Made by a program: the position numbers and the translations under genes
Notes under the pieces: model-generated
Database searches by the model: none
Seen by the model: the letters and a program-made list of their open reading frames with translations, nothing else
What the model was told of the DNA's origin: nothing
Shown here: positions 1-64,000 of the stretch, piece after piece
Layout: the number at the start of each line of letters is the position of its first letter
Numbering within the stretch: the first letter of the stretch is position 1
NCBI GenBank assembly: GCA_964017235.1
Contig: OZ024931.1
Coordinates: forward strand, 126,305,530 to 126,369,529
Direction of reading: 5' to 3'
DNA length: 64,000 bases
DNA from: Sabellastarte sp. h YS-2021
Lineage: Eukaryota > Annelida > Polychaeta > Sabellida > Sabellidae

Positions 1-445
1 ACATGTAAACTTCTATATAGTGACAAATGTGTTGAAATAACATAAAATATTCTCATATGACAGAATACAGCTAATCAAACTGAACACAATGGTGAAAAAA
101 TTATAAAAATTGGACAAGAAATGAGGAAGTTATGGCTATTTAAACATACATTAAACATAAAAACGAAGTACTGCGATCGGTAAAATTCCCGATTATCACC
201 CATTTAAAACCACTTTAGTTTCCGCTGACGTTTCTGAGACTATACCTTGTAGCCAGTTAGTGTGCATTATTTCTTCATTGTAGCAAGTAACTAGTATTTC
301 TAATATTCTATTAGCGTCCACTCAAAACGTCTTCCATGGTTTCGTTTTTTTTTTCGTCGCCGATGTTTCCAACAGGGATCGATGTAGATGCTAAAATGCT
401 GACTCGAGTTTGGAAATCAAGTTCTCGTCGCATCGTTTCACCACT
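1..445. other. Intergenic or intronic flank, MITE-like similarity
   Basis: I see no gene here. Positions 77-97 share a long exact match, including ACTGAACACAATGGTGAAA, with 53560-53580, which lies inside the short inverted-repeat element at 53302-53725. The similarity continues weakly to about 150. The window therefore probably opens inside, or just after, a relative of that element. No terminal inverted repeat is visible on this side. Confidence 0.4.
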
Positions 446-1129
446 AATGCCTACGGCCCTGGTCCTCCTCTACTTGTCGGCTGCCTTTGATACAATCGAC
501 CATGACACACTCCTCACCTGTCTGTCAATAAGGTTTGGCTTTACTGGAACTGTCCTTAGGTGGTTTACAACATATCTTCTGGATCAATCTGTCAAAATTG
601 GCTCAGTGATTACAGAATGTTTCAAATTAAATTTCGGAGTGCCTCAGGGCTCTGTTCTTGGTCCTTTACTGTTCTCCCACTACACTTCCCCGCCTTAGTC
701 AGGTAATTGCAAAATTTAAGGATGTCAGATACCATTTTTATGTGGACGACTCCCAGTTGTTCGTCCACCTATCTCCTGCAAATTGTGCCAACTCATTTCA
801 CCAGCTAAAGGTCTGCCTGGATGATATCCAATGATATAGGCATCAACCAATTTGTGTGATTCTTCTTGGTTATCATTTTGATTACAATGCACTCAGTGAT
901 CACCCTTTTCTTCTTCTTCAAATATGGATGATTGAAAATAAGCTTAAATTAAATCCTGGAAAAACCGAGTTTATAGTCTTTGGTTCTATGGATAAGTATA
1001 AATGGCTCAAAGATTCCCTCCCTGTGAACATTTTGGAAAACTGCCTCTCACCAAAGGATGTTGTTTGAAATCTGGGTGTACTGTTTAATTCTCAATTTAG
1101 TTTCACCAATCATGTAAATTCTGTCATTG
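446..1129 (+). pseudogene. L2/CR1-like LINE copy A, reverse transcriptase, first part
   Basis: This is part of the reverse transcriptase of a non-LTR retrotransposon. Similarity to LINE copy B (2337-4710, other strand) begins abruptly at MPTALVLL near 446, so the upstream coding region is absent. RT motif A reads YLSAAFDTIDHD, with Tyr where copy B has the catalytic Asp. The FGVPQGSVLGPLLF motif follows near 640-670, and then a decayed HFYVDDSQLF where YADD is expected. Roughly 829-925 is foreign to the family; the protein match resumes at IWMIENKLKLNPGKTEFIVFG. An in-frame stop follows near 1066, and the similarity stops at about 1129 where a satellite-cored element begins. The copy resumes at 4711. 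Frame changes and the altered motif A make it clearly dead. Confidence 0.85.
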
Positions 1130-2326
1130 TATCCACCGGAAACATCCGGTGGATACTTTGGTTTAGCGTCCGCCACGCCGCCCCCGCCGCGCGCAGAGAG
1201 ATTTTTGGCGTTAACGCTCTAAGAGGAAAACAACAGCAGCTAGATTCACCAAATTCGCAGGATATCTTCATTGGGGGGTAAGCTTCTCTGGGAACGAAAA
1301 TAGCCTCATTCTGAAAAACAAGATGGCCGCCACGGGCATTTCTTTGAAAATAATCTACATTTTTCTACTGGTTCTTCCTCATAGGTACAAGGTGGAATCA
1401 CTTCATAGGTGATATGTATGATACATATACATGCCCTCTACAACCTTGCACACATTTGACCTTGAAGCTCCTAATTCAAGGTCATCCACGGAGTACCGAA
1501 GTAACCTACATAGCGGACTTTAAAAGTGCCTATATCTCCCTTATTATTGGTCCTAGAGGTTTGGGATGGTAAACCAGCATATAGGAAATCATGTGCTGCG
1601 AATCTTCTGATGTGGTCAGATTTGACCTTGGACCCCTCCTTCAAGGTCAAACGAGGATAGCCGAACTTGAAAGTGCTTATAACTCGCTTATTATCGATCC
1701 TAGAGGTTTGGGATGGTAAACCAACATATAGGAAATCATGGGCTGCGAATCTTTTGGTGTGGTCCGATTTGACCTTGGACCCCTCCTTCAAGGTTAAATG
1801 AGCATAGCCAAACTTTAAACTGCTTATAACTCGCTTATTAATGGTCCTAGAGGTTTGGGATAGTAAACCAACCTATAGGAAATCATGGGCTGGGAATCTT
1901 CTGGTGTGGTCGGATTTGACCTTGGGCCCCTCCTTCAAGGTCAAACGAGGATAGCCAAAGGTAAAAGTGCTTATAACTCGCTTATTATTGGTCCTAGAGG
2001 TTTGGGATGGTAAACCAACATATAGAAAATCATGGGCTGGGAATCTTCTGGTGAGGTCGGATTTGACCTTGGGCCCCTCATTCAAGGTCAAACGAGGACA
2101 GCCAAACTTAAAAGTGCTTATAACTCGCTTATTATTGGTCCTAGAGGTTTGGGATGGTAAACCAGCATATAGGAAATCATGGGCTGGGAATCTTCTGGTG
2201 TGGTCGGATTTGATCTTGGGCCTCTCCTTCAAGGTCAAATGAGGACAGCCAAACTTAAAAGTGCTTATAACTTGCTTATTATTGGTCCTAGAGGTTTTGG
2301 TGCATTGTCTTTGCGGTGGATACAAT
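1126..2326 (+). mobile_element. Satellite-cored nonautonomous element, ~147-bp repeats
   Basis: The element opens with a hairpin (stem TATCCACCGG with CCGGTGGATA, 1130-1155). It ends with CGGTGGATACAAT at 2314-2326, the inverse of its first 13 bases. The core, about 1440-2310, is six imperfect tandem repeats of roughly 147 bp, marked by GAGGTTTGGGATGGTAAACC and by CCTTGG...CCTCCTTCAAGGTCAAA. Open frames across the core on both strands are repeat artefacts. A related core occurs at 51345-52160. The layout of terminal hairpin, satellite core and inverted end resembles the bivalve pearl/HINE elements linked to Helentrons; that assignment is inference. It sits inside LINE copy A. Confidence 0.75.
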
Positions 2327-2336
2327 TTGCATCGGT

Positions 2337-4710
2337 TCATCAATCAATCAATCAATCAGTTGTCCAGGTGCTTAATCTCCGTATCAACGGATTCTAAGGC
2401 ACACCATCCAATCCGTAAGGCATAAATCATGAGACATTAGACATGTTCCGAGTCGTTGCCAGGGAGGCGGTCCGGTGTTCGGTAGTAAGAAGCTATGGTG
2501 GGAATGATTTCTGAAATAGGTAGGTTTTGAGTTGACTTTTGAAACTGGAGAGATTTGGTGCACTACGTATATCATATGGAAGATCATTCCATAACTTAGG
2601 GGCATCATATGAGAAACTATTGTTAAAATGGACCTTTGATTTATGGATGGAAGGACAGTAAGAGGGAACCAGAAGGAACAAATTTTTGGGATTGGAACGT
2701 CTTGTATTCACGGCAGATTTGTACAAGGGGAGATATGGTGCAAAATACTTAGGCTGGCCAGTGGCGAGGTACTTATAGACCAAAACTAGGGTTTTGAAGA
2801 TAATACGTTGTCTAACGGGTAGCCAATGGAGTGTCCTAAGGGTGGATGTAATGTGAGTGTACTTTGAAGCACCAGTGACAAACAGTGCAAGCGCATTTTG
2901 AACATATTGGAGCCTTGTAGCATTTCGGGATGACAAACTGCGAAAAAGAGAGTTGCAATAAACCAAACGACTACTGACCAGAGCATTTGCAATCACCACT
3001 GATGTATCCACAGAAAGAAACCTCCTGATACGATGAAGGTCCCTGAGGCTGATGAAGCAGGATTTGATAACAGTATTTACGTGATTGGTGAAACAAAACT
3101 TTGCATCAAACAGAACACCCAGATTGCGTACAACATCTGCGGGAAAGAGGCAATTACCCAGGATATTGACAGGTAGTGAGTCACTGAGCCATTTGTGTCT
3201 GTCTTTGGCACCGAAGACTATGAATTCTGTTTTATCAGGATTTAGCTTGAGTTTGTTTTCAGACATCCAGACCTGAATATCATTCAAACATGATTTAAGA
3301 CGGTCAAAAGACTTGAGACTATCATCAGGAGATAAGTGAATGAACAACTGAGTGTCGTCCGCATAGAAGTGGTAACGGACTCCGGTATATTTTCTGATGA
3401 CTTGACCAAGAGGTGTTGTGTAGAGGGAAAACAGAAGGGGACCTAAGACAGAACCTTGGGGGACTCCAAACTTCAATTTGAACAAATTTGAAAGACTAGA
3501 ACCAATCTTGACTGACTGAAAACGATCCTGGAGATAGGATCTAAACCATTTTAATGCCGATCCAGCAAAACCAAATCTAGACGACAGACAGGATAGGAGT
3601 GTGTCATGATCGATAGTATCAAATGCCGCAGACAGGTCGAGTAGCACTAGTGCTGTAGGCATGCCCTTGGACAGAGATAAGTGAATCTCATTTTTGATGC
3701 ACAACAAGGCAGTTTCTGTCGAGTGCCCCACCTTGTAGGCTGACTGGAAAGTATTACCAAGATCATGAGAATCCATGTGAGATCTAATTTGGGCAGCCAC
3801 AATTCGCTCGACCAATTTTGACAAGAAGCTAAGACCGGACACTGTTCGGTAGCTCTTCAAATCCTCTTTTGAAAGGGTGGACTTTTTGAGGAGGGGAGTG
3901 ACAATAGCCTGTTTGAAAGGATTAGGGAAAATGCCGTTTTTGAGGGACAAGTTAACTAGTTTAGTCAATGAAGGGAGAAGAATGTCAATACATTGTTTCA
4001 CAATGTGAGCGGGGCATGGATCAAGGGAGCAAGTTTTAGAAGGGGATTCCTTGATAAACTTAAGGACTTCAGTCTCAGTGACAGCTTGAAAGGAACAGAA
4101 AGTCGGCGGCACCTTGTCTGGATGAAGAACCTGAGATCGGGTGTATTTAAAGGTGTCTCGAATCTTTTTAATTTTATCAATGAAAAACAAACCAAATCTG
4201 TTTGCTAAAGATTTTTCATCATCAAAGGATGGGAGGACAGTGGAATTTGACCGACTCAATGTTCTGTTTAGTGCATGTCATAACCTCTTGCTATCGCCGC
4301 AATTTTCACTAACTAGATCACGATAGAAACACCCCTTGTTTCTATTTAGGATGTGGTTACATCTGTTTATCTGCCGTCGAAGACGGGAACGATTTTCAGG
4401 GGATTTGTCTCTTCTCCAGGCACGCTCAAACTGCCTTCTCATGCACTTGGCAGTTCTATACTCATCAGTTATCCAGCTTGGGGCTGGTTTGATGAGCTGT
4501 TTAGTCTTCACTGGTGCATGAATATCTAGAAGGCCAGACAAGCCAGACATGTACTGTTCATGCAATAAATCTATGTCATCAGATGGTGAGCTAACAAACG
4601 GAATAGTCAGGAGGTCACTTCTGAATTTATCAATATTCAATTTATGGTACTGACGGAAGGTAACAACTTTCTGAATTGGTGCGCTAGGTCTAGTTAAATC
4701 TTGCTTTACC
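2337..4710 (-). mobile_element. L2/CR1-like LINE copy B, 5'-truncated
   Basis: This non-LTR retrotransposon lies on the minus strand. Its 3' end is a TGAT repeat tail at about 2337-2357, next to a 3' untranslated region that matches the 3' end of LINE copy A near 5396 (both contain GGATGGTGTGCCTTAGAATC). The 5' end falls at about 4710 in the linker between endonuclease and RT, so the endonuclease is missing, as usual for 5'-truncated LINEs. Coding begins at VKQDLTRPSAPIQKVV (4278-4712) and continues in another frame as the RT ORF at 2493-4259, so one frame break lies near 4260-4280. It interrupts copy A, which resumes at 4711, and so is younger. Confidence 0.9.
2493..4259 (-). CDS. LINE reverse transcriptase (copy B, 588 aa)
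   Basis: This is the reverse transcriptase and C-terminal region of LINE copy B, the enzyme that copies LINE RNA into DNA at a nicked target. Motif A is LLDLSAAFDTIDHDTLL around residues 206-222, with both Asp kept. FGVPQGSVLGPLLFSLYT lies at 264-281 and the catalytic YADD at 299-302. The C-terminus has the L2-type signature YDAPKLWNDLPYDIRSAPNL before SFKSQLKTYLF. Usual EN-RT proteins of this group are about 900-1000 aa; the endonuclease half is not in this copy. One family motif is altered: SYRTVSGLSFL where relatives normally have a Pro after Tyr-Arg. The open frame suggests a fairly recent insertion. The start shown is only the first Met in the open frame. Confidence 0.88.
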   Translation of the reverse strand: MSRSNSTVLPSFDDEKSLANRFGLFFIDKIKKIRDTFKYTRSQVLHPDKVPPTFCSFQAVTETEVLKFIKESPSKTCSLDPCPAHIVKQCIDILLPSLTKLVNLSLKNGIFPNPFKQAIVTPLLKKSTLSKEDLKSYRTVSGLSFLSKLVERIVAAQIRSHMDSHDLGNTFQSAYKVGHSTETALLCIKNEIHLSLSKGMPTALVLLDLSAAFDTIDHDTLLSCLSSRFGFAGSALKWFRSYLQDRFQSVKIGSSLSNLFKLKFGVPQGSVLGPLLFSLYTTPLGQVIRKYTGVRYHFYADDTQLFIHLSPDDSLKSFDRLKSCLNDIQVWMSENKLKLNPDKTEFIVFGAKDRHKWLSDSLPVNILGNCLFPADVVRNLGVLFDAKFCFTNHVNTVIKSCFISLRDLHRIRRFLSVDTSVVIANALVSSRLVYCNSLFRSLSSRNATRLQYVQNALALFVTGASKYTHITSTLRTLHWLPVRQRIIFKTLVLVYKYLATGQPKYFAPYLPLYKSAVNTRRSNPKNLFLLVPSYCPSIHKSKVHFNNSFSYDAPKLWNDLPYDIRSAPNLSSFKSQLKTYLFQKSFPP

Positions 4711-5396
4711 AATCTTTGAGATTTGCATCCTATGTGACGCTTTCTCTCATATGACGTGTCAGTTATGGTAGCAAATGCTTTGGCTAGTAGTCGTTTGGAT
4801 TACTGCAATTCTCTGTTTTGCAGTTTGTCCTCCAAGAATATCACAATGCTTCAAAATATCCAAAATTGTTTGGCACGCTTTGCATCTTGTGCGTCTAGAT
4901 TTTCTCACAACGCTCCAATTTCAAAGTCTCTTCACTAGCTTCCTGTTAAACAACAAATCATTTTCAAAACCCTGTTACTCATATACAAGTTACTTACCAG
5001 TGGAAAGCCAAAATACTTTACCCCATATTTGTCCTTATATACATCTGCTGTTAAGACAAGACGTAGTCATCCAGAAAAGATGTTCCACAAAGTCCCCTTC
5101 AGTCTATAGTTCCTCAGTTCATAAGTCTAAAATTCATTTCAACAAGTCCTTTTCATATGATGCTCCAAAACTCTGGAATGATTTGCCACTGGAAATTCAA
5201 ACTGCTCCAACACTGCATAATCCTGTTTCAAAAAGCGACTTAAAACCAGTCTGTTTTAGAAGTCTTTTCCTCCTTTTTCTTGCTACCAGATACCGATGAT
5301 CCCCTGGTGACGACGCTGTTCTGGTTTATGACTTATGATTTATGCATTATGATTTGGATGGTGTGCCTTAGAATCTGCGAGTTTGGAGATTAAGCA
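4711..5396 (+). pseudogene. L2/CR1-like LINE copy A, second part
   Basis: This continues the LINE at 446-1129. It resumes with a decayed SLRDLH segment, then RFLSYDVSVMVANALASSRLDYCNSLF, which follows directly from the last residues before 1129. The C-terminal domain (IHFNKSFSYDAPKLWNDLPLEIQ) lies near 5130-5210, and the 3' end shares GGATGGTGTGCCTTAGAATC with copy B. Several frame changes are present. The two halves bracket 1126-4710, so that DNA arrived later. Confidence 0.85.
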
Positions 5397-6475
5397 CATG
5401 GATACCTGAATTTTCAGTAACACTCCTTAGTGTAGGTTTTCTCTGTGCAAGTACTTCTGGTTTTAGCAGAAATGACATAATGAAGCAGAGTTCTTCAACC
5501 AGACAACATGCAATGGAAACGTGTAACATTGTAACTACTTCATACAGTAAACTACCTATTTTACCATATCTTGTTTCATTTTTGTCACAAACTGTTTTGA
5601 ACAGTATTAATTTTATCATTAGAAGATATAAATCAGTTTATTCTCAAAATTATGAAATTGCAAAATAGGAACCAATAGGGTTGGTTTTCTTTTATGTATG
5701 GCCATGTTTACCAAAAGGTTTTATTAGTCTTTGATTCGAGTTATGTACTGAGTTGCGGCCACGATTTTAAATTGGCCGTTTCAGCCCTTAATTATCAATT
5801 CTGCATAATTTTTTCTTCACATATCTGTACATAAAGGTGTATATTATACACTCTGCCATTTTGAATATTTTTAATGCTTTTATTCAGTTATGTTTTATTA
5901 AGTAAAAAGCTTGTCTAGCACTACGTCTGGCTTTCTGTAAGGTCCCGGATGTCCTAGAAACTATTGTTTTACCCATTGTTATGGCCTACTCGAATGAGTC
6001 TTTTTTAACCGTTTCGTCTGCTGGTTTCTAGACGTGAAACCCCAATTAATTTATTTGTCTGCTGGTGTATCACGCACTCACTGTTGATGTAAAATAGTTG
6101 TCTGCGCATCTCCCCATTTGTCAAACAAATAAACCGCAAAGAAATTAATGAATGAAGTGACGTCACGGTAGTACTACAGCTTTGTGGCTCAGCCAATCAG
6201 AATCAACAGTGAAAATATTCAAACTCCGTAGTTCTACATTCAACCACTCGAAGGCGCTTTTGCATGTCCTAGAAGTTTTCACATGATTTCAACGAAATAC
6301 CTCATAATCTGTGGCTCCCTATTTTCGCTCATTGTGGCTATTCGTAATATTGTAGAAACAACACACGAATATTTTATTTAAATACTTACAATTTGCTTCT
6401 GTAAAATATCCATATACAGTAGTATATATCCACGCTTCAAAATTGAAATATGTCTTCTCATTTCAAAATCAAATT
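5397..6475. other. No recognisable gene
   Basis: This AT-rich stretch shows no protein similarity, no exon of the type seen further on and no clear terminal repeats. Short open frames are present on both strands but have no recognisable motif. If the host gene begins upstream of the window, this is intron; otherwise it is 5' flank. Confidence 0.5.
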
Positions 6476-6775
6476 TCAAACTGCAAGTCCGTGAACAGGA
6501 AATATGCTGGTAGTTTTCATCTTAAACCAGCCTTGTAAAATATTGTCAGGAAACCCCCACAAATTGCTCATTAATATAAATGAGGCAAGTGCGTGGACAG
6601 GAAATATGCTGGTAGTTTTCATCTTAAACCAGCCTTGTAGTAAAATATTATCAGGAAACCCCCTCAAAGAACTGCCGTGAGTGCGCATATTTGCTCATTA
6701 ATATTAATGAGGCAAGTCCGTGGAGAGGTGCTGGTGGTTTTCATCTTAAACCAGCCTTGTAAAACTTCGCATCTA
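6476..6775 (+). repeat. Three-copy minisatellite, ~115-bp period
   Basis: The phrase GCTGGTAGTTTTCATCTTAA (GGTGGTTTTC in the third copy) occurs near 6500, 6609 and 6731, each followed by ACCAGCCTTGTA. The spacer holds a perfect 18-bp palindrome, CTCATTAATATTAATGAG, at 6694-6711, with a slightly altered version near 6568. I recognise no coding content; short minus-strand frames simply read the repeat. Confidence 0.7.
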
Positions 6776-7134
6776 CAGACCCTTTATATTTGTAAACCTT
6801 TCACACCACGTCACTACAAATACTCATCTTGCTACACAAATCTGAAAACTTCTCTGGAAGCGGTTTGCAAATGTGGGCGATAATACAGAGTTTACAGATT
6901 TCAACACCCAGTCCTGTCCTCAGATTCGACTCTGTGGTTGGCAGAAAGCTAACCACTTTACCCTTGTGTTGTACATGTATTAAGTAGTACCTGTCACAAA
7001 TCTTGCATGAAGACATCTACTGCTTCATTGAATGTGTTAATTGTATATGTTGACAAGTTCTGTTGAAGCAGTGAGGGTGTTTTCTACTATCATTTGTACA
7101 AGAGATTGAGATTTACATGTTTTTTCTTATGCAG
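6776..7134 (+). other. Intron preceding first visible micro-exon
   Basis: About 6890-6970 resembles a decayed antisense tRNA-type SINE head (GGTTGGCAGAAAGCTAACCACTT). The last 120 bases, from GACAAGTTCTGTTGAAGCAG, align with the DNA upstream of the exons at 9205 and 58162. The stretch ends in a pyrimidine-rich acceptor, TTTTTTCTTATGCAG. This shared upstream block is direct evidence that the exons arose by duplication. Confidence 0.6.
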
Positions 7135-7182
7135 ATGCCAAGAAGTCCCAGAGGCAAAAAAAGTGTTGCACCTGCACAAGAT
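7135..7182 (+). CDS. Micro-exon A of host gene (48 nt)
   Basis: This is a 48-nt internal exon of an unidentified host gene. It follows TTTTTTCTTATGCAG and precedes GTAAGT. In the phase shared with the other exons it encodes MPRSPRGKKSVAPAQD, basic at the start and with the APxxD ending seen in the others. The leading Met is probably an ordinary codon, because a good acceptor precedes it directly; a translation start here cannot be excluded. Intron sequence on both sides (CTGTTGAAGCAGTG upstream) aligns with that around the exons at 9205 and 58162. Length is a multiple of three, so skipping it would not change the frame. No function can be named. Confidence 0.62.
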
Positions 7183-7200
7183 GTAAGTCTGAAGCACTAA

Positions 7201-8130
7201 TTTTTACCCCACAGCCCTCAAGGGCTGTCGGGATATTGTTTTCATCCATGGTGTCCAGATGGGTGGATGGGCAGGCGGTGTACAGATGGGGGCAGGTGGG
7301 TGGCAGAGAAAATCTTGTCTGGGCTGTATCTGGGCAACTGTAAGGTGTAGGAAGTTGATACTTGGTAGGGATATTGGTTAGGTGGTGTAGGTGTGCAACA
7401 TCATAGTGTGATCTTGATTTGACCTTTGACCTCGCCAAAGTGATGACCTATAAAATCTTGTCCGGGCTATATCTCAGAAACCATAAGATGTAGGAAGTTG
7501 ATGCATGGTAGGGACATTGGTTAGGGGGTGTAGGTGTCCAACGTCATGGTGTGACCTAGATTTGACCTTTGACCTTGCTGTAGTGACCTTGACCTATAAA
7601 ATCTTGTCCGGGCTATATCTCGGAAACCGTAAGATGTAGGAAGTTGACATGTGGCATGGACATTGGTTAGAAGGTGTAGGTGTTCCTCGTCATGATGTGA
7701 CCTTGATTTCACTTTTCACCTTACTGTAGTGACCTTGACCTATAAAATCTTGTCAAGACAATATCTCAGAAACTAAGGTGCAGAAAGTTAATACTTGACA
7801 GGGACATTGGTGGGGGATTGTGGTCCCACAATATCATGGTGTGACCTTATTTGACCTTTGACCTCGCCTTAGCGGCCTTGACCTGAAAAATCTTGTCTGG
7901 GCAATATCTTGGAAATGGCAAGGTGTAGTTGATATTTAGTAGGGACATTATTTAGCAGGTGTAGGTGTGCATTGTCATGGCGTGACCTTTATTTGACCTT
8001 TGACCTTTGAGCTATTTCTAGGATTCCATAAGGTGTATAAGGTTGACACTTGGTAGAGACATTGGTTAGGGGTTGTATGTAAATGTATGTGTGCATCATG
8101 GTGTGACCTTTTTGCTCTGGCAAAGTGTTT
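7201..8130 (+). mobile_element. Satellite-cored element, ~145-bp repeats (type 1)
   Basis: The element starts TTTTTACCCCACAGCCC with a hairpin (ACAGCCCTCAAGGGCTGT, 7211-7228). The core is about six tandem repeats of ~145 bp, marked by AAAATCTTGTCCGGGC at about 7310, 7454, 7599, 7745 and 7889 and by GATTTGACCTTTGACCT. The right boundary is soft (8110-8165). A shorter relative with about three repeats occurs at 16783-17310 in the same intron context, so the insertion predates duplication of the exon block. An inverted relative is at 56330-56980. No coding capacity is evident. Confidence 0.75.
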
Positions 8131-8653
8131 TCAGCTGTCATATTTGAGACAACTTTTTCTTATGACAAGAATATATGGATGGTGCAACTGATTATTATAT
8201 GCACATTTACATAATTATGCTATTTCCATTGACAGCTATTCTTCATTTAATAAATTTTACAGCTTCATATGGTTTTAGTTTACTGATTATTCCTGTCATC
8301 TTGCTGTTTAATTGTCTTGTTTTAGTACTTTATCTTTACATACATTTTCTTTCTCTGAGATGTTATTGTCTCTACTTAAACATTATTCTGACCTTTATAT
8401 AAGTGACACTGCGCTGAAAGTATTCCGGTCCTTGTACTGTCTCACTCCTTACATATATCATGGTGTTGAAAACTGTTTCCCCACGCTGTGGGGTACGGGC
8501 ATCTCTGACGCTATTTTTCTTGTTTGAACACCTGCCTGGCTTTCATTGTTGTAAACTCCTATCCCCAAATTTTACAAATATTTGCTGTCATTGTCCATAA
8601 GTGTCACAGAGCATGGATATCGTGGTTTTAGGCAGGAGTGATTATGATTTGAT
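8131..8653 (+). other. Ancestral intron block shared by all exon units
   Basis: From TTTCCATTGACAGCT near 8221 to CACGCTGTGGGGTACGGGC near 8500 this aligns, with divergence, to the same segment in every 2.3-kb unit of 29563-56140 (for example 33035-33300). It shows that exons 7135 and 9205 belong to the same duplicated block as the 36-nt exons. The short open frame across it is not conserved as protein. Confidence 0.7.
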
Positions 8654-8885
8654 TTATTTTTGTTTTACGTCGCGTTCAACATCCAGGGTCATAATTCTAC
8701 GGGTAGTTTACGGGTGGAGGAACCAGTGCATACTTGTTGGTCTAGATTCTGCTTTGAAAACCAACTGGCATCGGCAAGTAACTGCCAACTTTTCAACATG
8801 AAGTGCCCGGACCGATATTTGAACTGGCGACCTCAGAGGTTGAAGGTGAGCACTCTAACCGCTACACCACTGATCCCCCAGCGGT
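8654..8885 (-). mobile_element. tRNA-derived SINE, antisense
   Basis: Read on the minus strand, it begins with a tRNA-like head (GTGTAGCGGTTAGAGTGCTC as A box region). A degenerate B box AGTTCAAATAT follows, and it ends with TTGAACGCGACGTAAAACAA plus an ATAAAT tail. The same tail motif (GCGACGTAAAA) closes the SINEs at 55828 and 58297. Flanks show a short imperfect target duplication around ATTATGA. It is a nonautonomous, RNA polymerase III-type retroelement; the worn B box suggests an old copy. Confidence 0.8.
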
Positions 8886-9204
8886 AATTATGAAAACATC
8901 AGTCTTTACCCCACAGCCTAGTTATAATGTGTGAGTATTTTGTTCATGAAAGTGTATTTTGTGTATATTTATTAGTGGGTAGAGTGGTTAGTGCATGTGT
9001 ACTCCAACTCAAGCTTTCAATATTCAGGTTTTGGTGTTGTAAAGACTACCATCTGATCAAGCTACAAATCTCACATAAAGGGAAGAAGTCGGATGCTTTA
9101 TTGAGTTTATGTGCACATGTTAACAAATTCTGTTGAAGTAGTGTTGTTATTTTTTGCCATGAGCTGTACAGTTGACTGAGATTTTCATTTTATTTTTCCT
9201 GCAG
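8886..9204 (+). other. Intron preceding micro-exon B
   Basis: It starts with a fragment TCTTTACCCCACAGCCT, matching the left end of the type 1 satellite element. The final ~100 bases (ACAAATTCTGTTGAAGTAGTG onward) align with the upstream flanks of exons 7135 and 58162. It ends TATTTTTCCTGCAG, a strong acceptor. Confidence 0.6.
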
Positions 9205-9255
9205 GCTGGAACAAGCGCAAGGACTAGGAGCTATGCGCCTCATGATCCACCAGTT
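9205..9255 (+). CDS. Micro-exon B of host gene (51 nt)
   Basis: This is a 51-nt internal exon between TTTTTCCTGCAG and GTAAGTCTCC. In the common phase it encodes AGTSARTRSYAPHDPPV, alignable with AATSTDTLAPQV (A-x-T-S at the start, A-P near the end, Val last). The third reading phase contains a stop in this exon and in the one at 58162, which removes it as the shared phase. The donor-side intron (CGCTTCTTTCTCAAGAATAC, CCTGTGTCAATATG) is homologous to that of all 36-nt exons. The original distance to exon A, about 2.07 kb, is close to the 2.3-kb unit of the later array. Function unknown. Confidence 0.65.
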
Positions 9256-9574
9256 GTAAGTCTCCATCGCTTCTTTCTCAAGAATACTCTTCCTGTGTCA
9301 ATATGATCAAAATGTCCCACATGATGTTCTCTTGTTTGTCCTAGAGTTTGGCATTTAGTACTTACTCCTAGCAGAAAATCGTAACACAAAAGTGGTCTTG
9401 TTGTATCTTTTCATTCTAACAAAGTAAGAGAGTTTTATTTTTGTTTATCAGTCAGCATCATATTGGGAACAGTCTTCAGCATTCAGTATTTATGGGGGCC
9501 AAACCCATACAGAGGTGACAGCCTGAGATAGATGCCAAACTTGCTAACCCACTAGGCCACGAGCACCACTTTGT
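9256..9574 (+). other. Intron after micro-exon B, with decayed SINE
   Basis: The first ~170 bases are homologous to the donor-side intron of the 36-nt exons. From about 9440 a worn antisense SINE can be traced (CCCACTAGGCCACGAGCACC), the counterpart of the antisense SINE in every 2.3-kb unit. It is cut at 9575 by a large satellite element. Confidence 0.6.
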
Positions 9575-12500
9575 TATCTCCCGCCGGGCTTTAGCCCGGG
9601 AGGGAGATTATGAAATGATGCCTGTGTGCGTGCGTGTGTGTGCGTGCGTTAGTTAGTCACGCAGATTTCTCCAAAACTACTACAGCTACAGATTTTTTGT
9701 AAATTAATTGTCGAAATGAATTTTTACGCCCTTAAAATTTTTTGGGGTTTTAGGGACTTAGGCCTAAAGATAAGTGAGTAATAGCAATCTTACCTACTTG
9801 GAGCAAAGGGCTCATAACTCAAAAACGATTGCAGTTACAACTTTTTCTTCAAATATGTTGTTCAGCTACTTTGTCCTTGGCTATAAGATGGCATATAGTT
9901 TGGGGTCCCATTGCATGCCATAAGTGAGTAATAGCTATTTTCTTATTTGTAGCAAAATAACGACATAAGTAAATGTCAGATATCTTCAAGAGTATTAAAG
10001 TTAGGGAATTCTTTTCAAATATGTTATTCATCTACTTTTTGATAAGCTATCACATAGTAAAGTTTCAGATCTGTTGCACATTGGATAGCTGAGTAATAGC
10101 TACTTTGAAATTCTACAGTTGAGTAAATCCGTTGTAACTCCAAAACTAGTGCAGTTACAGTATTTTGCTAAAATATGTTGTTCAGCTACTTTTTCCTTAA
10201 GTATAAGATGGCATATAGTTTGGAGTTCTATTGCATGCCATAAGTGAGTAATAGCTATTTTTTTTATTTGTAGCAAAATAACGACATAAGTAAATATCAA
10301 ATATCTTCAAAAGTATTAAAGTTAGGGAATTCTTTTCAAATATGTTATTCATCTACTTTTTGATAAGCTATCACATAGTAAAGTTTCAGATCTGTTGCAC
10401 ACTGGACAGCTGAGTAAGAGCTACTTTAAAATTGTGGCTGTTGAGTAAATCCATTGTAACCCAGAAACGACTGCAGTTACAGTATTTTCCTAAAATAATT
10501 TGTTCAGCTACTTTTTCCTTAACTATAAGATAGCATATGGTTTGGGGTTCCATTGCATGTCATAAGCGAGCAAAAGCTATTTTCTTATTTGTAGCAAAAT
10601 TATGATGGAAATAAATGTCAAATACCTTCACAAGTACTAAACTTGGGCAGATCTTTTCATTTGTTATTCATCTAGTTTTTGATAAGCTTACTTTCCTGTG
10701 TCCTTTATATTTTTGTTGCTTTTGCAGATGTAGGTCAATAGCTAAGTGAGTAGATAGCTGAGTAATAGCTACTAAAATGAGTAAATGTCTTTTACCTCTA
10801 AAAGTATTACATATAGGCAATTTCTTCTAAATAAGTCATTCACCTACTTTTGGGTGATCTACCACATACTGAAGTTGCAGAACTGTAGCTTTTTGGATAA
10901 CTGAGTAATAGCTACTAAAATGATCAAATGTCTTTTATCTCTAAAAGTATTACAGGTAGGCAATTTCTTCTAAATAAGTTATTCACCTACTTTTGGGTGA
11001 TTGACCACATAGTGAAGTTGCAGAACTGTAGCTCATTGGATAGCTGAGTAATAGCTACAAAATGAGTAAATGTCTTCTATCTCTAAAAGTATTAAAGATA
11101 GGCAATTTCTCCTGAATAAGTCATTCACTTACTTTTGGGTGATCTACCACATAGTGAAGTTGCAGAACTGTAGCTCTTTGGATAGCTAATAAAATGAGTA
11201 AATGTCTTTTATCTCTAAAAAGTATTACAGGTAGGCAATTTCTTCTAAATAAGTCATTCACCTACTTTTGGGTGATGTACCACATAGTGAAGTTGCAGAA
11301 CTATAGCTCTTTGGATAGCTGAGTAATAGCTACTAAAATGAGTAAATGTCTTTTATCTCTAAAAGTATTACAGGTAGGCAATTTCTTCTGAATAAGTCGT
11401 TCACCTACTTTTGGGTGATCTACCACATATTGAAGTTGCAGAACTGTAGCTCTTTGGATAGCTGAGTAATAGCTACTAAAATGAGTAAATGTCTTTTATC
11501 TCTAAAAGTATTAAAGATAGGTAATTTCTTCTAAATAAGTCATTCACCTACTTTTGGGTGATCTACCACATAGTGAAGTTGCAGAACTGTAGCTCTTTGG
11601 ATAGCAGAGTAGTAGCTACTGAAATGAGTAAATGTCTTTTATCTCTAAAAGTATTACATATAGGCAATTTCTTCTAAATAAGTCATTCACCTACTTTTGG
11701 GTTATCTACCACATGGTGAAGTTGCAGAACTGTAGCTCTTTGGATAGCTGAGTAAAACCTACTAAAATGAGTAAATGTCTTTTATCTCTAAAAGTATTAC
11801 ATATAGGCAATTTCTTCTAAGTAAGTCATTCACCTACTTTTGGCAGATCTACCACATAGTGAAGTTGCAGAACTGTAGCTCTTTGGATAGCTGAGTAATA
11901 GCTACTAAAATGAGTAAATGTCTTTTATCTCTAAAAGTATTACAGGTAGGCAATTTCTTCTAAATAAGCCATTCACCTACTTTTGGCTGATCTACCACAT
12001 TGTGAAGTTGCAGAACTGTAGCTCTTTGGATAGCTGAGTAATAGCTACTAAAATGAGTAAATGTCTTTTATATCTAAAAGCATTACAGATAGGCAATTTC
12101 TTCTAAATAAGCCATTCACCTACTTTTGGCTGATCTACCACATAGTGAAGTTTCAGAACTGCAGCTCTTCGGATAGCTGAGTAATAGCTACTAAAATGAG
12201 TAAATGTCTTTTATCTCTAAAAGTATTTCATATAGGCAATTTCTTCTAAATAAGTCATTCACCTACTTTTGGGTGATCTACCACATGGTGAAGTTGCAGA
12301 GCTGTAGCTCTTTGAATAGCTGAGAAATAGCTACTAAAATGAGTAAATGTCTTTTATCTCTAAAAGTATTACAGGTAGGCAATGTCTTCTTAATAAGTCA
12401 TTCACCTACTTTTGGGTGATCTACCACATAGTAAAGTTGCAGAACTGTAGCTCTTTGGATAGCTGAGTAATAGCTACTAAAATGAGTTAATGTCTTTATC

Positions 12501-12903
12501 TCTAAAAGTATTACAGATAGGCAATTTCTTCTAAGTAAGTCATTCACCTACTTTTGGGTGATCTACCACATAGTGAAGTTGCAGAGCTGTAGCTCTTTGG
12601 GTAGCAGAGTAATAGCCACTAAAATAAGTATATGTATTCTATCTCTTAAAGTATTACAGGTAGGCAATTTCTTCTAAATATGTCCTTACCTACTTTGGGT
12701 TGATCTACATAATAAAGTTGCAGAGCTGTAGCTCTTTGGATGGCAGAGTAATAGCTAGTAAAATGAGTAAATGCCTTTTGTCTTTGAAAGTATTGAATGT
12801 AATCAAACATTAAACTTGTTGCCACTTCTACATGTGCCTCCATCTCACAAGAAAATTTATATTCCACTCTCTTTAGTACATCTAATTTATATGGCGGGAG
12901 ATA
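9575..12903 (+). mobile_element. Large satellite-cored element, 143-bp repeats
   Basis: This 3.3-kb element has ends TATCTCCCGCC (9575-9585) and GGCGGGAGATA (12893-12903), an 11-bp inverted pair. A hairpin at the left end is built from CCGGGCTTTAGCCCGG. After a short leader (GTGCGTGCGTGTGTGTGCG, then TTCTCCAAAACTACT) the first ~900 bases are repeats with a ~300-bp dimer period. From about 10720 to 12780 there are some 14 tandem copies of a 143-bp unit containing TAGCTGAGTAATAGCTACTA and CACCTACTTTTGGGTGATCT. Related cores lie at 49480-51340 (155 bp) and 60275-61740 (133 bp). No protein is encoded. Confidence 0.85.
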
Positions 12904-13204
12904 AATGCATGTGTCAGAATGCTTGTTAAAAAGTGAACTCGTGCCTCATTTCTGGTGTACATAAAATGTCTTCTAAAATACTCTGGTTTTGTCTACAAAA
13001 AAGTTAAAGAAAGTACAGTGTTTTGCAATTTCATGTGGTGTTAACACCATCAGAAGGTTATGTTTTTTATACAGTTATCTATGTTGACAACTAGTTCAGA
13101 AAATAGTGAACAGATTGTGAACAGATTGTGAGCAAATTTTATGTGGGTACCTGGCAGAAGTGATTAAATTTTGATAAAGATCAGGTTCATAATTCTACAT
13201 ACAA
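12904..13204. other. Intron remnant, no gene
   Basis: This AT-rich stretch lies between the satellite element and the 3' end of a LINE. A small direct repeat (GAACAGATTGTGAACAGATTGTGA) lies near 13108-13131. I see nothing else in it. Confidence 0.5.
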
Positions 13205-13366
13205 AAATATCTAATCTAATCTAATCTACTGCTTTGCAAGCGCAATATCTTTCCCACAGAGGGGAACTCAGTACGCTAATTAATCAAAATCATTTTCCTA
13301 AGGAGAGTCAAGGGGCGTTCAAGGTCAATCATCCAGGATTATGGGTGTGGCCGGGAGGGAAGAAAA

Positions 13367-14977
13367 CTAAGTTGGGAAACTAGAGCTGAAGAGGTGGGTT
13401 TTGAGGTGCTTCCTAAAAGATGGAACAGAGGGGCTGTTTCTAACATGAAAGGGGAAAGAGTTCCAAAGGACAGGGGCATAGTGACAGAACGAATTAGAGA
13501 AGTGTTTGATTGATTTGTGAATTCTACGATCAAAATTGGGGGTTTGAAGGAACTTGAGTTTGGGGGAACTTCGCCTTGTATTTCTAGAAGAGGTGTACGG
13601 GTGGATTAATTTTTTTAGATAAACTGGTTGACCTTGGTTGAGAATTTTGTATGTAATAAGGCCAATTTTAAATTGTACCCTGTATCTGACTGTTAACCAG
13701 TGAAGTTTTTTTAGTTGAGGGGTAATGTGAGAGAATTTAGAGGAACGGGTGACAACCCTGCAGAGTGAGTTTTGGACTAGCTGCAATCTCCTTAACTCAA
13801 AATTAGTGAGCGATAAGAACAATGAATTGCAATAGTCCAAGCTGCTGCTCACCAAAGCATTTGCCAAGAGGACTGATGTGTTGAGGTCTAGGAGGGGACG
13901 AATTCTGTAGAGATCTCTGGCATGTACTCTAGTGGACTTTATGACCTGTGACACATGATTTGAGAAATTGAAATTGGAGTCGAACACTACTCCAAGGTTC
14001 CTGACACTTTGTGCTGGTGAGACCTGATTTCCTAGAATACTGATGGGGAAATGAGGGAGGAGCTGTTTACGATTTTTATGGGAGCCTATGAGAATAAACT
14101 CGGTTTTGTCTGGGTTAAGTTTTAATTTATTTGTAAACATGAAATTTTGAATGTCATTTAGGCAGTTCTTTAGTTTTTGGATAGAGTGAGAGAAATTTGC
14201 TGGTGAAAGTGATATGTATAACTGGGTGTCATCGGCGTAGAAGTGATAATCGATGCTACTGTGGGAGTGAATGATTGAGCGGATAGGGTTAGTATAGAGA
14301 GAGAACAGAATTGGTCCAAGGACAGAACCCTGGGGAACTCCATACTGGAGCGAAGCAGGATGGGAGAGTGTACTACCTATCTTGACCGAGTGTGTCCTTC
14401 CTGACAGGTATGATCTGAACCAGCCAAGTGCTAGCTCACTGATTCCATAATAAACATTGAGCCTGTCTAGAAGAATGGTGTGGTCAATGGTATCGAAAGC
14501 GGCGGATAGATCGAGAAGGGTAAGAGCAGTGACAGACCCTTTGTCCATATTTAGAAGAATATCGTTATGAATATTGAGGAGAGCGCTTTCAGTAGAATGG
14601 TGTTTTCTATAAGCGGATTGGAAGGCAGTCAAAAGGCCGGCTTCATCAAGATGTGTTTGTAGCTGGACGGCTACTACCCTTTCAAGTATCTTTGAGATAA
14701 AGTTTAAATTTGAGACAGGCCTATAATTTTTAAAAACTTCTTTGTCTAAGGATGATTTTTTGAGGAGTGGGGTAACATGGGCCTGCTTAAAAAAATCTGG
14801 ACACTTGCCTTGCTTAAGAGAAGCATTAATTATTGAAGTGATGGGGGAAATGAGAATATCGAGATAATCCAGAACAAGGAAAGTGGGCCATGGGTCTAGG
14901 GAACATGATTTACTAGGAGAGCTGGTAATAATTTTAGTAACTTCTTCCTCTCTTACAGTAGAAAGACTGGGGAACAT
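13367..14977 (-). CDS. LINE copy C reverse transcriptase half (536 aa)
   Basis: This is the reverse transcriptase domain of LINE copy C. Visible motifs are FKNYRPVSNLNFISK near 82-96, motif A LLDLSAAFDTIDH at 154-166, YGVPQGSVLGPILFSLYT near 212-229, and the catalytic YADD at 247-250 within YHFYADDTQLY. TNKLKLNPDKTEFILIGS follows, and the L2-type C-terminus PVLWNSFPFHVRNSPSVPSF closes it. All expected catalytic residues are present and no internal stop is seen. In an intact element it would be fused to the endonuclease encoded just upstream; here it is in another frame, so the Met shown is not a natural start. Confidence 0.9.
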   Translation of the reverse strand: MFPSLSTVREEEVTKIITSSPSKSCSLDPWPTFLVLDYLDILISPITSIINASLKQGKCPDFFKQAHVTPLLKKSSLDKEVFKNYRPVSNLNFISKILERVVAVQLQTHLDEAGLLTAFQSAYRKHHSTESALLNIHNDILLNMDKGSVTALTLLDLSAAFDTIDHTILLDRLNVYYGISELALGWFRSYLSGRTHSVKIGSTLSHPASLQYGVPQGSVLGPILFSLYTNPIRSIIHSHSSIDYHFYADDTQLYISLSPANFSHSIQKLKNCLNDIQNFMFTNKLKLNPDKTEFILIGSHKNRKQLLPHFPISILGNQVSPAQSVRNLGVVFDSNFNFSNHVSQVIKSTRVHARDLYRIRPLLDLNTSVLLANALVSSSLDYCNSLFLSLTNFELRRLQLVQNSLCRVVTRSSKFSHITPQLKKLHWLTVRYRVQFKIGLITYKILNQGQPVYLKKLIHPYTSSRNTRRSSPKLKFLQTPNFDRRIHKSIKHFSNSFCHYAPVLWNSFPFHVRNSPSVPSFRKHLKTHLFSSSFPT

Positions 14978-14990
14978 GGGGGGAGGAGAG

Positions 14991-16457
14991 TCAGGGGTGA
15001 TGTGTTGTAAATTGACAGAAGCAGAGAATCTTTTCTGTGAAGAACTCCACGCACCTGTCAGCCAAAAGCTTAGGTGGGTTTATCGATGGGAGGATCTTAG
15101 CTGGAAGTCTGTGTAGGACATCACACAGGACACGCCATAATTTTTGTGGGTTGTGATGATTATCCTGAATTTTTTCTTTCAGGAATTGGGATTTGGCCTG
15201 CATGCAGACTCTATTATATTGGTGAACCTTCTGCATGTACTGGGATCTATTGAAAGTAGATCTATTTCTTCGCCAAATGCGTTCAAACAAACGCTTAGTC
15301 TCCTTTGCCGCAATTACAGTATCATTCACCCATCCCGGGATGTACTTGGCCTTGGTGTGTTTGGTGTGTATTGGAGCATGTTTGTCAATAAGGGTTGACA
15401 AGGTAGTATGATATTGTTTATAGAGTGTATCCGGTTCTTTAGACGGATTATTAATCAGTTCAGAAGCGAGGAGATCTGCTTTCATTTTATCTTTGTTGAT
15501 TTTGTGGTATTTATGAAAGGAGACAGTAGCATGGTCCTGAGATCTAGGAGTTATAAAATTTAGTATGAAACTAACTGAAAAATGGTCAGAAAAGGCATCG
15601 GTGGTGTGGACTTTAGAAATATCGTAATTGTTGGATTTGGTTAAAACCTGATCAAGGGTATGTCCATGAATATGAGTTGGAAAGTTAACTTTCTGAATTA
15701 AGTCGAATGACTCGATCAATGAGTGAAAAGTTTTTGAATTTGAACATGTTGTATCAAGGTGCAGATTGAAGTCGCCGATGATGGCCAGATTTTCTGTGGT
15801 GTGATGGATGTCCTCCAAAAGGGACTGAAATTGTTCGAAAAAGGTTGTAGTACTAGAGGATGGTGGTCTGTAAATATTCAAAAAGTAGAAAGATTCCTTA
15901 TTCAGAGATATTTTGATGAGAAAGTTTTCAAAGGTGGAGCAGACCATTGTAGGAACACGGGATGCATTCAGTCCGTCTCTAACAAAAAACCCCAGTCCTC
16001 CTCCACGGCGGGTTTCTCGCGGCTGTTGATGCAGACTGTAGCCTGGTGGGGTGAGTTCAGACAAATTGGCGTTTGTGGTGTCAGGTCTTATCCAGGTCTC
16101 TGACATGGCAAAGAGATCAGTCTCATTGTCAGATATGAATTTTGCAATGGCTGGATATTTGTTATTTATTGATCTGATATTTGCGTAGGTGACGTTGAGG
16201 CACTTGGGTGGTCCTGGGTTTGGGTTAATGTCACCAGCAAGAAGGAGCAGGATAAACAGACGGGAAGGTGTTGGAGCTGGTGGAATAAATATTGAAGACT
16301 TGATGCTAAAATGTAAACAGAATGTGGTTGTGGGGGGTTTGAAGGGGCAGAAACTAACAACATCAGGACATTGAATGCTAGAGTCCATGTGGTGCTGATA
16401 TGCAGCAATGACTGGTTGGATTGCCAGTAGAATATGGAGAAAAATCATTCTTAACAA
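14991..16457 (-). CDS. LINE copy C endonuclease half with 2A-like motif (488 aa)
   Basis: This is the N-terminal part of the EN-RT polyprotein. Residues 1-20 (MLRMIFLHILLAIQPVIAAY) are hydrophobic and look like a signal or membrane segment. Residues 67-83 read LFILLLLAGDINPNPGP, a 2A-like ribosome-skipping motif except that the usual Glu/His position is Asn. An APE-type endonuclease follows with its key residues: N93, E120 (SETW), Y196 (YRPP), D229 and N231 (GDFNLH), and D291-H292 (SDH). The linker to RT begins near residue 310. The reading frame leaves the family sequence shortly before its end near 15000, marking the frameshift to the RT half. The first Met is plausible as the true start. 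Confidence 0.88.
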   Translation of the reverse strand: MLRMIFLHILLAIQPVIAAYQHHMDSSIQCPDVVSFCPFKPPTTTFCLHFSIKSSIFIPPAPTPSRLFILLLLAGDINPNPGPPKCLNVTYANIRSINNKYPAIAKFISDNETDLFAMSETWIRPDTTNANLSELTPPGYSLHQQPRETRRGGGLGFFVRDGLNASRVPTMVCSTFENFLIKISLNKESFYFLNIYRPPSSSTTTFFEQFQSLLEDIHHTTENLAIIGDFNLHLDTTCSNSKTFHSLIESFDLIQKVNFPTHIHGHTLDQVLTKSNNYDISKVHTTDAFSDHFSVSFILNFITPRSQDHATVSFHKYHKINKDKMKADLLASELINNPSKEPDTLYKQYHTTLSTLIDKHAPIHTKHTKAKYIPGWVNDTVIAAKETKRLFERIWRRNRSTFNRSQYMQKVHQYNRVCMQAKSQFLKEKIQDNHHNPQKLWRVLCDVLHRLPAKILPSINPPKLLADRCVEFFTEKILCFCQFTTHHP

Positions 16458-16782
16458 CTTGGGAGACTATAAGTTTAAAATGATAATAAAAATTGGGGTA
16501 ATTGTGTGGTTAGTGTGTGTATATTTGGAGAATGATGGTCCCCGATAACGGGGAATGTGGGTGATAAAAGGGGATCACACGATAAAGTGGGCAGATTGTG
16601 TGTGTAATTATCTAATTATTTGGTCAAAAGGGGGTTAGAAAAATGAAAGTTGATTGTGGATTAAAGCTAGAAAAATGGCAGACGTAAAAGTGTTTTTTAA
16701 AACTGAAGATATTGGGTTACACGAATAATTTAGAAAAAACGGTAAAAATCCCTTTTTCACATGCCCCAAATTTATGACTTTG
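16458..16782. other. LINE copy C upstream region, no gene
   Basis: This probably includes the 5' untranslated region of LINE copy C (minus strand), running to a type 1 satellite element. A local near-palindrome, GATGGTCCCCGATAACGGGG, lies near 16533-16552. I recognise no coding sequence or exon. Confidence 0.4.
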
Positions 16783-17310
16783 GTTTTTACACCACAGCCC
16801 TTAATTGTCAGGGTATTGTGTTCACCCATGGTGTCCGGATGGGTGGATGGGCAGGCGGTATCCAGATGGGGGGCAGGTGGGCGGCAGAGAAAATCTTGTC
16901 CGGGCTGTATCTGGGCAACTGTAAGGTGTAGGAAGTTGATACTTGGTAGGGACATTTGTTGGGGGTGTTGGTGTCCAACGTCATGGTGTGACCTTGATTT
17001 GACCTTTGACCTTGCCAATGTGACCTTGATCTTCTCTGGATTATATTCAGAAACCGTAAGGTGTAAGAGGTTGATACTTGGCATAGACATTGCTTTGGGG
17101 TTTAGGTGTGCAACATCATGGTGTGATCTTCATTTGACCTTTGACTTTGTCGTAGTAACCACGAGTTTTAAAGTCTTGTCTGGGCCACTTCTTGGATAGT
17201 GTAAAGTGTAGAAGGTTGATACTTGGTAGGGACATTAGTTAGGGGCTATGGGTGTGCATCATGGTGTGACTTTTAACTTTGGCTTTGGCAAAGTGTGTTC
17301 ACCTGCGATA
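16783..17310 (+). mobile_element. Satellite-cored element type 1, second copy
   Basis: It shares ends, leader and core with 7201-8130 (GGTGTCCGGATGGGTGGATG, then AAAATCTTGTCCGGGCTGTA) but has only about three ~145-bp repeats. The sequence after both copies is also homologous (CTTATGACAA, then ATATGGAT). The two are therefore paralogous parts of a duplicated exon block rather than separate insertions, and they differ by gain or loss of core repeats. Confidence 0.75.
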
Positions 17311-17454
17311 TTTGAGACATGTTTCTCTTATGACAAAGATATATGGATTGCTGAAGCTGATTATTGTATATACTTTTACATAATTGTGCTATTTCCATTG
17401 ACAGCTTTTATCCAATTAATAAATTGTCTTGTTTTTATCTTTACATACATTTTT
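17311..17454 (+). other. Intron block of unit 0, left part
   Basis: TTTCCATTGACAGCTTTTAT through CTTTACATACATTT is the start of the block common to all units. It is interrupted by a DIRS element and resumes at 23065 with CTCTACTTAAACATTATTTG, exactly the continuation found uninterrupted in the later units. Confidence 0.8.
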
Positions 17455-18877
17455 TATTGCGTTAATACATCCTATCCAATGGACAATAGCTTATCCGGTC
17501 GGCGCAGACCGGCCCGCCAAACGTCAGAAAAAGATGTCCTGTGTCGCCACCGGCCGGCCGGTCCCTAGTACTGTACACTCCCCAGATGGCGCCTCGTACT
17601 TCCTTCCTGTCTAGACAACCTGACGTCATAGCATCTTTTTCGTTTGGCGCCTATACTGTGCAGACGTGTTTCAACATCTACAGGAAAAGTGGGCTTTATG
17701 ACGGATTTTCAACCTTATATGTGGATATTTTCAGTGTAGAAGTGTTATTTACTGTTCAAGTACGGATATACATTTAGAAATCTGCTGGAAACGCTCCCTA
17801 GCTGACTCAATTTAGTGTTGATGATAGGGCAGTTACGTAAGATATATTAATGCAGCCATTTTACTAGTTTCCTCCCATTCAACCATTGTGTTGTTAGGGG
17901 CAGATCGACAATATTGAGGAATTATGGAGATTCTGCTTACAGGTATTTGTATTCGTGTCTTTTGTTTGAAGGTACCTTCTGTAACCTTCCAGCTGCAGTC
18001 ACCATAGAAACGTCTCCTAGTACTTCAATAGAAATCACGGGAAACTTCAGTCTATGTAGTTTTGAACACTGTAAATGGAAGGAATTCCCCACCAGAGATG
18101 CATTTTTTCAGAGCGCACTGGTACCGACTTCTCTGCTGTAAAGCATCAGTCACACCAGCCTAGCTCGAGTATTTTTTCATCAGAAACAAGAGGTGAATTC
18201 TTCAGATTTCTTCAACCGACCTCTCAAGTATTTACTACATAGAAGGAACTTTTGTCACTCTCAGTCCCACCCTTGTGGACCCGGCATTGTGTCGGTAGTA
18301 AGGGCAGTGGATGGCCAGGAAACTGGTTTCAGTGTACAGCTGGCTGAGAAGAACCGACTTCAGACCGGCCAGGAATATCATCTACAGAGCACACTGGTCC
18401 AGTCTTCTCTGCATTTAAAGCATCAGCCAATCGCGTCCTTCCTCCCAAATAACAAAGCTGGTCACATGATTCACCGAACAGATCACGAAGCTGGTCACGT
18501 GTTTTCACCGACCAGGAAGGTCGTTAAGTGCGTTCTCAGAGCTCATATCTTCTGTGATTCCAGTCCCTGCTTTGCAGACCCGGCCTTGTTGTCAGTAGTG
18601 AGGATTTGTGGACTGTAAAGTTGCTGGTTAAGTATCACACAAAGAACGAGATCACTGACGTCATCTCCAGTTAACCAATCGCGTGTCTTTCCGAACAGCA
18701 AGCTGATCATGTGACACACCGAACAACAAGTGTTTCTAAATATAACTCACAAGGGCTTTCCCAGCAACTGTCAAATCTACGAATAAGACGTGCTTTTAAA
18801 AGAAATACTTTATTAAATGGAGGAAACATACAGCCAGCTGAATTCAACACAAAAGATAGTTAAATTGCTTTAGCAAT

Positions 18878-19112
18878 TGGTTACAGAGTGTACCGACCAG
18901 TACCGGCTACACAGCCTTGTACACTAGCTTCAACAACTGTTTACAGAGTGTACCGACCAGAACCGGCTATGCAGCCTTGTACACTTGCTTCAGCAACCGG
19001 TTACAGAGTGTACCGGCTGGTACCTGCTACACAGCCTTCCACACTTCAACACATGGTTACAGAGTGTACTGACTGGTACCGGCTATACAGTACACTTGCT
19101 TTAGCAATTGGC
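18878..19112 (+). repeat. 60-bp minisatellite inside DIRS fossil 1
   Basis: Four tandem copies begin with GGTTACAGAGTGTAC (first TTACAGAG at about 18881, then about 18941, 19001 and 19057), each followed by a CCGGCTACACAGCC-like segment. The unit is 60 bp, with a shorter third copy. It lies in the gag-like zone and looks like local expansion within the fossil. Confidence 0.8.
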
Positions 19113-22100
19113 TACATATGGTTTTCATCTTCTGGTTCCCAAGTCTGCTGATTGGGTGGTGGCTACACAGTCCTAACGGTAGAATGCTTCACCCCAACTG
19201 GTTACAAAAAAAAAAAAAACAAAAAAAAATATCCAGTAGCCTTCTAAATTCATTGGTGACCTCAGTCTGCCAATTTTTCGCCAGTTACAGAGAATTACTG
19301 TTTACAGTAAATTACCGGTTATGGAGACCTGGTACCGGACAAAGTTGCCCAAGGTAAATTTGATTACAGAGAATTCTTAGACCAGTCAGTGGTCGATAGT
19401 CAGACCAGTCAGTGGTCGATAGTCAGACAAGTTCTTCATCATGTCCGGCCAAGGGTCAGCCATCTCACAAATGACAATTTACTCTGTAAATGCTGCACCT
19501 TGCAGGGTGCTGCCCTGGGGCAAGAGTCTTTTAAATGTGAAAAGTTGTGTCAGCCCCACCGGACCGGACCACAGCAAGAACAGCGAGGCTGTTTACTTGG
19601 ATCATTGTTACCAGACCGGACCAGTGTCTGGTGACCGGAGGGACAGAAGTGTTTGTCAGACTATCAAATGTCCCAAATGTGGCCTACATTTGCCTGTGGG
19701 GTCCAGACTAACCTGTGTGGGAACTTAGGAAGCCTTGGGGGCTGGACCCTAGGTAGTACAAATAGTGAAGGAGGGCTACACTCTCCCTTTCCAAAATTAT
19801 CAACTGCCAACTGTACATCCTCACAGGAACCTATATTGGTTAGAGGCATTACATCAGTTTATGGACAAAGATGCAGTCGAGCCAGTTCAAAATCTCTGGG
19901 TTTCTTCAACCTTTCTTGGTTCTAAAACCACACAACCACTAGAGACCTATTCTAGGTCTAGGCAGACCAAACCTTTCAGAGACCATCAGGACCACCCTCC
20001 AACAATGGGAGTGGGTTACCTCAATGGATTTCAAAGACACCTACTTCCATGTACCAATACAGGAACAATCCAGGACATATCAAATTTCATGTCCAGGGTC
20101 GGCCATACACTTCAAAGCACTGTCTTTTGGTCTGTCCACCGCACCCATGGGATCTCACTGTAGTAGTAGGAGTAGAAACTGATGGCCATACGCAAGGGTA
20201 TAATAATCCACCAGTACTTAGACGACTGGTTGGTGGAAGCCACATCCCACCAGTTTTGTCTCCTGCATACACTAGACCTAGTGAAAATATACAAGTATTA
20301 GGTTGGCTGGTGAATTTAGAAAAAATCAGAACTGGAACCAAAAGCAGCTCTTCGACCTTGTAGGTTACCAGTTCGACCTCATGGCTGGTCGGGTCCGACC
20401 TATACCGGACCGTCGGCAGAATCTTCAGGACAAATAGTAGAAATACTGTCCATATCGGCTTGTCCGGTCCAGCAGTTCATGGAAAGCAAGTTCACCTAGG
20501 CCGACTTCGTACACCCATACAGTGGCATCCCAAAAACAGCTGGAGGGTACCAGAGTCACTAGAAAGGGTGATTCCAATACCAAGGTCATTGCACCCACAG
20601 TTACAATGGTGGCTGCAAGAGGACAATGTCCTTGCAGGCCAACCATTACACCCAAATAAAACATCTGCAAATGTTCACAGATGCATCAACAGAAGGGTGG
20701 GGCGCTCACTTAAACGAACGCACTGCAGGAGGCACCTGGTCCCTTCCGGAAAGCAAGTTGCATGTCAATTACTTAGAACTCAAAGCAGTCTTTCTAACCT
20801 TAAAGGAGTTCCAAGACCTCTGCATACACAAGATTGCACTTGTAAAGACAGACAACACCACAGTGGTCTTCCCAGCAATATGCAACAGGTGGCACCGGCC
20901 TCAAATAGACCTATTTGGCACTTGGTTCAACAAGTTGCCTTGTGTTTGGGTCACTGGTACCGGATACCCTGGCCACAGTAGTGGATGCGCTCAGTCTGGC
21001 ATGGTAGGAGCAGGAAGCATATACCTTCCCACTATCAGCCATATTGGGCAAAGCGGTGATGTTACAGGACTCCCCATGCGATAGAATCATTCTGATTGCT
21101 CCGGGGGCCCAACATGTCTTGGTTTGGGATCCAGTGGCCATGTCCAGTCAAATCCCACCGAGCCTGCCCAATCTGCCCAACCTGTTGACACAACCATTCA
21201 ATCAGATCCCTCACAGAAATCTGACAAATCTTAATCTCCATGGATGGCTCCTGGAGCCTCAGCATTCGAGGAGCAGGGCTTCTCTGAGGCAGTGGCAGCA
21301 AGAATTGAGGCTCCTCAGAGGGGCTCAACAAGATCAGTCTATGAGGCAAAGTGGACCATTTTTACAAGTGGTGCGTCACTAAGCAGGTGGACCTCAGGGC
21401 ACCCCCTATAAAGTCAGTTGCTGACTTCCTTATGTACCTTATGAGGACAGGAAGTTACAGTCCAGCACCATTGATGGTTACAGTTCAGCCATTGCTGATA
21501 AACTGGGAAATTCACCTTTCAACATCAGCAAGGACAAAAAAAAAATCTCGCTCATCTCCTGGATAGTTTCCATAGAGACAGACCCAAAGGCAGGAGGGGC
21601 ATACCCTCCTGGAGCCTCTCACTTGTCTTGCACCAGCTGAATAAGGCTCCGTTTGAACCAATCAAGGAGGCCTCCTTGAAGCATGTGACCTTCAAGACGG
21701 TATTCCTCTTGGCCCTTGGGTCGTGCAAGTGCAGAAGTGAGATTCATGCTTGGCAAAACAGGAATATTAGACACCAATCCGATTGGTCAGCGGTGCCCCC
21801 GTATCCATTAACCAGTATTCTATCCAAGAATCAGCTGGCCAAGAGGTTCCAGACAGTGTGGCCCAAGTGGTTATAACAGCCCTGGCCTCCATCTCTGGAT
21901 ATGTCCCTCAAGTCTGACTGGTATCTCTTTCCGGCTAGAGCATTGCACTACTATTTGGATGAGACCTCAGACCTCAAGTAGAATAAGGAGGTGGTTTTTT
22001 TTTTGTCTCCTTTAAGCCAGGTTTCGACAAAGACATCTGCCCTTATCTCCTCTTGGATCAAGCAGACTGTGATCCTATGTTATGAGCTCTCTGACCAGGA

Positions 22101-22693
22101 GGCTCACTCTTTACATCAGGTTTATACCCATGATGTCAGGGCCTTTGTTGCTCCTAAGGTCTTCCAGTAGGGAGTCTCCTTAGATTCAATCTTGTCAGCC
22201 GGCCACTAAAGTCACATTATACCCTCACACAGTTCTATCTGAGGGGTGTGGCTTGGGTTGACTCAGAGCTTTACAAGTTGGGCTTGGTATTGGCTGCTCA
22301 GCAGATCCACAGGTGGCCCTTAGATTGAGGAGATTTGTATATATATACATAGTTTAAACATTTGCTACATATACATAAGTAAAGAATGGGATGTGCTTCC
22401 TTTGGGAGGTTTTTGGCATTCTGGGACTGAACTCATCCCTCTCTTCCCCCTACCTCAGAGCAGGTCTGTTTTAAAAAAGGGGGGGGGGGGCGATGTCGGC
22501 ATAGCCCCGGGTAACCGGCTGCTGGCAACCGACCATGGCCTTACAGGGTTTCCTGACCTTAAGGTCAACCCAGGCCTGGGCCTATAGGTCTCCTGACGAA
22601 GTCAGCCTAGACTGTAGGTTAAAATTTGCTATTACTTGTGAGTTCACATAAGTCCCTAGTAACTTACCCGCCGACCAAGCGGTAGTTATTCAG

Positions 22694-22786
22694 CTATTGT
22701 CCATTGGATAGGATGTATTAACGCAATAAAATTGCAAATTTAATAAGTAAATTAAATTTTTATAAGTTAATACCCTATCCAATGGA
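22694..22786. repeat. Internal complementary region of DIRS fossil 1
   Basis: CCATTGGATAGGATGTATTA is the complement of the left terminus (from 17455). It is joined directly to AATTTAATAAGTAAATTAAA, the complement of the right terminus (23000-23064). In the DIRS family this junction is thought to template the circular replication intermediate. A run of 12 G lies upstream at 22479-22490. Confidence 0.88.
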
Positions 22787-23064
22787 CACACAAGACCCTC
22801 CCACCGACCCCGCTATCAGCTTACTAGGGGTCTAAGAGGTTTAGACAACGAAAAAGATGCTATGACGTCAGGTTGTCTAGACAGGAAGGAAGTATGAGGC
22901 GCCATCTGGGGAGTGCACAGTACTACGGACCGGCCAGCCGGTGGCAACACAGGACGTCTTTTTCTGACGTTTGGCGGGCCGGTCTGCGCCGACCGGATAA
23001 GCTATTATACATTGGATAGGGTAATAACTTATAAAAATTTAATTTACTTATTAAATTTGCAATT

Positions 23065-23515
23065 CTCTACTTAAACATTATTTGGACCTTTGTATAACGG
23101 ACACTGCTCGGAAAGTATCTAGATCTTTGTACTGTTTCATTACTTCTATTTCTAATGGTGATGAAAACTATATCAGCAGGCTGTGGGCATCTCTGATGCT
23201 ATTTTTTACTTTATATTACTCGGAAAGTGATGATCAGATCTTCAGGAAATTATGTGGGTAAGGTGTTGCAATAGGAAGAAGTGATTGTATCTCTGAAAAG
23301 ATCTGGATTATATTTTGGATATCACATATTTCTGCATTTTCTACAAACACTGATGAGTGGAGTTGTGCACTCCACAAGGGCTTTCCATTTGTAGCAAAAA
23401 TGTCACAACAAGGCAGAATAATTTAACCTCAAATAAAGCAACGGAAATGTCATATTTTCTGCTATCAGTTGTTCAGTAGACTGAGATTTATATAAAATGT
23501 TTATTTCTTCTTCAG
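23065..23515 (+). other. Intron block of unit 0, right part
   Basis: This resumes the block cut by the DIRS element and runs into the first 36-nt exon. It contains GGCTGTGGGCATCTCTGATG and GTTGTGCACTCCACAAGGGC, as in all other units, and ends TTTATTTCTTCTTCAG. It is slightly more divergent than the units of the main array. Confidence 0.8.
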
Positions 23516-23551
23516 CCAGCAACAAGTACAGATACATTGGCACCACAAGTC
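23516..23551 (+). CDS. 36-nt micro-exon, copy 1
   Basis: This is the first of nine copies of a 36-nt exon of the unidentified host gene. The acceptor is TTTATTTCTTCTTCAG and the donor GTAAGTTTT. It encodes PATSTDTLAPQV in the shared phase; the first codon is CCA (Pro), as in copy 6, where other copies have GCA (Ala). Twelve whole codons keep the frame whether the exon is used or skipped. Flanking introns were later hit by DIRS elements on both sides. Confidence 0.72.
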
Positions 23552-23808
23552 GTAAGTTTTCATCACTTCTTTCTCATCAATACCCTGCCTGTGTCAATAT
23601 GGTTCTGCATAATCAAAATGTTCTATGTGATGTTTTGTTGCTGGTCCTGGAGTTTTATGATTTTTAGCAGGCGATTATAACACAACCATGGTCTTGTTCT
23701 ATCTGTTTATTTCATTGTAATAAAGTGAAATCAAGGTCTGAGTGGGGATTTTGTGTCCCCTTTGACAACCAGGGTCATATTGGGATAAACCCTTTGCATT
23801 TTCCATTT
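23552..23808 (+). other. Intron after copy 1, with antisense SINE half
   Basis: This is donor-side intron homologous to all units, ending in the 3' half of an antisense tRNA-type SINE (GACAACCAGGGTCATATTGG). The SINE is split here by a DIRS element, and its other half continues at 29563 with TGTGGGAGCTGAACAGATAC. Confidence 0.8.
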
Positions 23809-26800
23809 TATTGCGCTACAATAGCTTACCATGTGGGACTGAATGCTTTAATCAGAGGCCACCGAACTCAGCCAACGATTAAGAAAAATAACCGTACGAA
23901 TTTGGCCGAGTCCTGGGACTAGCATGTACCCTAGCAGTGCATTGTGGTCGTTCTTCCTTTTTCTTCCTTCTTCTCTCGTTGGCTGCCATCTTGCAGCTCG
24001 ATTGAAGTTGCTCTCAACAATATACTGATATCTCAGCATATACGTTTTGTTGGATGCTGATTTTTCATTATTTCTTTTATTAATATATACAACACATTCT
24101 GTCAAAATTTGGGAAGTATCCATTTTGTAATTTTTGTTTTATAACGTCTTTTTGAGTTTTCCGCGTCTTCCGCTTGGATTAATACTCATTAAATCACATC
24201 TATTTGCTTTTTCACCAACACATTGGAGGTTAGTCGCCTCCTCCCTTCATTATCGCCCATATATATCATTGTATATTTTAATTTATATGGTTTCTCAAGT
24301 TTTCACTTACGAATCACCTCTTTGTGACTGTTTTTGTTTCCAATATTTCATTCATAGTTGGTGAAATTCAATTCCGCGCTTCTGAGCTCAGATTAATGCT
24401 TTAATTTTATTGCATAAATATGTCTCCCCAACTAGTACTGCCGAGGTCGTCCTCATACAGAATCTGGTTAATCTGACGACGTCCTTACTTTATTTGCAAA
24501 GATTTCTCAGCAAACAGTATTCTAATTTTTAATAGACGTCAGTACACTCGGAAGTTGAAGTCGAGTGTAAATACCACTTTTAGACGACCTTGACCTTCTA
24601 GGGGACGATGAGAAGTTTTTACTGGCTCTCATGCAGTCTTGGAAGGTTCTGCTGATAATTTATTCTCATCTCCCCACCCCCAACCATTAATCTTGAAGCT
24701 TGTCACTTCATCTCTACATTGTCCCTACCCCAGGTACTGCATTTAAATAAATTAAAAATCAAATAAAATCCCTGGGCATTCTTTTAACATCCAACTGAAG
24801 TAAAAGATGGGTTTTTTCCAGGCTTCCATGCTTGAGGCCATGTAATCTCTTTGAGATGAAATATTTTCATATAAGAGTCGGATGTAGAGGAGACATCCGA
24901 TTCTACTCAAGCAAAACCCATGTCTGGTCTCTTAATCCAATACTCGGATTTCTGATCTGACTCACTCGGATCACTCGGAAGCTCAACCAATGGACTTGGA
25001 ACCTTATGGTCCTTCTCTTCCTCCAAGGTCTACACAAAAGCCTCATCAGAGCGTGGTGTACACTCGGATCTTCACTCGGAACACTCGGATCAATCCGATT
25101 CCTAGTATTTCCAGGCAGGACCTAACTTTATAACATTATGACAGGAGGAAACACAAGTCCAAACCCATCCATAAATCTCAGTCATCTGCAGAGGAAGATG
25201 AGTCCTCTGCTCACGCTCGAGGGTTTACTCAACCTCAGCCTAAGGTTCCTCCAGAACCTCAACCTCAGGCCATCTCAGATCCAGTCTTCTATAGGGAGGT
25301 AGATATGAATGATCTACCTTCCCAATACACAGAAGAATTCAAACCTTTAGGCAATTCCTTGATCTCCCTGATTCCAAGGAACTATGCCTAGGTCCTCTAC
25401 TACTGTGCTTGGCCTAGACGTCTAAGGCCAACAAGAACTAAGGCCTAGAGGCCCTTCTGCCATGCTCCCTCTGAGCCCCTTTCTCAAGGATGCCTTCGAG
25501 AAATTTGAGCAAGATTTCTTGGCCTCTAACTTACCTGAGGGTAAGTACATAAAACCTCCAGCTTCAACAGCTAAATACTTTTATGTGGGACAACCTTGCT
25601 TCTAAGACAAGCTTCAGGATCTCAATTCAGATTTTACCAAAATATGTATTTCGCCCAAACCCTCTGGGGCCCCTGTTGCCAAGGTTCCCCTTCATATTCT
25701 TAAGGAACTTGAGCAACAGCCTACACAAACCTCTCCACTATCAACTTCCTTGCTACTTTGCCAGGACTTCGGCATGCATCACTGTTCTGGAAAAGGGCCT
25801 TCACAGTGCCAGATCTGTCTTCAGGAAGACCAAAACCAAATTCTGGATGGAGCTGACCCTAGAAAGCTCATTAAACGTGGTTACCAGAACGCATGTGATT
25901 ACTTTGATCTAGTGGAGTAAAGGATTCTCATTCAACAAAAGGCCCTAGGATGCCTCAGTAAGTCAGTAGCTCACATCCTCCAGAAGGAACTCTACACCTT
26001 GGGCAACACCGGCCTTCTACTAAGAGAGGCCGAAATGACCCTCCTTCATCCCCATTTGGGGGACTCGAGATGTCAGGAGTTGAGGAACTCGCCATTTTGG
26101 CCTTCCCCTCTCTTCGAGTCTCAATGGGCGAAAGACGGAGAGGTCTTTCTCCTTTAAAAAGGCATTGGCAAAGCTGTCAGGGTTTTGGACCCTATCAAAA
26201 CAAGCCCTTTCGTGGTCCCCACCACAATAGAAAAGAGGCTCTTACAGGAAACACCCCTATGGGTGTTCTCCAAAGCCTCAATCAGTCCACCAGTAGGAGG
26301 TCGCCTCCGTTCTTTCTGCAGAGACTGGCAAACAAACAATTATTCCTCTGATTGTATCAGAATACAAGGCCCTTACCAAAGACCAAGCTCTGGCAGATTG
26401 TGTCCAGTCTCTGCCGTTAAGAACGCAATCGAAAGGGTGGAAAATGTAAATCTCTCGGGTTTTACAGTCGCCTGTTTCTTGTACCCAAGCCTCACCAAGT
26501 GGAGGCCAGTCATAGACCTAAACAGGCTCAACACTTTTCTACATGTATAAAAGTCCAAGTGGAAACCCCAGAGTCCATTAGGACTCCCCTGATTCCGGGG
26601 AGTGGGTATCGTCAATAGATCTATTGGACGCCTACCTTCACATCCCCATTTACCCACTCTCAAGGAAATACCTAAGATTTTGCCACAGGTCTCGGGTGTT
26701 CCAGTTCACATCCCTCCCATCGGATTGGCCACAGCCCCCCAGGTCTTCACAATGATTGTGAAAGAGGTAAAGCTGATGGCCCTCAACAGAGGTCTCAGAC

Positions 26801-29562
26801 TTCACCAATACCTGGACGACTGGCTGATCAGATCCCAGTCTCAGGAGGAAGCCCAAGTGAACACTCAGGCAGTGGTAGATCTAACTCAATCCCTGGGGTG
26901 GATTATAAATCAAGAAAAGTCAGAACTAAAACCTACTTAGGGTTTTTTTTCGTTTGTGGGCTACAAATACCATCTCGATTCAGCCCTTGTAAAACCCACT
27001 CAAGAGAGATGGCTCAAACTCCAGGATTTGATCCTACGACTCAAGTCAAAACATGTTTTGACTGCAAGATGTTTGATGTCGCTAATTGGGTTGCTAGCCT
27101 CAACGGAGAAGATGGTCCCGGAGGGACGCCTTCACATGACCCCTTTTCAGTTTCATCTAAGGAGCATTGTAAATTTCCTCAGTCGCTGAACAGCCTCCTT
27201 CCTTGGACAGAAACAATTTCTGCACACTTACATTGGTGGCAAAATTCTGTCAATGTGATGAAGGCTGCAGACCTTCATCCCAAAGACCACAGTATCCAAC
27301 TCTTTACAGACGCCTCAAACGAAGCTGGGGCTCTCGACCAAATGGTCTTTTCATCCACAGTTGTTCAGGCAAATATGCCAAAAGTGGTTCTCACCTCAAA
27401 CATCTTCCCAGACCCACAGGCCTGGGACATAGATGCTCTGAAATTAAACTGGACAGGTCTCACTGCCTATGCTTATACTCCACCGGCTCTCCTTTAACAG
27501 GGTGATCCGAAAAATCAGACAATGCCATTGCCTGATCATTCTAATAGCCCCAGGCTGGCCAGGGATGCCCTGGTTTTGGGACCTTGTACTGCTCTCAACA
27601 GAGATCCCAACTCCCAGTGTCAACAACTCTACTCAGACAGTCCCACAGTTACGTATTTCACAGCAATCCGCAACATCTCAACCTCCACGCCTGGTGTCTA
27701 GGAGCGGACAACTCCAGGAGCAAGGCTTCACTGTGGAGGTGGCAGAGAAAATGGCTGCATCTCAGAGAATATCAACAAACCGTATACAAATCTAGTGGCC
27801 CTTTTGAAACATGGTGCGGAGAAACTTTGGTGGATTTCTCCTGTCCATCTATAAACAAATCTCAGATTTTTTCATGTACCTGTACCAACACTCAACAGGC
27901 ACCCCTCTACCATTGACGGTTACAGGACTGCCATTGTTGACACTTTGGGCCCTACGGCCCACATATAACACATGAGCCAGACCTTCGCAGGTTACTCTCC
28001 AGTTTCCACCGGGATCGTCCTAAAAGTTCCAGGAATCTTCCAAGTGGAACCTTTCTGTTGTTCTCAATGAGCTCACAAAAGCACCCTTTGAGTGAAAGAC
28101 ACAGACCTCAAACATCTTACTCTCAAAACTGCTTTCTTGCTAGCCTTGGCCTCCAGCAAGCGCCGCAGCGAAATCCACGCCTGGGTCGCAAACAAGTATT
28201 TAATCTAGGCCAGTGGGAAAAGGTTGCCTTGTTCCCTTCTTCTGACTTTATTGCCAAAAACCAGCTAGCAAGACAAGGTTCTCAAAGTGTCTATCCAGTG
28301 ATTATTCCTGATTTACTTCCCATTGTAGATAGACAATTCAAGGAAGACAGGACCCTGTGTCCGGTGCGGGCCCTGAGGTTCTATTTGGGTCGAACCATGG
28401 ACCTAAGAGGTCCCCGATCCTTTCTTTTCATCTCCTTTTTAAAAGGACATACCTCAGATATCAGACCCGCTACTCTCTCTTCCTGGTTGAAACAAACCAT
28501 TCTACTTTATTACAAACAAGCCGACCAACAAGCCTTGGACTTGGTCCAAGTCAAGCGCATGACATTTGGGCCTTCGTGGCTTCTAAGGCTTTTACGTGCA
28601 AGCATCTCACTGGAAAGCTCACTATACGTTTACCAATTTTATCCAAAAGACCTTACTTGGTCAGACAATGACAACAATATGTATCTGGGACCAGTAGTAG
28701 CGGCACATCAGGTCCTAGACCCTTCCCCTCAGCATACTCATCTTCGGGAAGAAAAGAAGGGTGGGGGGGGGCACGCCAGCTGGATACAAGTCTTCAGGAG
28801 TCTTTCCCAGAGTATAGGTATCCGTTTACCTTCAAGATGTTCACAGTAAGGTCTTTTATCTTTTAATTTTATCTGTATAATGTATTTCCTTATCCAATGT
28901 ACCCTAATCTCATTTTTTTCAGTGGCAAATGTTATGAGATTCAGGCCTAGGGTCTGTACTTTGGCAGTGTTGCCCTTACGGGCTATTCCTGATTGAGCTT
29001 GGCTGCACTCTCTTCTCTCAGAACATCTAGACGGTACTCGTACCGTCATCACTTCTTCTGGTTTTTGGCAAATTACAGACCCGACCATTGGAACTGGGGT
29101 TCTGTAAATGGGACTCAGACTGGCTCTTTTGACCAACTTTGGGTATTCTTGACATCTGTAAATTCTAAATTCTAAGAAAAATAACAATGTTCCAGTCTCA
29201 GCTGTAATCCCGCCACCGAGCGGTTGAATTCAGCATTCAGTCCCACATGGTAAGCTATTGTAGCGCAATAAAATTGAAAATTTTAATTACGTAAATGTAG
29301 CTTTTATAAGCTACAAGCTTACCATGTGGGACTGAGGAAAGTCCCACCCTACCTCCTCGCTGTATTCCAGCTGAGGGGGTATGGACTAAATTACCACAAT
29401 GCACTGCTAGGGTACATGCTAGTTCCAGGACTCGGCCAAATTCGTACAGTTATTTTTATTAATCGTTGGCTGAGTCCAGTGGCCTCTGATTAAAGCATTC
29501 AGCCCCACATGGTAAGCTTGTAGCTTATAAAAGCTACATTTACGTAATTAAAATTTTCAATT
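23809..29562 (+). mobile_element. DIRS-type tyrosine-recombinase retroelement fossil 2
   Basis: This is a second DIRS family. Its inverted terminal repeats are at about 23809-23945 and 29393-29562 (both carry GCTTACCATGTGG or its complement and TAGCATGTACCCTAGCAGTG). The internal complementary region is at 29232-29330. Parts in order: a gag-like region at roughly 24.4-25.9 kb, RT at roughly 26.2-26.95 kb with the catalytic motif in HQYLDDWLI, RNase H at roughly 27.2-27.5 kb (LFTDASNEAG), and a tyrosine recombinase at roughly 27.65-28.7 kb. The coding parts are spread over several frames; it is broken, with around ten breaks. Good terminal repeats suggest moderate to young age. It is inserted in the antisense SINE of the host intron. 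Confidence 0.9.
29232..29330. repeat. Internal complementary region of DIRS fossil 2
   Basis: CAGTCCCACATGGTAAGCTA continuing to TAGCGCAATAA complements the left terminus (23809-23850). It is followed without gap by AAATTACGT-type sequence to CTTACCATGTGGG, the complement of the right terminus. Because both halves end in the same short motif, the region is itself flanked by an inverted pair. A G-rich run lies upstream near 28762. Confidence 0.88.
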
Positions 29563-31600
29563 TGTGGGAGCTGAACAGATACAGAGGTAATAATCTGCAG
29601 CAGATGCAAACTTGTAAACCACTAGGCTATGAGCACTGGCTACACCAATTGCAAGTCTATTTGGAAGCTATGTGGAAATGGTGAGTCTGACTAGACTAAA
29701 ACTGTACTAGATATAACATCTATGTATGATATTTGTAGAAAATTTGAAGTCTGTAGCTTTAAGTTTAAGGAGACTTTAAGCTCTCTAAAATGACCAAATG
29801 GACTCGATATGTGAACTTTTTTCCATTTATAGCCCCTTAGTTCTCAAGCAATAAGGTTTTTCACAGGTTTCACATTTTTTGGCTGTATAACTTGGAAATG
29901 GCAAATCTGACAAGCCTCACACTATACTGGATATAACTTCTATATATGATCTTTATCTGCAAGGAATTTGGACTGTACTTTTAAGATCACCAAAAAGTGT
30001 GTGAAAATGACCATAGGAACTCATTTCAAATCTTGGCACTTCCTTTCTTCTGGATCTATATATTATGGGTCAACAATACCCTTCCCCAATCGATATTCAT
30101 ATTGTTTCATACTTTTATCTTGCTTGTAATTTCGAAACTAACAAAAACTGAGCTTATTGGCAAAATAAGTTGTTCATCTGTTTTTTTTCTTTATGTGGAA
30201 TAATACTGCAGAACATTTTTAATTTAATATGAAAGGTAGGTTGAAATAAAACACAAACTAGTTAATGAACTAATGATCATAGAATGTATGCGTCATTTGT
30301 ATCTGAAAAAAGTTAAGCACATACAAAAAAAAAAAATAGTATCAGATGACCGTACCCTACAGCCTAGGGAAATATTTTTAACCATAAGATATAGAAGTAG
30401 TGTATCATTACAAAGGATACCTTTAGAGCACTCTCAGATGTATAAAGGTCCAAATAATGTTTAAATAGAGAAAATAATGTCTAAGAGAAAGATAATGTAT
30501 GTAAGGAAGAAGTGTTAAAACAGGACAATTCAATAACAAGATGACAGCATCAATCAATAAACTGAACATTACAATGCTCTTTATCTACATCTGGCATGGC
30601 CTAATTATGGTTTCGGCAGTTCCAAACATTGAATTTTTTTTGGTCTCTGGCTGGAGTGTGGCGGCGTACGAATAAGCATTCAGTCCCACATGGTAAGCTG
30701 GTAGCTTATAAAAGCTACATTTAAGTAATCAAATTTTTCAATTTCCATTGACAGCTTCTATCCAATTAATAAATTGTAGAGCTTTAAAATTTTCAGTTTA
30801 CTGATTAATGCTGTCATCTTGCTATTGAATTGTCTTGTTTTTATCTTTACATACATTTTCTCTACTTAAACATTATTTGGACCTTTACATAACTGACACT
30901 GCTCTGAAATTATCCAGATCTTTGTACTGTTTCACTACTTCTATGTCTCATGGCAATGAAAACTATATCAGTAGGCTGTGGGCATCTGTGATGCTATTTT
31001 TTACTTAATATTACTCGGAAAGTGATGATCAGATCTTCAGGAAATTATGTGGGTAAGGTGTTGCAATAGGAAGAAGTGATTGTATCTCTGGAAAGATCTG
31101 GATTATATTTTGGATATCATATATTTCTGCATTTTCTACAAACACTGATGAGTGGAGTTGTGCACTCCACAAGGGCTTTCTATTTGTAGCAAAAATGTCA
31201 CAACAAGGCAGAATAATTTAACCGCAAATAAAGCAACGGAAATGTCATATTTTCTGCTATCAGTTGTTCAGTAGACTGAGATTTATATAAAATGTTTATT
31301 TCTTCTTCAGGCAGCAACAAGTACAGATACATTGGCACCACAAGTCGTAAGTTTTCATCACTTCTTTCTCATCAATACTCTGCCTGTGTCAATATGGTTC
31401 TGTGTAATCAAAATGTTCTATGTGATGTTTTGTTGCTGGTCCTGGAGTTTTATGATTTTTAACAGAAGATTATAACACAACCATGGTCTTGTTCTATCTG
31501 TTTATTTCATTGTAATAAAGTAAAATCAAGGTCTGAGTGGGGATTTTGTGTCCCCTTCGACAACCAGGGTCATATTGGGATAAACCCTTTGCATTTTCCA
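29563..31600 (+). repeat. Tandem unit U1 (2.04 kb)
   Basis: This is the first unit of the array that carries the 36-nt exon. Its order is: 5' half of the antisense SINE, an AT-rich intron (CTAGACTAAAACTGTACTAG), a right-end DIRS relic at about 30641-30743, the shared intron block, the exon at 31311-31346, donor-side intron, and the 3' half of the SINE. It has the simple form AATACCCTTCCCCAATCGAT near 30075, lacking the left arm of the palindrome found in U2-U5 and U8. Confidence 0.9.
31311..31346 (+). CDS. 36-nt micro-exon, copy 2
   Basis: It encodes AATSTDTLAPQV. The acceptor TTTATTTCTTCTTCAG and donor GTAAGTTTTC are identical to those of copies 3-5. It lies in unit U1. The exon sequence equals copies 3, 4 and 5 base for base. 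Confidence 0.75.
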
Positions 31601-32116
31601 TTTGTGGGAGCTGAACAGATACAGAGGTAATAATCTGCAGCAGATGCAAACTTGTAAACCACTAGGCTATGAGCACTGGCTACACCAATTGCAAGTCTAT
31701 TTGGAAGCTATGTGGAAATGGTGAGTCTGACTAGACTAAAACTGTACTAGATATAACATCTATGTATGATATTTGTGGAAAATTTGAAGTCTGTAGCTTT
31801 AAGTTTGAGGAGACTTTAAGCTCTCTAAAATGACCAAATGGAGTCGATATGTGAACTTTTTTCCATTTATAGCCCCTTAGTTCTCAAGTAATAAGGTTTT
31901 TCACAGGTTTCACATTTTGTGGTGGTATAACTTGGAAATGGCAAATCTGACAAGCCTCACACTATACTGGATATAACTTCTATATATGATCTTTATCTGC
32001 AGGGAATTTGGACTGTACTTTTAAGATCACCAAAAAGTGTGTGAAAATGACCATAGGAACTCATTTCAAATCTTGGCACTTCCTTTCTTCTGGATCTATA
32101 TATTATGGGTCAACAG

Positions 32117-32695
32117 TACACTACTTCTATATCTTATGGTTAAAAATATTTCCCTAGGCTGTGGGATACGGTCATCTGATACTGTTTTTTTTTTTTTTTT
32201 GTATGTGCTTAACTTTTTCAGATACAAATGACGCATACATTCTATGATCATTAGTTCATTAACTAGATTTGTTTTATGTTCAACTTACCTTTCATATTAA
32301 ATTAAAAATGTTCTGCAGTATTATTCCACATAAAGAAAAAAAAAACAGATGAACAACTTATTTTGCCAAAAAGCTCAGTTTTTGTTAGTTTTTGTTTGTT
32401 TACTTTTATCTTGCTTGTAATTTCGAAACTAACAAAAACTGAGCTTTTTGGCAAAATAAGTTGTTCATCTGTTTTTTTTTCTTTATGTGGAATAATACTG
32501 CAGAACATTTTTAATTTAATATGAAAGGTAAGTTGAACATAAAACACAAACTAGTTAATGAACTAATGATCATAGAATGTATGCATCATTTGTATCTGAA
32601 AAAGTTAAGCACATACAAAAAAAAAAATAGTATCAGATGACCGTACCCCACAGCCTAGGGAAATATTTTTAACCATAAGATATAGAAGTAGTGTA
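32117..32695. repeat. Palindrome in U2 (arms ~270 bp)
   Basis: The left arm 32117-32388 is the near-perfect reverse complement of the right arm 32429-32695, with a 40-nt spacer. The outer ends read TACACTACTTCTATATC and GATATAGAAGTAGTGTA. Units U1, U6, U7 and U9 have only the right arm. Confidence 0.95.
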
Positions 32696-33600
32696 TCATT
32701 ACAAAGGATACCTTTAGAGCACTCTCAGATGTATAAAGGTCCAAATAATGTTTAAGTAGAGAAAAAAATGTCTAAGAGAAAGATAATGTATGTAAGTAAG
32801 AAGTGTTGAAACAGGACAATTCAATAACAAGATGACAGCATCAATCAATAAACTGAACATTACAATACTCTTTATCTACATCTGGCATGGCCTAATTATG
32901 GTTTCGGCAGTTCCAAACATTCATTTTTTTTGGTCTTTGGCTGGAGTGCGGCGGCCTACGAAAAAGCATTCAGTCCCACATGGTAAGCTGGTAGCTTATA
33001 AAAGCTACATTTAAGTAATCAAATTTTTCAATTTCCATTGACAGCTTCTATCCAATTAATAAATTGTAGAGCTTTATAATTTTCAGTTTACTGATTAATG
33101 CTGTCATCTTGCTATTGAATTGTCTTGTTTTTATCTTTACATACATTTTCTCTACTTAAACATTATTTGGACCTTTACGTAACTGACACTGCTCTGAAAT
33201 TATCCAGATCTTTGTACTGTTTCACTACTTCTATGTCTCATGGCAATGAAAACTATATCAGTAGGCTGTGGGCATCTGTGATGCTATTTTTTACTTAATA
33301 TTACTCGGAAAGTGATGATCAGATCTTCAGGAAATTATGTGGGTAAGGTGTTGCAATAGGAAGAAGTGATTGTATCTCTGGAAAGATCTGGATTATATTT
33401 TGGATATCACATATTTCTGCATTTTCTACAAACACTGATGAGTGGAGTTGTGCACTCCACAAGGGCTTTCTATTTGTAGCAAAAATGTCACAACAAGGCA
33501 GAATAATTTAACCGCAAATAAAGCAACGGAAATGTCATATTTTCTGCTATCAGTTGTTCAGTAGACTGAGATTTATATAAAATGTTTATTTCTTCTTCAG

Positions 33601-33636
33601 GCAGCAACAAGTACAGATACATTGGCACCACAAGTC
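33601..33636 (+). CDS. 36-nt micro-exon, copy 3
   Basis: It encodes AATSTDTLAPQV and lies in unit U2, 2,290 bp after copy 2. Splice signals are the same. Strict conservation here reflects recent duplication and is not by itself evidence of selection. Confidence 0.75.
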
Positions 33637-34406
33637 GTAAGTTTTCATCACTTCTTTCTCATCAATACTCTGCCTGTGTCAATATGGTTCTGTGTAATCA
33701 AAATGTTCTATGTGATGTTTTGTTGCTGGTCCTGGAGTTTTATGATTTTTAGCAGCAGATTATAACACAACCATGGTCTTGTTCTATCTGTTTATTTCAT
33801 TGTAATAAAGTAAAATCAAGGTCTGAGTGGGGATTTTGTGTCCCCTTCGACAACCAGGGTCATATTGGGATAAACCCTTTGCATTTTCCATTTGTGGGAG
33901 CTGAACAGATACAGAAGTAATAATCTGCAGCAGATGCAAACTTGTAAACCACTAGGCTATGAGCACTGGCTACACCAATTGCAAGTCTATTTGGAAGCTA
34001 TGTGGAAATGGTGAGTCTGACTAGACTAAAACTGTACTAGATATAACATCTATGTATGATATTTGTGGAAAATTTGAAGTCTGTAGCTTTAAGTTTAAGG
34101 AGACTTTAAGCTCTCTAAAATGACCAAATGGAGTCGATATGTGAACTTTTTTCCATTTATAGCCCCTTAGTTATCAAGGAATAAGGTTTTTCACAGGTTT
34201 CACATTTTTTGGCGGTATAACTTGGAAATGGCAAATCTGACAAGCCTCACACTATACTGGATATAACTTCTATATATGATCTTTATCTGCAAGGAATTTG
34301 GACTGTACTTTTAAGATCACCAAAAAGTGTGTGAAAATGACCATAGGAACTCATTTCAAATCTTGGCACTTCCTTTCTTCTGGATCTATATATTATGGGT
34401 CAACAG

Positions 34407-34991
34407 TACACTACTTCTATATCTTATGGTTAAAAATATTTCCCTAGGCTGTGGGGTACGGTCATCTGATACTGTTTTTTTTTTTTTTGTATGTGCTTAA
34501 CTTTTTCAGATACAAATGACGCATACATTCTATGATCATTAGTTCATTAACTAGTTTTGTTTTATGTTCAACTTACCTTTCATATTAAATTAAAAATGTT
34601 CTGCAGTATTATTCCACATAAAGAAAAAAAAAACAAACAGATGAACAACTTATTTTGCCAAAAAGCTCAGTTTTTGTTAGTTTTTGTTTGTTTACTTTTA
34701 TCTTGCTTGTAATTTCGAAACTAACAAAAACTGAGCTTTTTGGCAAAATAAGTTGTTCATCTGTTTTTTTTTTCTTTATGTGGAATAATACTGCAGAACA
34801 TTTTTAATTTAATATGAAAGGTAAGTTGAACATAAAACACAAACTAGTTAATGAACTAATGATCATAGAATGTATGCGTCATTTGTATCTGAAAAAGTTA
34901 AGCACATACAAAAAAAAAAAAAATAGTATCAGATGACCGTACCCCACAGCCTAGGGAAATATTTTTAACCATAAGATATAGAAGTAGTGTA
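34407..34991. repeat. Palindrome in U3 (arms ~272 bp)
   Basis: The left arm is 34407-34680, the spacer 34681-34720 and the right arm 34721-34991. Arms differ mainly in the length of the T/A runs. As RNA this intron would fold into a long hairpin. Confidence 0.95.
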
Positions 34992-35896
34992 TCATTACAA
35001 AGGATACCTTTAGAGCACTCTCAGATGTATAAAGGTCCAAATAATGTTTAAGTAGAGAAAAAAATGTCTAAGAGAAAGATAATGTATGTAAGGAAGAAGT
35101 GTTAAAACAGGACAATTCAGTAACAAGATGACAGCATCAATCAATAAACTGAACATTACAATACTCTTTATCTACATCTGGCATGGCCTAATTATGGTTT
35201 TGGCAGTTCCAAACATTCATTTTTTTTGGTCTTTGGCTGGAGTGCGGCGGCCTACGAAAAAGCATTCAGTCCCACATGGTAAGCTGGTAGCTTATAAAAG
35301 CTACATTTAAGTAATCAAATTTTTCAATTTCCATTGACAGCTTCTATCCAATTAATAAATTGTAGAGCTTTATAATTTTCAGTTTACTGATTAATGCTGT
35401 CATCTTGCTATTGAATTGTCTTGTTTTTATCTTTACATACATTTTCTCTACTTAAACATTATTTGGACCTTTACATAACTGACACTGCTCTGAAATTATC
35501 CAGATCTTTGTACTGTTTCACTACTTCTATGTCTCATGGCAATGAAAACTATATCAGTAGGCTGTGGGCATCTGTGATGCTATTTTTTACTTAATATTAC
35601 TCGGAAAGTGATGATCAGATCTTCAGGAAATTATGTGGGTAAGGTGTTGCAATAGGAAGAAGTGATTGTATCTCTGGAAAGATCTGGATTATATTTTGGA
35701 TATCACATATTTCTGCATTTTCTACAAACACTGATGAGTGGAGTTGTGCACTCCACAAGGGCTTTCTATTTGTAGCAAAAATGTCACAACAAGGCAGAAT
35801 AATTTAACCGCAAATAAAGCAACGGAAATGTGATATTTTCTGCTATCAGTTGTTCAGTAGACTGAGATTTATATAAAATGTTTATTTCTTCTTCAG

Positions 35897-35932
35897 GCAG
35901 CAACAAGTACAGATACATTGGCACCACAAGTC
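35897..35932 (+). CDS. 36-nt micro-exon, copy 4
   Basis: It encodes AATSTDTLAPQV, in unit U3. It is identical to copies 2, 3 and 5, with the same acceptor and donor. Confidence 0.75.
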
Positions 35933-36702
35933 GTAAGTTTTCATCACTTCTTTCTCATCAATACCCTGCCTGTGTCAATATGGTTCTGTGTAATCAAAAT
36001 GTTCTATGTGATGTTTTGTTGCTGGTCCTGGAGTTTTATGATTTTTAGCAGCAGATTATAACACAACCATGGTCTTGTTCTATCTGTTTATTTCATTGTA
36101 ATAAAGTAAAATCAAGGTCTGAGTGGGGATTTTGTGTCCCCTTCGACAACCAGGGTCATATTGGGATAAACCCTTTGCATTTTCCATTTGTGGGAGCTGA
36201 ACAGATACAGAAGTAATAATCTGCAGCAGATGCAAACTTGTAAACCACTAGGCTATGAGCACTGGCTACACCAATTGCAAGTCTATTTGGAAGCTATGTG
36301 GAAATGGTGAGTCTGACTAGACTAAAACTGTACTAGATATAACATCTATGTATGATATTTGTAGAAAATTTGAAGTCTGTAGCTTTAAGTTTAAGGAGAC
36401 TTTAAGCTCTCTAAAATGACCAAATGGAGTCGATATGTGAACTTTTTTCCATTTATAGCCCCTTAGTTATCAAGGAATAAGGTTTTTCACAGGTTTCACA
36501 TTTTTTGGCGGTATAACTTGGAAATGGCAAATCTGACAAGCCTCACACTATACTGGATATAACTTCTATATATGATCTTTATCTGCAAGGAATTTGGACT
36601 GTACTTTTAAGATCACCAAAAAGTGTGTGAAAATGACCATAGGAACTCATTTCAAATCTTGGCACTTCCTTTCTTCTGGATCTATATATTATGGGTCAAC
36701 AG

Positions 36703-37288
36703 TACACTACTTCTATATCTTATGGTTAAAAATATTTCCCTAGGCTGTGGGGTACGGTCATCTGATACTGTTTTTTTTTTTTTTGTATGTGCTTAACTTT
36801 TTCAGATACAAATGACGCATACATTCTATGATCATTAGTTCATTAACTAGTTTTGTTTTATGTTCAACTTACCTTTCATATTAAATTAAAAATGTTCTGC
36901 AGTATTATTCCACATAAAGAAAAAAAAAACAAACAGATGAACAACTTATTTTGCCAAAAAGCTCAGTTTTTGTTAGTTTTTGTTTGTTTACTTTTATCTT
37001 GCTTGTAATTTCGAAACTAACAAAAACTGAGCTTTTTGGCAAAATAAGTTGTTCATCTGTTTTTTTTTTTCTTTATGTGGAATAATACTGCAGAACATTT
37101 TTAATTTAATATGAAAGGTAAGTTGAACATAAAACACAAACTAGTTAATGAACTAATGATCATAGAATGTATGCGTCATTTGTATCTGAAAAAGTTAAGC
37201 ACATACAAAAAAAAAAAAAATAGTATCAGATGACCGTACCCCACAGCCTAGGGAAATATTTTTAACCATAAGATATAGAAGTAGTGTA
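36703..37288. repeat. Palindrome in U4
   Basis: It has the same structure as the palindrome in U3, with about 270-bp arms and a 40-nt spacer, and slightly longer T/A runs. Confidence 0.95.
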
Positions 37289-38193
37289 TCATTACAAAGG
37301 ATACCTTTAGAGCACTCTCAGATGTATAAAGGTCCAAATAATGTTTAAGTAGAGAAAAAAATGTCTAAGAGAAAGATAATGTATGTAAGGAAGAAGTGTT
37401 AAAACAGGACAATTCAGTAACAAGATGACAGCATCAATCAATAAACTGAACATTACAATACTCTTTATCTACATCTGGCATGGCCTAATTATGGTTTTGG
37501 CAGTTCCAAACATTCATTTTTTTTGGTCTTTGGCTGGAGTGCGGCGGCCTACGAAAAAGCATTCAGTCCCACATGGTAAGCTGGTAGCTTATAAAAGCTA
37601 CATTTAAGTAATCAAATTTTTCAATTTCCATTGACAGCTTCTATCCAATTAATAAATTGTAGAGCTTTATAATTTTCAGTTTACTGATTAATGCTGTCAT
37701 CTTGCTATTGAATTGTCTTGTTTTTATCTTTACATACATTTTCTCTACTTAAACATTATTTGGACCTTTACATAACTGACACTGCTCTGAAATTATCCAG
37801 ATCTTTGTACTGTTTCACTACTTCTATGTCTCATGGCAATGAAAACTATATCAGTAGGCTGTGGGCATCTGTGATGCTATTTTTTACTTAATATTACTCG
37901 GAAAGTGATGATCAGATCTTCAGGAAATTATGTGGGTAAGGTGTTGCAATAGGAAGAAGTGATTGTATCTCTGGAAAGATCTGGATTATATTTTGGATAT
38001 CACATATTTCTGCATTTTCTACAAACACTGATGAGTGGAGTTGTGCACTCCACAAGGGCTTTCTATTTGTAGCAAAAATGTCACAACAAGGCAGAATAAT
38101 TTAACCGCAAATAAAGCAACGGAAATGTGATATTTTCTGCTATCAGTTGTTCAGTAGACTGAGATTTATATAAAATGTTTATTTCTTCTTCAG

Positions 38194-38229
38194 GCAGCAA
38201 CAAGTACAGATACATTGGCACCACAAGTC
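38194..38229 (+). CDS. 36-nt micro-exon, copy 5
   Basis: It encodes AATSTDTLAPQV, in unit U4. It is the last of four identical consecutive copies (2-5). Confidence 0.75.
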
Positions 38230-38999
38230 GTAAGTTTTCATCACTTCTTTCTCATCAATACCCTGCCTGTGTCAATATGGTTCTGTGTAATCAAAATGTT
38301 CTATGTGATGTTTTGTTGCTGGTCCTGGAGTTTTATGATTTTTAGCAGCAGATTATAACACAACCATGGTCTTGTTCTATCTGTTTATTTCATTGTAATA
38401 AAGTAAAATCAAGGTCTGAGTGGGGATTTTGTGTCCCCTTCGACAACCAGGGTCATATTGGGATAAACCCTTTGCATTTTCCATTTGTGGGAGCTGAACA
38501 GATACAGAAGTAATAATCTGCAGCAGATGCAAACTTGTAAACCACTAGGCTATGAGCACTGGCTACACCAATTGCAAGTCTATTTGGAAGCTATGTGGAA
38601 ATGGTGAGTCTGACTAGACTAAAACTGTACTAGATATAACATCTATGTATGATATTTGTGGAAAATTTGAAGTCTGTAGCTTTAAGTTTAAGGAGACTTT
38701 AAGCTCTCTAAAATGACCAAATGGAGTCGATATGTGAACTTTTTTCCATTTATAGCCCCTTAGTTATCAAGGAATAAGGTTTTTCACAGGTTTCACATTT
38801 TTTGGCGGTATAACTTGGAAATGGCAAATCTGACAAGCCTCACACTATACTGGATATAACTTCTATATATGATCTTTATCTGCAGGGAATTTGGACTGTA
38901 CTTTTAAGATCACCAAAAAGTGTGTGAAAATGACCATAGGAACTCATTTCAAATCTTGGCACTTCCTTTCTTCTGGATCTATATATTATGGGTCAACAG

Positions 39000-39579
39000 T
39001 ACACTACTTCTATATCTTATGGTTAAAAATATTTCCCTAGGCTGTGGGGTACGGTCATCTGATACTGTTTTTTTTTTTTTTGTATGTGCTTAACTTTTTC
39101 AGATACAAATGACGCATACATTCTATGATCATTAGTTCATTAACTAGTTTTGTTTTATGTTCAACTTACCTTTCATATTAAATTAAAAATGTTCTGCAGT
39201 ATTATTCCACATAAAGAAAAAAAAACCAAACAGATGAACAACTTATTTTGCCAAAAAGCTCAGTTTTTGTTAGTTTTTGTTTGTTTACTTTTATCTTGCT
39301 TGTAATTTCGAAACTAACAAAAACTGAGCTTTTTGGCAAAATAAGTTGTTCATCTGTTTTTTTTTTCCTTTATGTGGAATAATACTGCAGAACATTTTTA
39401 ATTTAATATGAAAGGTAAGTTGAACATAAAACACAAACTAGTTAATGAACTAATGATCATAGAATGTATGCGTCATTTGTATCTGAAAAAGTTAAGCACA
39501 TACAAAAAAAATAGTATCAGATGACCGTACCCCACAGCCTAGGGAAATATTTTTAACCATAAGATATAGAAGTAGTGTA
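39000..39579. repeat. Palindrome in U5
   Basis: It is the same ~580-bp palindrome as in U2-U4, with a few more arm differences, for example AAAAACCAAACAG in the left arm. Confidence 0.93.
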
Positions 39580-40249
39580 TCATTACAAAGGATACCTTTA
39601 GAGCACTCTCAGATGTATAAAGGTCCAAATAATGTTTAAATAGAGAAAATAATGTCTAAGAGAAAGATAATGTATGTAAAGAAGAAGTATTAAAAAGGAC
39701 AATTCAGTAACAAGATGACAGCAGTAATCAATAAACTGAACATTAAAATACTCTTTATCTACATCCGGCATGGCCTAATTATGGTTTCGGCAGTTCCAAA
39801 CATATTTTTTGGTCTTTGGCTGGAGTCCGGCGGCCTGGAAAAAGCATTCAGTCCCACATGGTTAGCTTATTTAAGTAATCAAATTTTTCAATTTCCATTG
39901 ACAGCTTCTATCCAATTAATAAATTTTAGAGCTTTATAATTTTCAGTTTACTGATTAATGCTGTCATCTTGCTATTGAATTGTCTTGTTTTTATCTTTAC
40001 ATACATTTTCTCTACTTAAACATTATTTGGACCTTTACATAACTGACACTGCTCTGAAATTATCCAGATCTTTGTACTGTTTCACTACTTCTATGTCTCA
40101 TGGCAATGAAAACTATATCAGTAGGCTGTGGGCATCTGTGATGCTATTTTTTACTTTATATTACTCGGAAAGTGATGATCAGATCTTCAGGAAATTATGT
40201 GGGTAAGGTGTTGCAATAGGAAGAAGTGATTGTATCTCTGAAAAGATCT

Positions 40250-41848
40250 GGGGCCTGTAAATCGAAGCATTCGTAAAATAGTTAACTAATCAGTACTTAA
40301 CGATAACACAATGACATATTAACTAAAGAATTCAGTGGGTAAATAGAAAGCACTCTTTATGTTTTCGTTACATTATGCTTTCGTCTGGTAACTATAGAGT
40401 GAATGTGTGGCTGTATGTGGTTACTTGTGTGTTTGTGTGTAACAGTGTGCTATGCCATAGTACCTTATTAATGGTAGACACACAAGAGTGGGGTTTACAT
40501 ATTTTAATCAATAACTTTGATATAAATCTAAAATACTATTCACATACTGGTGCAATGAGAGATTAAGGTCACCTTAGTAAAAGTATATATTTAAACATTT
40601 TACATATTCTATATTGAGCATACTGACATATATTTGCAATAAACTAACGTACAACATAGATTAGGTTAAGGTGGCCATACCATAGCTTGGCCTCATAAGT
40701 TGCTAAGTCTTTGTAACTAATGGGCAGGATGACATTGAGGTTGAATCTTAAAGTAAAGGTACTGTTTGAGGAAGTTTACTTTACCAACATAGATTTTGGG
40801 CCAAGCTAAGGATATGTATAACTTAAAGCATTTACTTATGGTAACAATAATTTATATTTTCTGGAGAAGTAGAGTGGGCTTAGGAGTAAATACTGTGGAG
40901 AAAGATCTAATAAGTACTCCCCATTGCTGTTTGTTTACAAAATGGGCAGATTAAAGTGATGAGTATTTTTAATATGTATAAATGTAAATAAACTAGTAAA
41001 AGGTGGAAACATAAAAGATGAGTAAAATTGTAAGATTTGCAGTTAAAACATTGAGGTTGAATCTTAAAGTAAAGGTACTGTTTGAGGAAATTTACTTTAC
41101 CAACATAGATTTTGGGCCAAGCTAAGGATATGTATAACTTAAAGCATTTACTTATGGTAACAATAATTTATATTTTCTGGAGAAGTAGAGTGGGCTTAGG
41201 AGTAAATAATGTGGAGAAAGATCTAATAAGTACTCCCCATTGCTGTTTGTTTACAAAATGGGCAGATTAAAGTGATGAGTATTTTTAATATGTATAAATG
41301 TAAATAAACTAGTAAAAGGTGGAAACATAAAAGATGAGTAAAGTTGTAAGATTTGCAGTTAAAACAAAGACAGTCAAAACTTATAAAAAGAAATAGAAAA
41401 TCATTTAAAAAAAGTCTAAGCATCTCAAACATGTGAGATACTATCTGGGAATAGCTGACCAAATATCTTAAGAAAATGTGATATTTTATCTCAAGAATAG
41501 ATTTATGTTAGTTGCGATCCTCTTCAATTCATAAATGTTTATTGAAATGCATCACTCACTCGACAAAATTCAATGTAAATTATCATTTTTATTCACATTA
41601 CCTTAAGTACAATATTCAGTAACTTTGTCTTGTACAGCAATGTTAACTTCATATTTATTTGGCATTAAAAAAAACAGACATTTTAATGCAAGTAACACTT
41701 GACAAGAGGGTCTGAGTTATCGTTAAATTTGAGGGGTTTTTACGAAAAAGTAACTAACAGTTAACTAAGGTTTTGATTTACACAAGAGTTTGCTAACTTA
41801 GGGTTAACCAATTAGTTAGCAGAACGAATGCTTCGATTTACAGGCCCC
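40250..41848. mobile_element. Nonautonomous TIR DNA transposon (1.6 kb)
   Basis: It has perfect 25-bp terminal inverted repeats (GGGGCCTGTAAATCGAAGCA... at the left, ...TGCTTCGATTTACAGGCCCC at the right). The host sequence GATCTG/GATTATATTTTGG is split by it. Two direct copies of a 316-bp segment lie inside (40732-41047 and 41048-41363, each starting ACATTGAGGTTGAATC). No transposase is encoded. I could not fix the target duplication length, so the superfamily is open. Confidence 0.88.
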
Positions 41849-42060
41849 AGGATTATATTTTGGATATCACATATTTCCGCATTTTCTGCAAACACTGATG
41901 AGTGGAGTTGTGCACTCCACAAGGGCTTTCTATTTGTAGCAAAAATGTCACAACAAGGCAGAATAATTTAACCGCAAATAAAGCAACGGAAATGTCATAT
42001 TTTCTGCTATCAGTTGTTCAGTAGACTGAGATTTATATAAAATGTTTATTTCTTCTTCAG

Positions 42061-42096
42061 CCAGCAACAAGTACAGATACATTGGCACCACAAGTT
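42061..42096 (+). CDS. 36-nt micro-exon, copy 6
   Basis: It encodes PATSTDTLAPQV. The first codon is CCA (Pro), as in copy 1, and the last codon is GTT instead of GTC, a synonymous change in the assumed phase that supports that phase. It lies in unit U5. Splice sites are intact. Confidence 0.73.
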
Positions 42097-42798
42097 GTAA
42101 GTTTTCATCACTTCTTTCTCATCAATAGTCTGCCTGTGTCAATATGGTTCTGCATAATCAAAATGTTCTATGTAATGTTTTGTTGCTGGTCCTGGAGTTT
42201 TATGATTTTTAGCAGGAGATTATAACACAACCATGGTCTTGTTCTATCTGTTTATTTCATTGTAATAAAGTGAAATCAAGGTCTGAGTGGGGATTTTGTG
42301 TCCCCTTCGACAACCAGGGTCATATTGGGATAAACCCTTTGCATTTTCCATTTGTGTGAGCTGAACAGATACAGAGGTAATAATCTGCAGCAGATACAAA
42401 CTTGTAAACCACTAGGCTATGAGCACTGGCTACACCAATTGCAAGTCTATTTGGAAGCTATTTGGAAATGGTGAGTCTGACTAGACTAAAACTGTACTAG
42501 ATATAACATCTTTGTATGATATTTGTGGAAAATCTGAAGTCTGTAGCTTTAAGTTTAAGGAGACTTTAAGCTCTCTAAAATGACCAAATGGACTCGATAT
42601 GTGAACTTTTTTCCATTTATAGCCCCTTAGTTCTCAAGCAGTAAGGTTTTTCACAGGTTTCACATTTTTTGGCTGTATAACTTGGAAATGGCAAATCTGA
42701 CAAGCCTCACACTATACTGGATATAACTTCTATATATGATCTTTATCTGCAGGGACTGTACTTTTAAGATCACCAAAAAGTCTGTGAAAATGACCATA

Positions 42799-44883
42799 TA
42801 GTAGGTGATGCGGTAAAGTAGCACACCTCTTCAGTTGACGGGACTGTATTTGAAGATTTTAATGAAGTATTTGATAGCTTTGGCTTAAATGCATTGGTGA
42901 AAATCTAAAAATTAATGGTAGTTGGCCTTGTTTGTACTGTCCTGATTTTTAACAAAGGTCAAGAATAAAGTACAAAGTATTCTGTTGAATTTTGGCGGGA
43001 AATCTATTTTTGTCAAGAATATCAGGTGTTTGAGTGAACTGCTGTCTGGCCACATGGCCTTATTCCCGCCAAATTCTAGTATACATTCATCTCCCAGCAT
43101 TGAAAAATTGTGGGGCCTAATGTCAGGACAGTGAACATTAAAAATTCCCCCCTCCTCACCCTAATGATTACTAATTAGTTTATTATCAGTGGGCTTGGGG
43201 TTTTTCTTTGTCTTTTATATGTGGGGTTAATACTATATCCTACTGATGTTTCATTATTAAATTACAGTATGCACTCTTGGTGCCATTTCTTAACTCTTTT
43301 AGTTTATTTTTGTAAAACACTTTAAGATTGAGAATTGAAATCAGTAAACAATAACAGTTTTAACAACTTGAAATGCTTTTTCACAAGTTATATCTGTAAC
43401 AAGTGTAAATGAGTTGTTAGTAATAACATATTAGTAGTTGTTGCCATATGACTGTTCTAGGCTGATGTACATGTTAAAGTTACAATTATGGACAACAGTA
43501 GTGGATTAACATAATTATGTTATAACAAGACTAATTGTGTTAACTAATGTGCTAATATTATGTATGTTAATAAACTCCAAACTGGTTATATATATTATAA
43601 TTTTGTGGGTTGTGTGTAACCAACCCGCCTATTAGATTGATGTGTCCGACGTCCGTCTGTCTGTCCGTCCACATTTTTTGTTTCCGGACTCTAACTCGAA
43701 AAACGTTTGTCTGATCACATTCAAACTTGACAGGGACATAGATCAACATCATAGTTAGGTTCCTTTCGATATTGGTGAAATTCCATCCATTCGTTTGTCA
43801 GTTTTTCGTCCATTTGTCCATCCGGCTGTTTGTCCACATTTTCGTTTCCGGACTCTAACTCGAAAACGGTTTGACCAATCAAATTCAAACTTCACAGAAA
43901 CATACATCATCATCATAGCTAGGTTCCTTTCGAAATTGGTGAAATTCCGTCTGTTCGTTTGTCCGTTTTTTGTCCGTTTGTCCATTTGTTTGTCCACATT
44001 TTTGTTTCCGGATTCTAACTCGAAAACGGTTTGTCCAATCGAATTTATACTTGACAGGGACATAGATCACCATCATAGCTAGGTTCCTTTCGAAATTGGT
44101 GTAACTCCATCTGTTTGTTTGTCCGTTTTTTTGTCCGTTTGTTTGTTTTTTGTCCGTTTTTCTGTCCATACATCTGTCCGTCCACATTTTTGTTTCCGGA
44201 CTCTAACTGGAAAGCGGTTAGTCCAATCAAATTTAAACTTCACAGGGACATACATCACCATCATAGCTAGATTCCTTTCAAAATTGGTGAAATTCCGTCT
44301 GTTTGTTTGTCCATTTTTGGCCGTTTGTCTGTCCATCCATCTGTTTGTCCACATTTTCATTTCCGGACTCCAACTCGAAAACAGTATGTCCAATCGAATT
44401 CATACTTGACAGGGACATAGATCACCATCATATCTAGGTTCCTTTCAAAATTGGTGTCACTCCGTCTGTTTGTTTGTCCGTTTTCCTGTCCGTTTGTCTG
44501 TTTTTTGTCCATTTTTCTGTCCATCCGTCTGTCCACATTTTCGTTTCTGGACTCTAACTGGAAAATGCTTTGTCCAGTCGAATTCAAACTTGACAGGGAG
44601 ATGCATCACCATCATAGCTAAGTTGCTAAATTGGTATAATTCCGTCCTTTTGTTTGTCCGTTTATAGCATAGATACAATTATGTAACCTAGATTACAAGT
44701 TTTACGTTTCTTAGAACGTCTTACGCATTCACCTTAACTGGGTAATCTAACATTTCTTTCCTTCTTTTCTAAGTGTAATTACAGCAGTTGCTAATCTTTT
44801 TTCTGCCTGCGCAACCCGCCTTTTGGGGCATCTGTGACCCTCTTGTTTTAATTCTGACTTATCAATTTGGTTTCCCTCAACTA
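42799..44883. mobile_element. Insertion with six-copy ~170-bp satellite core
   Basis: Host sequence GACCATA/GGAACT is split, with TA at both junctions compatible with a TA duplication. The first 800 bases are AT-rich with no recognised content. From about 43604 a GGGTTG...AACCAACCCGCC hairpin leads into about six tandem repeats of 166-184 bp (TCCACATTTT near 43669, 43835, 44003, 44181, 44349 and 44533), ending near 44670. CAACCCGCCTTTTGG lies near 44813. It may be two nested elements. Short Cys/Val-rich or Lys/Thr-rich open frames are repeat artefacts. Confidence 0.75.
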
Positions 44884-46148
44884 GGAACTTATTTCAAATC
44901 TTGGCACTTCCTTTCTTCTGGATCTATATATTATGGGTCAACAATGCCCTTCCCCAATCGATATTCATATTGTTTCATACTTTTATCTTGCTTGTAATTT
45001 CGAAACTAACAAAAACTGTGCTTTTTGGCAAAATAAGTTGTTCATCTGTTTTTTCTTTATGTGGAATAATACTGCAGAACATTTTTAACTCAATATGAAA
45101 GGTAAGTTGAACATAAAACACAAACTAGTTAATGAACTAATGATCATAGAATGTATGCGTCATTTGTATCTGAAAAAGTTAAGCACATACAAAAAAAAAT
45201 AGTATCAGATGACCGTACCCCACAGCCTAGGGAAATATTTTTAACCATAAGATATAGAAGTAGTGTATCATTACAATGGATACCTTAAGAGCACTCTCAG
45301 ATGTATAAAGGTCCAAATAATGTTTAAATAGAGAAAAAAATGTCTAAGAGAAAGATAATGTATGGAAAGAAGAAGTATTAAAAAGGACAATTCAGTAACA
45401 AGATGACAGTATTTATCAATGAACTGAACATTACAATACTCTGTATCTACATCTGGCATGGCCTAATTATGATTTCGGCAGTTCCAAACATATTTTTTGG
45501 TCTTAGGCTGGAGTTTGGCGGCCTGGAAAAAGCATTCAGTCCCACATGGTCAGCTTATTTAAGTAATCAAAATTTTCAATTTCCATTGACAGCTTCTATC
45601 CAATTAATAAATTTTAGGGCTTTATAATTTTCAGTTTACTGATTAATGCTGTCATCTAGCTATTGAATTGTCTTGTTTTTATCTTTACATACATTTTCTC
45701 TACTTAAACATTATTTGGACCTTTGCATAACTGACACTGCTCTGAAATTAACCAGATCTTAGTACTGTTTCACTACTTCTATGTCTCATGGCAATGAAAA
45801 CTATATCAGCAGGCTGTGGGCATCTGTGATGCTATTTTTTACTTTATATTACTCGGGAAGTGATGATCATATCTTCAGGAAATTATATGGGTAAGCTGTT
45901 GCAATAGAAAGAAGTGATTGTATCTCTGGAAAGATCTGGATTATATTTTGGATATCACATATTTCTGCATTTTCTGCAAACACTGATGAGTGGAGTTGTG
46001 CACTCCACAAGGGCTTTCTATTTGTAGCAAAAATGTCACAACAAGGCAGAATAATTTAACCGCAAATAAAGCAACGGAAATGTCATATTTTCTGCTATCA
46101 GTTGTTCAGTAGACTGAGATTTATATAAAATGTTTATTTCTTCTTCAG

Positions 46149-46184
46149 GCAGCAACAAGTACAGATACATTGGCACCACAAGAC
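46149..46184 (+). CDS. 36-nt micro-exon, copy 7
   Basis: It encodes AATSTDTLAPQD. The last codon is GAC (Asp) where copies 1-6 have Val, directly before the GTAAGT donor. Copies 8 and 9 share it, as does exon A (AQD). It lies in unit U6. Confidence 0.74.
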
Positions 46185-48042
46185 GTAAGTTTTCATCACT
46201 TCTTTCTCATCAATACCCTGCCTGTGTCAATATGGTTCTGTGTAATCAAAATGTTCTATGTGATGTTTTGTTGCTGGTCCTGGAGTTTTATGATTTTTAG
46301 CAGGAGATTATAACACAACCATGGTCTTGTTCTATCTGTTTATTTCATTGTAATAAAGTGAAATCAAGGTCTGAGTGGGTTTTTTTTGTCCCCTTCGACA
46401 ACCAGGGTCATATTGGGATAAACCCTTTGCATTTTCCATTTGTGGGAGCTGAACAGATACAGAGGTAATAATCTGCAGCAGATGCAAACTTGTAAACCAC
46501 TAGGCTATGAGCACTGGCTACACCAATTGCAAGTCTATTTGGAAGCTATTTGGAAATGGTGAGTCTGACTAGACTAAAACTGTACTAGATATAACATCTA
46601 TGTATGATATTTGTGGAAAATCTGAAGTCTGTAGCTTTAAGTTTAAGGAGACTTTAAGCTCTCTAAAATGACCAAATGGACTCGATATATGAACTTTTTT
46701 CCATTTATAGCCCCTTAGTTCTCAAGCAGTAAGGTTTTTCACAGGTTTCACATTTTTTGGCTGTATAACTTGGAAATGGCAAATCTGACAAGCCTCACAC
46801 TATACTGGATATAACTTCTATATATGATCTTTATCTGCACTGAATTTGGACTGTACTTTTAAGATCACCAAAAAGTCTATGAAAATGACCATAGGAACTC
46901 ATTTCAAATCTTGGCACTTCCTTTCTTCTGGATCTATATATTATGGGTCAACAATACCCTTCCCCAATCGATATTCATATTGTTTCATACTTTTATCTTG
47001 CTTGTAATTTCGAAACTAACAAAGACTGAGCTTTTTGGCAAAATAAGTTGTTCATCTGTTTTTTTTTCTTTATGTGGAAAAATACTGCAGAACATTTTTA
47101 ATTTAATATGAAAGGTAGGTTGAACATAAAACACAAACTAGTTAATGAACTAATGATCCTAGAATGTATGCGTCATTTGTATCTGAAAAAAGTTAAGCAC
47201 ATACAAAAAAAAAAAAAAAAAAGTATCAGATGACTGTACCCCACAGCCTAGGGAAATATTTTTAACCATAAGATATAGAAGTAGTGTATCATTACAAAGG
47301 ATACCTTTAGAGCACTCTCAGATGTATAAAGGTCCAAATAATGTTTAAATAGAGAAAATAATGTCTAAGAGAAAGATAATGTATGGAGTGCGGCGGCCTA
47401 TGAAAAAGCATTCAGTCCCACATGGTAAGCTGGTAGCTTATAAAAGCTACATTTAAGTAATCAAATTTTTCAATTTCCATTGACAGCTTCTATCCAATTA
47501 ATAAATTGTAGAGCGTTATAATTTTCAGTTTACTGATTAATGCTGTCATCTTGCTATAGAATTGTCTTGTTTTTATCTTTACATACATTTTCTCTACTTA
47601 AACATTATTTGGACCTTTGGATAACTGACACTGCTCTGAAATTATCCAGATCTTTGTACTGTTTCACTACTTCTATGTCTCATGGCAATGAAAACTATAT
47701 CAGTAGGCTGTGGGCATCTGTGATGCTATTTTTTACTTAATATTACTCGGAAAGTGATGATCAGATCTTCAGGAAATTATGTGGGTAAGGTGTTGCAATA
47801 GGAAGAAGTGATTGTATCTCTGGAAAGATCTGGATTATATTTTGGATATCACATATTTCTGCATTTTCTACAAACACTGATGAGTGGAGTTGTGCACTCC
47901 ACAAGGGCTTTCTATTTGTAGCAAAAATGTCACAACAAGGCAGAATAATTTAACCGCAAATAAAGCAACGGAAATGTCATATTTTCTGCTATCAGTTGTT
48001 CAGTAGACTGAGATTTATATAAAATGTTTATTTCTTCTTCAG

Positions 48043-48078
48043 GCAGCAACAAGTGCAGATACATTGGCACCACAAGAC
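48043..48078 (+). CDS. 36-nt micro-exon, copy 8
   Basis: It encodes AATSADTLAPQD: ACA has become GCA (Thr to Ala) at codon 5 and the last codon is Asp. It lies in unit U7, with intact splice sites. It is the most diverged of the nine copies, yet still open and in frame. Confidence 0.74.
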
Positions 48079-48208
48079 GTAAGTTTTCATCACTTCTTTC
48101 TCATCAATACCCTGCCTGTGTCAATATGGTTCTGCATAATCAAAATGTTCTATGTGATGTTTTGTTGCTGGTCCTGGAGTTTTATGATTTTTAACAGGAG
48201 ATTATAAC

Positions 48209-48590
48209 TAGTGCTGTGACATCGCTTCAATTACTGAGTTCGACGTTTGGTGTCTGTACAAGCTTGCGAACTTCGGTTTAGTTCGATCTTCGAAACAACG
48301 TTTACAAAACCAGTTAAAATGCAGAAATTTCACATAAAATCTTGTCACTTCATTGAAAATATAGCAAAAATATAAAATCCATATATATTTTAATAAATTC
48401 TGCCATATTTTCAACAAAAGAAACAAGTTTTATAGATGGGCGAAAATAGGATCCGTTGGGATGTTGTATGATATTGGAGATTTCTAAACGTTTTGCAAAG
48501 TCCGAATTTCAGACGTTTGAAACCGAACACCGAATTCGGGGCAGTAAACAAGCGAATTATCGAAGTTCTCGAATCATCGTCACAGCACTA
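48209..48590. mobile_element. Nonautonomous hAT DNA transposon (382 bp)
   Basis: Its ends are TAGTGCTGTGAC and GTCACAGCACTA, flanked by an exact 8-bp target duplication ATTATAAC (48201-48208 and 48591-48598). The uninterrupted site is seen in the other units (GATTATAACACAACC). An 8-bp duplication with TAG-type termini is the hAT signature. The interior is AT-rich with no transposase. Confidence 0.93.
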
Positions 48591-49038
48591 ATTATAACAC
48601 AACCATGGTCTTGTTCTGTTTATTTCATTGTAATAAAGTAAAATCAAGGTCTGAATGGGGATTTTGTGTCCCCTTCGACAACCAGGGTCATATTGGGATA
48701 AACCCTTTGCATTTTCCATTTGTGGGAGCTGAACAGATACAGAGGTAATAATCTGCAGCAGATGCAAACTTGTAAACCACTAGGCTATGAGCACTGGCTA
48801 CACCAATTGCAAGTCTATTTGGAAGCTATGTGGAAATGGTGAGTCTGACTAGACTAAAACTGTACTAGATATAACATCTATGTATGATATTTGTGGAAAA
48901 TTTGAAGTCTGTAGCTTTAAGTTTAAGGAGACTTTAAGCTCTCTAAAATGACCAAATGGACTTGATATGTGAACTTTTTTCCATTTATAGCCCCTTAGTT
49001 CTCAAGCAATAAGGTTTTTCACAGGTTTCACATTTTTT

Positions 49039-52000
49039 ATGTCAGCTGACTTGTCAGTCAGCTGACATTATGTCGTCACTCTGCGGCGTGGGCGTACGCG
49101 CACGCGTACGCGTCCGCGTGAACAACTTCTCCAAAACTACAAGGCCTAGAGACGTGCTGTTTTTTTTAAAAGATACCTTATCTATCGAGGATGAAAAATT
49201 GTTCAAGGCATGCAAATCTGTCTGTTCGTCTGTTTGCTAGAGACATTACAACGGGGGTACCCCCACCAAAAGTGTGAAAATTTCAACACTTAATCACAAT
49301 TTTCTCAGTGACTATTGCAGGGATTTCTCTCATATCTTGCATATATGTACTAGGCCAGAGGTAGATTCTCTTGTGTGAGTATGAGACCTGGATCTGTCTT
49401 ACTTTTTTTTAATAAATTTTTTAAATAATTTTTAATGCATTAAAATTCATGAAATCATGCATAAAATCATTTATAACTTGAAAACTGTTGCATCTAGAGC
49501 ATTTTGTTAAAATATGTTATTCAGCTACTTTTTCCATAGCTACAATATGGTGAGTAAGTTGGGTGCCTGTCTCAATAGCTAAGTGAGTAATAGCTACTTT
49601 TGGGCTTTTCAGTAACTTCCATCATGAGTATAATCACTTGTAACTTAAAAACTATTGCATTTAGAGAATTTCGTATAAATATGTTATTCAGCTACTTTTG
49701 GGTCAGCTATAACATAGTAAAATTTCAGACCTGTAGCTCATGGCATAGCTGAGTAATAGCTACTTTTAGGTTATCACTGTTGAGTAAATCGCTTATAACT
49801 TGGAAACTATTGCATTTAGAGTATTTTGTTTCAATATGTTATTCACCTATTTTGGGATCAGCCATAACATAGTGAAGTTTCAGATCTGTGGCTCATTGCA
49901 TAGCTGAGTAATAGCTACTTTGAAGTTCTCACTATTGAGTAAATCGGTTGTAATTGGAAAACTATTGCATTTAGAGAATTTAGTATAAATATGTTATTCA
50001 GCTACTTTTGGGTCAGCTATAACATAGTAAAATTTCAGACCTGTAGCTCATGGCATAGCTGAGTAATAGCTACTTTTAGGTCATCACTATTGAGAAAATT
50101 AGTTGTAACTTGAAAACTATTGCATTTACAGTATTTTGCTTAAATATGTTGTTCACCTACTTTTGGGTCAGCTATAACATAGTAAAATTTCAGACCTGTA
50201 GCTCATGGCATAGCTGAGTAATAGCTACTTTTAGGTTATCACTGTTGAGTAAATCGCTTATAACTTGGAAATTATTGCATTTAGAGTATTTTGTTTCAAT
50301 ATGTTATTCACCTATTTTGGGGTCAGCTATAACATAGTGAAGTTCCAGACCTGTGACTCATTGCATAGCTGAGTAATAGCTACTTTGAAGTTCTCAATGT
50401 TGAGTAAATCACTTGTAATTTGAAAACTATTGCATTTAGAGAATTTAGTATAAATATGTTATTTAGCTACTTTTGGGTCAGCTATAACATAGTAAAATTT
50501 CAGACCTGTAGCTCATGGCATAGCTGAGTAATAGCTACTTTTAGGTTATCACTGTTGAGTAAATCACTTATAACTTGAAAACTATTGCATTTAGAGTATT
50601 TTGTTGCATATGTTATTCACCTATTTTGGGGTCAGCTATAACATAGTGAAGTTCCAGACCTGTGGCTCATTTCATAGCTGAGTAATGGCTACTTTGAAGT
50701 TCTCACTGTTGAGTAAATCAGTTGTAATTGGAAAACTATTGCCTTTACAGAAATTTGTGCAAATATGTTATTCAGCTACTTTTGGGTCAGCTATAACATA
50801 GTGAAATTACAGACCTGTAGCTCATGGCACAACTGAGCAATAGCTATTCTCAGCCACTGACTGTTGAGTAAATCAACTATAACTTGAAAAATATTGCATT
50901 TGGAGTATTTTGTTAAAATACATTGTTCACCTACTTTGGGGTTAGCTATAACATAGTGAAATTACAGACCTATAGCTCATGGCATAGTGGAGCAATAGCT
51001 ATTTTCAGGTTCTCACTATTGAGTAAATCAGTTGTAACTTGAAAACTATTGCATTTACAGTATTTTGCTTAAATATGTTGTTCACCTACTTTTAGGTCAG
51101 CTATAACAGTGCAAAAATTCAGACATGTAGCTCATTGCATAGCTGAGTAATAGTTACTTTGAGGTTCTCACTCTTGAGTAAATCAGTTGTAACTTGAAAA
51201 TTATTACATTTAGAGTATTTTGTTTAAATATGTTATTCACATAATTTTTGGTCAGCTATAACATAGTGAAATTGCAGACCTCTGTGTCATGGCATAGCTG
51301 AGCAATAGCTTCTTTCAGGTTCTCACTGTTGAGTAAATCATTGTATCCAACCTGTAGGAAATCATGGGCTGGGAATCTATTAATATGGTCCGATTTGACC
51401 TTGGAACCCTCCTTCAAGGTCAAATGAGGATAGCCAAACATAAAAGTGCTTATAACTCGCTTATTATTGGTCCTAGAGGTTGGAATGAAAACCAACCTAT
51501 AGAAAATCATGAGCTGGGAATTTTTTGGTGTGGTCGGATTTCACCTTGGACCCCTCCTTCAAGGTCAAATGAGGATAGCCAAACTTAAAAGTGCTTATAA
51601 CTCACTTATTATTGGTCCTAGAGGTTTCGAATGGAAAACCAACCTATAGAAAATCATGGGCTGGGAATCTTTTGGTGTGGTCGGATTTGACCTTAGACCC
51701 CTCCTTCCAGGTCAAACGAAGATAGCCAAACTTAAAGTGCTTATAACTCGCGTATTATTGGTCTTGGAGGTTTGGGATGGTAAACCAACATATAGGAAAT
51801 CATGGGCTGGGATTCTTTTGGTGTGGTCAGATTTGACCTGGGACCCCTCTTTCAAGGTCAATTGAGGATAGCCAAACTTACAATTGCTTAGAACTCGCTT
51901 ATTATTGGTCCTACAAGTTTGGGATGGTAAACAAGCTACAGGAAATCATGGGCTGGGAATTTTTTTGTGTGGTCGGACTTGACCTTGGACCCCCTCCTTC

Positions 52001-52445
52001 AAGGTCAAACAAGGATAGCCAAACTTAAAAAGTGCCTATGACTCACTTATTATTGGTCCGAGAGGTTTGGGATGGTAAACCATCCTAAATTCTTTGGCTG
52101 GGAATCTTTTGGTATGGTCAGATTTGACCTTTGGACCCCTTCTTCATGGTCGAACGAGGATATTGCATTTATAGTATTTCTTTAAATATTTGTAACCTAC
52201 TTTTTACACTTAAACAATTACCTTGTTACTTTATTTCATAATACCATTTGCAGGGCACAACTTTTTTGTCCTTTTCTTCTGTCAGCTTCGGAATATCTTT
52301 CGAACATGCTGTTCAGTTACCATTTACTGTATTTCTGTACAGCCCTTTCCCTGATAATTATGCTTTCCTCTCATTATCACCATCACAAATCAAAAACATT
52401 CAGTCAGCTGACACAGTGCCCGTTCACGGGCACTCTCCTCTTGTT
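49039..52445 (+). mobile_element. Satellite-cored element with two different cores (3.4 kb)
   Basis: The left end is a hairpin, ATGTCAGCTGAC with GTCAGCTGACAT. The right end carries GTCAGCTGACA and a second hairpin, AGTGCCCGTTCACGGGCACT, then CTCCTCTTGTT. A GC-rich leader (GTACGCGCACGCGTACGCGT) and TTCTCCAAAACTAC resemble those of 9575-12903. The first core, about 49480-51340, has an exact 155-bp period (TAGCTGAGTAATAGCTAC at 49746, 49901, 50056, 50211, 50366 and 50521). The second, about 51345-52160, is the ~147-bp family of 1440-2310. Ends fit a Helentron-type nonautonomous element; this is inference. Confidence 0.82.
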
Positions 52446-52641
52446 GGGTGTATAACTTGGAAATGGCAAATCTGACAATCCTCACACTATACTGGATATA
52501 ACTTCTATATATGATCTTTATCTGCAGGGAATTTGGACTGTACTTTTAAGATCACCAAAAAGTGTGTGAAAATGACCATAGGAACTCATTTCAAATCTTG
52601 GCACTTCCTTTCTTCTGGATCTATATATTATGGGTCAACAG

Positions 52642-53220
52642 TACACTACTTCTATATCTTATGGTCAAAAATATTTCCCTAGGCTGTGGGGTACGGTCAT
52701 CTGATACTATTTTTTTCTGTATGTGCTTAACTTTTTCAGATACAAATGACGCATACATTCTATGATCATTAGTTCATTAACTAGTTTGTGTTTTATGTTC
52801 AACTTACCTTTCATATTAAATTAAAAATGTTCTGCAATATTATTCCACATAAAGAAAAAAAAACAGATGAACAACTTATTTTGCCAAAAAGCTCAGTTTT
52901 TGTTAGTTTTTGTTTGTTTACTTTTATCTTGCTTGTAATTTCGAAACTAACAAAAACTGAGCTTTTTGGCAAAATAAGTTGTTCATCTGTTTTTTTTTCT
53001 TTATGTGGAATAATACTGCAGAACATTTTTAATTTAATATGAAAGGTAGGTTGAACATAAAACACAAACTAGTTAATGAACTAATGATCATAGAATGTAT
53101 GCATCATTTGTATCTGAAAAAGTTAAGCACATACAAAAAAAAAAAAAAAAAATAGTATCAGATGACCGTACCCCACAGCCTAGGGAAATATTTTTAACCA
53201 TAAGATATAGAAGTAGTGTA
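52642..53220. repeat. Palindrome in U8
   Basis: It has the same arms and spacer as in U2-U5. It lies about 13 kb beyond the last palindrome-bearing unit, with two simple-form units in between. Confidence 0.94.
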
Positions 53221-53301
53221 TCATTACAAAGGATACCTTTAGAGCACTCTCAGATGTATAAAGGTCCAAATAATGTTTAAGTAGAGAAAAAAATGTCTAA
53301 G

Positions 53302-53725
53302 TGTAGGCGTCCATGTATACGGGTGCGGTATGCGGCTTGCGGGTGCGGCTTGCGGTAAAAAATTCAATTGCTATAGTTTTATTGGGAGTGCTTCCATGTA
53401 CACAACTTGCGGATGCGGCTCATGGGTGCGGCTTGCGGCTTGCGGTAGTTTTCGGTCAGGGATCGAATTTTCCCGCAAACCGCAAGCTACCGCAAGTCAT
53501 AGAGGACATATATCCATAAGATATTTAAGGTTATTTGGTGTCAAAATTTGCGTCTCATTAAACTGAACACAATGGTGAAAGAATTTTCGAAATCGGACAA
53601 CAAATAAGGATTTTGTGGTCCTTTAAAGAACGTCTTATTATCTATGTTAATTTATTTTACAACTAGTTTACAAACAGGCCGCATCCGCAAGCCGCATACC
53701 GCACCCGTGTACATGGACCCCTACA
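53302..53725. mobile_element. MITE with ~41-bp GC-rich TIRs (424 bp)
   Basis: Ends are TGTAGGCGTCCATGTATACG and the inverse TGTACATGGACCCCTACA, continuing into GGGTGCGGTATGCGGCTTGC and its complement; there are about three mismatches over ~41 bp. An apparent 5-bp target duplication CTAAG flanks it (53297-53301, 53726-53730), and other units show the empty site GTCTAAGAGAAAG. Inside, ACTGAACACAATGGTGAAA matches 77-97. No coding. Confidence 0.9.
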
Positions 53726-54552
53726 CTAAGAGAAAGATAATGTATGTAAGGAAGAAGTGTTAAAACAGGACAATTCAATAACAAGATGACATCATCAATC
53801 AATAAACTGAACATTACAATACTCTATCTACATCTGGCATGGCCTAATTATGGTTTCGGCAGTTCCAAACATTCATTTTTTTTGGTCTTTGGCTGGAGTG
53901 CGGCGGCCTACGAAAAAGCATTCAGTCCCACATGGTAAGCTGGTAGCTTATAAAAGCTACATTTAAGTAATCAAATTTTTCAATTTCCATTGACAGCTTC
54001 TATCCAATTAATAAATTGTAGAGCTTTATAATTTTCAGTTTACTGATTAATGCTGTCATCTTGCTATTGAATTGTCTTGTTTTTATCTTTACATACATTT
54101 TCTCTACTTCAACATTATTTGGACCTTTACATAACTGACACTGCTCTGAAATTATCCAGATCTTTGTACTGTTTCATTTCTTCTATGTCTCATGGCAATG
54201 AAAACTATATCAGCAGGCTGTGGGCATCTGTGATGCTATTTTTTACTTTATATTACTCGGAAAGTGATGATCAGATCTTCAGGAAATTATGTGGGTAAGG
54301 TGTTGGAATAGAAAGAAGTGATTGTATCTCTGGAAAGATCTGGATTATATTTTGGATATCACATATTTCTGCATTTTCTGCAAACACTGATGAGTGGAGT
54401 TGTGCACTCCACAAGGGCTTTCTCTTTGTAGCAAAAATGTCACAACAAGGCAGAATAATTTAACCGCAAATAAAGCAACGGAAATGTCATATTTTCTGCT
54501 ATCAGTTGTTGAGTAGACTGAGATTTATATAAAATGTTTATTTCTTCTTCAG

Positions 54553-54588
54553 GCAGCAACAAGTACAGATACATTGGCACCACAAGAC
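54553..54588 (+). CDS. 36-nt micro-exon, copy 9
   Basis: It encodes AATSTDTLAPQD, identical to copy 7. It is in unit U8 and is the last 36-nt copy in the window. Acceptor TTTCTTCTTCAG and donor GTAAGTTTTC are intact. Confidence 0.74.
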
Positions 54589-54843
54589 GTAAGTTTTCAT
54601 CACTTCTTTCTCATCAATACCCTGCCTGTGTCAATATGGTTCTGTGTAATCAAAATGTTCTATGTGATGTTTTGTTGCTGGTCCTGGAGTTTTATGATTT
54701 TTAGCAGCAGATTATAACACAACCATGGTCTTGTTCTATCTGTTTATTTCATTGTAATAAAGTAAAATCAAGGTCTGAGTGGGGGGTTTTGTGTCCCCTT
54801 CGACAACCAGGGTCATATTGGGATAAACCCTTTGCATTTTCCA

Positions 54844-56140
54844 TTTGTGTGAGCTGAACAGATACAGAGGTAATAATCTGCGGCAGATGCAAACTTGTAA
54901 ACCACTAGGCTATGAGCACTGGCCACACCAATTGCAAGTCTGTTTGGAAGCTATTTGGAAATGGTGAGTCTCACTAGACTAAAACTGTACTAGATATAAC
55001 ATCTATGTATAATATTTGTGGAAGATTTGAAGTCTGTAGCTTTAAGTTTAAGGAGACTTTAAGCTCTCTAAAAGACCAAATGGACTCGATATGTGAATTT
55101 TTTTCCATTTATAGCCCCTTAGTTCTCAAGCAATAAGGTTTTTCACAGGTTTCACATTTTTTGGCTGTATAACTTGGAAATGGCAAATCTGACAAGCCTC
55201 ACACTATACTGGATATAACTTCTATATATGATCTTTATCTGCAGGGAATTTGGACTGTACTTTTAAGATCACCAAAAAGTGTGTGAAAATGACCATAGGA
55301 ACTCATTTCAAATCTTGGCACTTCCTTTCTTCTGGATCTATATATTATGGGTCAACAATACCCTTCCCCAATCGATATTCATATTGTTTCATACTTTTAT
55401 CTTGCTTGTAATTTCGAAACTAACAAAAACTGAGCTTTTTGGCAAAATAAGTTGTTCATCTGTTTTTTTTTCTTTATGTGAAATAATACTGCAGAACATT
55501 TTTAATTTAATATGAAAGGTAAGTTGAACATAAAACACAAACTAGTTAATGAACTAATGATCATAGAATGTATGCGTCATTTGTATCTGAAAAAAGTTAA
55601 GCACATACAAAAAAAAAATAGTATCAGATGACCGTACCCCACAACCTAGGGAAATAGTTTTAACCATAAGATAGAGAAGTAGTGTATAATTACAAAGGAT
55701 ACCTTTAGAGCACTCTCAGTTGTATAAAGGTTCAAATAATGTTTAAATAGAGAAAATAATGTCTAAGAGAAAAATAATGTATATAAAGAAGAAGTATTAA
55801 AACAGGACAATTCAATAACAAGATGACGGGGGGCCACGGTGGCAGAGTGGTAACACTCTCGCCTCCCACGTCTGTGGCCGGGGTTCGATCCCCGTCATGG
55901 CCGTAAGTGAGAAAGCTGGTAGTTACTTGCCGTTGGTCGGCAGTTTACAGTACACAACCCTAGCGAACTCTATGTACTGGTTTCCTCTGCCCTTCCAACT
56001 ACCCGTTGTGATATGACCTGTACAGTGTTGAAAGCGACGTAAAAACCCCAAATAAATAAATAACAAGATGACAGCATTAATCAATAAACTGAACATTACA
56101 ATACTCTTTATCTACATCTGGCATGACCTAATTATGGTTT
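54844..56140 (+). repeat. Tandem unit U9, truncated, without exon
   Basis: This is the left half of the unit, in the simple non-palindromic form (AATACCCTTCCCCAATCGAT near 55359). It ends at ATTATGGTTT (56140), after which unique sequence follows, so the DIRS relic, intron block and exon are missing. A SINE is inserted at 55828-56058. It marks the right edge of the array. Confidence 0.9.
55828..56058 (+). mobile_element. tRNA-derived SINE with 14-bp target duplication
   Basis: It has a tRNA-like head with A box TGGCAGAGTGG and B box GGTTCGATCCC, a body (GCAGTTTACAGTACACAACC), and the tail GAAAGCGACGTAAAAACCCC followed by AAATAAATA. The duplication AATAACAAGATGAC flanks it exactly (55814-55827, 56059-56072). 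Little decay, so a recent insertion; a close relative is at 58297. Confidence 0.95.
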
Positions 56141-56329
56141 GAATATTTTGAATATTACCATGTATATAGAAGTGGCAATACATTCAGTGAATGCTTATGT
56201 GTGGTGTTGGAGCAAAGCCTGTGGCTCACTTGATGAAATTCCATCTGTTACAATGGGAAGTTGCAAAAGTAAAATTCTTAATGAATTCTAATATGACTAA
56301 CAGTTCTTAATCTGCATCAAAAGACAGAC
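56141..56329. other. Unique intron, no feature
   Basis: This AT-rich stretch lies between the end of the unit array and an inverted satellite element. I see nothing recognisable in it. Confidence 0.5.
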
Positions 56330-56980
56330 CCAAAGGTGCAACAAGATTTTAAAAGTCAAGGTCACTATGGAAAGGTAAAAGATTAAATCAAGGTCGCACT
56401 ATGATGCTGCACACCTACACCCCCTAACCAATGTCCCTACCAAGCATCAATTTCCTACACATTACGGTGTCGAGATAATAGCCCTGAAAAGATTTTATAA
56501 GGTCACTGCGGCAAGGTCAAAGGTCAAATCAAGGTCAGACTAAAACATTGCACACCTGCACCCTCTAACCAATGTCCCTACCCAGTATCAACTTCCTACA
56601 CCGTATGGTTTCTGAGATATAGCCCTGACAAGATTTTGTAGGTCAAGGTCACTACAGCAAATCAAGGTCAAGCTATGACATTGCACACCTACACCCCCTA
56701 ACTAATTTGCCTACCAGGCATCAACTTCCTACACTTTATGGTGTCGGAGATATAGCCCAGACAAGATTTTATAGGTCCAGGTTCCTCCAGCAAGGTCAAA
56801 GGACAAATCAAGGTCACACCATGATGTTGCACAGCTACACTCCCTAACCAATGTCTGTACCAAGTATTAACTTTTTACACCTTACAGTTTCTGAGATAGA
56901 GCCTGGACTAACTTTTTCCCGTCGCCTGCCCGGCATAGGTGAAAACAGTACCCGACAGCCCTTAAGGCTGTGGGGTAAAA
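56330..56980 (-). mobile_element. Satellite-cored element type 1, inverted copy
   Basis: This is the reverse-oriented relative of 7201-8130. It has about four repeats of ~145 bp (CAAGGTCAAAGGTCAAATCA, TATAGCCC...ACAAGATTTTATAGGTC) and ends in GACAGCCCTTAAGGCTGTGGGGTAAAA, the complement of the left end seen at 7201. Because its orientation and flanks differ, it is a separate insertion. Confidence 0.75.
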
Positions 56981-57072
56981 ATGAATGCATTATCTCCACT
57001 ACAATCAAACTTTGTATGAAGGCAGGTTGGGATACCAAGCTGTTTCAAGAGAGGAGTTGATGAAAGCAGTCT

Positions 57073-57192
57073 TTTTATTGCATAAAAATGTACTCGCATA
57101 ATCCCAACATTGTCAATGTCTTTGACCAAACGGTAGGTCACATAAACAGTTGGGATTATGTAAGTATTTTTATTTATAAAAATTCCAATTAC
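57073..57192. mobile_element. Possible miniature DIRS-end relic
   Basis: TTTTTATTGCATAAAAATG at the left resembles DIRS left ends (TTTATTGCG). TTATTTATAAAAATTCCAATT at the right resembles their right ends, and inner CATAATCCCAAC / GTTGGGATTATG forms a 12-bp inverted pair. It would be a third family reduced to its two ends. No coding part. The resemblance is short and may be chance. Confidence 0.35.
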
Positions 57193-57322
57193 AGTAAAAT
57201 TAACCAAATTCATTTTCTTTATTCATGTCTGCATGACTATATTTAGCTTTTTAAGCACAAACTTTTCCAATGCTCATGCTTCTAGGAATCACTTTTTTGA
57301 CCGCTTCATTGTACTATCTCTG

Positions 57323-57476
57323 GAGGTCCTCAGTGGCCTAGTGGTTAGCAAGTTTGGCATCTAATCATAGGCTGTCACCTCTGTGGGTTCGAGTCCCACA
57401 AGTGGCAATTCTGAGGACCTGTCCCAATATGACCCTGGCTGTTGAACGGGACGTAAAACCCCAACTTTGACTTTGC
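57323..57476 (+). mobile_element. tRNA-derived SINE, second family, 10-bp target duplication
   Basis: The head has A box TGGCCTAGTGG and a perfect B box GGTTCGAGTCC. The body is short (GACCTGTCCCAATATGACCC) and it ends CGGGACGTAAAACCCCAA. ACTATCTCTG flanks it (57313-57322, 57477-57486). This is the same family as the antisense SINE present in every 2.3-kb unit and split by DIRS fossil 2. Confidence 0.92.
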
Positions 57477-58161
57477 ACTATCTCTGATGGCTTTGCAGCT
57501 CATGCGAGTAGACCAAAACTGGACCCACTAAAACCCCTTTTGGTCTTGTGGAACTGGAATAAAACTTCTTTTGGCCTTGTTCTACTGTAAAACAGACCAG
57601 TTTCTTGAGATACAAGTCAATCTGCTAAGATCAAATCACAAAATTTTACGATATTTCATCTCTATCAATATATCATGTATTATTGTGTCATGGCATCATG
57701 TAAACTACTTGCCAAATGGGTAATTTTATTTTAGCACATTTTGCTTTATTTGTCACAGACTTTATTTTGAGGTGTATTAATTTGATTGCAAGAATTAACA
57801 AATCTATTCAGATTCCATTCTCAAGTCATAAACTTAAAAAATAGGATTCTTTTTCTTTTGGTATCAATCAAATGCTTTAATCATAATATTCTAAAATGGA
57901 ACACTGTGCATTGAATGCCGACTTGTCTTATGCACAGTTTAAGAATCCTATAGTAAAATATGGTTATATTTACCAAAAGAATTCAAAATAAATAGCTGGG
58001 AAATTTCTTTATAATTATAGGCATCCAAGTTTACTTGATGGGATGTAACATTCTTCAACTGAGTTTAAGTACATATGTTCACAAATTCTATTGAAGTGGT
58101 GTTGTTGTTTTCTACTATCAGTTACACAGTAGATTGACATTTGTATTTATTTCTCCTGCAG
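57477..58161 (+). other. Intron preceding micro-exon C
   Basis: It is mostly AT-rich with no recognised content. The last ~110 bases (TTCACAAATTCTATTGAAGTGG onward) align with the upstream flanks of exons A and B. It ends TTTATTTCTCCTGCAG. Confidence 0.6.
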
Positions 58162-58209
58162 GCTGACGAGACTCAAAGAAGGGATGCGGCTCCCCAAGAC
58201 TCACCAGCT
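58162..58209 (+). CDS. Micro-exon C of host gene (48 nt)
   Basis: This is a 48-nt internal exon between TTTCTCCTGCAG and GTAAGTCCAC. It encodes ADETQRRDAAPQDSPA, sharing the A-x-x-T start and APQD ending with the 36-nt exons. The third phase has a stop. The donor-side intron (ACACTTCTTTCTC, CTGTGTCAAT) is homologous to that of the other exons. It resembles exons A and B in length and intron sequence more than the 36-nt copies, so the young array lies between older members. Function unknown; the gene evidently continues beyond the window. Confidence 0.65.
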
Positions 58210-58296
58210 GTAAGTCCACAACACTTCTTTCTCTTCGGTACAAGTACTGTGTCAATCCTTCAGTTGAATTACCCTGTATGATTCATATTGTTGGTG

Positions 58297-58526
58297 GGGG
58301 CCACGGTGGCAGAGTGGTAACACTCTCGCCTCCCACCTCTGAGGTCGGGGGTTCGATCCCCGTGACGGCCTTAAGTGGGAAAGCTGGTAGTTGCTTACCG
58401 TTGGTCGGCAGTTTACAGTACACAACCCTAGCGAACTCTATGTACTGGTTTCCTCTGCCCTTCCAACTACCCGTTGTGATATGACCTGTACAGTGTTGAA
58501 AGCGACGTAAAAAAACCCAAATAAAT
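58297..58526 (+). mobile_element. tRNA-derived SINE with 12-bp target duplication
   Basis: It is of the same family as 55828-56058 and nearly identical through the body. ATATTGTTGGTG flanks it (58285-58296, 58527-58538). A box TGGCAGAGTGG and B box GGTTCGATCCC are intact. The poly(AAAT)-like tail is short. Confidence 0.95.
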
Positions 58527-58538
58527 ATATTGTTGGTG

Positions 58539-59416
58539 CTAAAGTTTTGTCATTAGAAGCTTTACCCAGCAGGAGATCATAACACAACTCTGTCTTGTTT
58601 TGTGTGTTCCCCAAACGGTTAAGTCTAAGTCAAGTTTGAATTTTATTGCTCTACAATAGCTTACCATAGAGTGGAGGACCAGGACTCCTGCATTTAGCTT
58701 ACATACAGGACCTACGACTGTTGAAATAAGATGAATATTTTAATGGTTTAACCATTATCTGCTAACAGTTTTTTGACCAGTTTCAGGGTTAAAATATAAA
58801 TAAAGTACTAAAACTGGATCCTTGAAGGGAATCCACAGAAAACCCCTTCGGTGACATCATCGTCTAGACAGCAAGTGCTGGGAGACCTTGGCGAGGCAAA
58901 TAAAAGTCATTCTTTTTTGCGCATTTTATAAAAGATTAAATATGTTTTGATATACACAGAAAATATAAAATATTTAGAATATATTACTTACAAGGTCTTT
59001 GCAAAATAAACAAAATTTTTAATGCACACTTGCAAGGCATTTGCCAAAGATGCGGGGATTGGATCATGTCAATAATGTTTCATCAAAAATAATGTATCAA
59101 AATTAACTATTAATATATTAATTTTCTAACCAACAACATAAAACTAACTTGCTCCAATAACGTGTCAACAAGTAAACAGCAATAATGTATCAACCATTAA
59201 TGTGTTACCATGGGTATTGTATGACACACCTTCACACATATTTAAAGGACTGATTGCATTCATTGTTGAATTGAAACATATTATGGAGCCCCTTAAGTAC
59301 AGTGACCTATGGGTTATTTAACTATATCAAACAGCCCATTCAGCTTGCAGGTTCAATAGCAGTATAACAAGCACAGAATTTTACATTGTCACATGTGGCC
59401 CATGTTTGAAGGTAAT
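58539..59416. other. Intron or flank; short DIRS-like left end
   Basis: TTTTATTGCTCTACAATAGCTTACCATA at 58641-58668 matches the first bases of DIRS fossils 2 and 3, and then diverges. No matching right end is visible. The rest of this stretch is AT-rich and without recognised genes or exons. Confidence 0.5.
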
Positions 59417-62240
59417 CAAAGACTTGTTGTAACAAGTCTTTGCTTATCAGTCTATCCCGGATCTATAGAACTATAGTTGTTTGTGTATGGGAGACCTTCA
59501 GGCTCCGCATTTTGTTTTCCTTATAACTCTGTAACCGTTAGGCGGATTCTTTTCAAATTTGGCAGGTTTAGGCAGTAGCCTTGGGGAATTTTTTTGAATA
59601 TGCTGCAGTGACATTTCAACCAATCAGAGAGGTCACATGACCAAAAATGTCTTTTTTCGATGGGGAAGCTTGTCCAGATGATAACTTGAAAGGAATTTTA
59701 TCAATTCACCTGAAACTTGGCAAATACATTCATTCTATTAAAATCTGGAAATCATTAGATTTTGGCATTGATTGGTCAAGAAATGGCCGAGTAATTAATG
59801 ATTAATTAATCATTACGAATTTTCCAAATAAGGAAAACACAAAAATGCTTATATCTCGAAAACCGTGCTAGATAGAGCGATTTCGACGAAATTTTTGACC
59901 CGCAGGGTCTCTCTGCAGAGTAGTTATCCCAATTTTCAAAAAATTTTTGTCTCGCCCAAAATGGCGGCCATTTTGAATTTTCGAAATTTTCGCAAAAATT
60001 GCAAAACACAAAAATGCTTATATCTCGAAAACCGTGCTAGATAGAGCGATTTCGATGAAATTTTTGACCCACAGGGTATCTTTGCAGAGTAGTTATCCCA
60101 ATTTTGTAAAATTTTTGTCTCGCCAAAAATGGCGGCCATTTTGAATTTTCGAATTTTTCGCAAAAATTGCAAAACACAAAAATGCTAATATTTCGAAAAC
60201 CGTGCTACATAGAGCGATTTCGACAAAATTTTTGATCTTCAGGGTATCTCTGCAGAGCAGCTATCCCAAAGAGCTTTCACTTGGTGAAGTTTCAGACCCA
60301 TAGCTAATTGCTCACCTACTCAAAATGAGTAAATGCGAATTACCTCTAAAAGTATTGCAGATAGCCAATTTTTCTCAAATAACTCATTCACCTACTTTTG
60401 GAAGAGCTTTCACTTGGTGAAATTTCAGACCCGTAGCTAATTACTCACCTACTCAAAATGAGTAAATGCTAATTATCTCAAAAACTATTGCGGACACCCA
60501 ATTTTTATCAAATAACTCATTCATGTACTTTTGGGAGAGCTTTCACATGATGAAGTTTCAGACCGTAGATGATTACTCACCTACTCAAAATGAGTAAATG
60601 CGAATTATCTCTTAAAAGTATTGCAGATAGCCAATTTTTCTCAAATAACTCATTCACCTACTTTTGGAAGAGCTTTCACATGGTGAAGTTTCAGACCCAT
60701 AGCTAATTACTCACCTACTCAAAATGAGTAAATGCGAATTATCTGTAAAAGTATTGCAGATAGCCAATTTTTCTCAAATAACTCATTCACCTACTTTTGG
60801 GAGAGCTTTCACATGGTGAAGTTTCAGACCCATAGCTAATTATTTACCTACTCAAAATGAGTAAATGCTAATTATCTCTAAAAGTATTGCAGATAGTCAA
60901 TTTTTCTCAAATAAATCATTCACCTACTTTTGGGAGAACTTTCACTCTGTGAAGTTTCAGACCCATAGCTAATTACTCATCTACTCAAAATGAGTAAATG
61001 CGAATTATCTCTAAAAGTATTGCAGATAGCCAATTTTTCTCAAATAAATCATTCACCTACTTTTGGGAGAGCTTTCACTTGGTGAAGTTTCAGACCCATA
61101 GCTAATTACTCACCTACTCAAAATGAGTAAATGCGAATTATCTCTAAAAGTATTGCAGATAGCCAATTTTTCTCAAATAACTCATTCACCTACTTTTGGG
61201 AGAGCTTTCACTCTGTGAAGTTTCAGACCCATAGCTAATTACTCACCTACTCAAAATGAGTAAATGCGAATTATCTCTAAAAGTATTGCAGATAGCCAAT
61301 TTTTCTCAAATAACTCATTCACCTACTTTTGGCAGAGCTTTCACTTGGTGAAGTTTCAGACCCATAGCTAATTATTCACCTACTCAAAATGAGTAAATGT
61401 GAATTATTTCTAAAAGTATTGCAGATAGCCAATTTTTCTCAAATAACTCATTCACCTACTTTTGGGAGAGCTTTCACTCTGTGAAGTTTCAGGCCCATAG
61501 CTATTTATTCACCTACTCAAAATGAGTAAATGCTAATTATCTGTAAAAGTATTGCGGATACCCAATTTTTATCAAATACTCATTCATCTACTTGTGGGAG
61601 AGCTTTCACATGGTGAAGTTTCAGACCCATAGCTAATTACTCACCTACTCAAAATGAGTAAATGCGAATTATCTCTTAATAGTATTGCAGATAGCCAATT
61701 TTTCTCAAATAACTCATTCACCTACTTTTGGAAGAGCTTTCACACACGAAAATGAAAAATTGTGAATATCTCGGAAAAGCTATTTCTTCTGCTTTAATGC
61801 TCGGCGGGAGATACACACCGCGGCAGTGGTCTTGACAAAAATTTTTGTCTCCCCAAAAATGGTGGCCATTTTGAATTTTCAAAGTTTTTGCAAAACACAA
61901 AAATGCTTATATCTCGAAAACCGTGCTATATGGAGCGAACTCAACAAAATTTTTGACCTGCTGGGTATCTCTGCAGAGTAGCCATGCCAATTTTCAAAAT
62001 ATTTTTGTCTCGCCAAATATAGTGGACATTTTTAATTTTTTGCAAAACACAAAAATGCTTATATCTTGAAAACTGTGCTAGATAGAGCAGACTGCGCTGA
62101 CTTTGGTTGCCACAACAGTATAAGGCTAGAACTGAAGCATTTTCTTAATACTTTAGCACTCACCTTTATATCCTTTTCGGGACGCTTTGTTTTTGCTATG
62201 CAAAAACATTATTTTTTTTTTTGCGAGCGATCCTCTAGTT
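59417..62240. mobile_element. Nested satellite region: ~170-bp outer, 133-bp inner arrays
   Basis: It opens with a 12-bp-arm hairpin, CAAAGACTTGTT/AACAAGTCTTTG (59417-59442), and a leader TTATAACTCTGTAACCGTTA. The outer repeats (AAATGCTTATATCTCGAAAA, CAAAATGGCGGCCATTTTGA) occur near 59840, 60010 and 60180, and again near 61895 and 62050, a period of about 170 bp. Between them, about 60275-61740, are roughly eleven copies of a 133-bp repeat (CTACTCAAAATGAGTAAATG at about 60317, 60450, 60582 and 60716). The inner array thus splits the outer. The right boundary is uncertain. No coding. Confidence 0.75.
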
Positions 62241-62807
62241 TTATTTTTGGTTTAAGGTTAAACATATGCTAAGACTGTTGATAAGAAGTTTCATTACTTT
62301 TTAATGCTAACACCGTTAATTGTGTTCTGTTGAAGCCTTAGCACATGAAATATTTCCTAACAATATTATTGGTATTAACATATTTGGTAGCAAACCACTG
62401 TTGTCAACAGCACAGCATGCATCCAGGATCTATTAACCGAAGGTTTAAATATTAAATAGTGCTTTTACTGTGTCCTGTGGCTCATTGCTGCATCTTTTAA
62501 TAAACCATGGACATCATACTGGTATTTTGCCAATTTTTCTTGCCGAGTACAATAATCACTACACAACTGACCTAAAAGAAAGGTCCAAGGTCAAAGCTGA
62601 GGTTTATGCATAGACAGATGGCTATTTAGGCACACATGAGTATATGTATGTAGGTTTGTCCTTGGGCATTTTATGACAAGATTTGAACCTAGACCCTGTG
62701 TACTTGGAAGAGATATCAGAAGCTCAGTGCATAGCAGGAAGGTCATGGAACCCATGACCACTGAGGTATAGTAAGGTTATGACTTCAAATCTAGATTTAG
62801 AAGGTTA
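62241..62807. other. No recognisable feature
   Basis: This mixed-composition stretch has no exon with the micro-exon flanks, no terminal repeats and no protein similarity that I can see. Confidence 0.5.
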
Positions 62808-63110
62808 TTATGTCCACCCCACTGGGGGGTTGACATAGTATTTTTGCTTTTTCCGCTGTCCGCCGTCCATATACTTGGTTTCCGCTCATTTGAAGGAAAA
62901 GTATTTATCCTATCTTACCAAATTTGGTATGGGGGTTTATTGGATTAATAGCTTGCATCATGGGATTGCTTTTGTGTACTTCTTTTGTTTCCGGGCATTT
63001 TAAGGAAAAATATTTGACATATCTTTACCAAATTTGGTATGAGCAATAGTTAGGTCGATAGCTTGCTTGGGATTGCTTTTAGTGATAATAGCTGTATAAC
63101 TGACTGAGTA
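62808..63110 (+). mobile_element. Short element with terminal hairpin and two ~108-bp repeats
   Basis: It begins with TATGTCCACCCC/GGGGGTTGACATA, a terminal hairpin of the style seen in the other satellite-cored elements. Two repeats follow (TTTCCGCTCATTTGAAGGAA near 62879, TTTCCGGGCATTTTAAGGAA near 62988). The end contains CTGAGTAATAGCTACTT, a fragment of the 143-155-bp satellite. Boundaries are approximate. Confidence 0.5.
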
Positions 63111-63150
63111 ATAGCTACTTAGCTACTTTGCCAAAAATGACAAAACCAAT

Positions 63151-64000
63151 TTTATTGCGCTACAATAGCTTACCATGTGGGACTGAATGCTTTATCAGAG
63201 GCCGCCCCGGACTCTCCGCCAATGATTAAGAAAAATAACCGAATTTGGCGGAGTCCTGGAACTAGCATGTACCCTAGCAGTGCATTGTGGTCGTTCTTCC
63301 TACTTCTCTCATTGGCCGCCATATTGGAAAGTCTTTTGAAGTTGCTCTCAACAATTTACTGATTTCTCAGCATATGCGTATTGTTGGATGTCCATTTTTT
63401 ATTATTTCTTTTATTAATATATATAGCACATTTTGTCAAAGTTTGGGAAGTATCCATTTTGTATTTTTTGTTTTATAACGTCTTTGTGAGTTTTCCGCGT
63501 CTTCCGCTCAGATTATTACTCATTAAAGCACGTCTATTTGCCTTCCACCAACACATTGGAGGTTGTTTCGTTTCCTCCTATAAAATATTGCTTTAATATT
63601 TTATTTTCTGTACTTTCTTAAAGTCTTACTTTCATATCATGTCTGTTTGACTGTTTTTTCACAATATTTCAATTCGTAGTTGGTGTTTGTTGATTCCACG
63701 CTTCCGAGCTCGAATCTTTTTTATTGCATTATTATGTCTTCCCACCAAACTAGTGCTAAACCGAAGTCGTCTAAATGCCGACATTTTTGTTTCTCTTTTG
63801 ATCTGCACAACTACTGCCCTACTTGCAGAGAATCCAGGAAAGGGGATGATCTCTGTGTAACCAATCAGGGCCCTTGTCAGATCTGCCAAGCTCTTTCGTC
63901 TGAAGAGCATGCAAAAATAAAAAATAGACATCGGTACACTCGGAAAGTTAAACCAGATCAAACACTAGCAAAGACGACCTTGACCTTTTAGGAGATGATG
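63151..64000 (+). mobile_element. DIRS fossil 3, left end, cut by window edge
   Basis: TTTATTGCGCTACAATAGCT and the following ~570 bases match the left terminal repeat and leader of DIRS fossil 2 (23809-24470). A gag-like reading begins near 63734 (MSSHQTSAKPKSSKCRHFCF) with spaced Cys residues (FDLHNYCPTCRES, GPCQICQA) suggesting a zinc-binding segment. It is the same family as fossil 2 and looks comparatively young. Whether it is whole cannot be told because the window ends. Confidence 0.85.

What the first reader, a model, noticed from the sequence alone, without database searches (positions are those of the whole stretch)
7135..58209. A host gene built from tandem, frame-neutral micro-exons
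Twelve short segments share a pyrimidine-rich acceptor, a GTAAGT donor, lengths that are all multiples of three (48, 51, nine of 36, 48) and one phase open throughout. They encode related A/P/T/S-rich peptides (AGTSARTRSYAPHDPPV, AATSTDTLAPQV, ADETQRRDAAPQDSPA). Introns around them are homologous on both sides. Any combination of exons stays in frame, so copy number and splicing can both vary the protein. The nearest known analogue is the schistosome micro-exon gene (MEG) design. I know of no described gene with this array in a probable mollusc; that is a limit of my knowledge, not a search result.
Basis: partly seen in the sequence, partly recalled or inferred. Interest (0 to 1): 0.9.

Follow-up and report, generated by a model that had tools for sequence, protein, structure and literature searches.

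The report
Tandemly copied short exons, one gene
A stretch of animal-type DNA appears to hold part of one gene in which a single short exon was copied until twelve stand in a row without breaking the reading frame, and many of its introns carry a long hairpin; this is a known style of gene evolution in an unidentified gene.

Summary
All twelve segments are at the stated places, each with CAG acceptor, GTAAGT donor, length 48, 51, 36 (nine times) or 48, and an open phase-0 frame. They are not twelve independent cases: one ancestral exon with its splice flanks gave four diverged classes, and the 36-nt class then spread as nine copies of a recent unit of about 2.3 kb. Intactness of the nine proves little; a neutral simulation leaves all nine intact in 64% of runs. 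The coding case rests on the four classes: all lengths divide by three, similarity is strongest in phase 0 (z 4.9 against 2.1 and 1.5), and mismatches rise from first to third codon position.

So 30 of 36 pairs of these introns are complementary over more than 250 nt.

Expression, splicing, gene identity and mollusc origin are untested. The likeness to micro-exon genes (MEGs) is one of design, not shown membership.

The parts
7135..7182 (+). e1, 48-nt exon, MPRSPRGKKSVAPAQD; has an acceptor homologous to the others, so an exon should lie upstream; its ATG may be the start codon or an internal Met
9205..9255 (+). e2, 51-nt exon, AGTSARTRSYAPHDPPV
23516..23551 (+). a1, 36-nt exon, PATSTDTLAPQV; its duplicated unit is split (23063-23808 and 29553-30316) by a region bounded by 126-nt inverted repeats
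31311..31346 (+). a2, 36-nt exon, AATSTDTLAPQV
33601..33636 (+). a3, 36-nt exon, AATSTDTLAPQV
35897..35932 (+). a4, 36-nt exon, AATSTDTLAPQV
38194..38229 (+). a5, 36-nt exon, AATSTDTLAPQV
42061..42096 (+). a6, 36-nt exon, PATSTDTLAPQV; unit interrupted near 40252-41849 and 42799-44881
46149..46184 (+). a7, 36-nt exon, AATSTDTLAPQD
48043..48078 (+). a8, 36-nt exon, AATSADTLAPQD; unit interrupted near 48209-48590 and 49039-52440 (the latter holds the 155-nt and 146-nt tandem arrays)
54553..54588 (+). a9, 36-nt exon, AATSTDTLAPQD
58162..58209 (+). e12, 48-nt exon, ADETQRRDAAPQDSPA; last homologous copy before the window ends at 64000
30310..39495 (+). four uninterrupted units of about 2.3 kb carrying a2 to a5 (30310-32608, 32602-34901, 34895-37198, 37192-39495); a2, a4 and a5 are 98.5, 99.5 and 99.4% identical to the a3 unit used as query
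34407..34991 (.). 585-nt foldback sequence in the a3-a4 intron, arms near 275 nt and a short loop; full-length copies also at 32117-32695, 36703-37288, 39000-39579, 52642-53220
30102..30404 (.). single-arm form in the a1-a2 intron; also 44970-45267, 46980-47288 and 55384-55686; all four share the same sequence where the full form has its left arm

Best explanation
Part of one protein-coding eukaryotic gene on the + strand whose low-complexity, probably disordered A/T/P/D/S-rich segment is encoded by twelve tandemly duplicated symmetric (0-0) exons. An ancestral exon with its splice flanks was duplicated several times long ago (e1, e2, ancestor of the array, e12); more recently the 36-nt exon was amplified as nine units of about 2.3 kb, most simply by unequal crossing-over. 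Because every exon is a whole number of codons in phase 0, gaining, losing or skipping any of them changes only the number of 12-17-residue repeats, so the segment would act as a linker whose length can vary by copy number and possibly by splicing. Shown: positions, homology, lengths, splice consensus, frame, unit duplication, intronic foldbacks. Inferred: transcription, inclusion in mRNA, alternative splicing, disorder, linker function.
For: 12 of 12 exons with CAG, GTAAGT and a multiple of three. One profile finds these twelve, all on +, well apart from the next hit. The four classes have lengths 36, 48, 48 and 51, while their intron flanks carry gaps of 1, 6, 7 and 10. Phase-0 peptide similarity z 4.88 (0 of 1000 shuffles as high) against 2.07 (34 of 1000) and 1.45 (91 of 1000) in the other frames; mismatches by codon position 14/61, 18/61, 26/61 at one gap setting, with the same order at the three others tried (a7 stood for the array). 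Shared core A-P-[QH]-[DV] written with different third bases (visible; chosen after looking; e1 has one codon more in it). CTTCTTTCTC begins at +15 in 11 of 12, and TGAGATTT or TGACATTT begins 27 to 34 nt before the exon in 12 of 12 (motifs chosen after looking, and nine copies are one observation).
Against: No RNA, no homologue, no conserved domain (Pfam best FAM47 E 0.078, below its cut-off; no PDB sequence at E up to 1). Nine intact copies are expected by chance at this age: P 0.64. Within the array 4 of 36 exon sites vary, three of the four changing the residue, against 16 of 339 flank sites (Fisher P 0.11). Between classes exon identity (60-77%) barely exceeds shuffled sequence (59-63%) and in five of six pairs lies below the upstream flank. 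The six pairs are not independent, 50 of 233 aligned exon columns fell out of phase at the first setting, and frame 1 is open as well. A second AG four bases into each array exon would break the frame if used. No gene start or end is in view.
Confidence: 0.75

Rival explanations
1. Real gene, but only e1, e2, e12 and perhaps one array exon are used; the extra array copies are recent intronic segmental duplications, mostly skipped and neutral. (This overlaps with the best explanation, which does not require all nine to be used.)
For: Array flanks are on average 1% from their consensus and intactness is expected without selection (P 0.64); exon sites vary at least as much as the flanks (4/36 against 16/339); mobile-element frames and tandem arrays crowd the region.
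Against: All nine keep AG and GTAAGT, and flanks -40 to -1 and +1 to +31 show no variable site (bounds chosen after looking).
Confidence: 0.3
2. Micro-exon gene (MEG) of the schistosome kind: a secreted, fast-evolving protein diversified by alternative splicing of symmetric short exons.
For: All exons are multiples of three within 6-81 bp, 8 of 11 introns under 5 kb, exons not more conserved than introns, mobile elements in the introns; MEG traits from passages of PMC10526429 and PMC4350168.
Against: No hydrophobic stretch in the exons seen (best 12-residue mean hydropathy 0.16, best 19-residue 0.54); modal exon 36, not 15; no search against schistosome proteins possible; flatworm origin not indicated by any search.
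Confidence: 0.07
3. Chance splice-like signals in a non-coding tandem repeat, or a degraded gene.
For: Frame 1 is open as well; short segments are often open; exon similarity is near shuffled level in several class pairs.
Against: Lengths of four diverged classes all divide by three; phase-0 z 4.9; 0 strict candidates elsewhere in the window.
Confidence: 0.12

Closest known systems
Titin PEVK exon arrays
   Same: Many short repetitive exons encoding a low-complexity segment; exon number changes by duplication, in part linked to LINE elements; often missed by annotation tools (passages of PMC6469411).
   Different: Composition here is A/T/P/D/S, not P/E/V/K; nine exons nearly identical; no titin domain in the window's scanned frames. 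PEVK exon phase recalled as 1, not checked.
Schistosome micro-exon genes (MEGs)
   Same: Symmetric short exons, long introns, enrichment in mobile elements, fast-evolving coding parts (passages of PMC10526429 and PMC4350168); one MEG family shows an internal duplication with a repeated exon-length pattern (passage of PMC5825161).
   Different: MEGs encode secreted proteins with a signal peptide and mostly 15-bp exons; here no signal peptide is seen and exons are 36-51 nt, nine of them near-identical copies.
Tandem exon duplications with intronic stem-loops (mutually exclusive exons)
   Same: Exon and adjacent intron duplicated together; a duplicated stem-loop arm gives competing base-pairing partners (passage of PMC9013439). 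A duplicated, alternatively spliced exon is reported for oyster alternative oxidase (PMC5589949, seen in the listing only).
   Different: Here the introns hold a whole foldback or one arm, so pairing is not one docking site against many selectors; mutually exclusive use is not shown.
Neuronal micro-exons (3-27 nt; recalled)
   Same: Frame-preserving small cassette exons.
   Different: Exons here are 36-51 nt and arrayed as duplicates.

Membership tests
Tandemly duplicated symmetric-exon array (general kind) | Exons homologous with shared intron flanks, same strand | tested here: met
Tandemly duplicated symmetric-exon array (general kind) | Every exon 0-0 symmetric, any subset in frame | tested here: met
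   12 of 12 lengths divide by three, phase 0 best supported, provided that the first AG is used in the array exons
Tandemly duplicated symmetric-exon array (general kind) | Exons joined in mRNA | not testable with these tools
   no RNA data available
Schistosome MEG | Most coding sequence in short symmetric exons (6-81 bp, mostly 15) | tested here: inconclusive
   12 of 12 within range, none of 15; the whole gene is not in view (passages of PMC10526429)
Schistosome MEG | N-terminal signal peptide | tested here: inconclusive
   no hydrophobic stretch in the exons seen; an upstream exon may exist
Schistosome MEG | Alternative splicing of central exons | not testable with these tools
   no RNA data
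Schistosome MEG | Homology to a MEG family or flatworm origin | not testable with these tools
   no animal genome or protein collection; no PDB match at E up to 1, no Pfam match above cut-off
Titin PEVK | PEVK-rich composition | tested here: not met
   joined peptide of 157: A 35, T 29, P 19, D 17, S 14, V 8, K 2, E 1

The most novel reading that the evidence does not exclude
The intronic foldbacks are part of the device: all nine introns downstream of an array exon carry the sequence (five full hairpins, four single arms), so 30 of 36 pairs of these introns are complementary over 268-594 nt at about 92-97%. Pairing between introns could loop out any run of exons, giving frame-safe skipping of a variable number of repeats or circular RNAs, while the palindromes also promote the unit duplications that change exon number.
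Probability: 0.12. Interest if true: 0.68.

Novelty: new member of a known kind. Interest (0 to 1): 0.42.

Why it matters
If transcribed, this is a case in which exon amplification is recent enough that the copies are still mostly 94-100% identical with introns included, so copy-number variation between individuals and the effect of intronic hairpins on splicing could be tested directly. Such exons are easily missed by annotation software, as reported for titin PEVK exons (passages of PMC6469411), so similar arrays may be under-reported.

Tried and rejected
Rejected: a mobile element carrying the exon. The exon profile finds the twelve, all on +, and otherwise a fragment at E 3e-4 and hits above E 0.5, although parts of the introns are dispersed repeats. 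Rejected as evidence: intactness of the nine copies (P 0.64); exon-over-intron conservation (absent). Left open: a promoter upstream of e1. TGACGTCA at 6158 looked promoter-like, but the word occurs 4 times in the window against 0.34 expected, so it is not specific to that place; the bacterial promoter scan is not informative here. An earlier crude scan is superseded.

Led nowhere: own-genome search (none held); viral contigs by exon DNA (0), by flank pattern (0) and by protein (20 pattern stretches, none confirmed); flank pattern in genome contigs (0; a prokaryote collection, so little was to be expected); Pfam and PDB with the joined peptide; tRNA and Rfam gathering search (0 and 0). Ten paper searches were read as listings with the start of abstracts; five papers were read as passages only. 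Among the rows listed I saw no mollusc gene of this design, judged by title and abstract start; PMC5589949 (oyster alternative oxidase, a duplicated exon) is the nearest. Searches listed only a part of their results, most subscription journals are absent, and no claim of absence from print is made.
Full report
OBSERVATION. Each is preceded by CAG and followed by GTAAGT; the lengths are 48, 51, nine of 36 and 48; and the joined phase-0 frame is open for 157 residues. Frame 1 is open as well; frame 2 has stops. The array peptides are AATSTDTLAPQV (4 of 9), PATSTDTLAPQV (2), AATSTDTLAPQD (2) and AATSADTLAPQD (1). The eleven introns are 1,858 to 14,260 nt; 8 of 11 are under 5 kb. In all nine array copies a second AG stands four bases inside the exon (CAGGCAG or CAGCCAG); its use would give 32 nt and break the frame.

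HOW MANY INDEPENDENT CASES. All twelve are homologous. A profile made of one member of each of four classes (e1, e2, a3, e12) finds the twelve with E 6e-45 or better, all on the + strand; the four match by construction. Next come a fragment at 16783-16855 with E 3e-4 and hits above E 0.5. The nine 36-nt exons lie in copies of one unit of about 2.3 kb. The uninterrupted units of a2, a4 and a5 are 98.5, 99.5 and 99.4% identical to that of a3; pieces of the others longer than 200 nt are 93.6-98.4% identical, and one piece of 114 nt is 79%. Insertions split the units of a1, a6 and a8. In the co-linear flanks of 339 nt the copies differ from one another at 0 to 9 places. So there are four informative exons, not twelve.

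IS IT CODING. Within the array, 4 of 36 exon sites vary against 16 of 339 flank sites (Fisher P 0.11), and three of the four changes alter the residue. A neutral simulation at the flank rate (5,000 runs; loss of AG, loss of GT or a stop counted as damage) damages on average 0.43 of nine copies and none in 64% of runs, so intact copies prove nothing. Between the four classes the evidence is better: lengths 48, 51, 36, 48 although the DNA is diverged; phase-0 peptide similarity z 4.88 (0 of 1000 shuffles) against 2.07 (34 of 1000) and 1.45 (91 of 1000); mismatches at codon positions one, two, three of 14/61, 18/61, 26/61, with the same order at four of four gap settings (with a7 standing for the array). 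A core A-P-[QH]-[DV] is kept with differing third bases; this was chosen after looking. The caveats are that the six pairs are not independent and that 43-59 aligned exon columns per setting were out of phase.

SPLICE FLANKS. Pairwise identity between classes is 68-83% in the 60 nt upstream, 60-77% in the exon and 58-81% downstream, where shuffled sequence gives 59-63%. So the exon is not the most conserved part. TGAGATTT or TGACATTT begins 27-34 nt before the exon in 12 of 12, and CTTCTTTCTC begins 15 nt after it in 11 of 12, e1 lacking it. This may be splice-signal constraint, fast exon change, or both.

INTRONIC FOLDBACKS. The a3-a4 intron holds 34407-34991, a sequence that is nearly its own reverse complement. 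As RNA, 34380-35010 folds with -445 kcal/mol against a mean of -112 for 20 shuffles; its halves differ by one base, a 1-nt gap and a 4-nt gap before the loop. Full-length copies are at 32117-32695, 36703-37288, 39000-39579 and 52642-53220. Copies with one long arm are at 30102-30404, 44970-45267, 46980-47288 and 55384-55686. That covers all nine introns downstream of an array exon. In the four single-arm copies the place of the left arm is taken by the same short sequence (4 of 4), which suggests that the single-arm state came first and that one inverted duplication made the palindrome, later copied with the units; this is inference. Counted from the table, 30 of 36 pairs of these introns share 268-594 nt of inverted complementarity at about 92-97%; the six others are pairs of single-arm introns, five with none and one with 65 nt. 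Inverted repeats in flanking introns are discussed in connection with circular RNA (abstract starts in the listing), and duplicated intronic stem-loops have been proposed to lead to exclusive exon choice (passage of PMC9013439). A hairpin inside one intron would probably form first, so pairing between introns is only a possibility.

SURROUNDINGS. Frames of LINE type lie on the - strand at 2493-4277 and 13367-16466 (Pfam RVT_1 E 1.7e-34 and 2.8e-32; endonuclease E 6.7e-10). Two regions bounded by inverted repeats, 17471-23020 and 23823-29518, hold interrupted frames; of the four scanned, one has a weak RNase H match (E 7e-4, below cut-off), one a match to an unrelated family at E 0.048 below its cut-off and two none. 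I read these regions as DIRS-like from memory. Tandem arrays fill, among other places, 9815-12794, 49625-52162 and 59834-61743. The profile finds no further homologous exon in the window, so the gene's ends lie outside it or in unrelated exons not recognised here.

COMPARISON. The design resembles that of titin PEVK arrays and, in symmetry, of schistosome MEGs. Membership in MEGs is not shown: no signal peptide in the exons seen, exon sizes differ, homology not testable. PEVK membership fails on composition. The mollusc origin was not tested by any search.

VERDICT. A real structure, most likely a tandemly duplicated symmetric-exon segment of an unidentified eukaryotic gene: a new member of a known kind, with intronic foldbacks as an untested twist.

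Noticed in passing
32117-32695, 34407-34991, 36703-37288, 39000-39579, 52642-53220: 579-586-nt near-perfect palindromes inside the array introns; the single-arm forms in the four other introns downstream of array exons share one junction sequence.
   Followed up: partly
17471-23020 and 23823-29518: Two regions bounded by 174-nt and 126-nt inverted repeats with interrupted frames, DIRS-like by my reading from memory (weak RNase H match in one scanned frame).
   Followed up: partly
2493-4277 and 13367-16466 (- strand): LINE-type retroelement frames (reverse transcriptase in both, endonuclease in the second).
   Followed up: partly
6158-6165, 17621-17628, 18656-18663, 22863-22870: TGACGTCA occurs four times, 0.34 expected; two of the four lie in the two terminal inverted repeats of the 17471-23020 region.
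   Followed up: no
10753-12794, 49625-51345, 60270-61743: Tandem arrays with periods 143, 155 and 133 nt; members of the 155-nt and 133-nt arrays match members of the 143-nt or the neighbouring 321-nt array at about 60-72%.
   Followed up: no
63150-64000: Possibly the start of a further mobile element, with an open frame near the window's end (read by eye).
   Followed up: no
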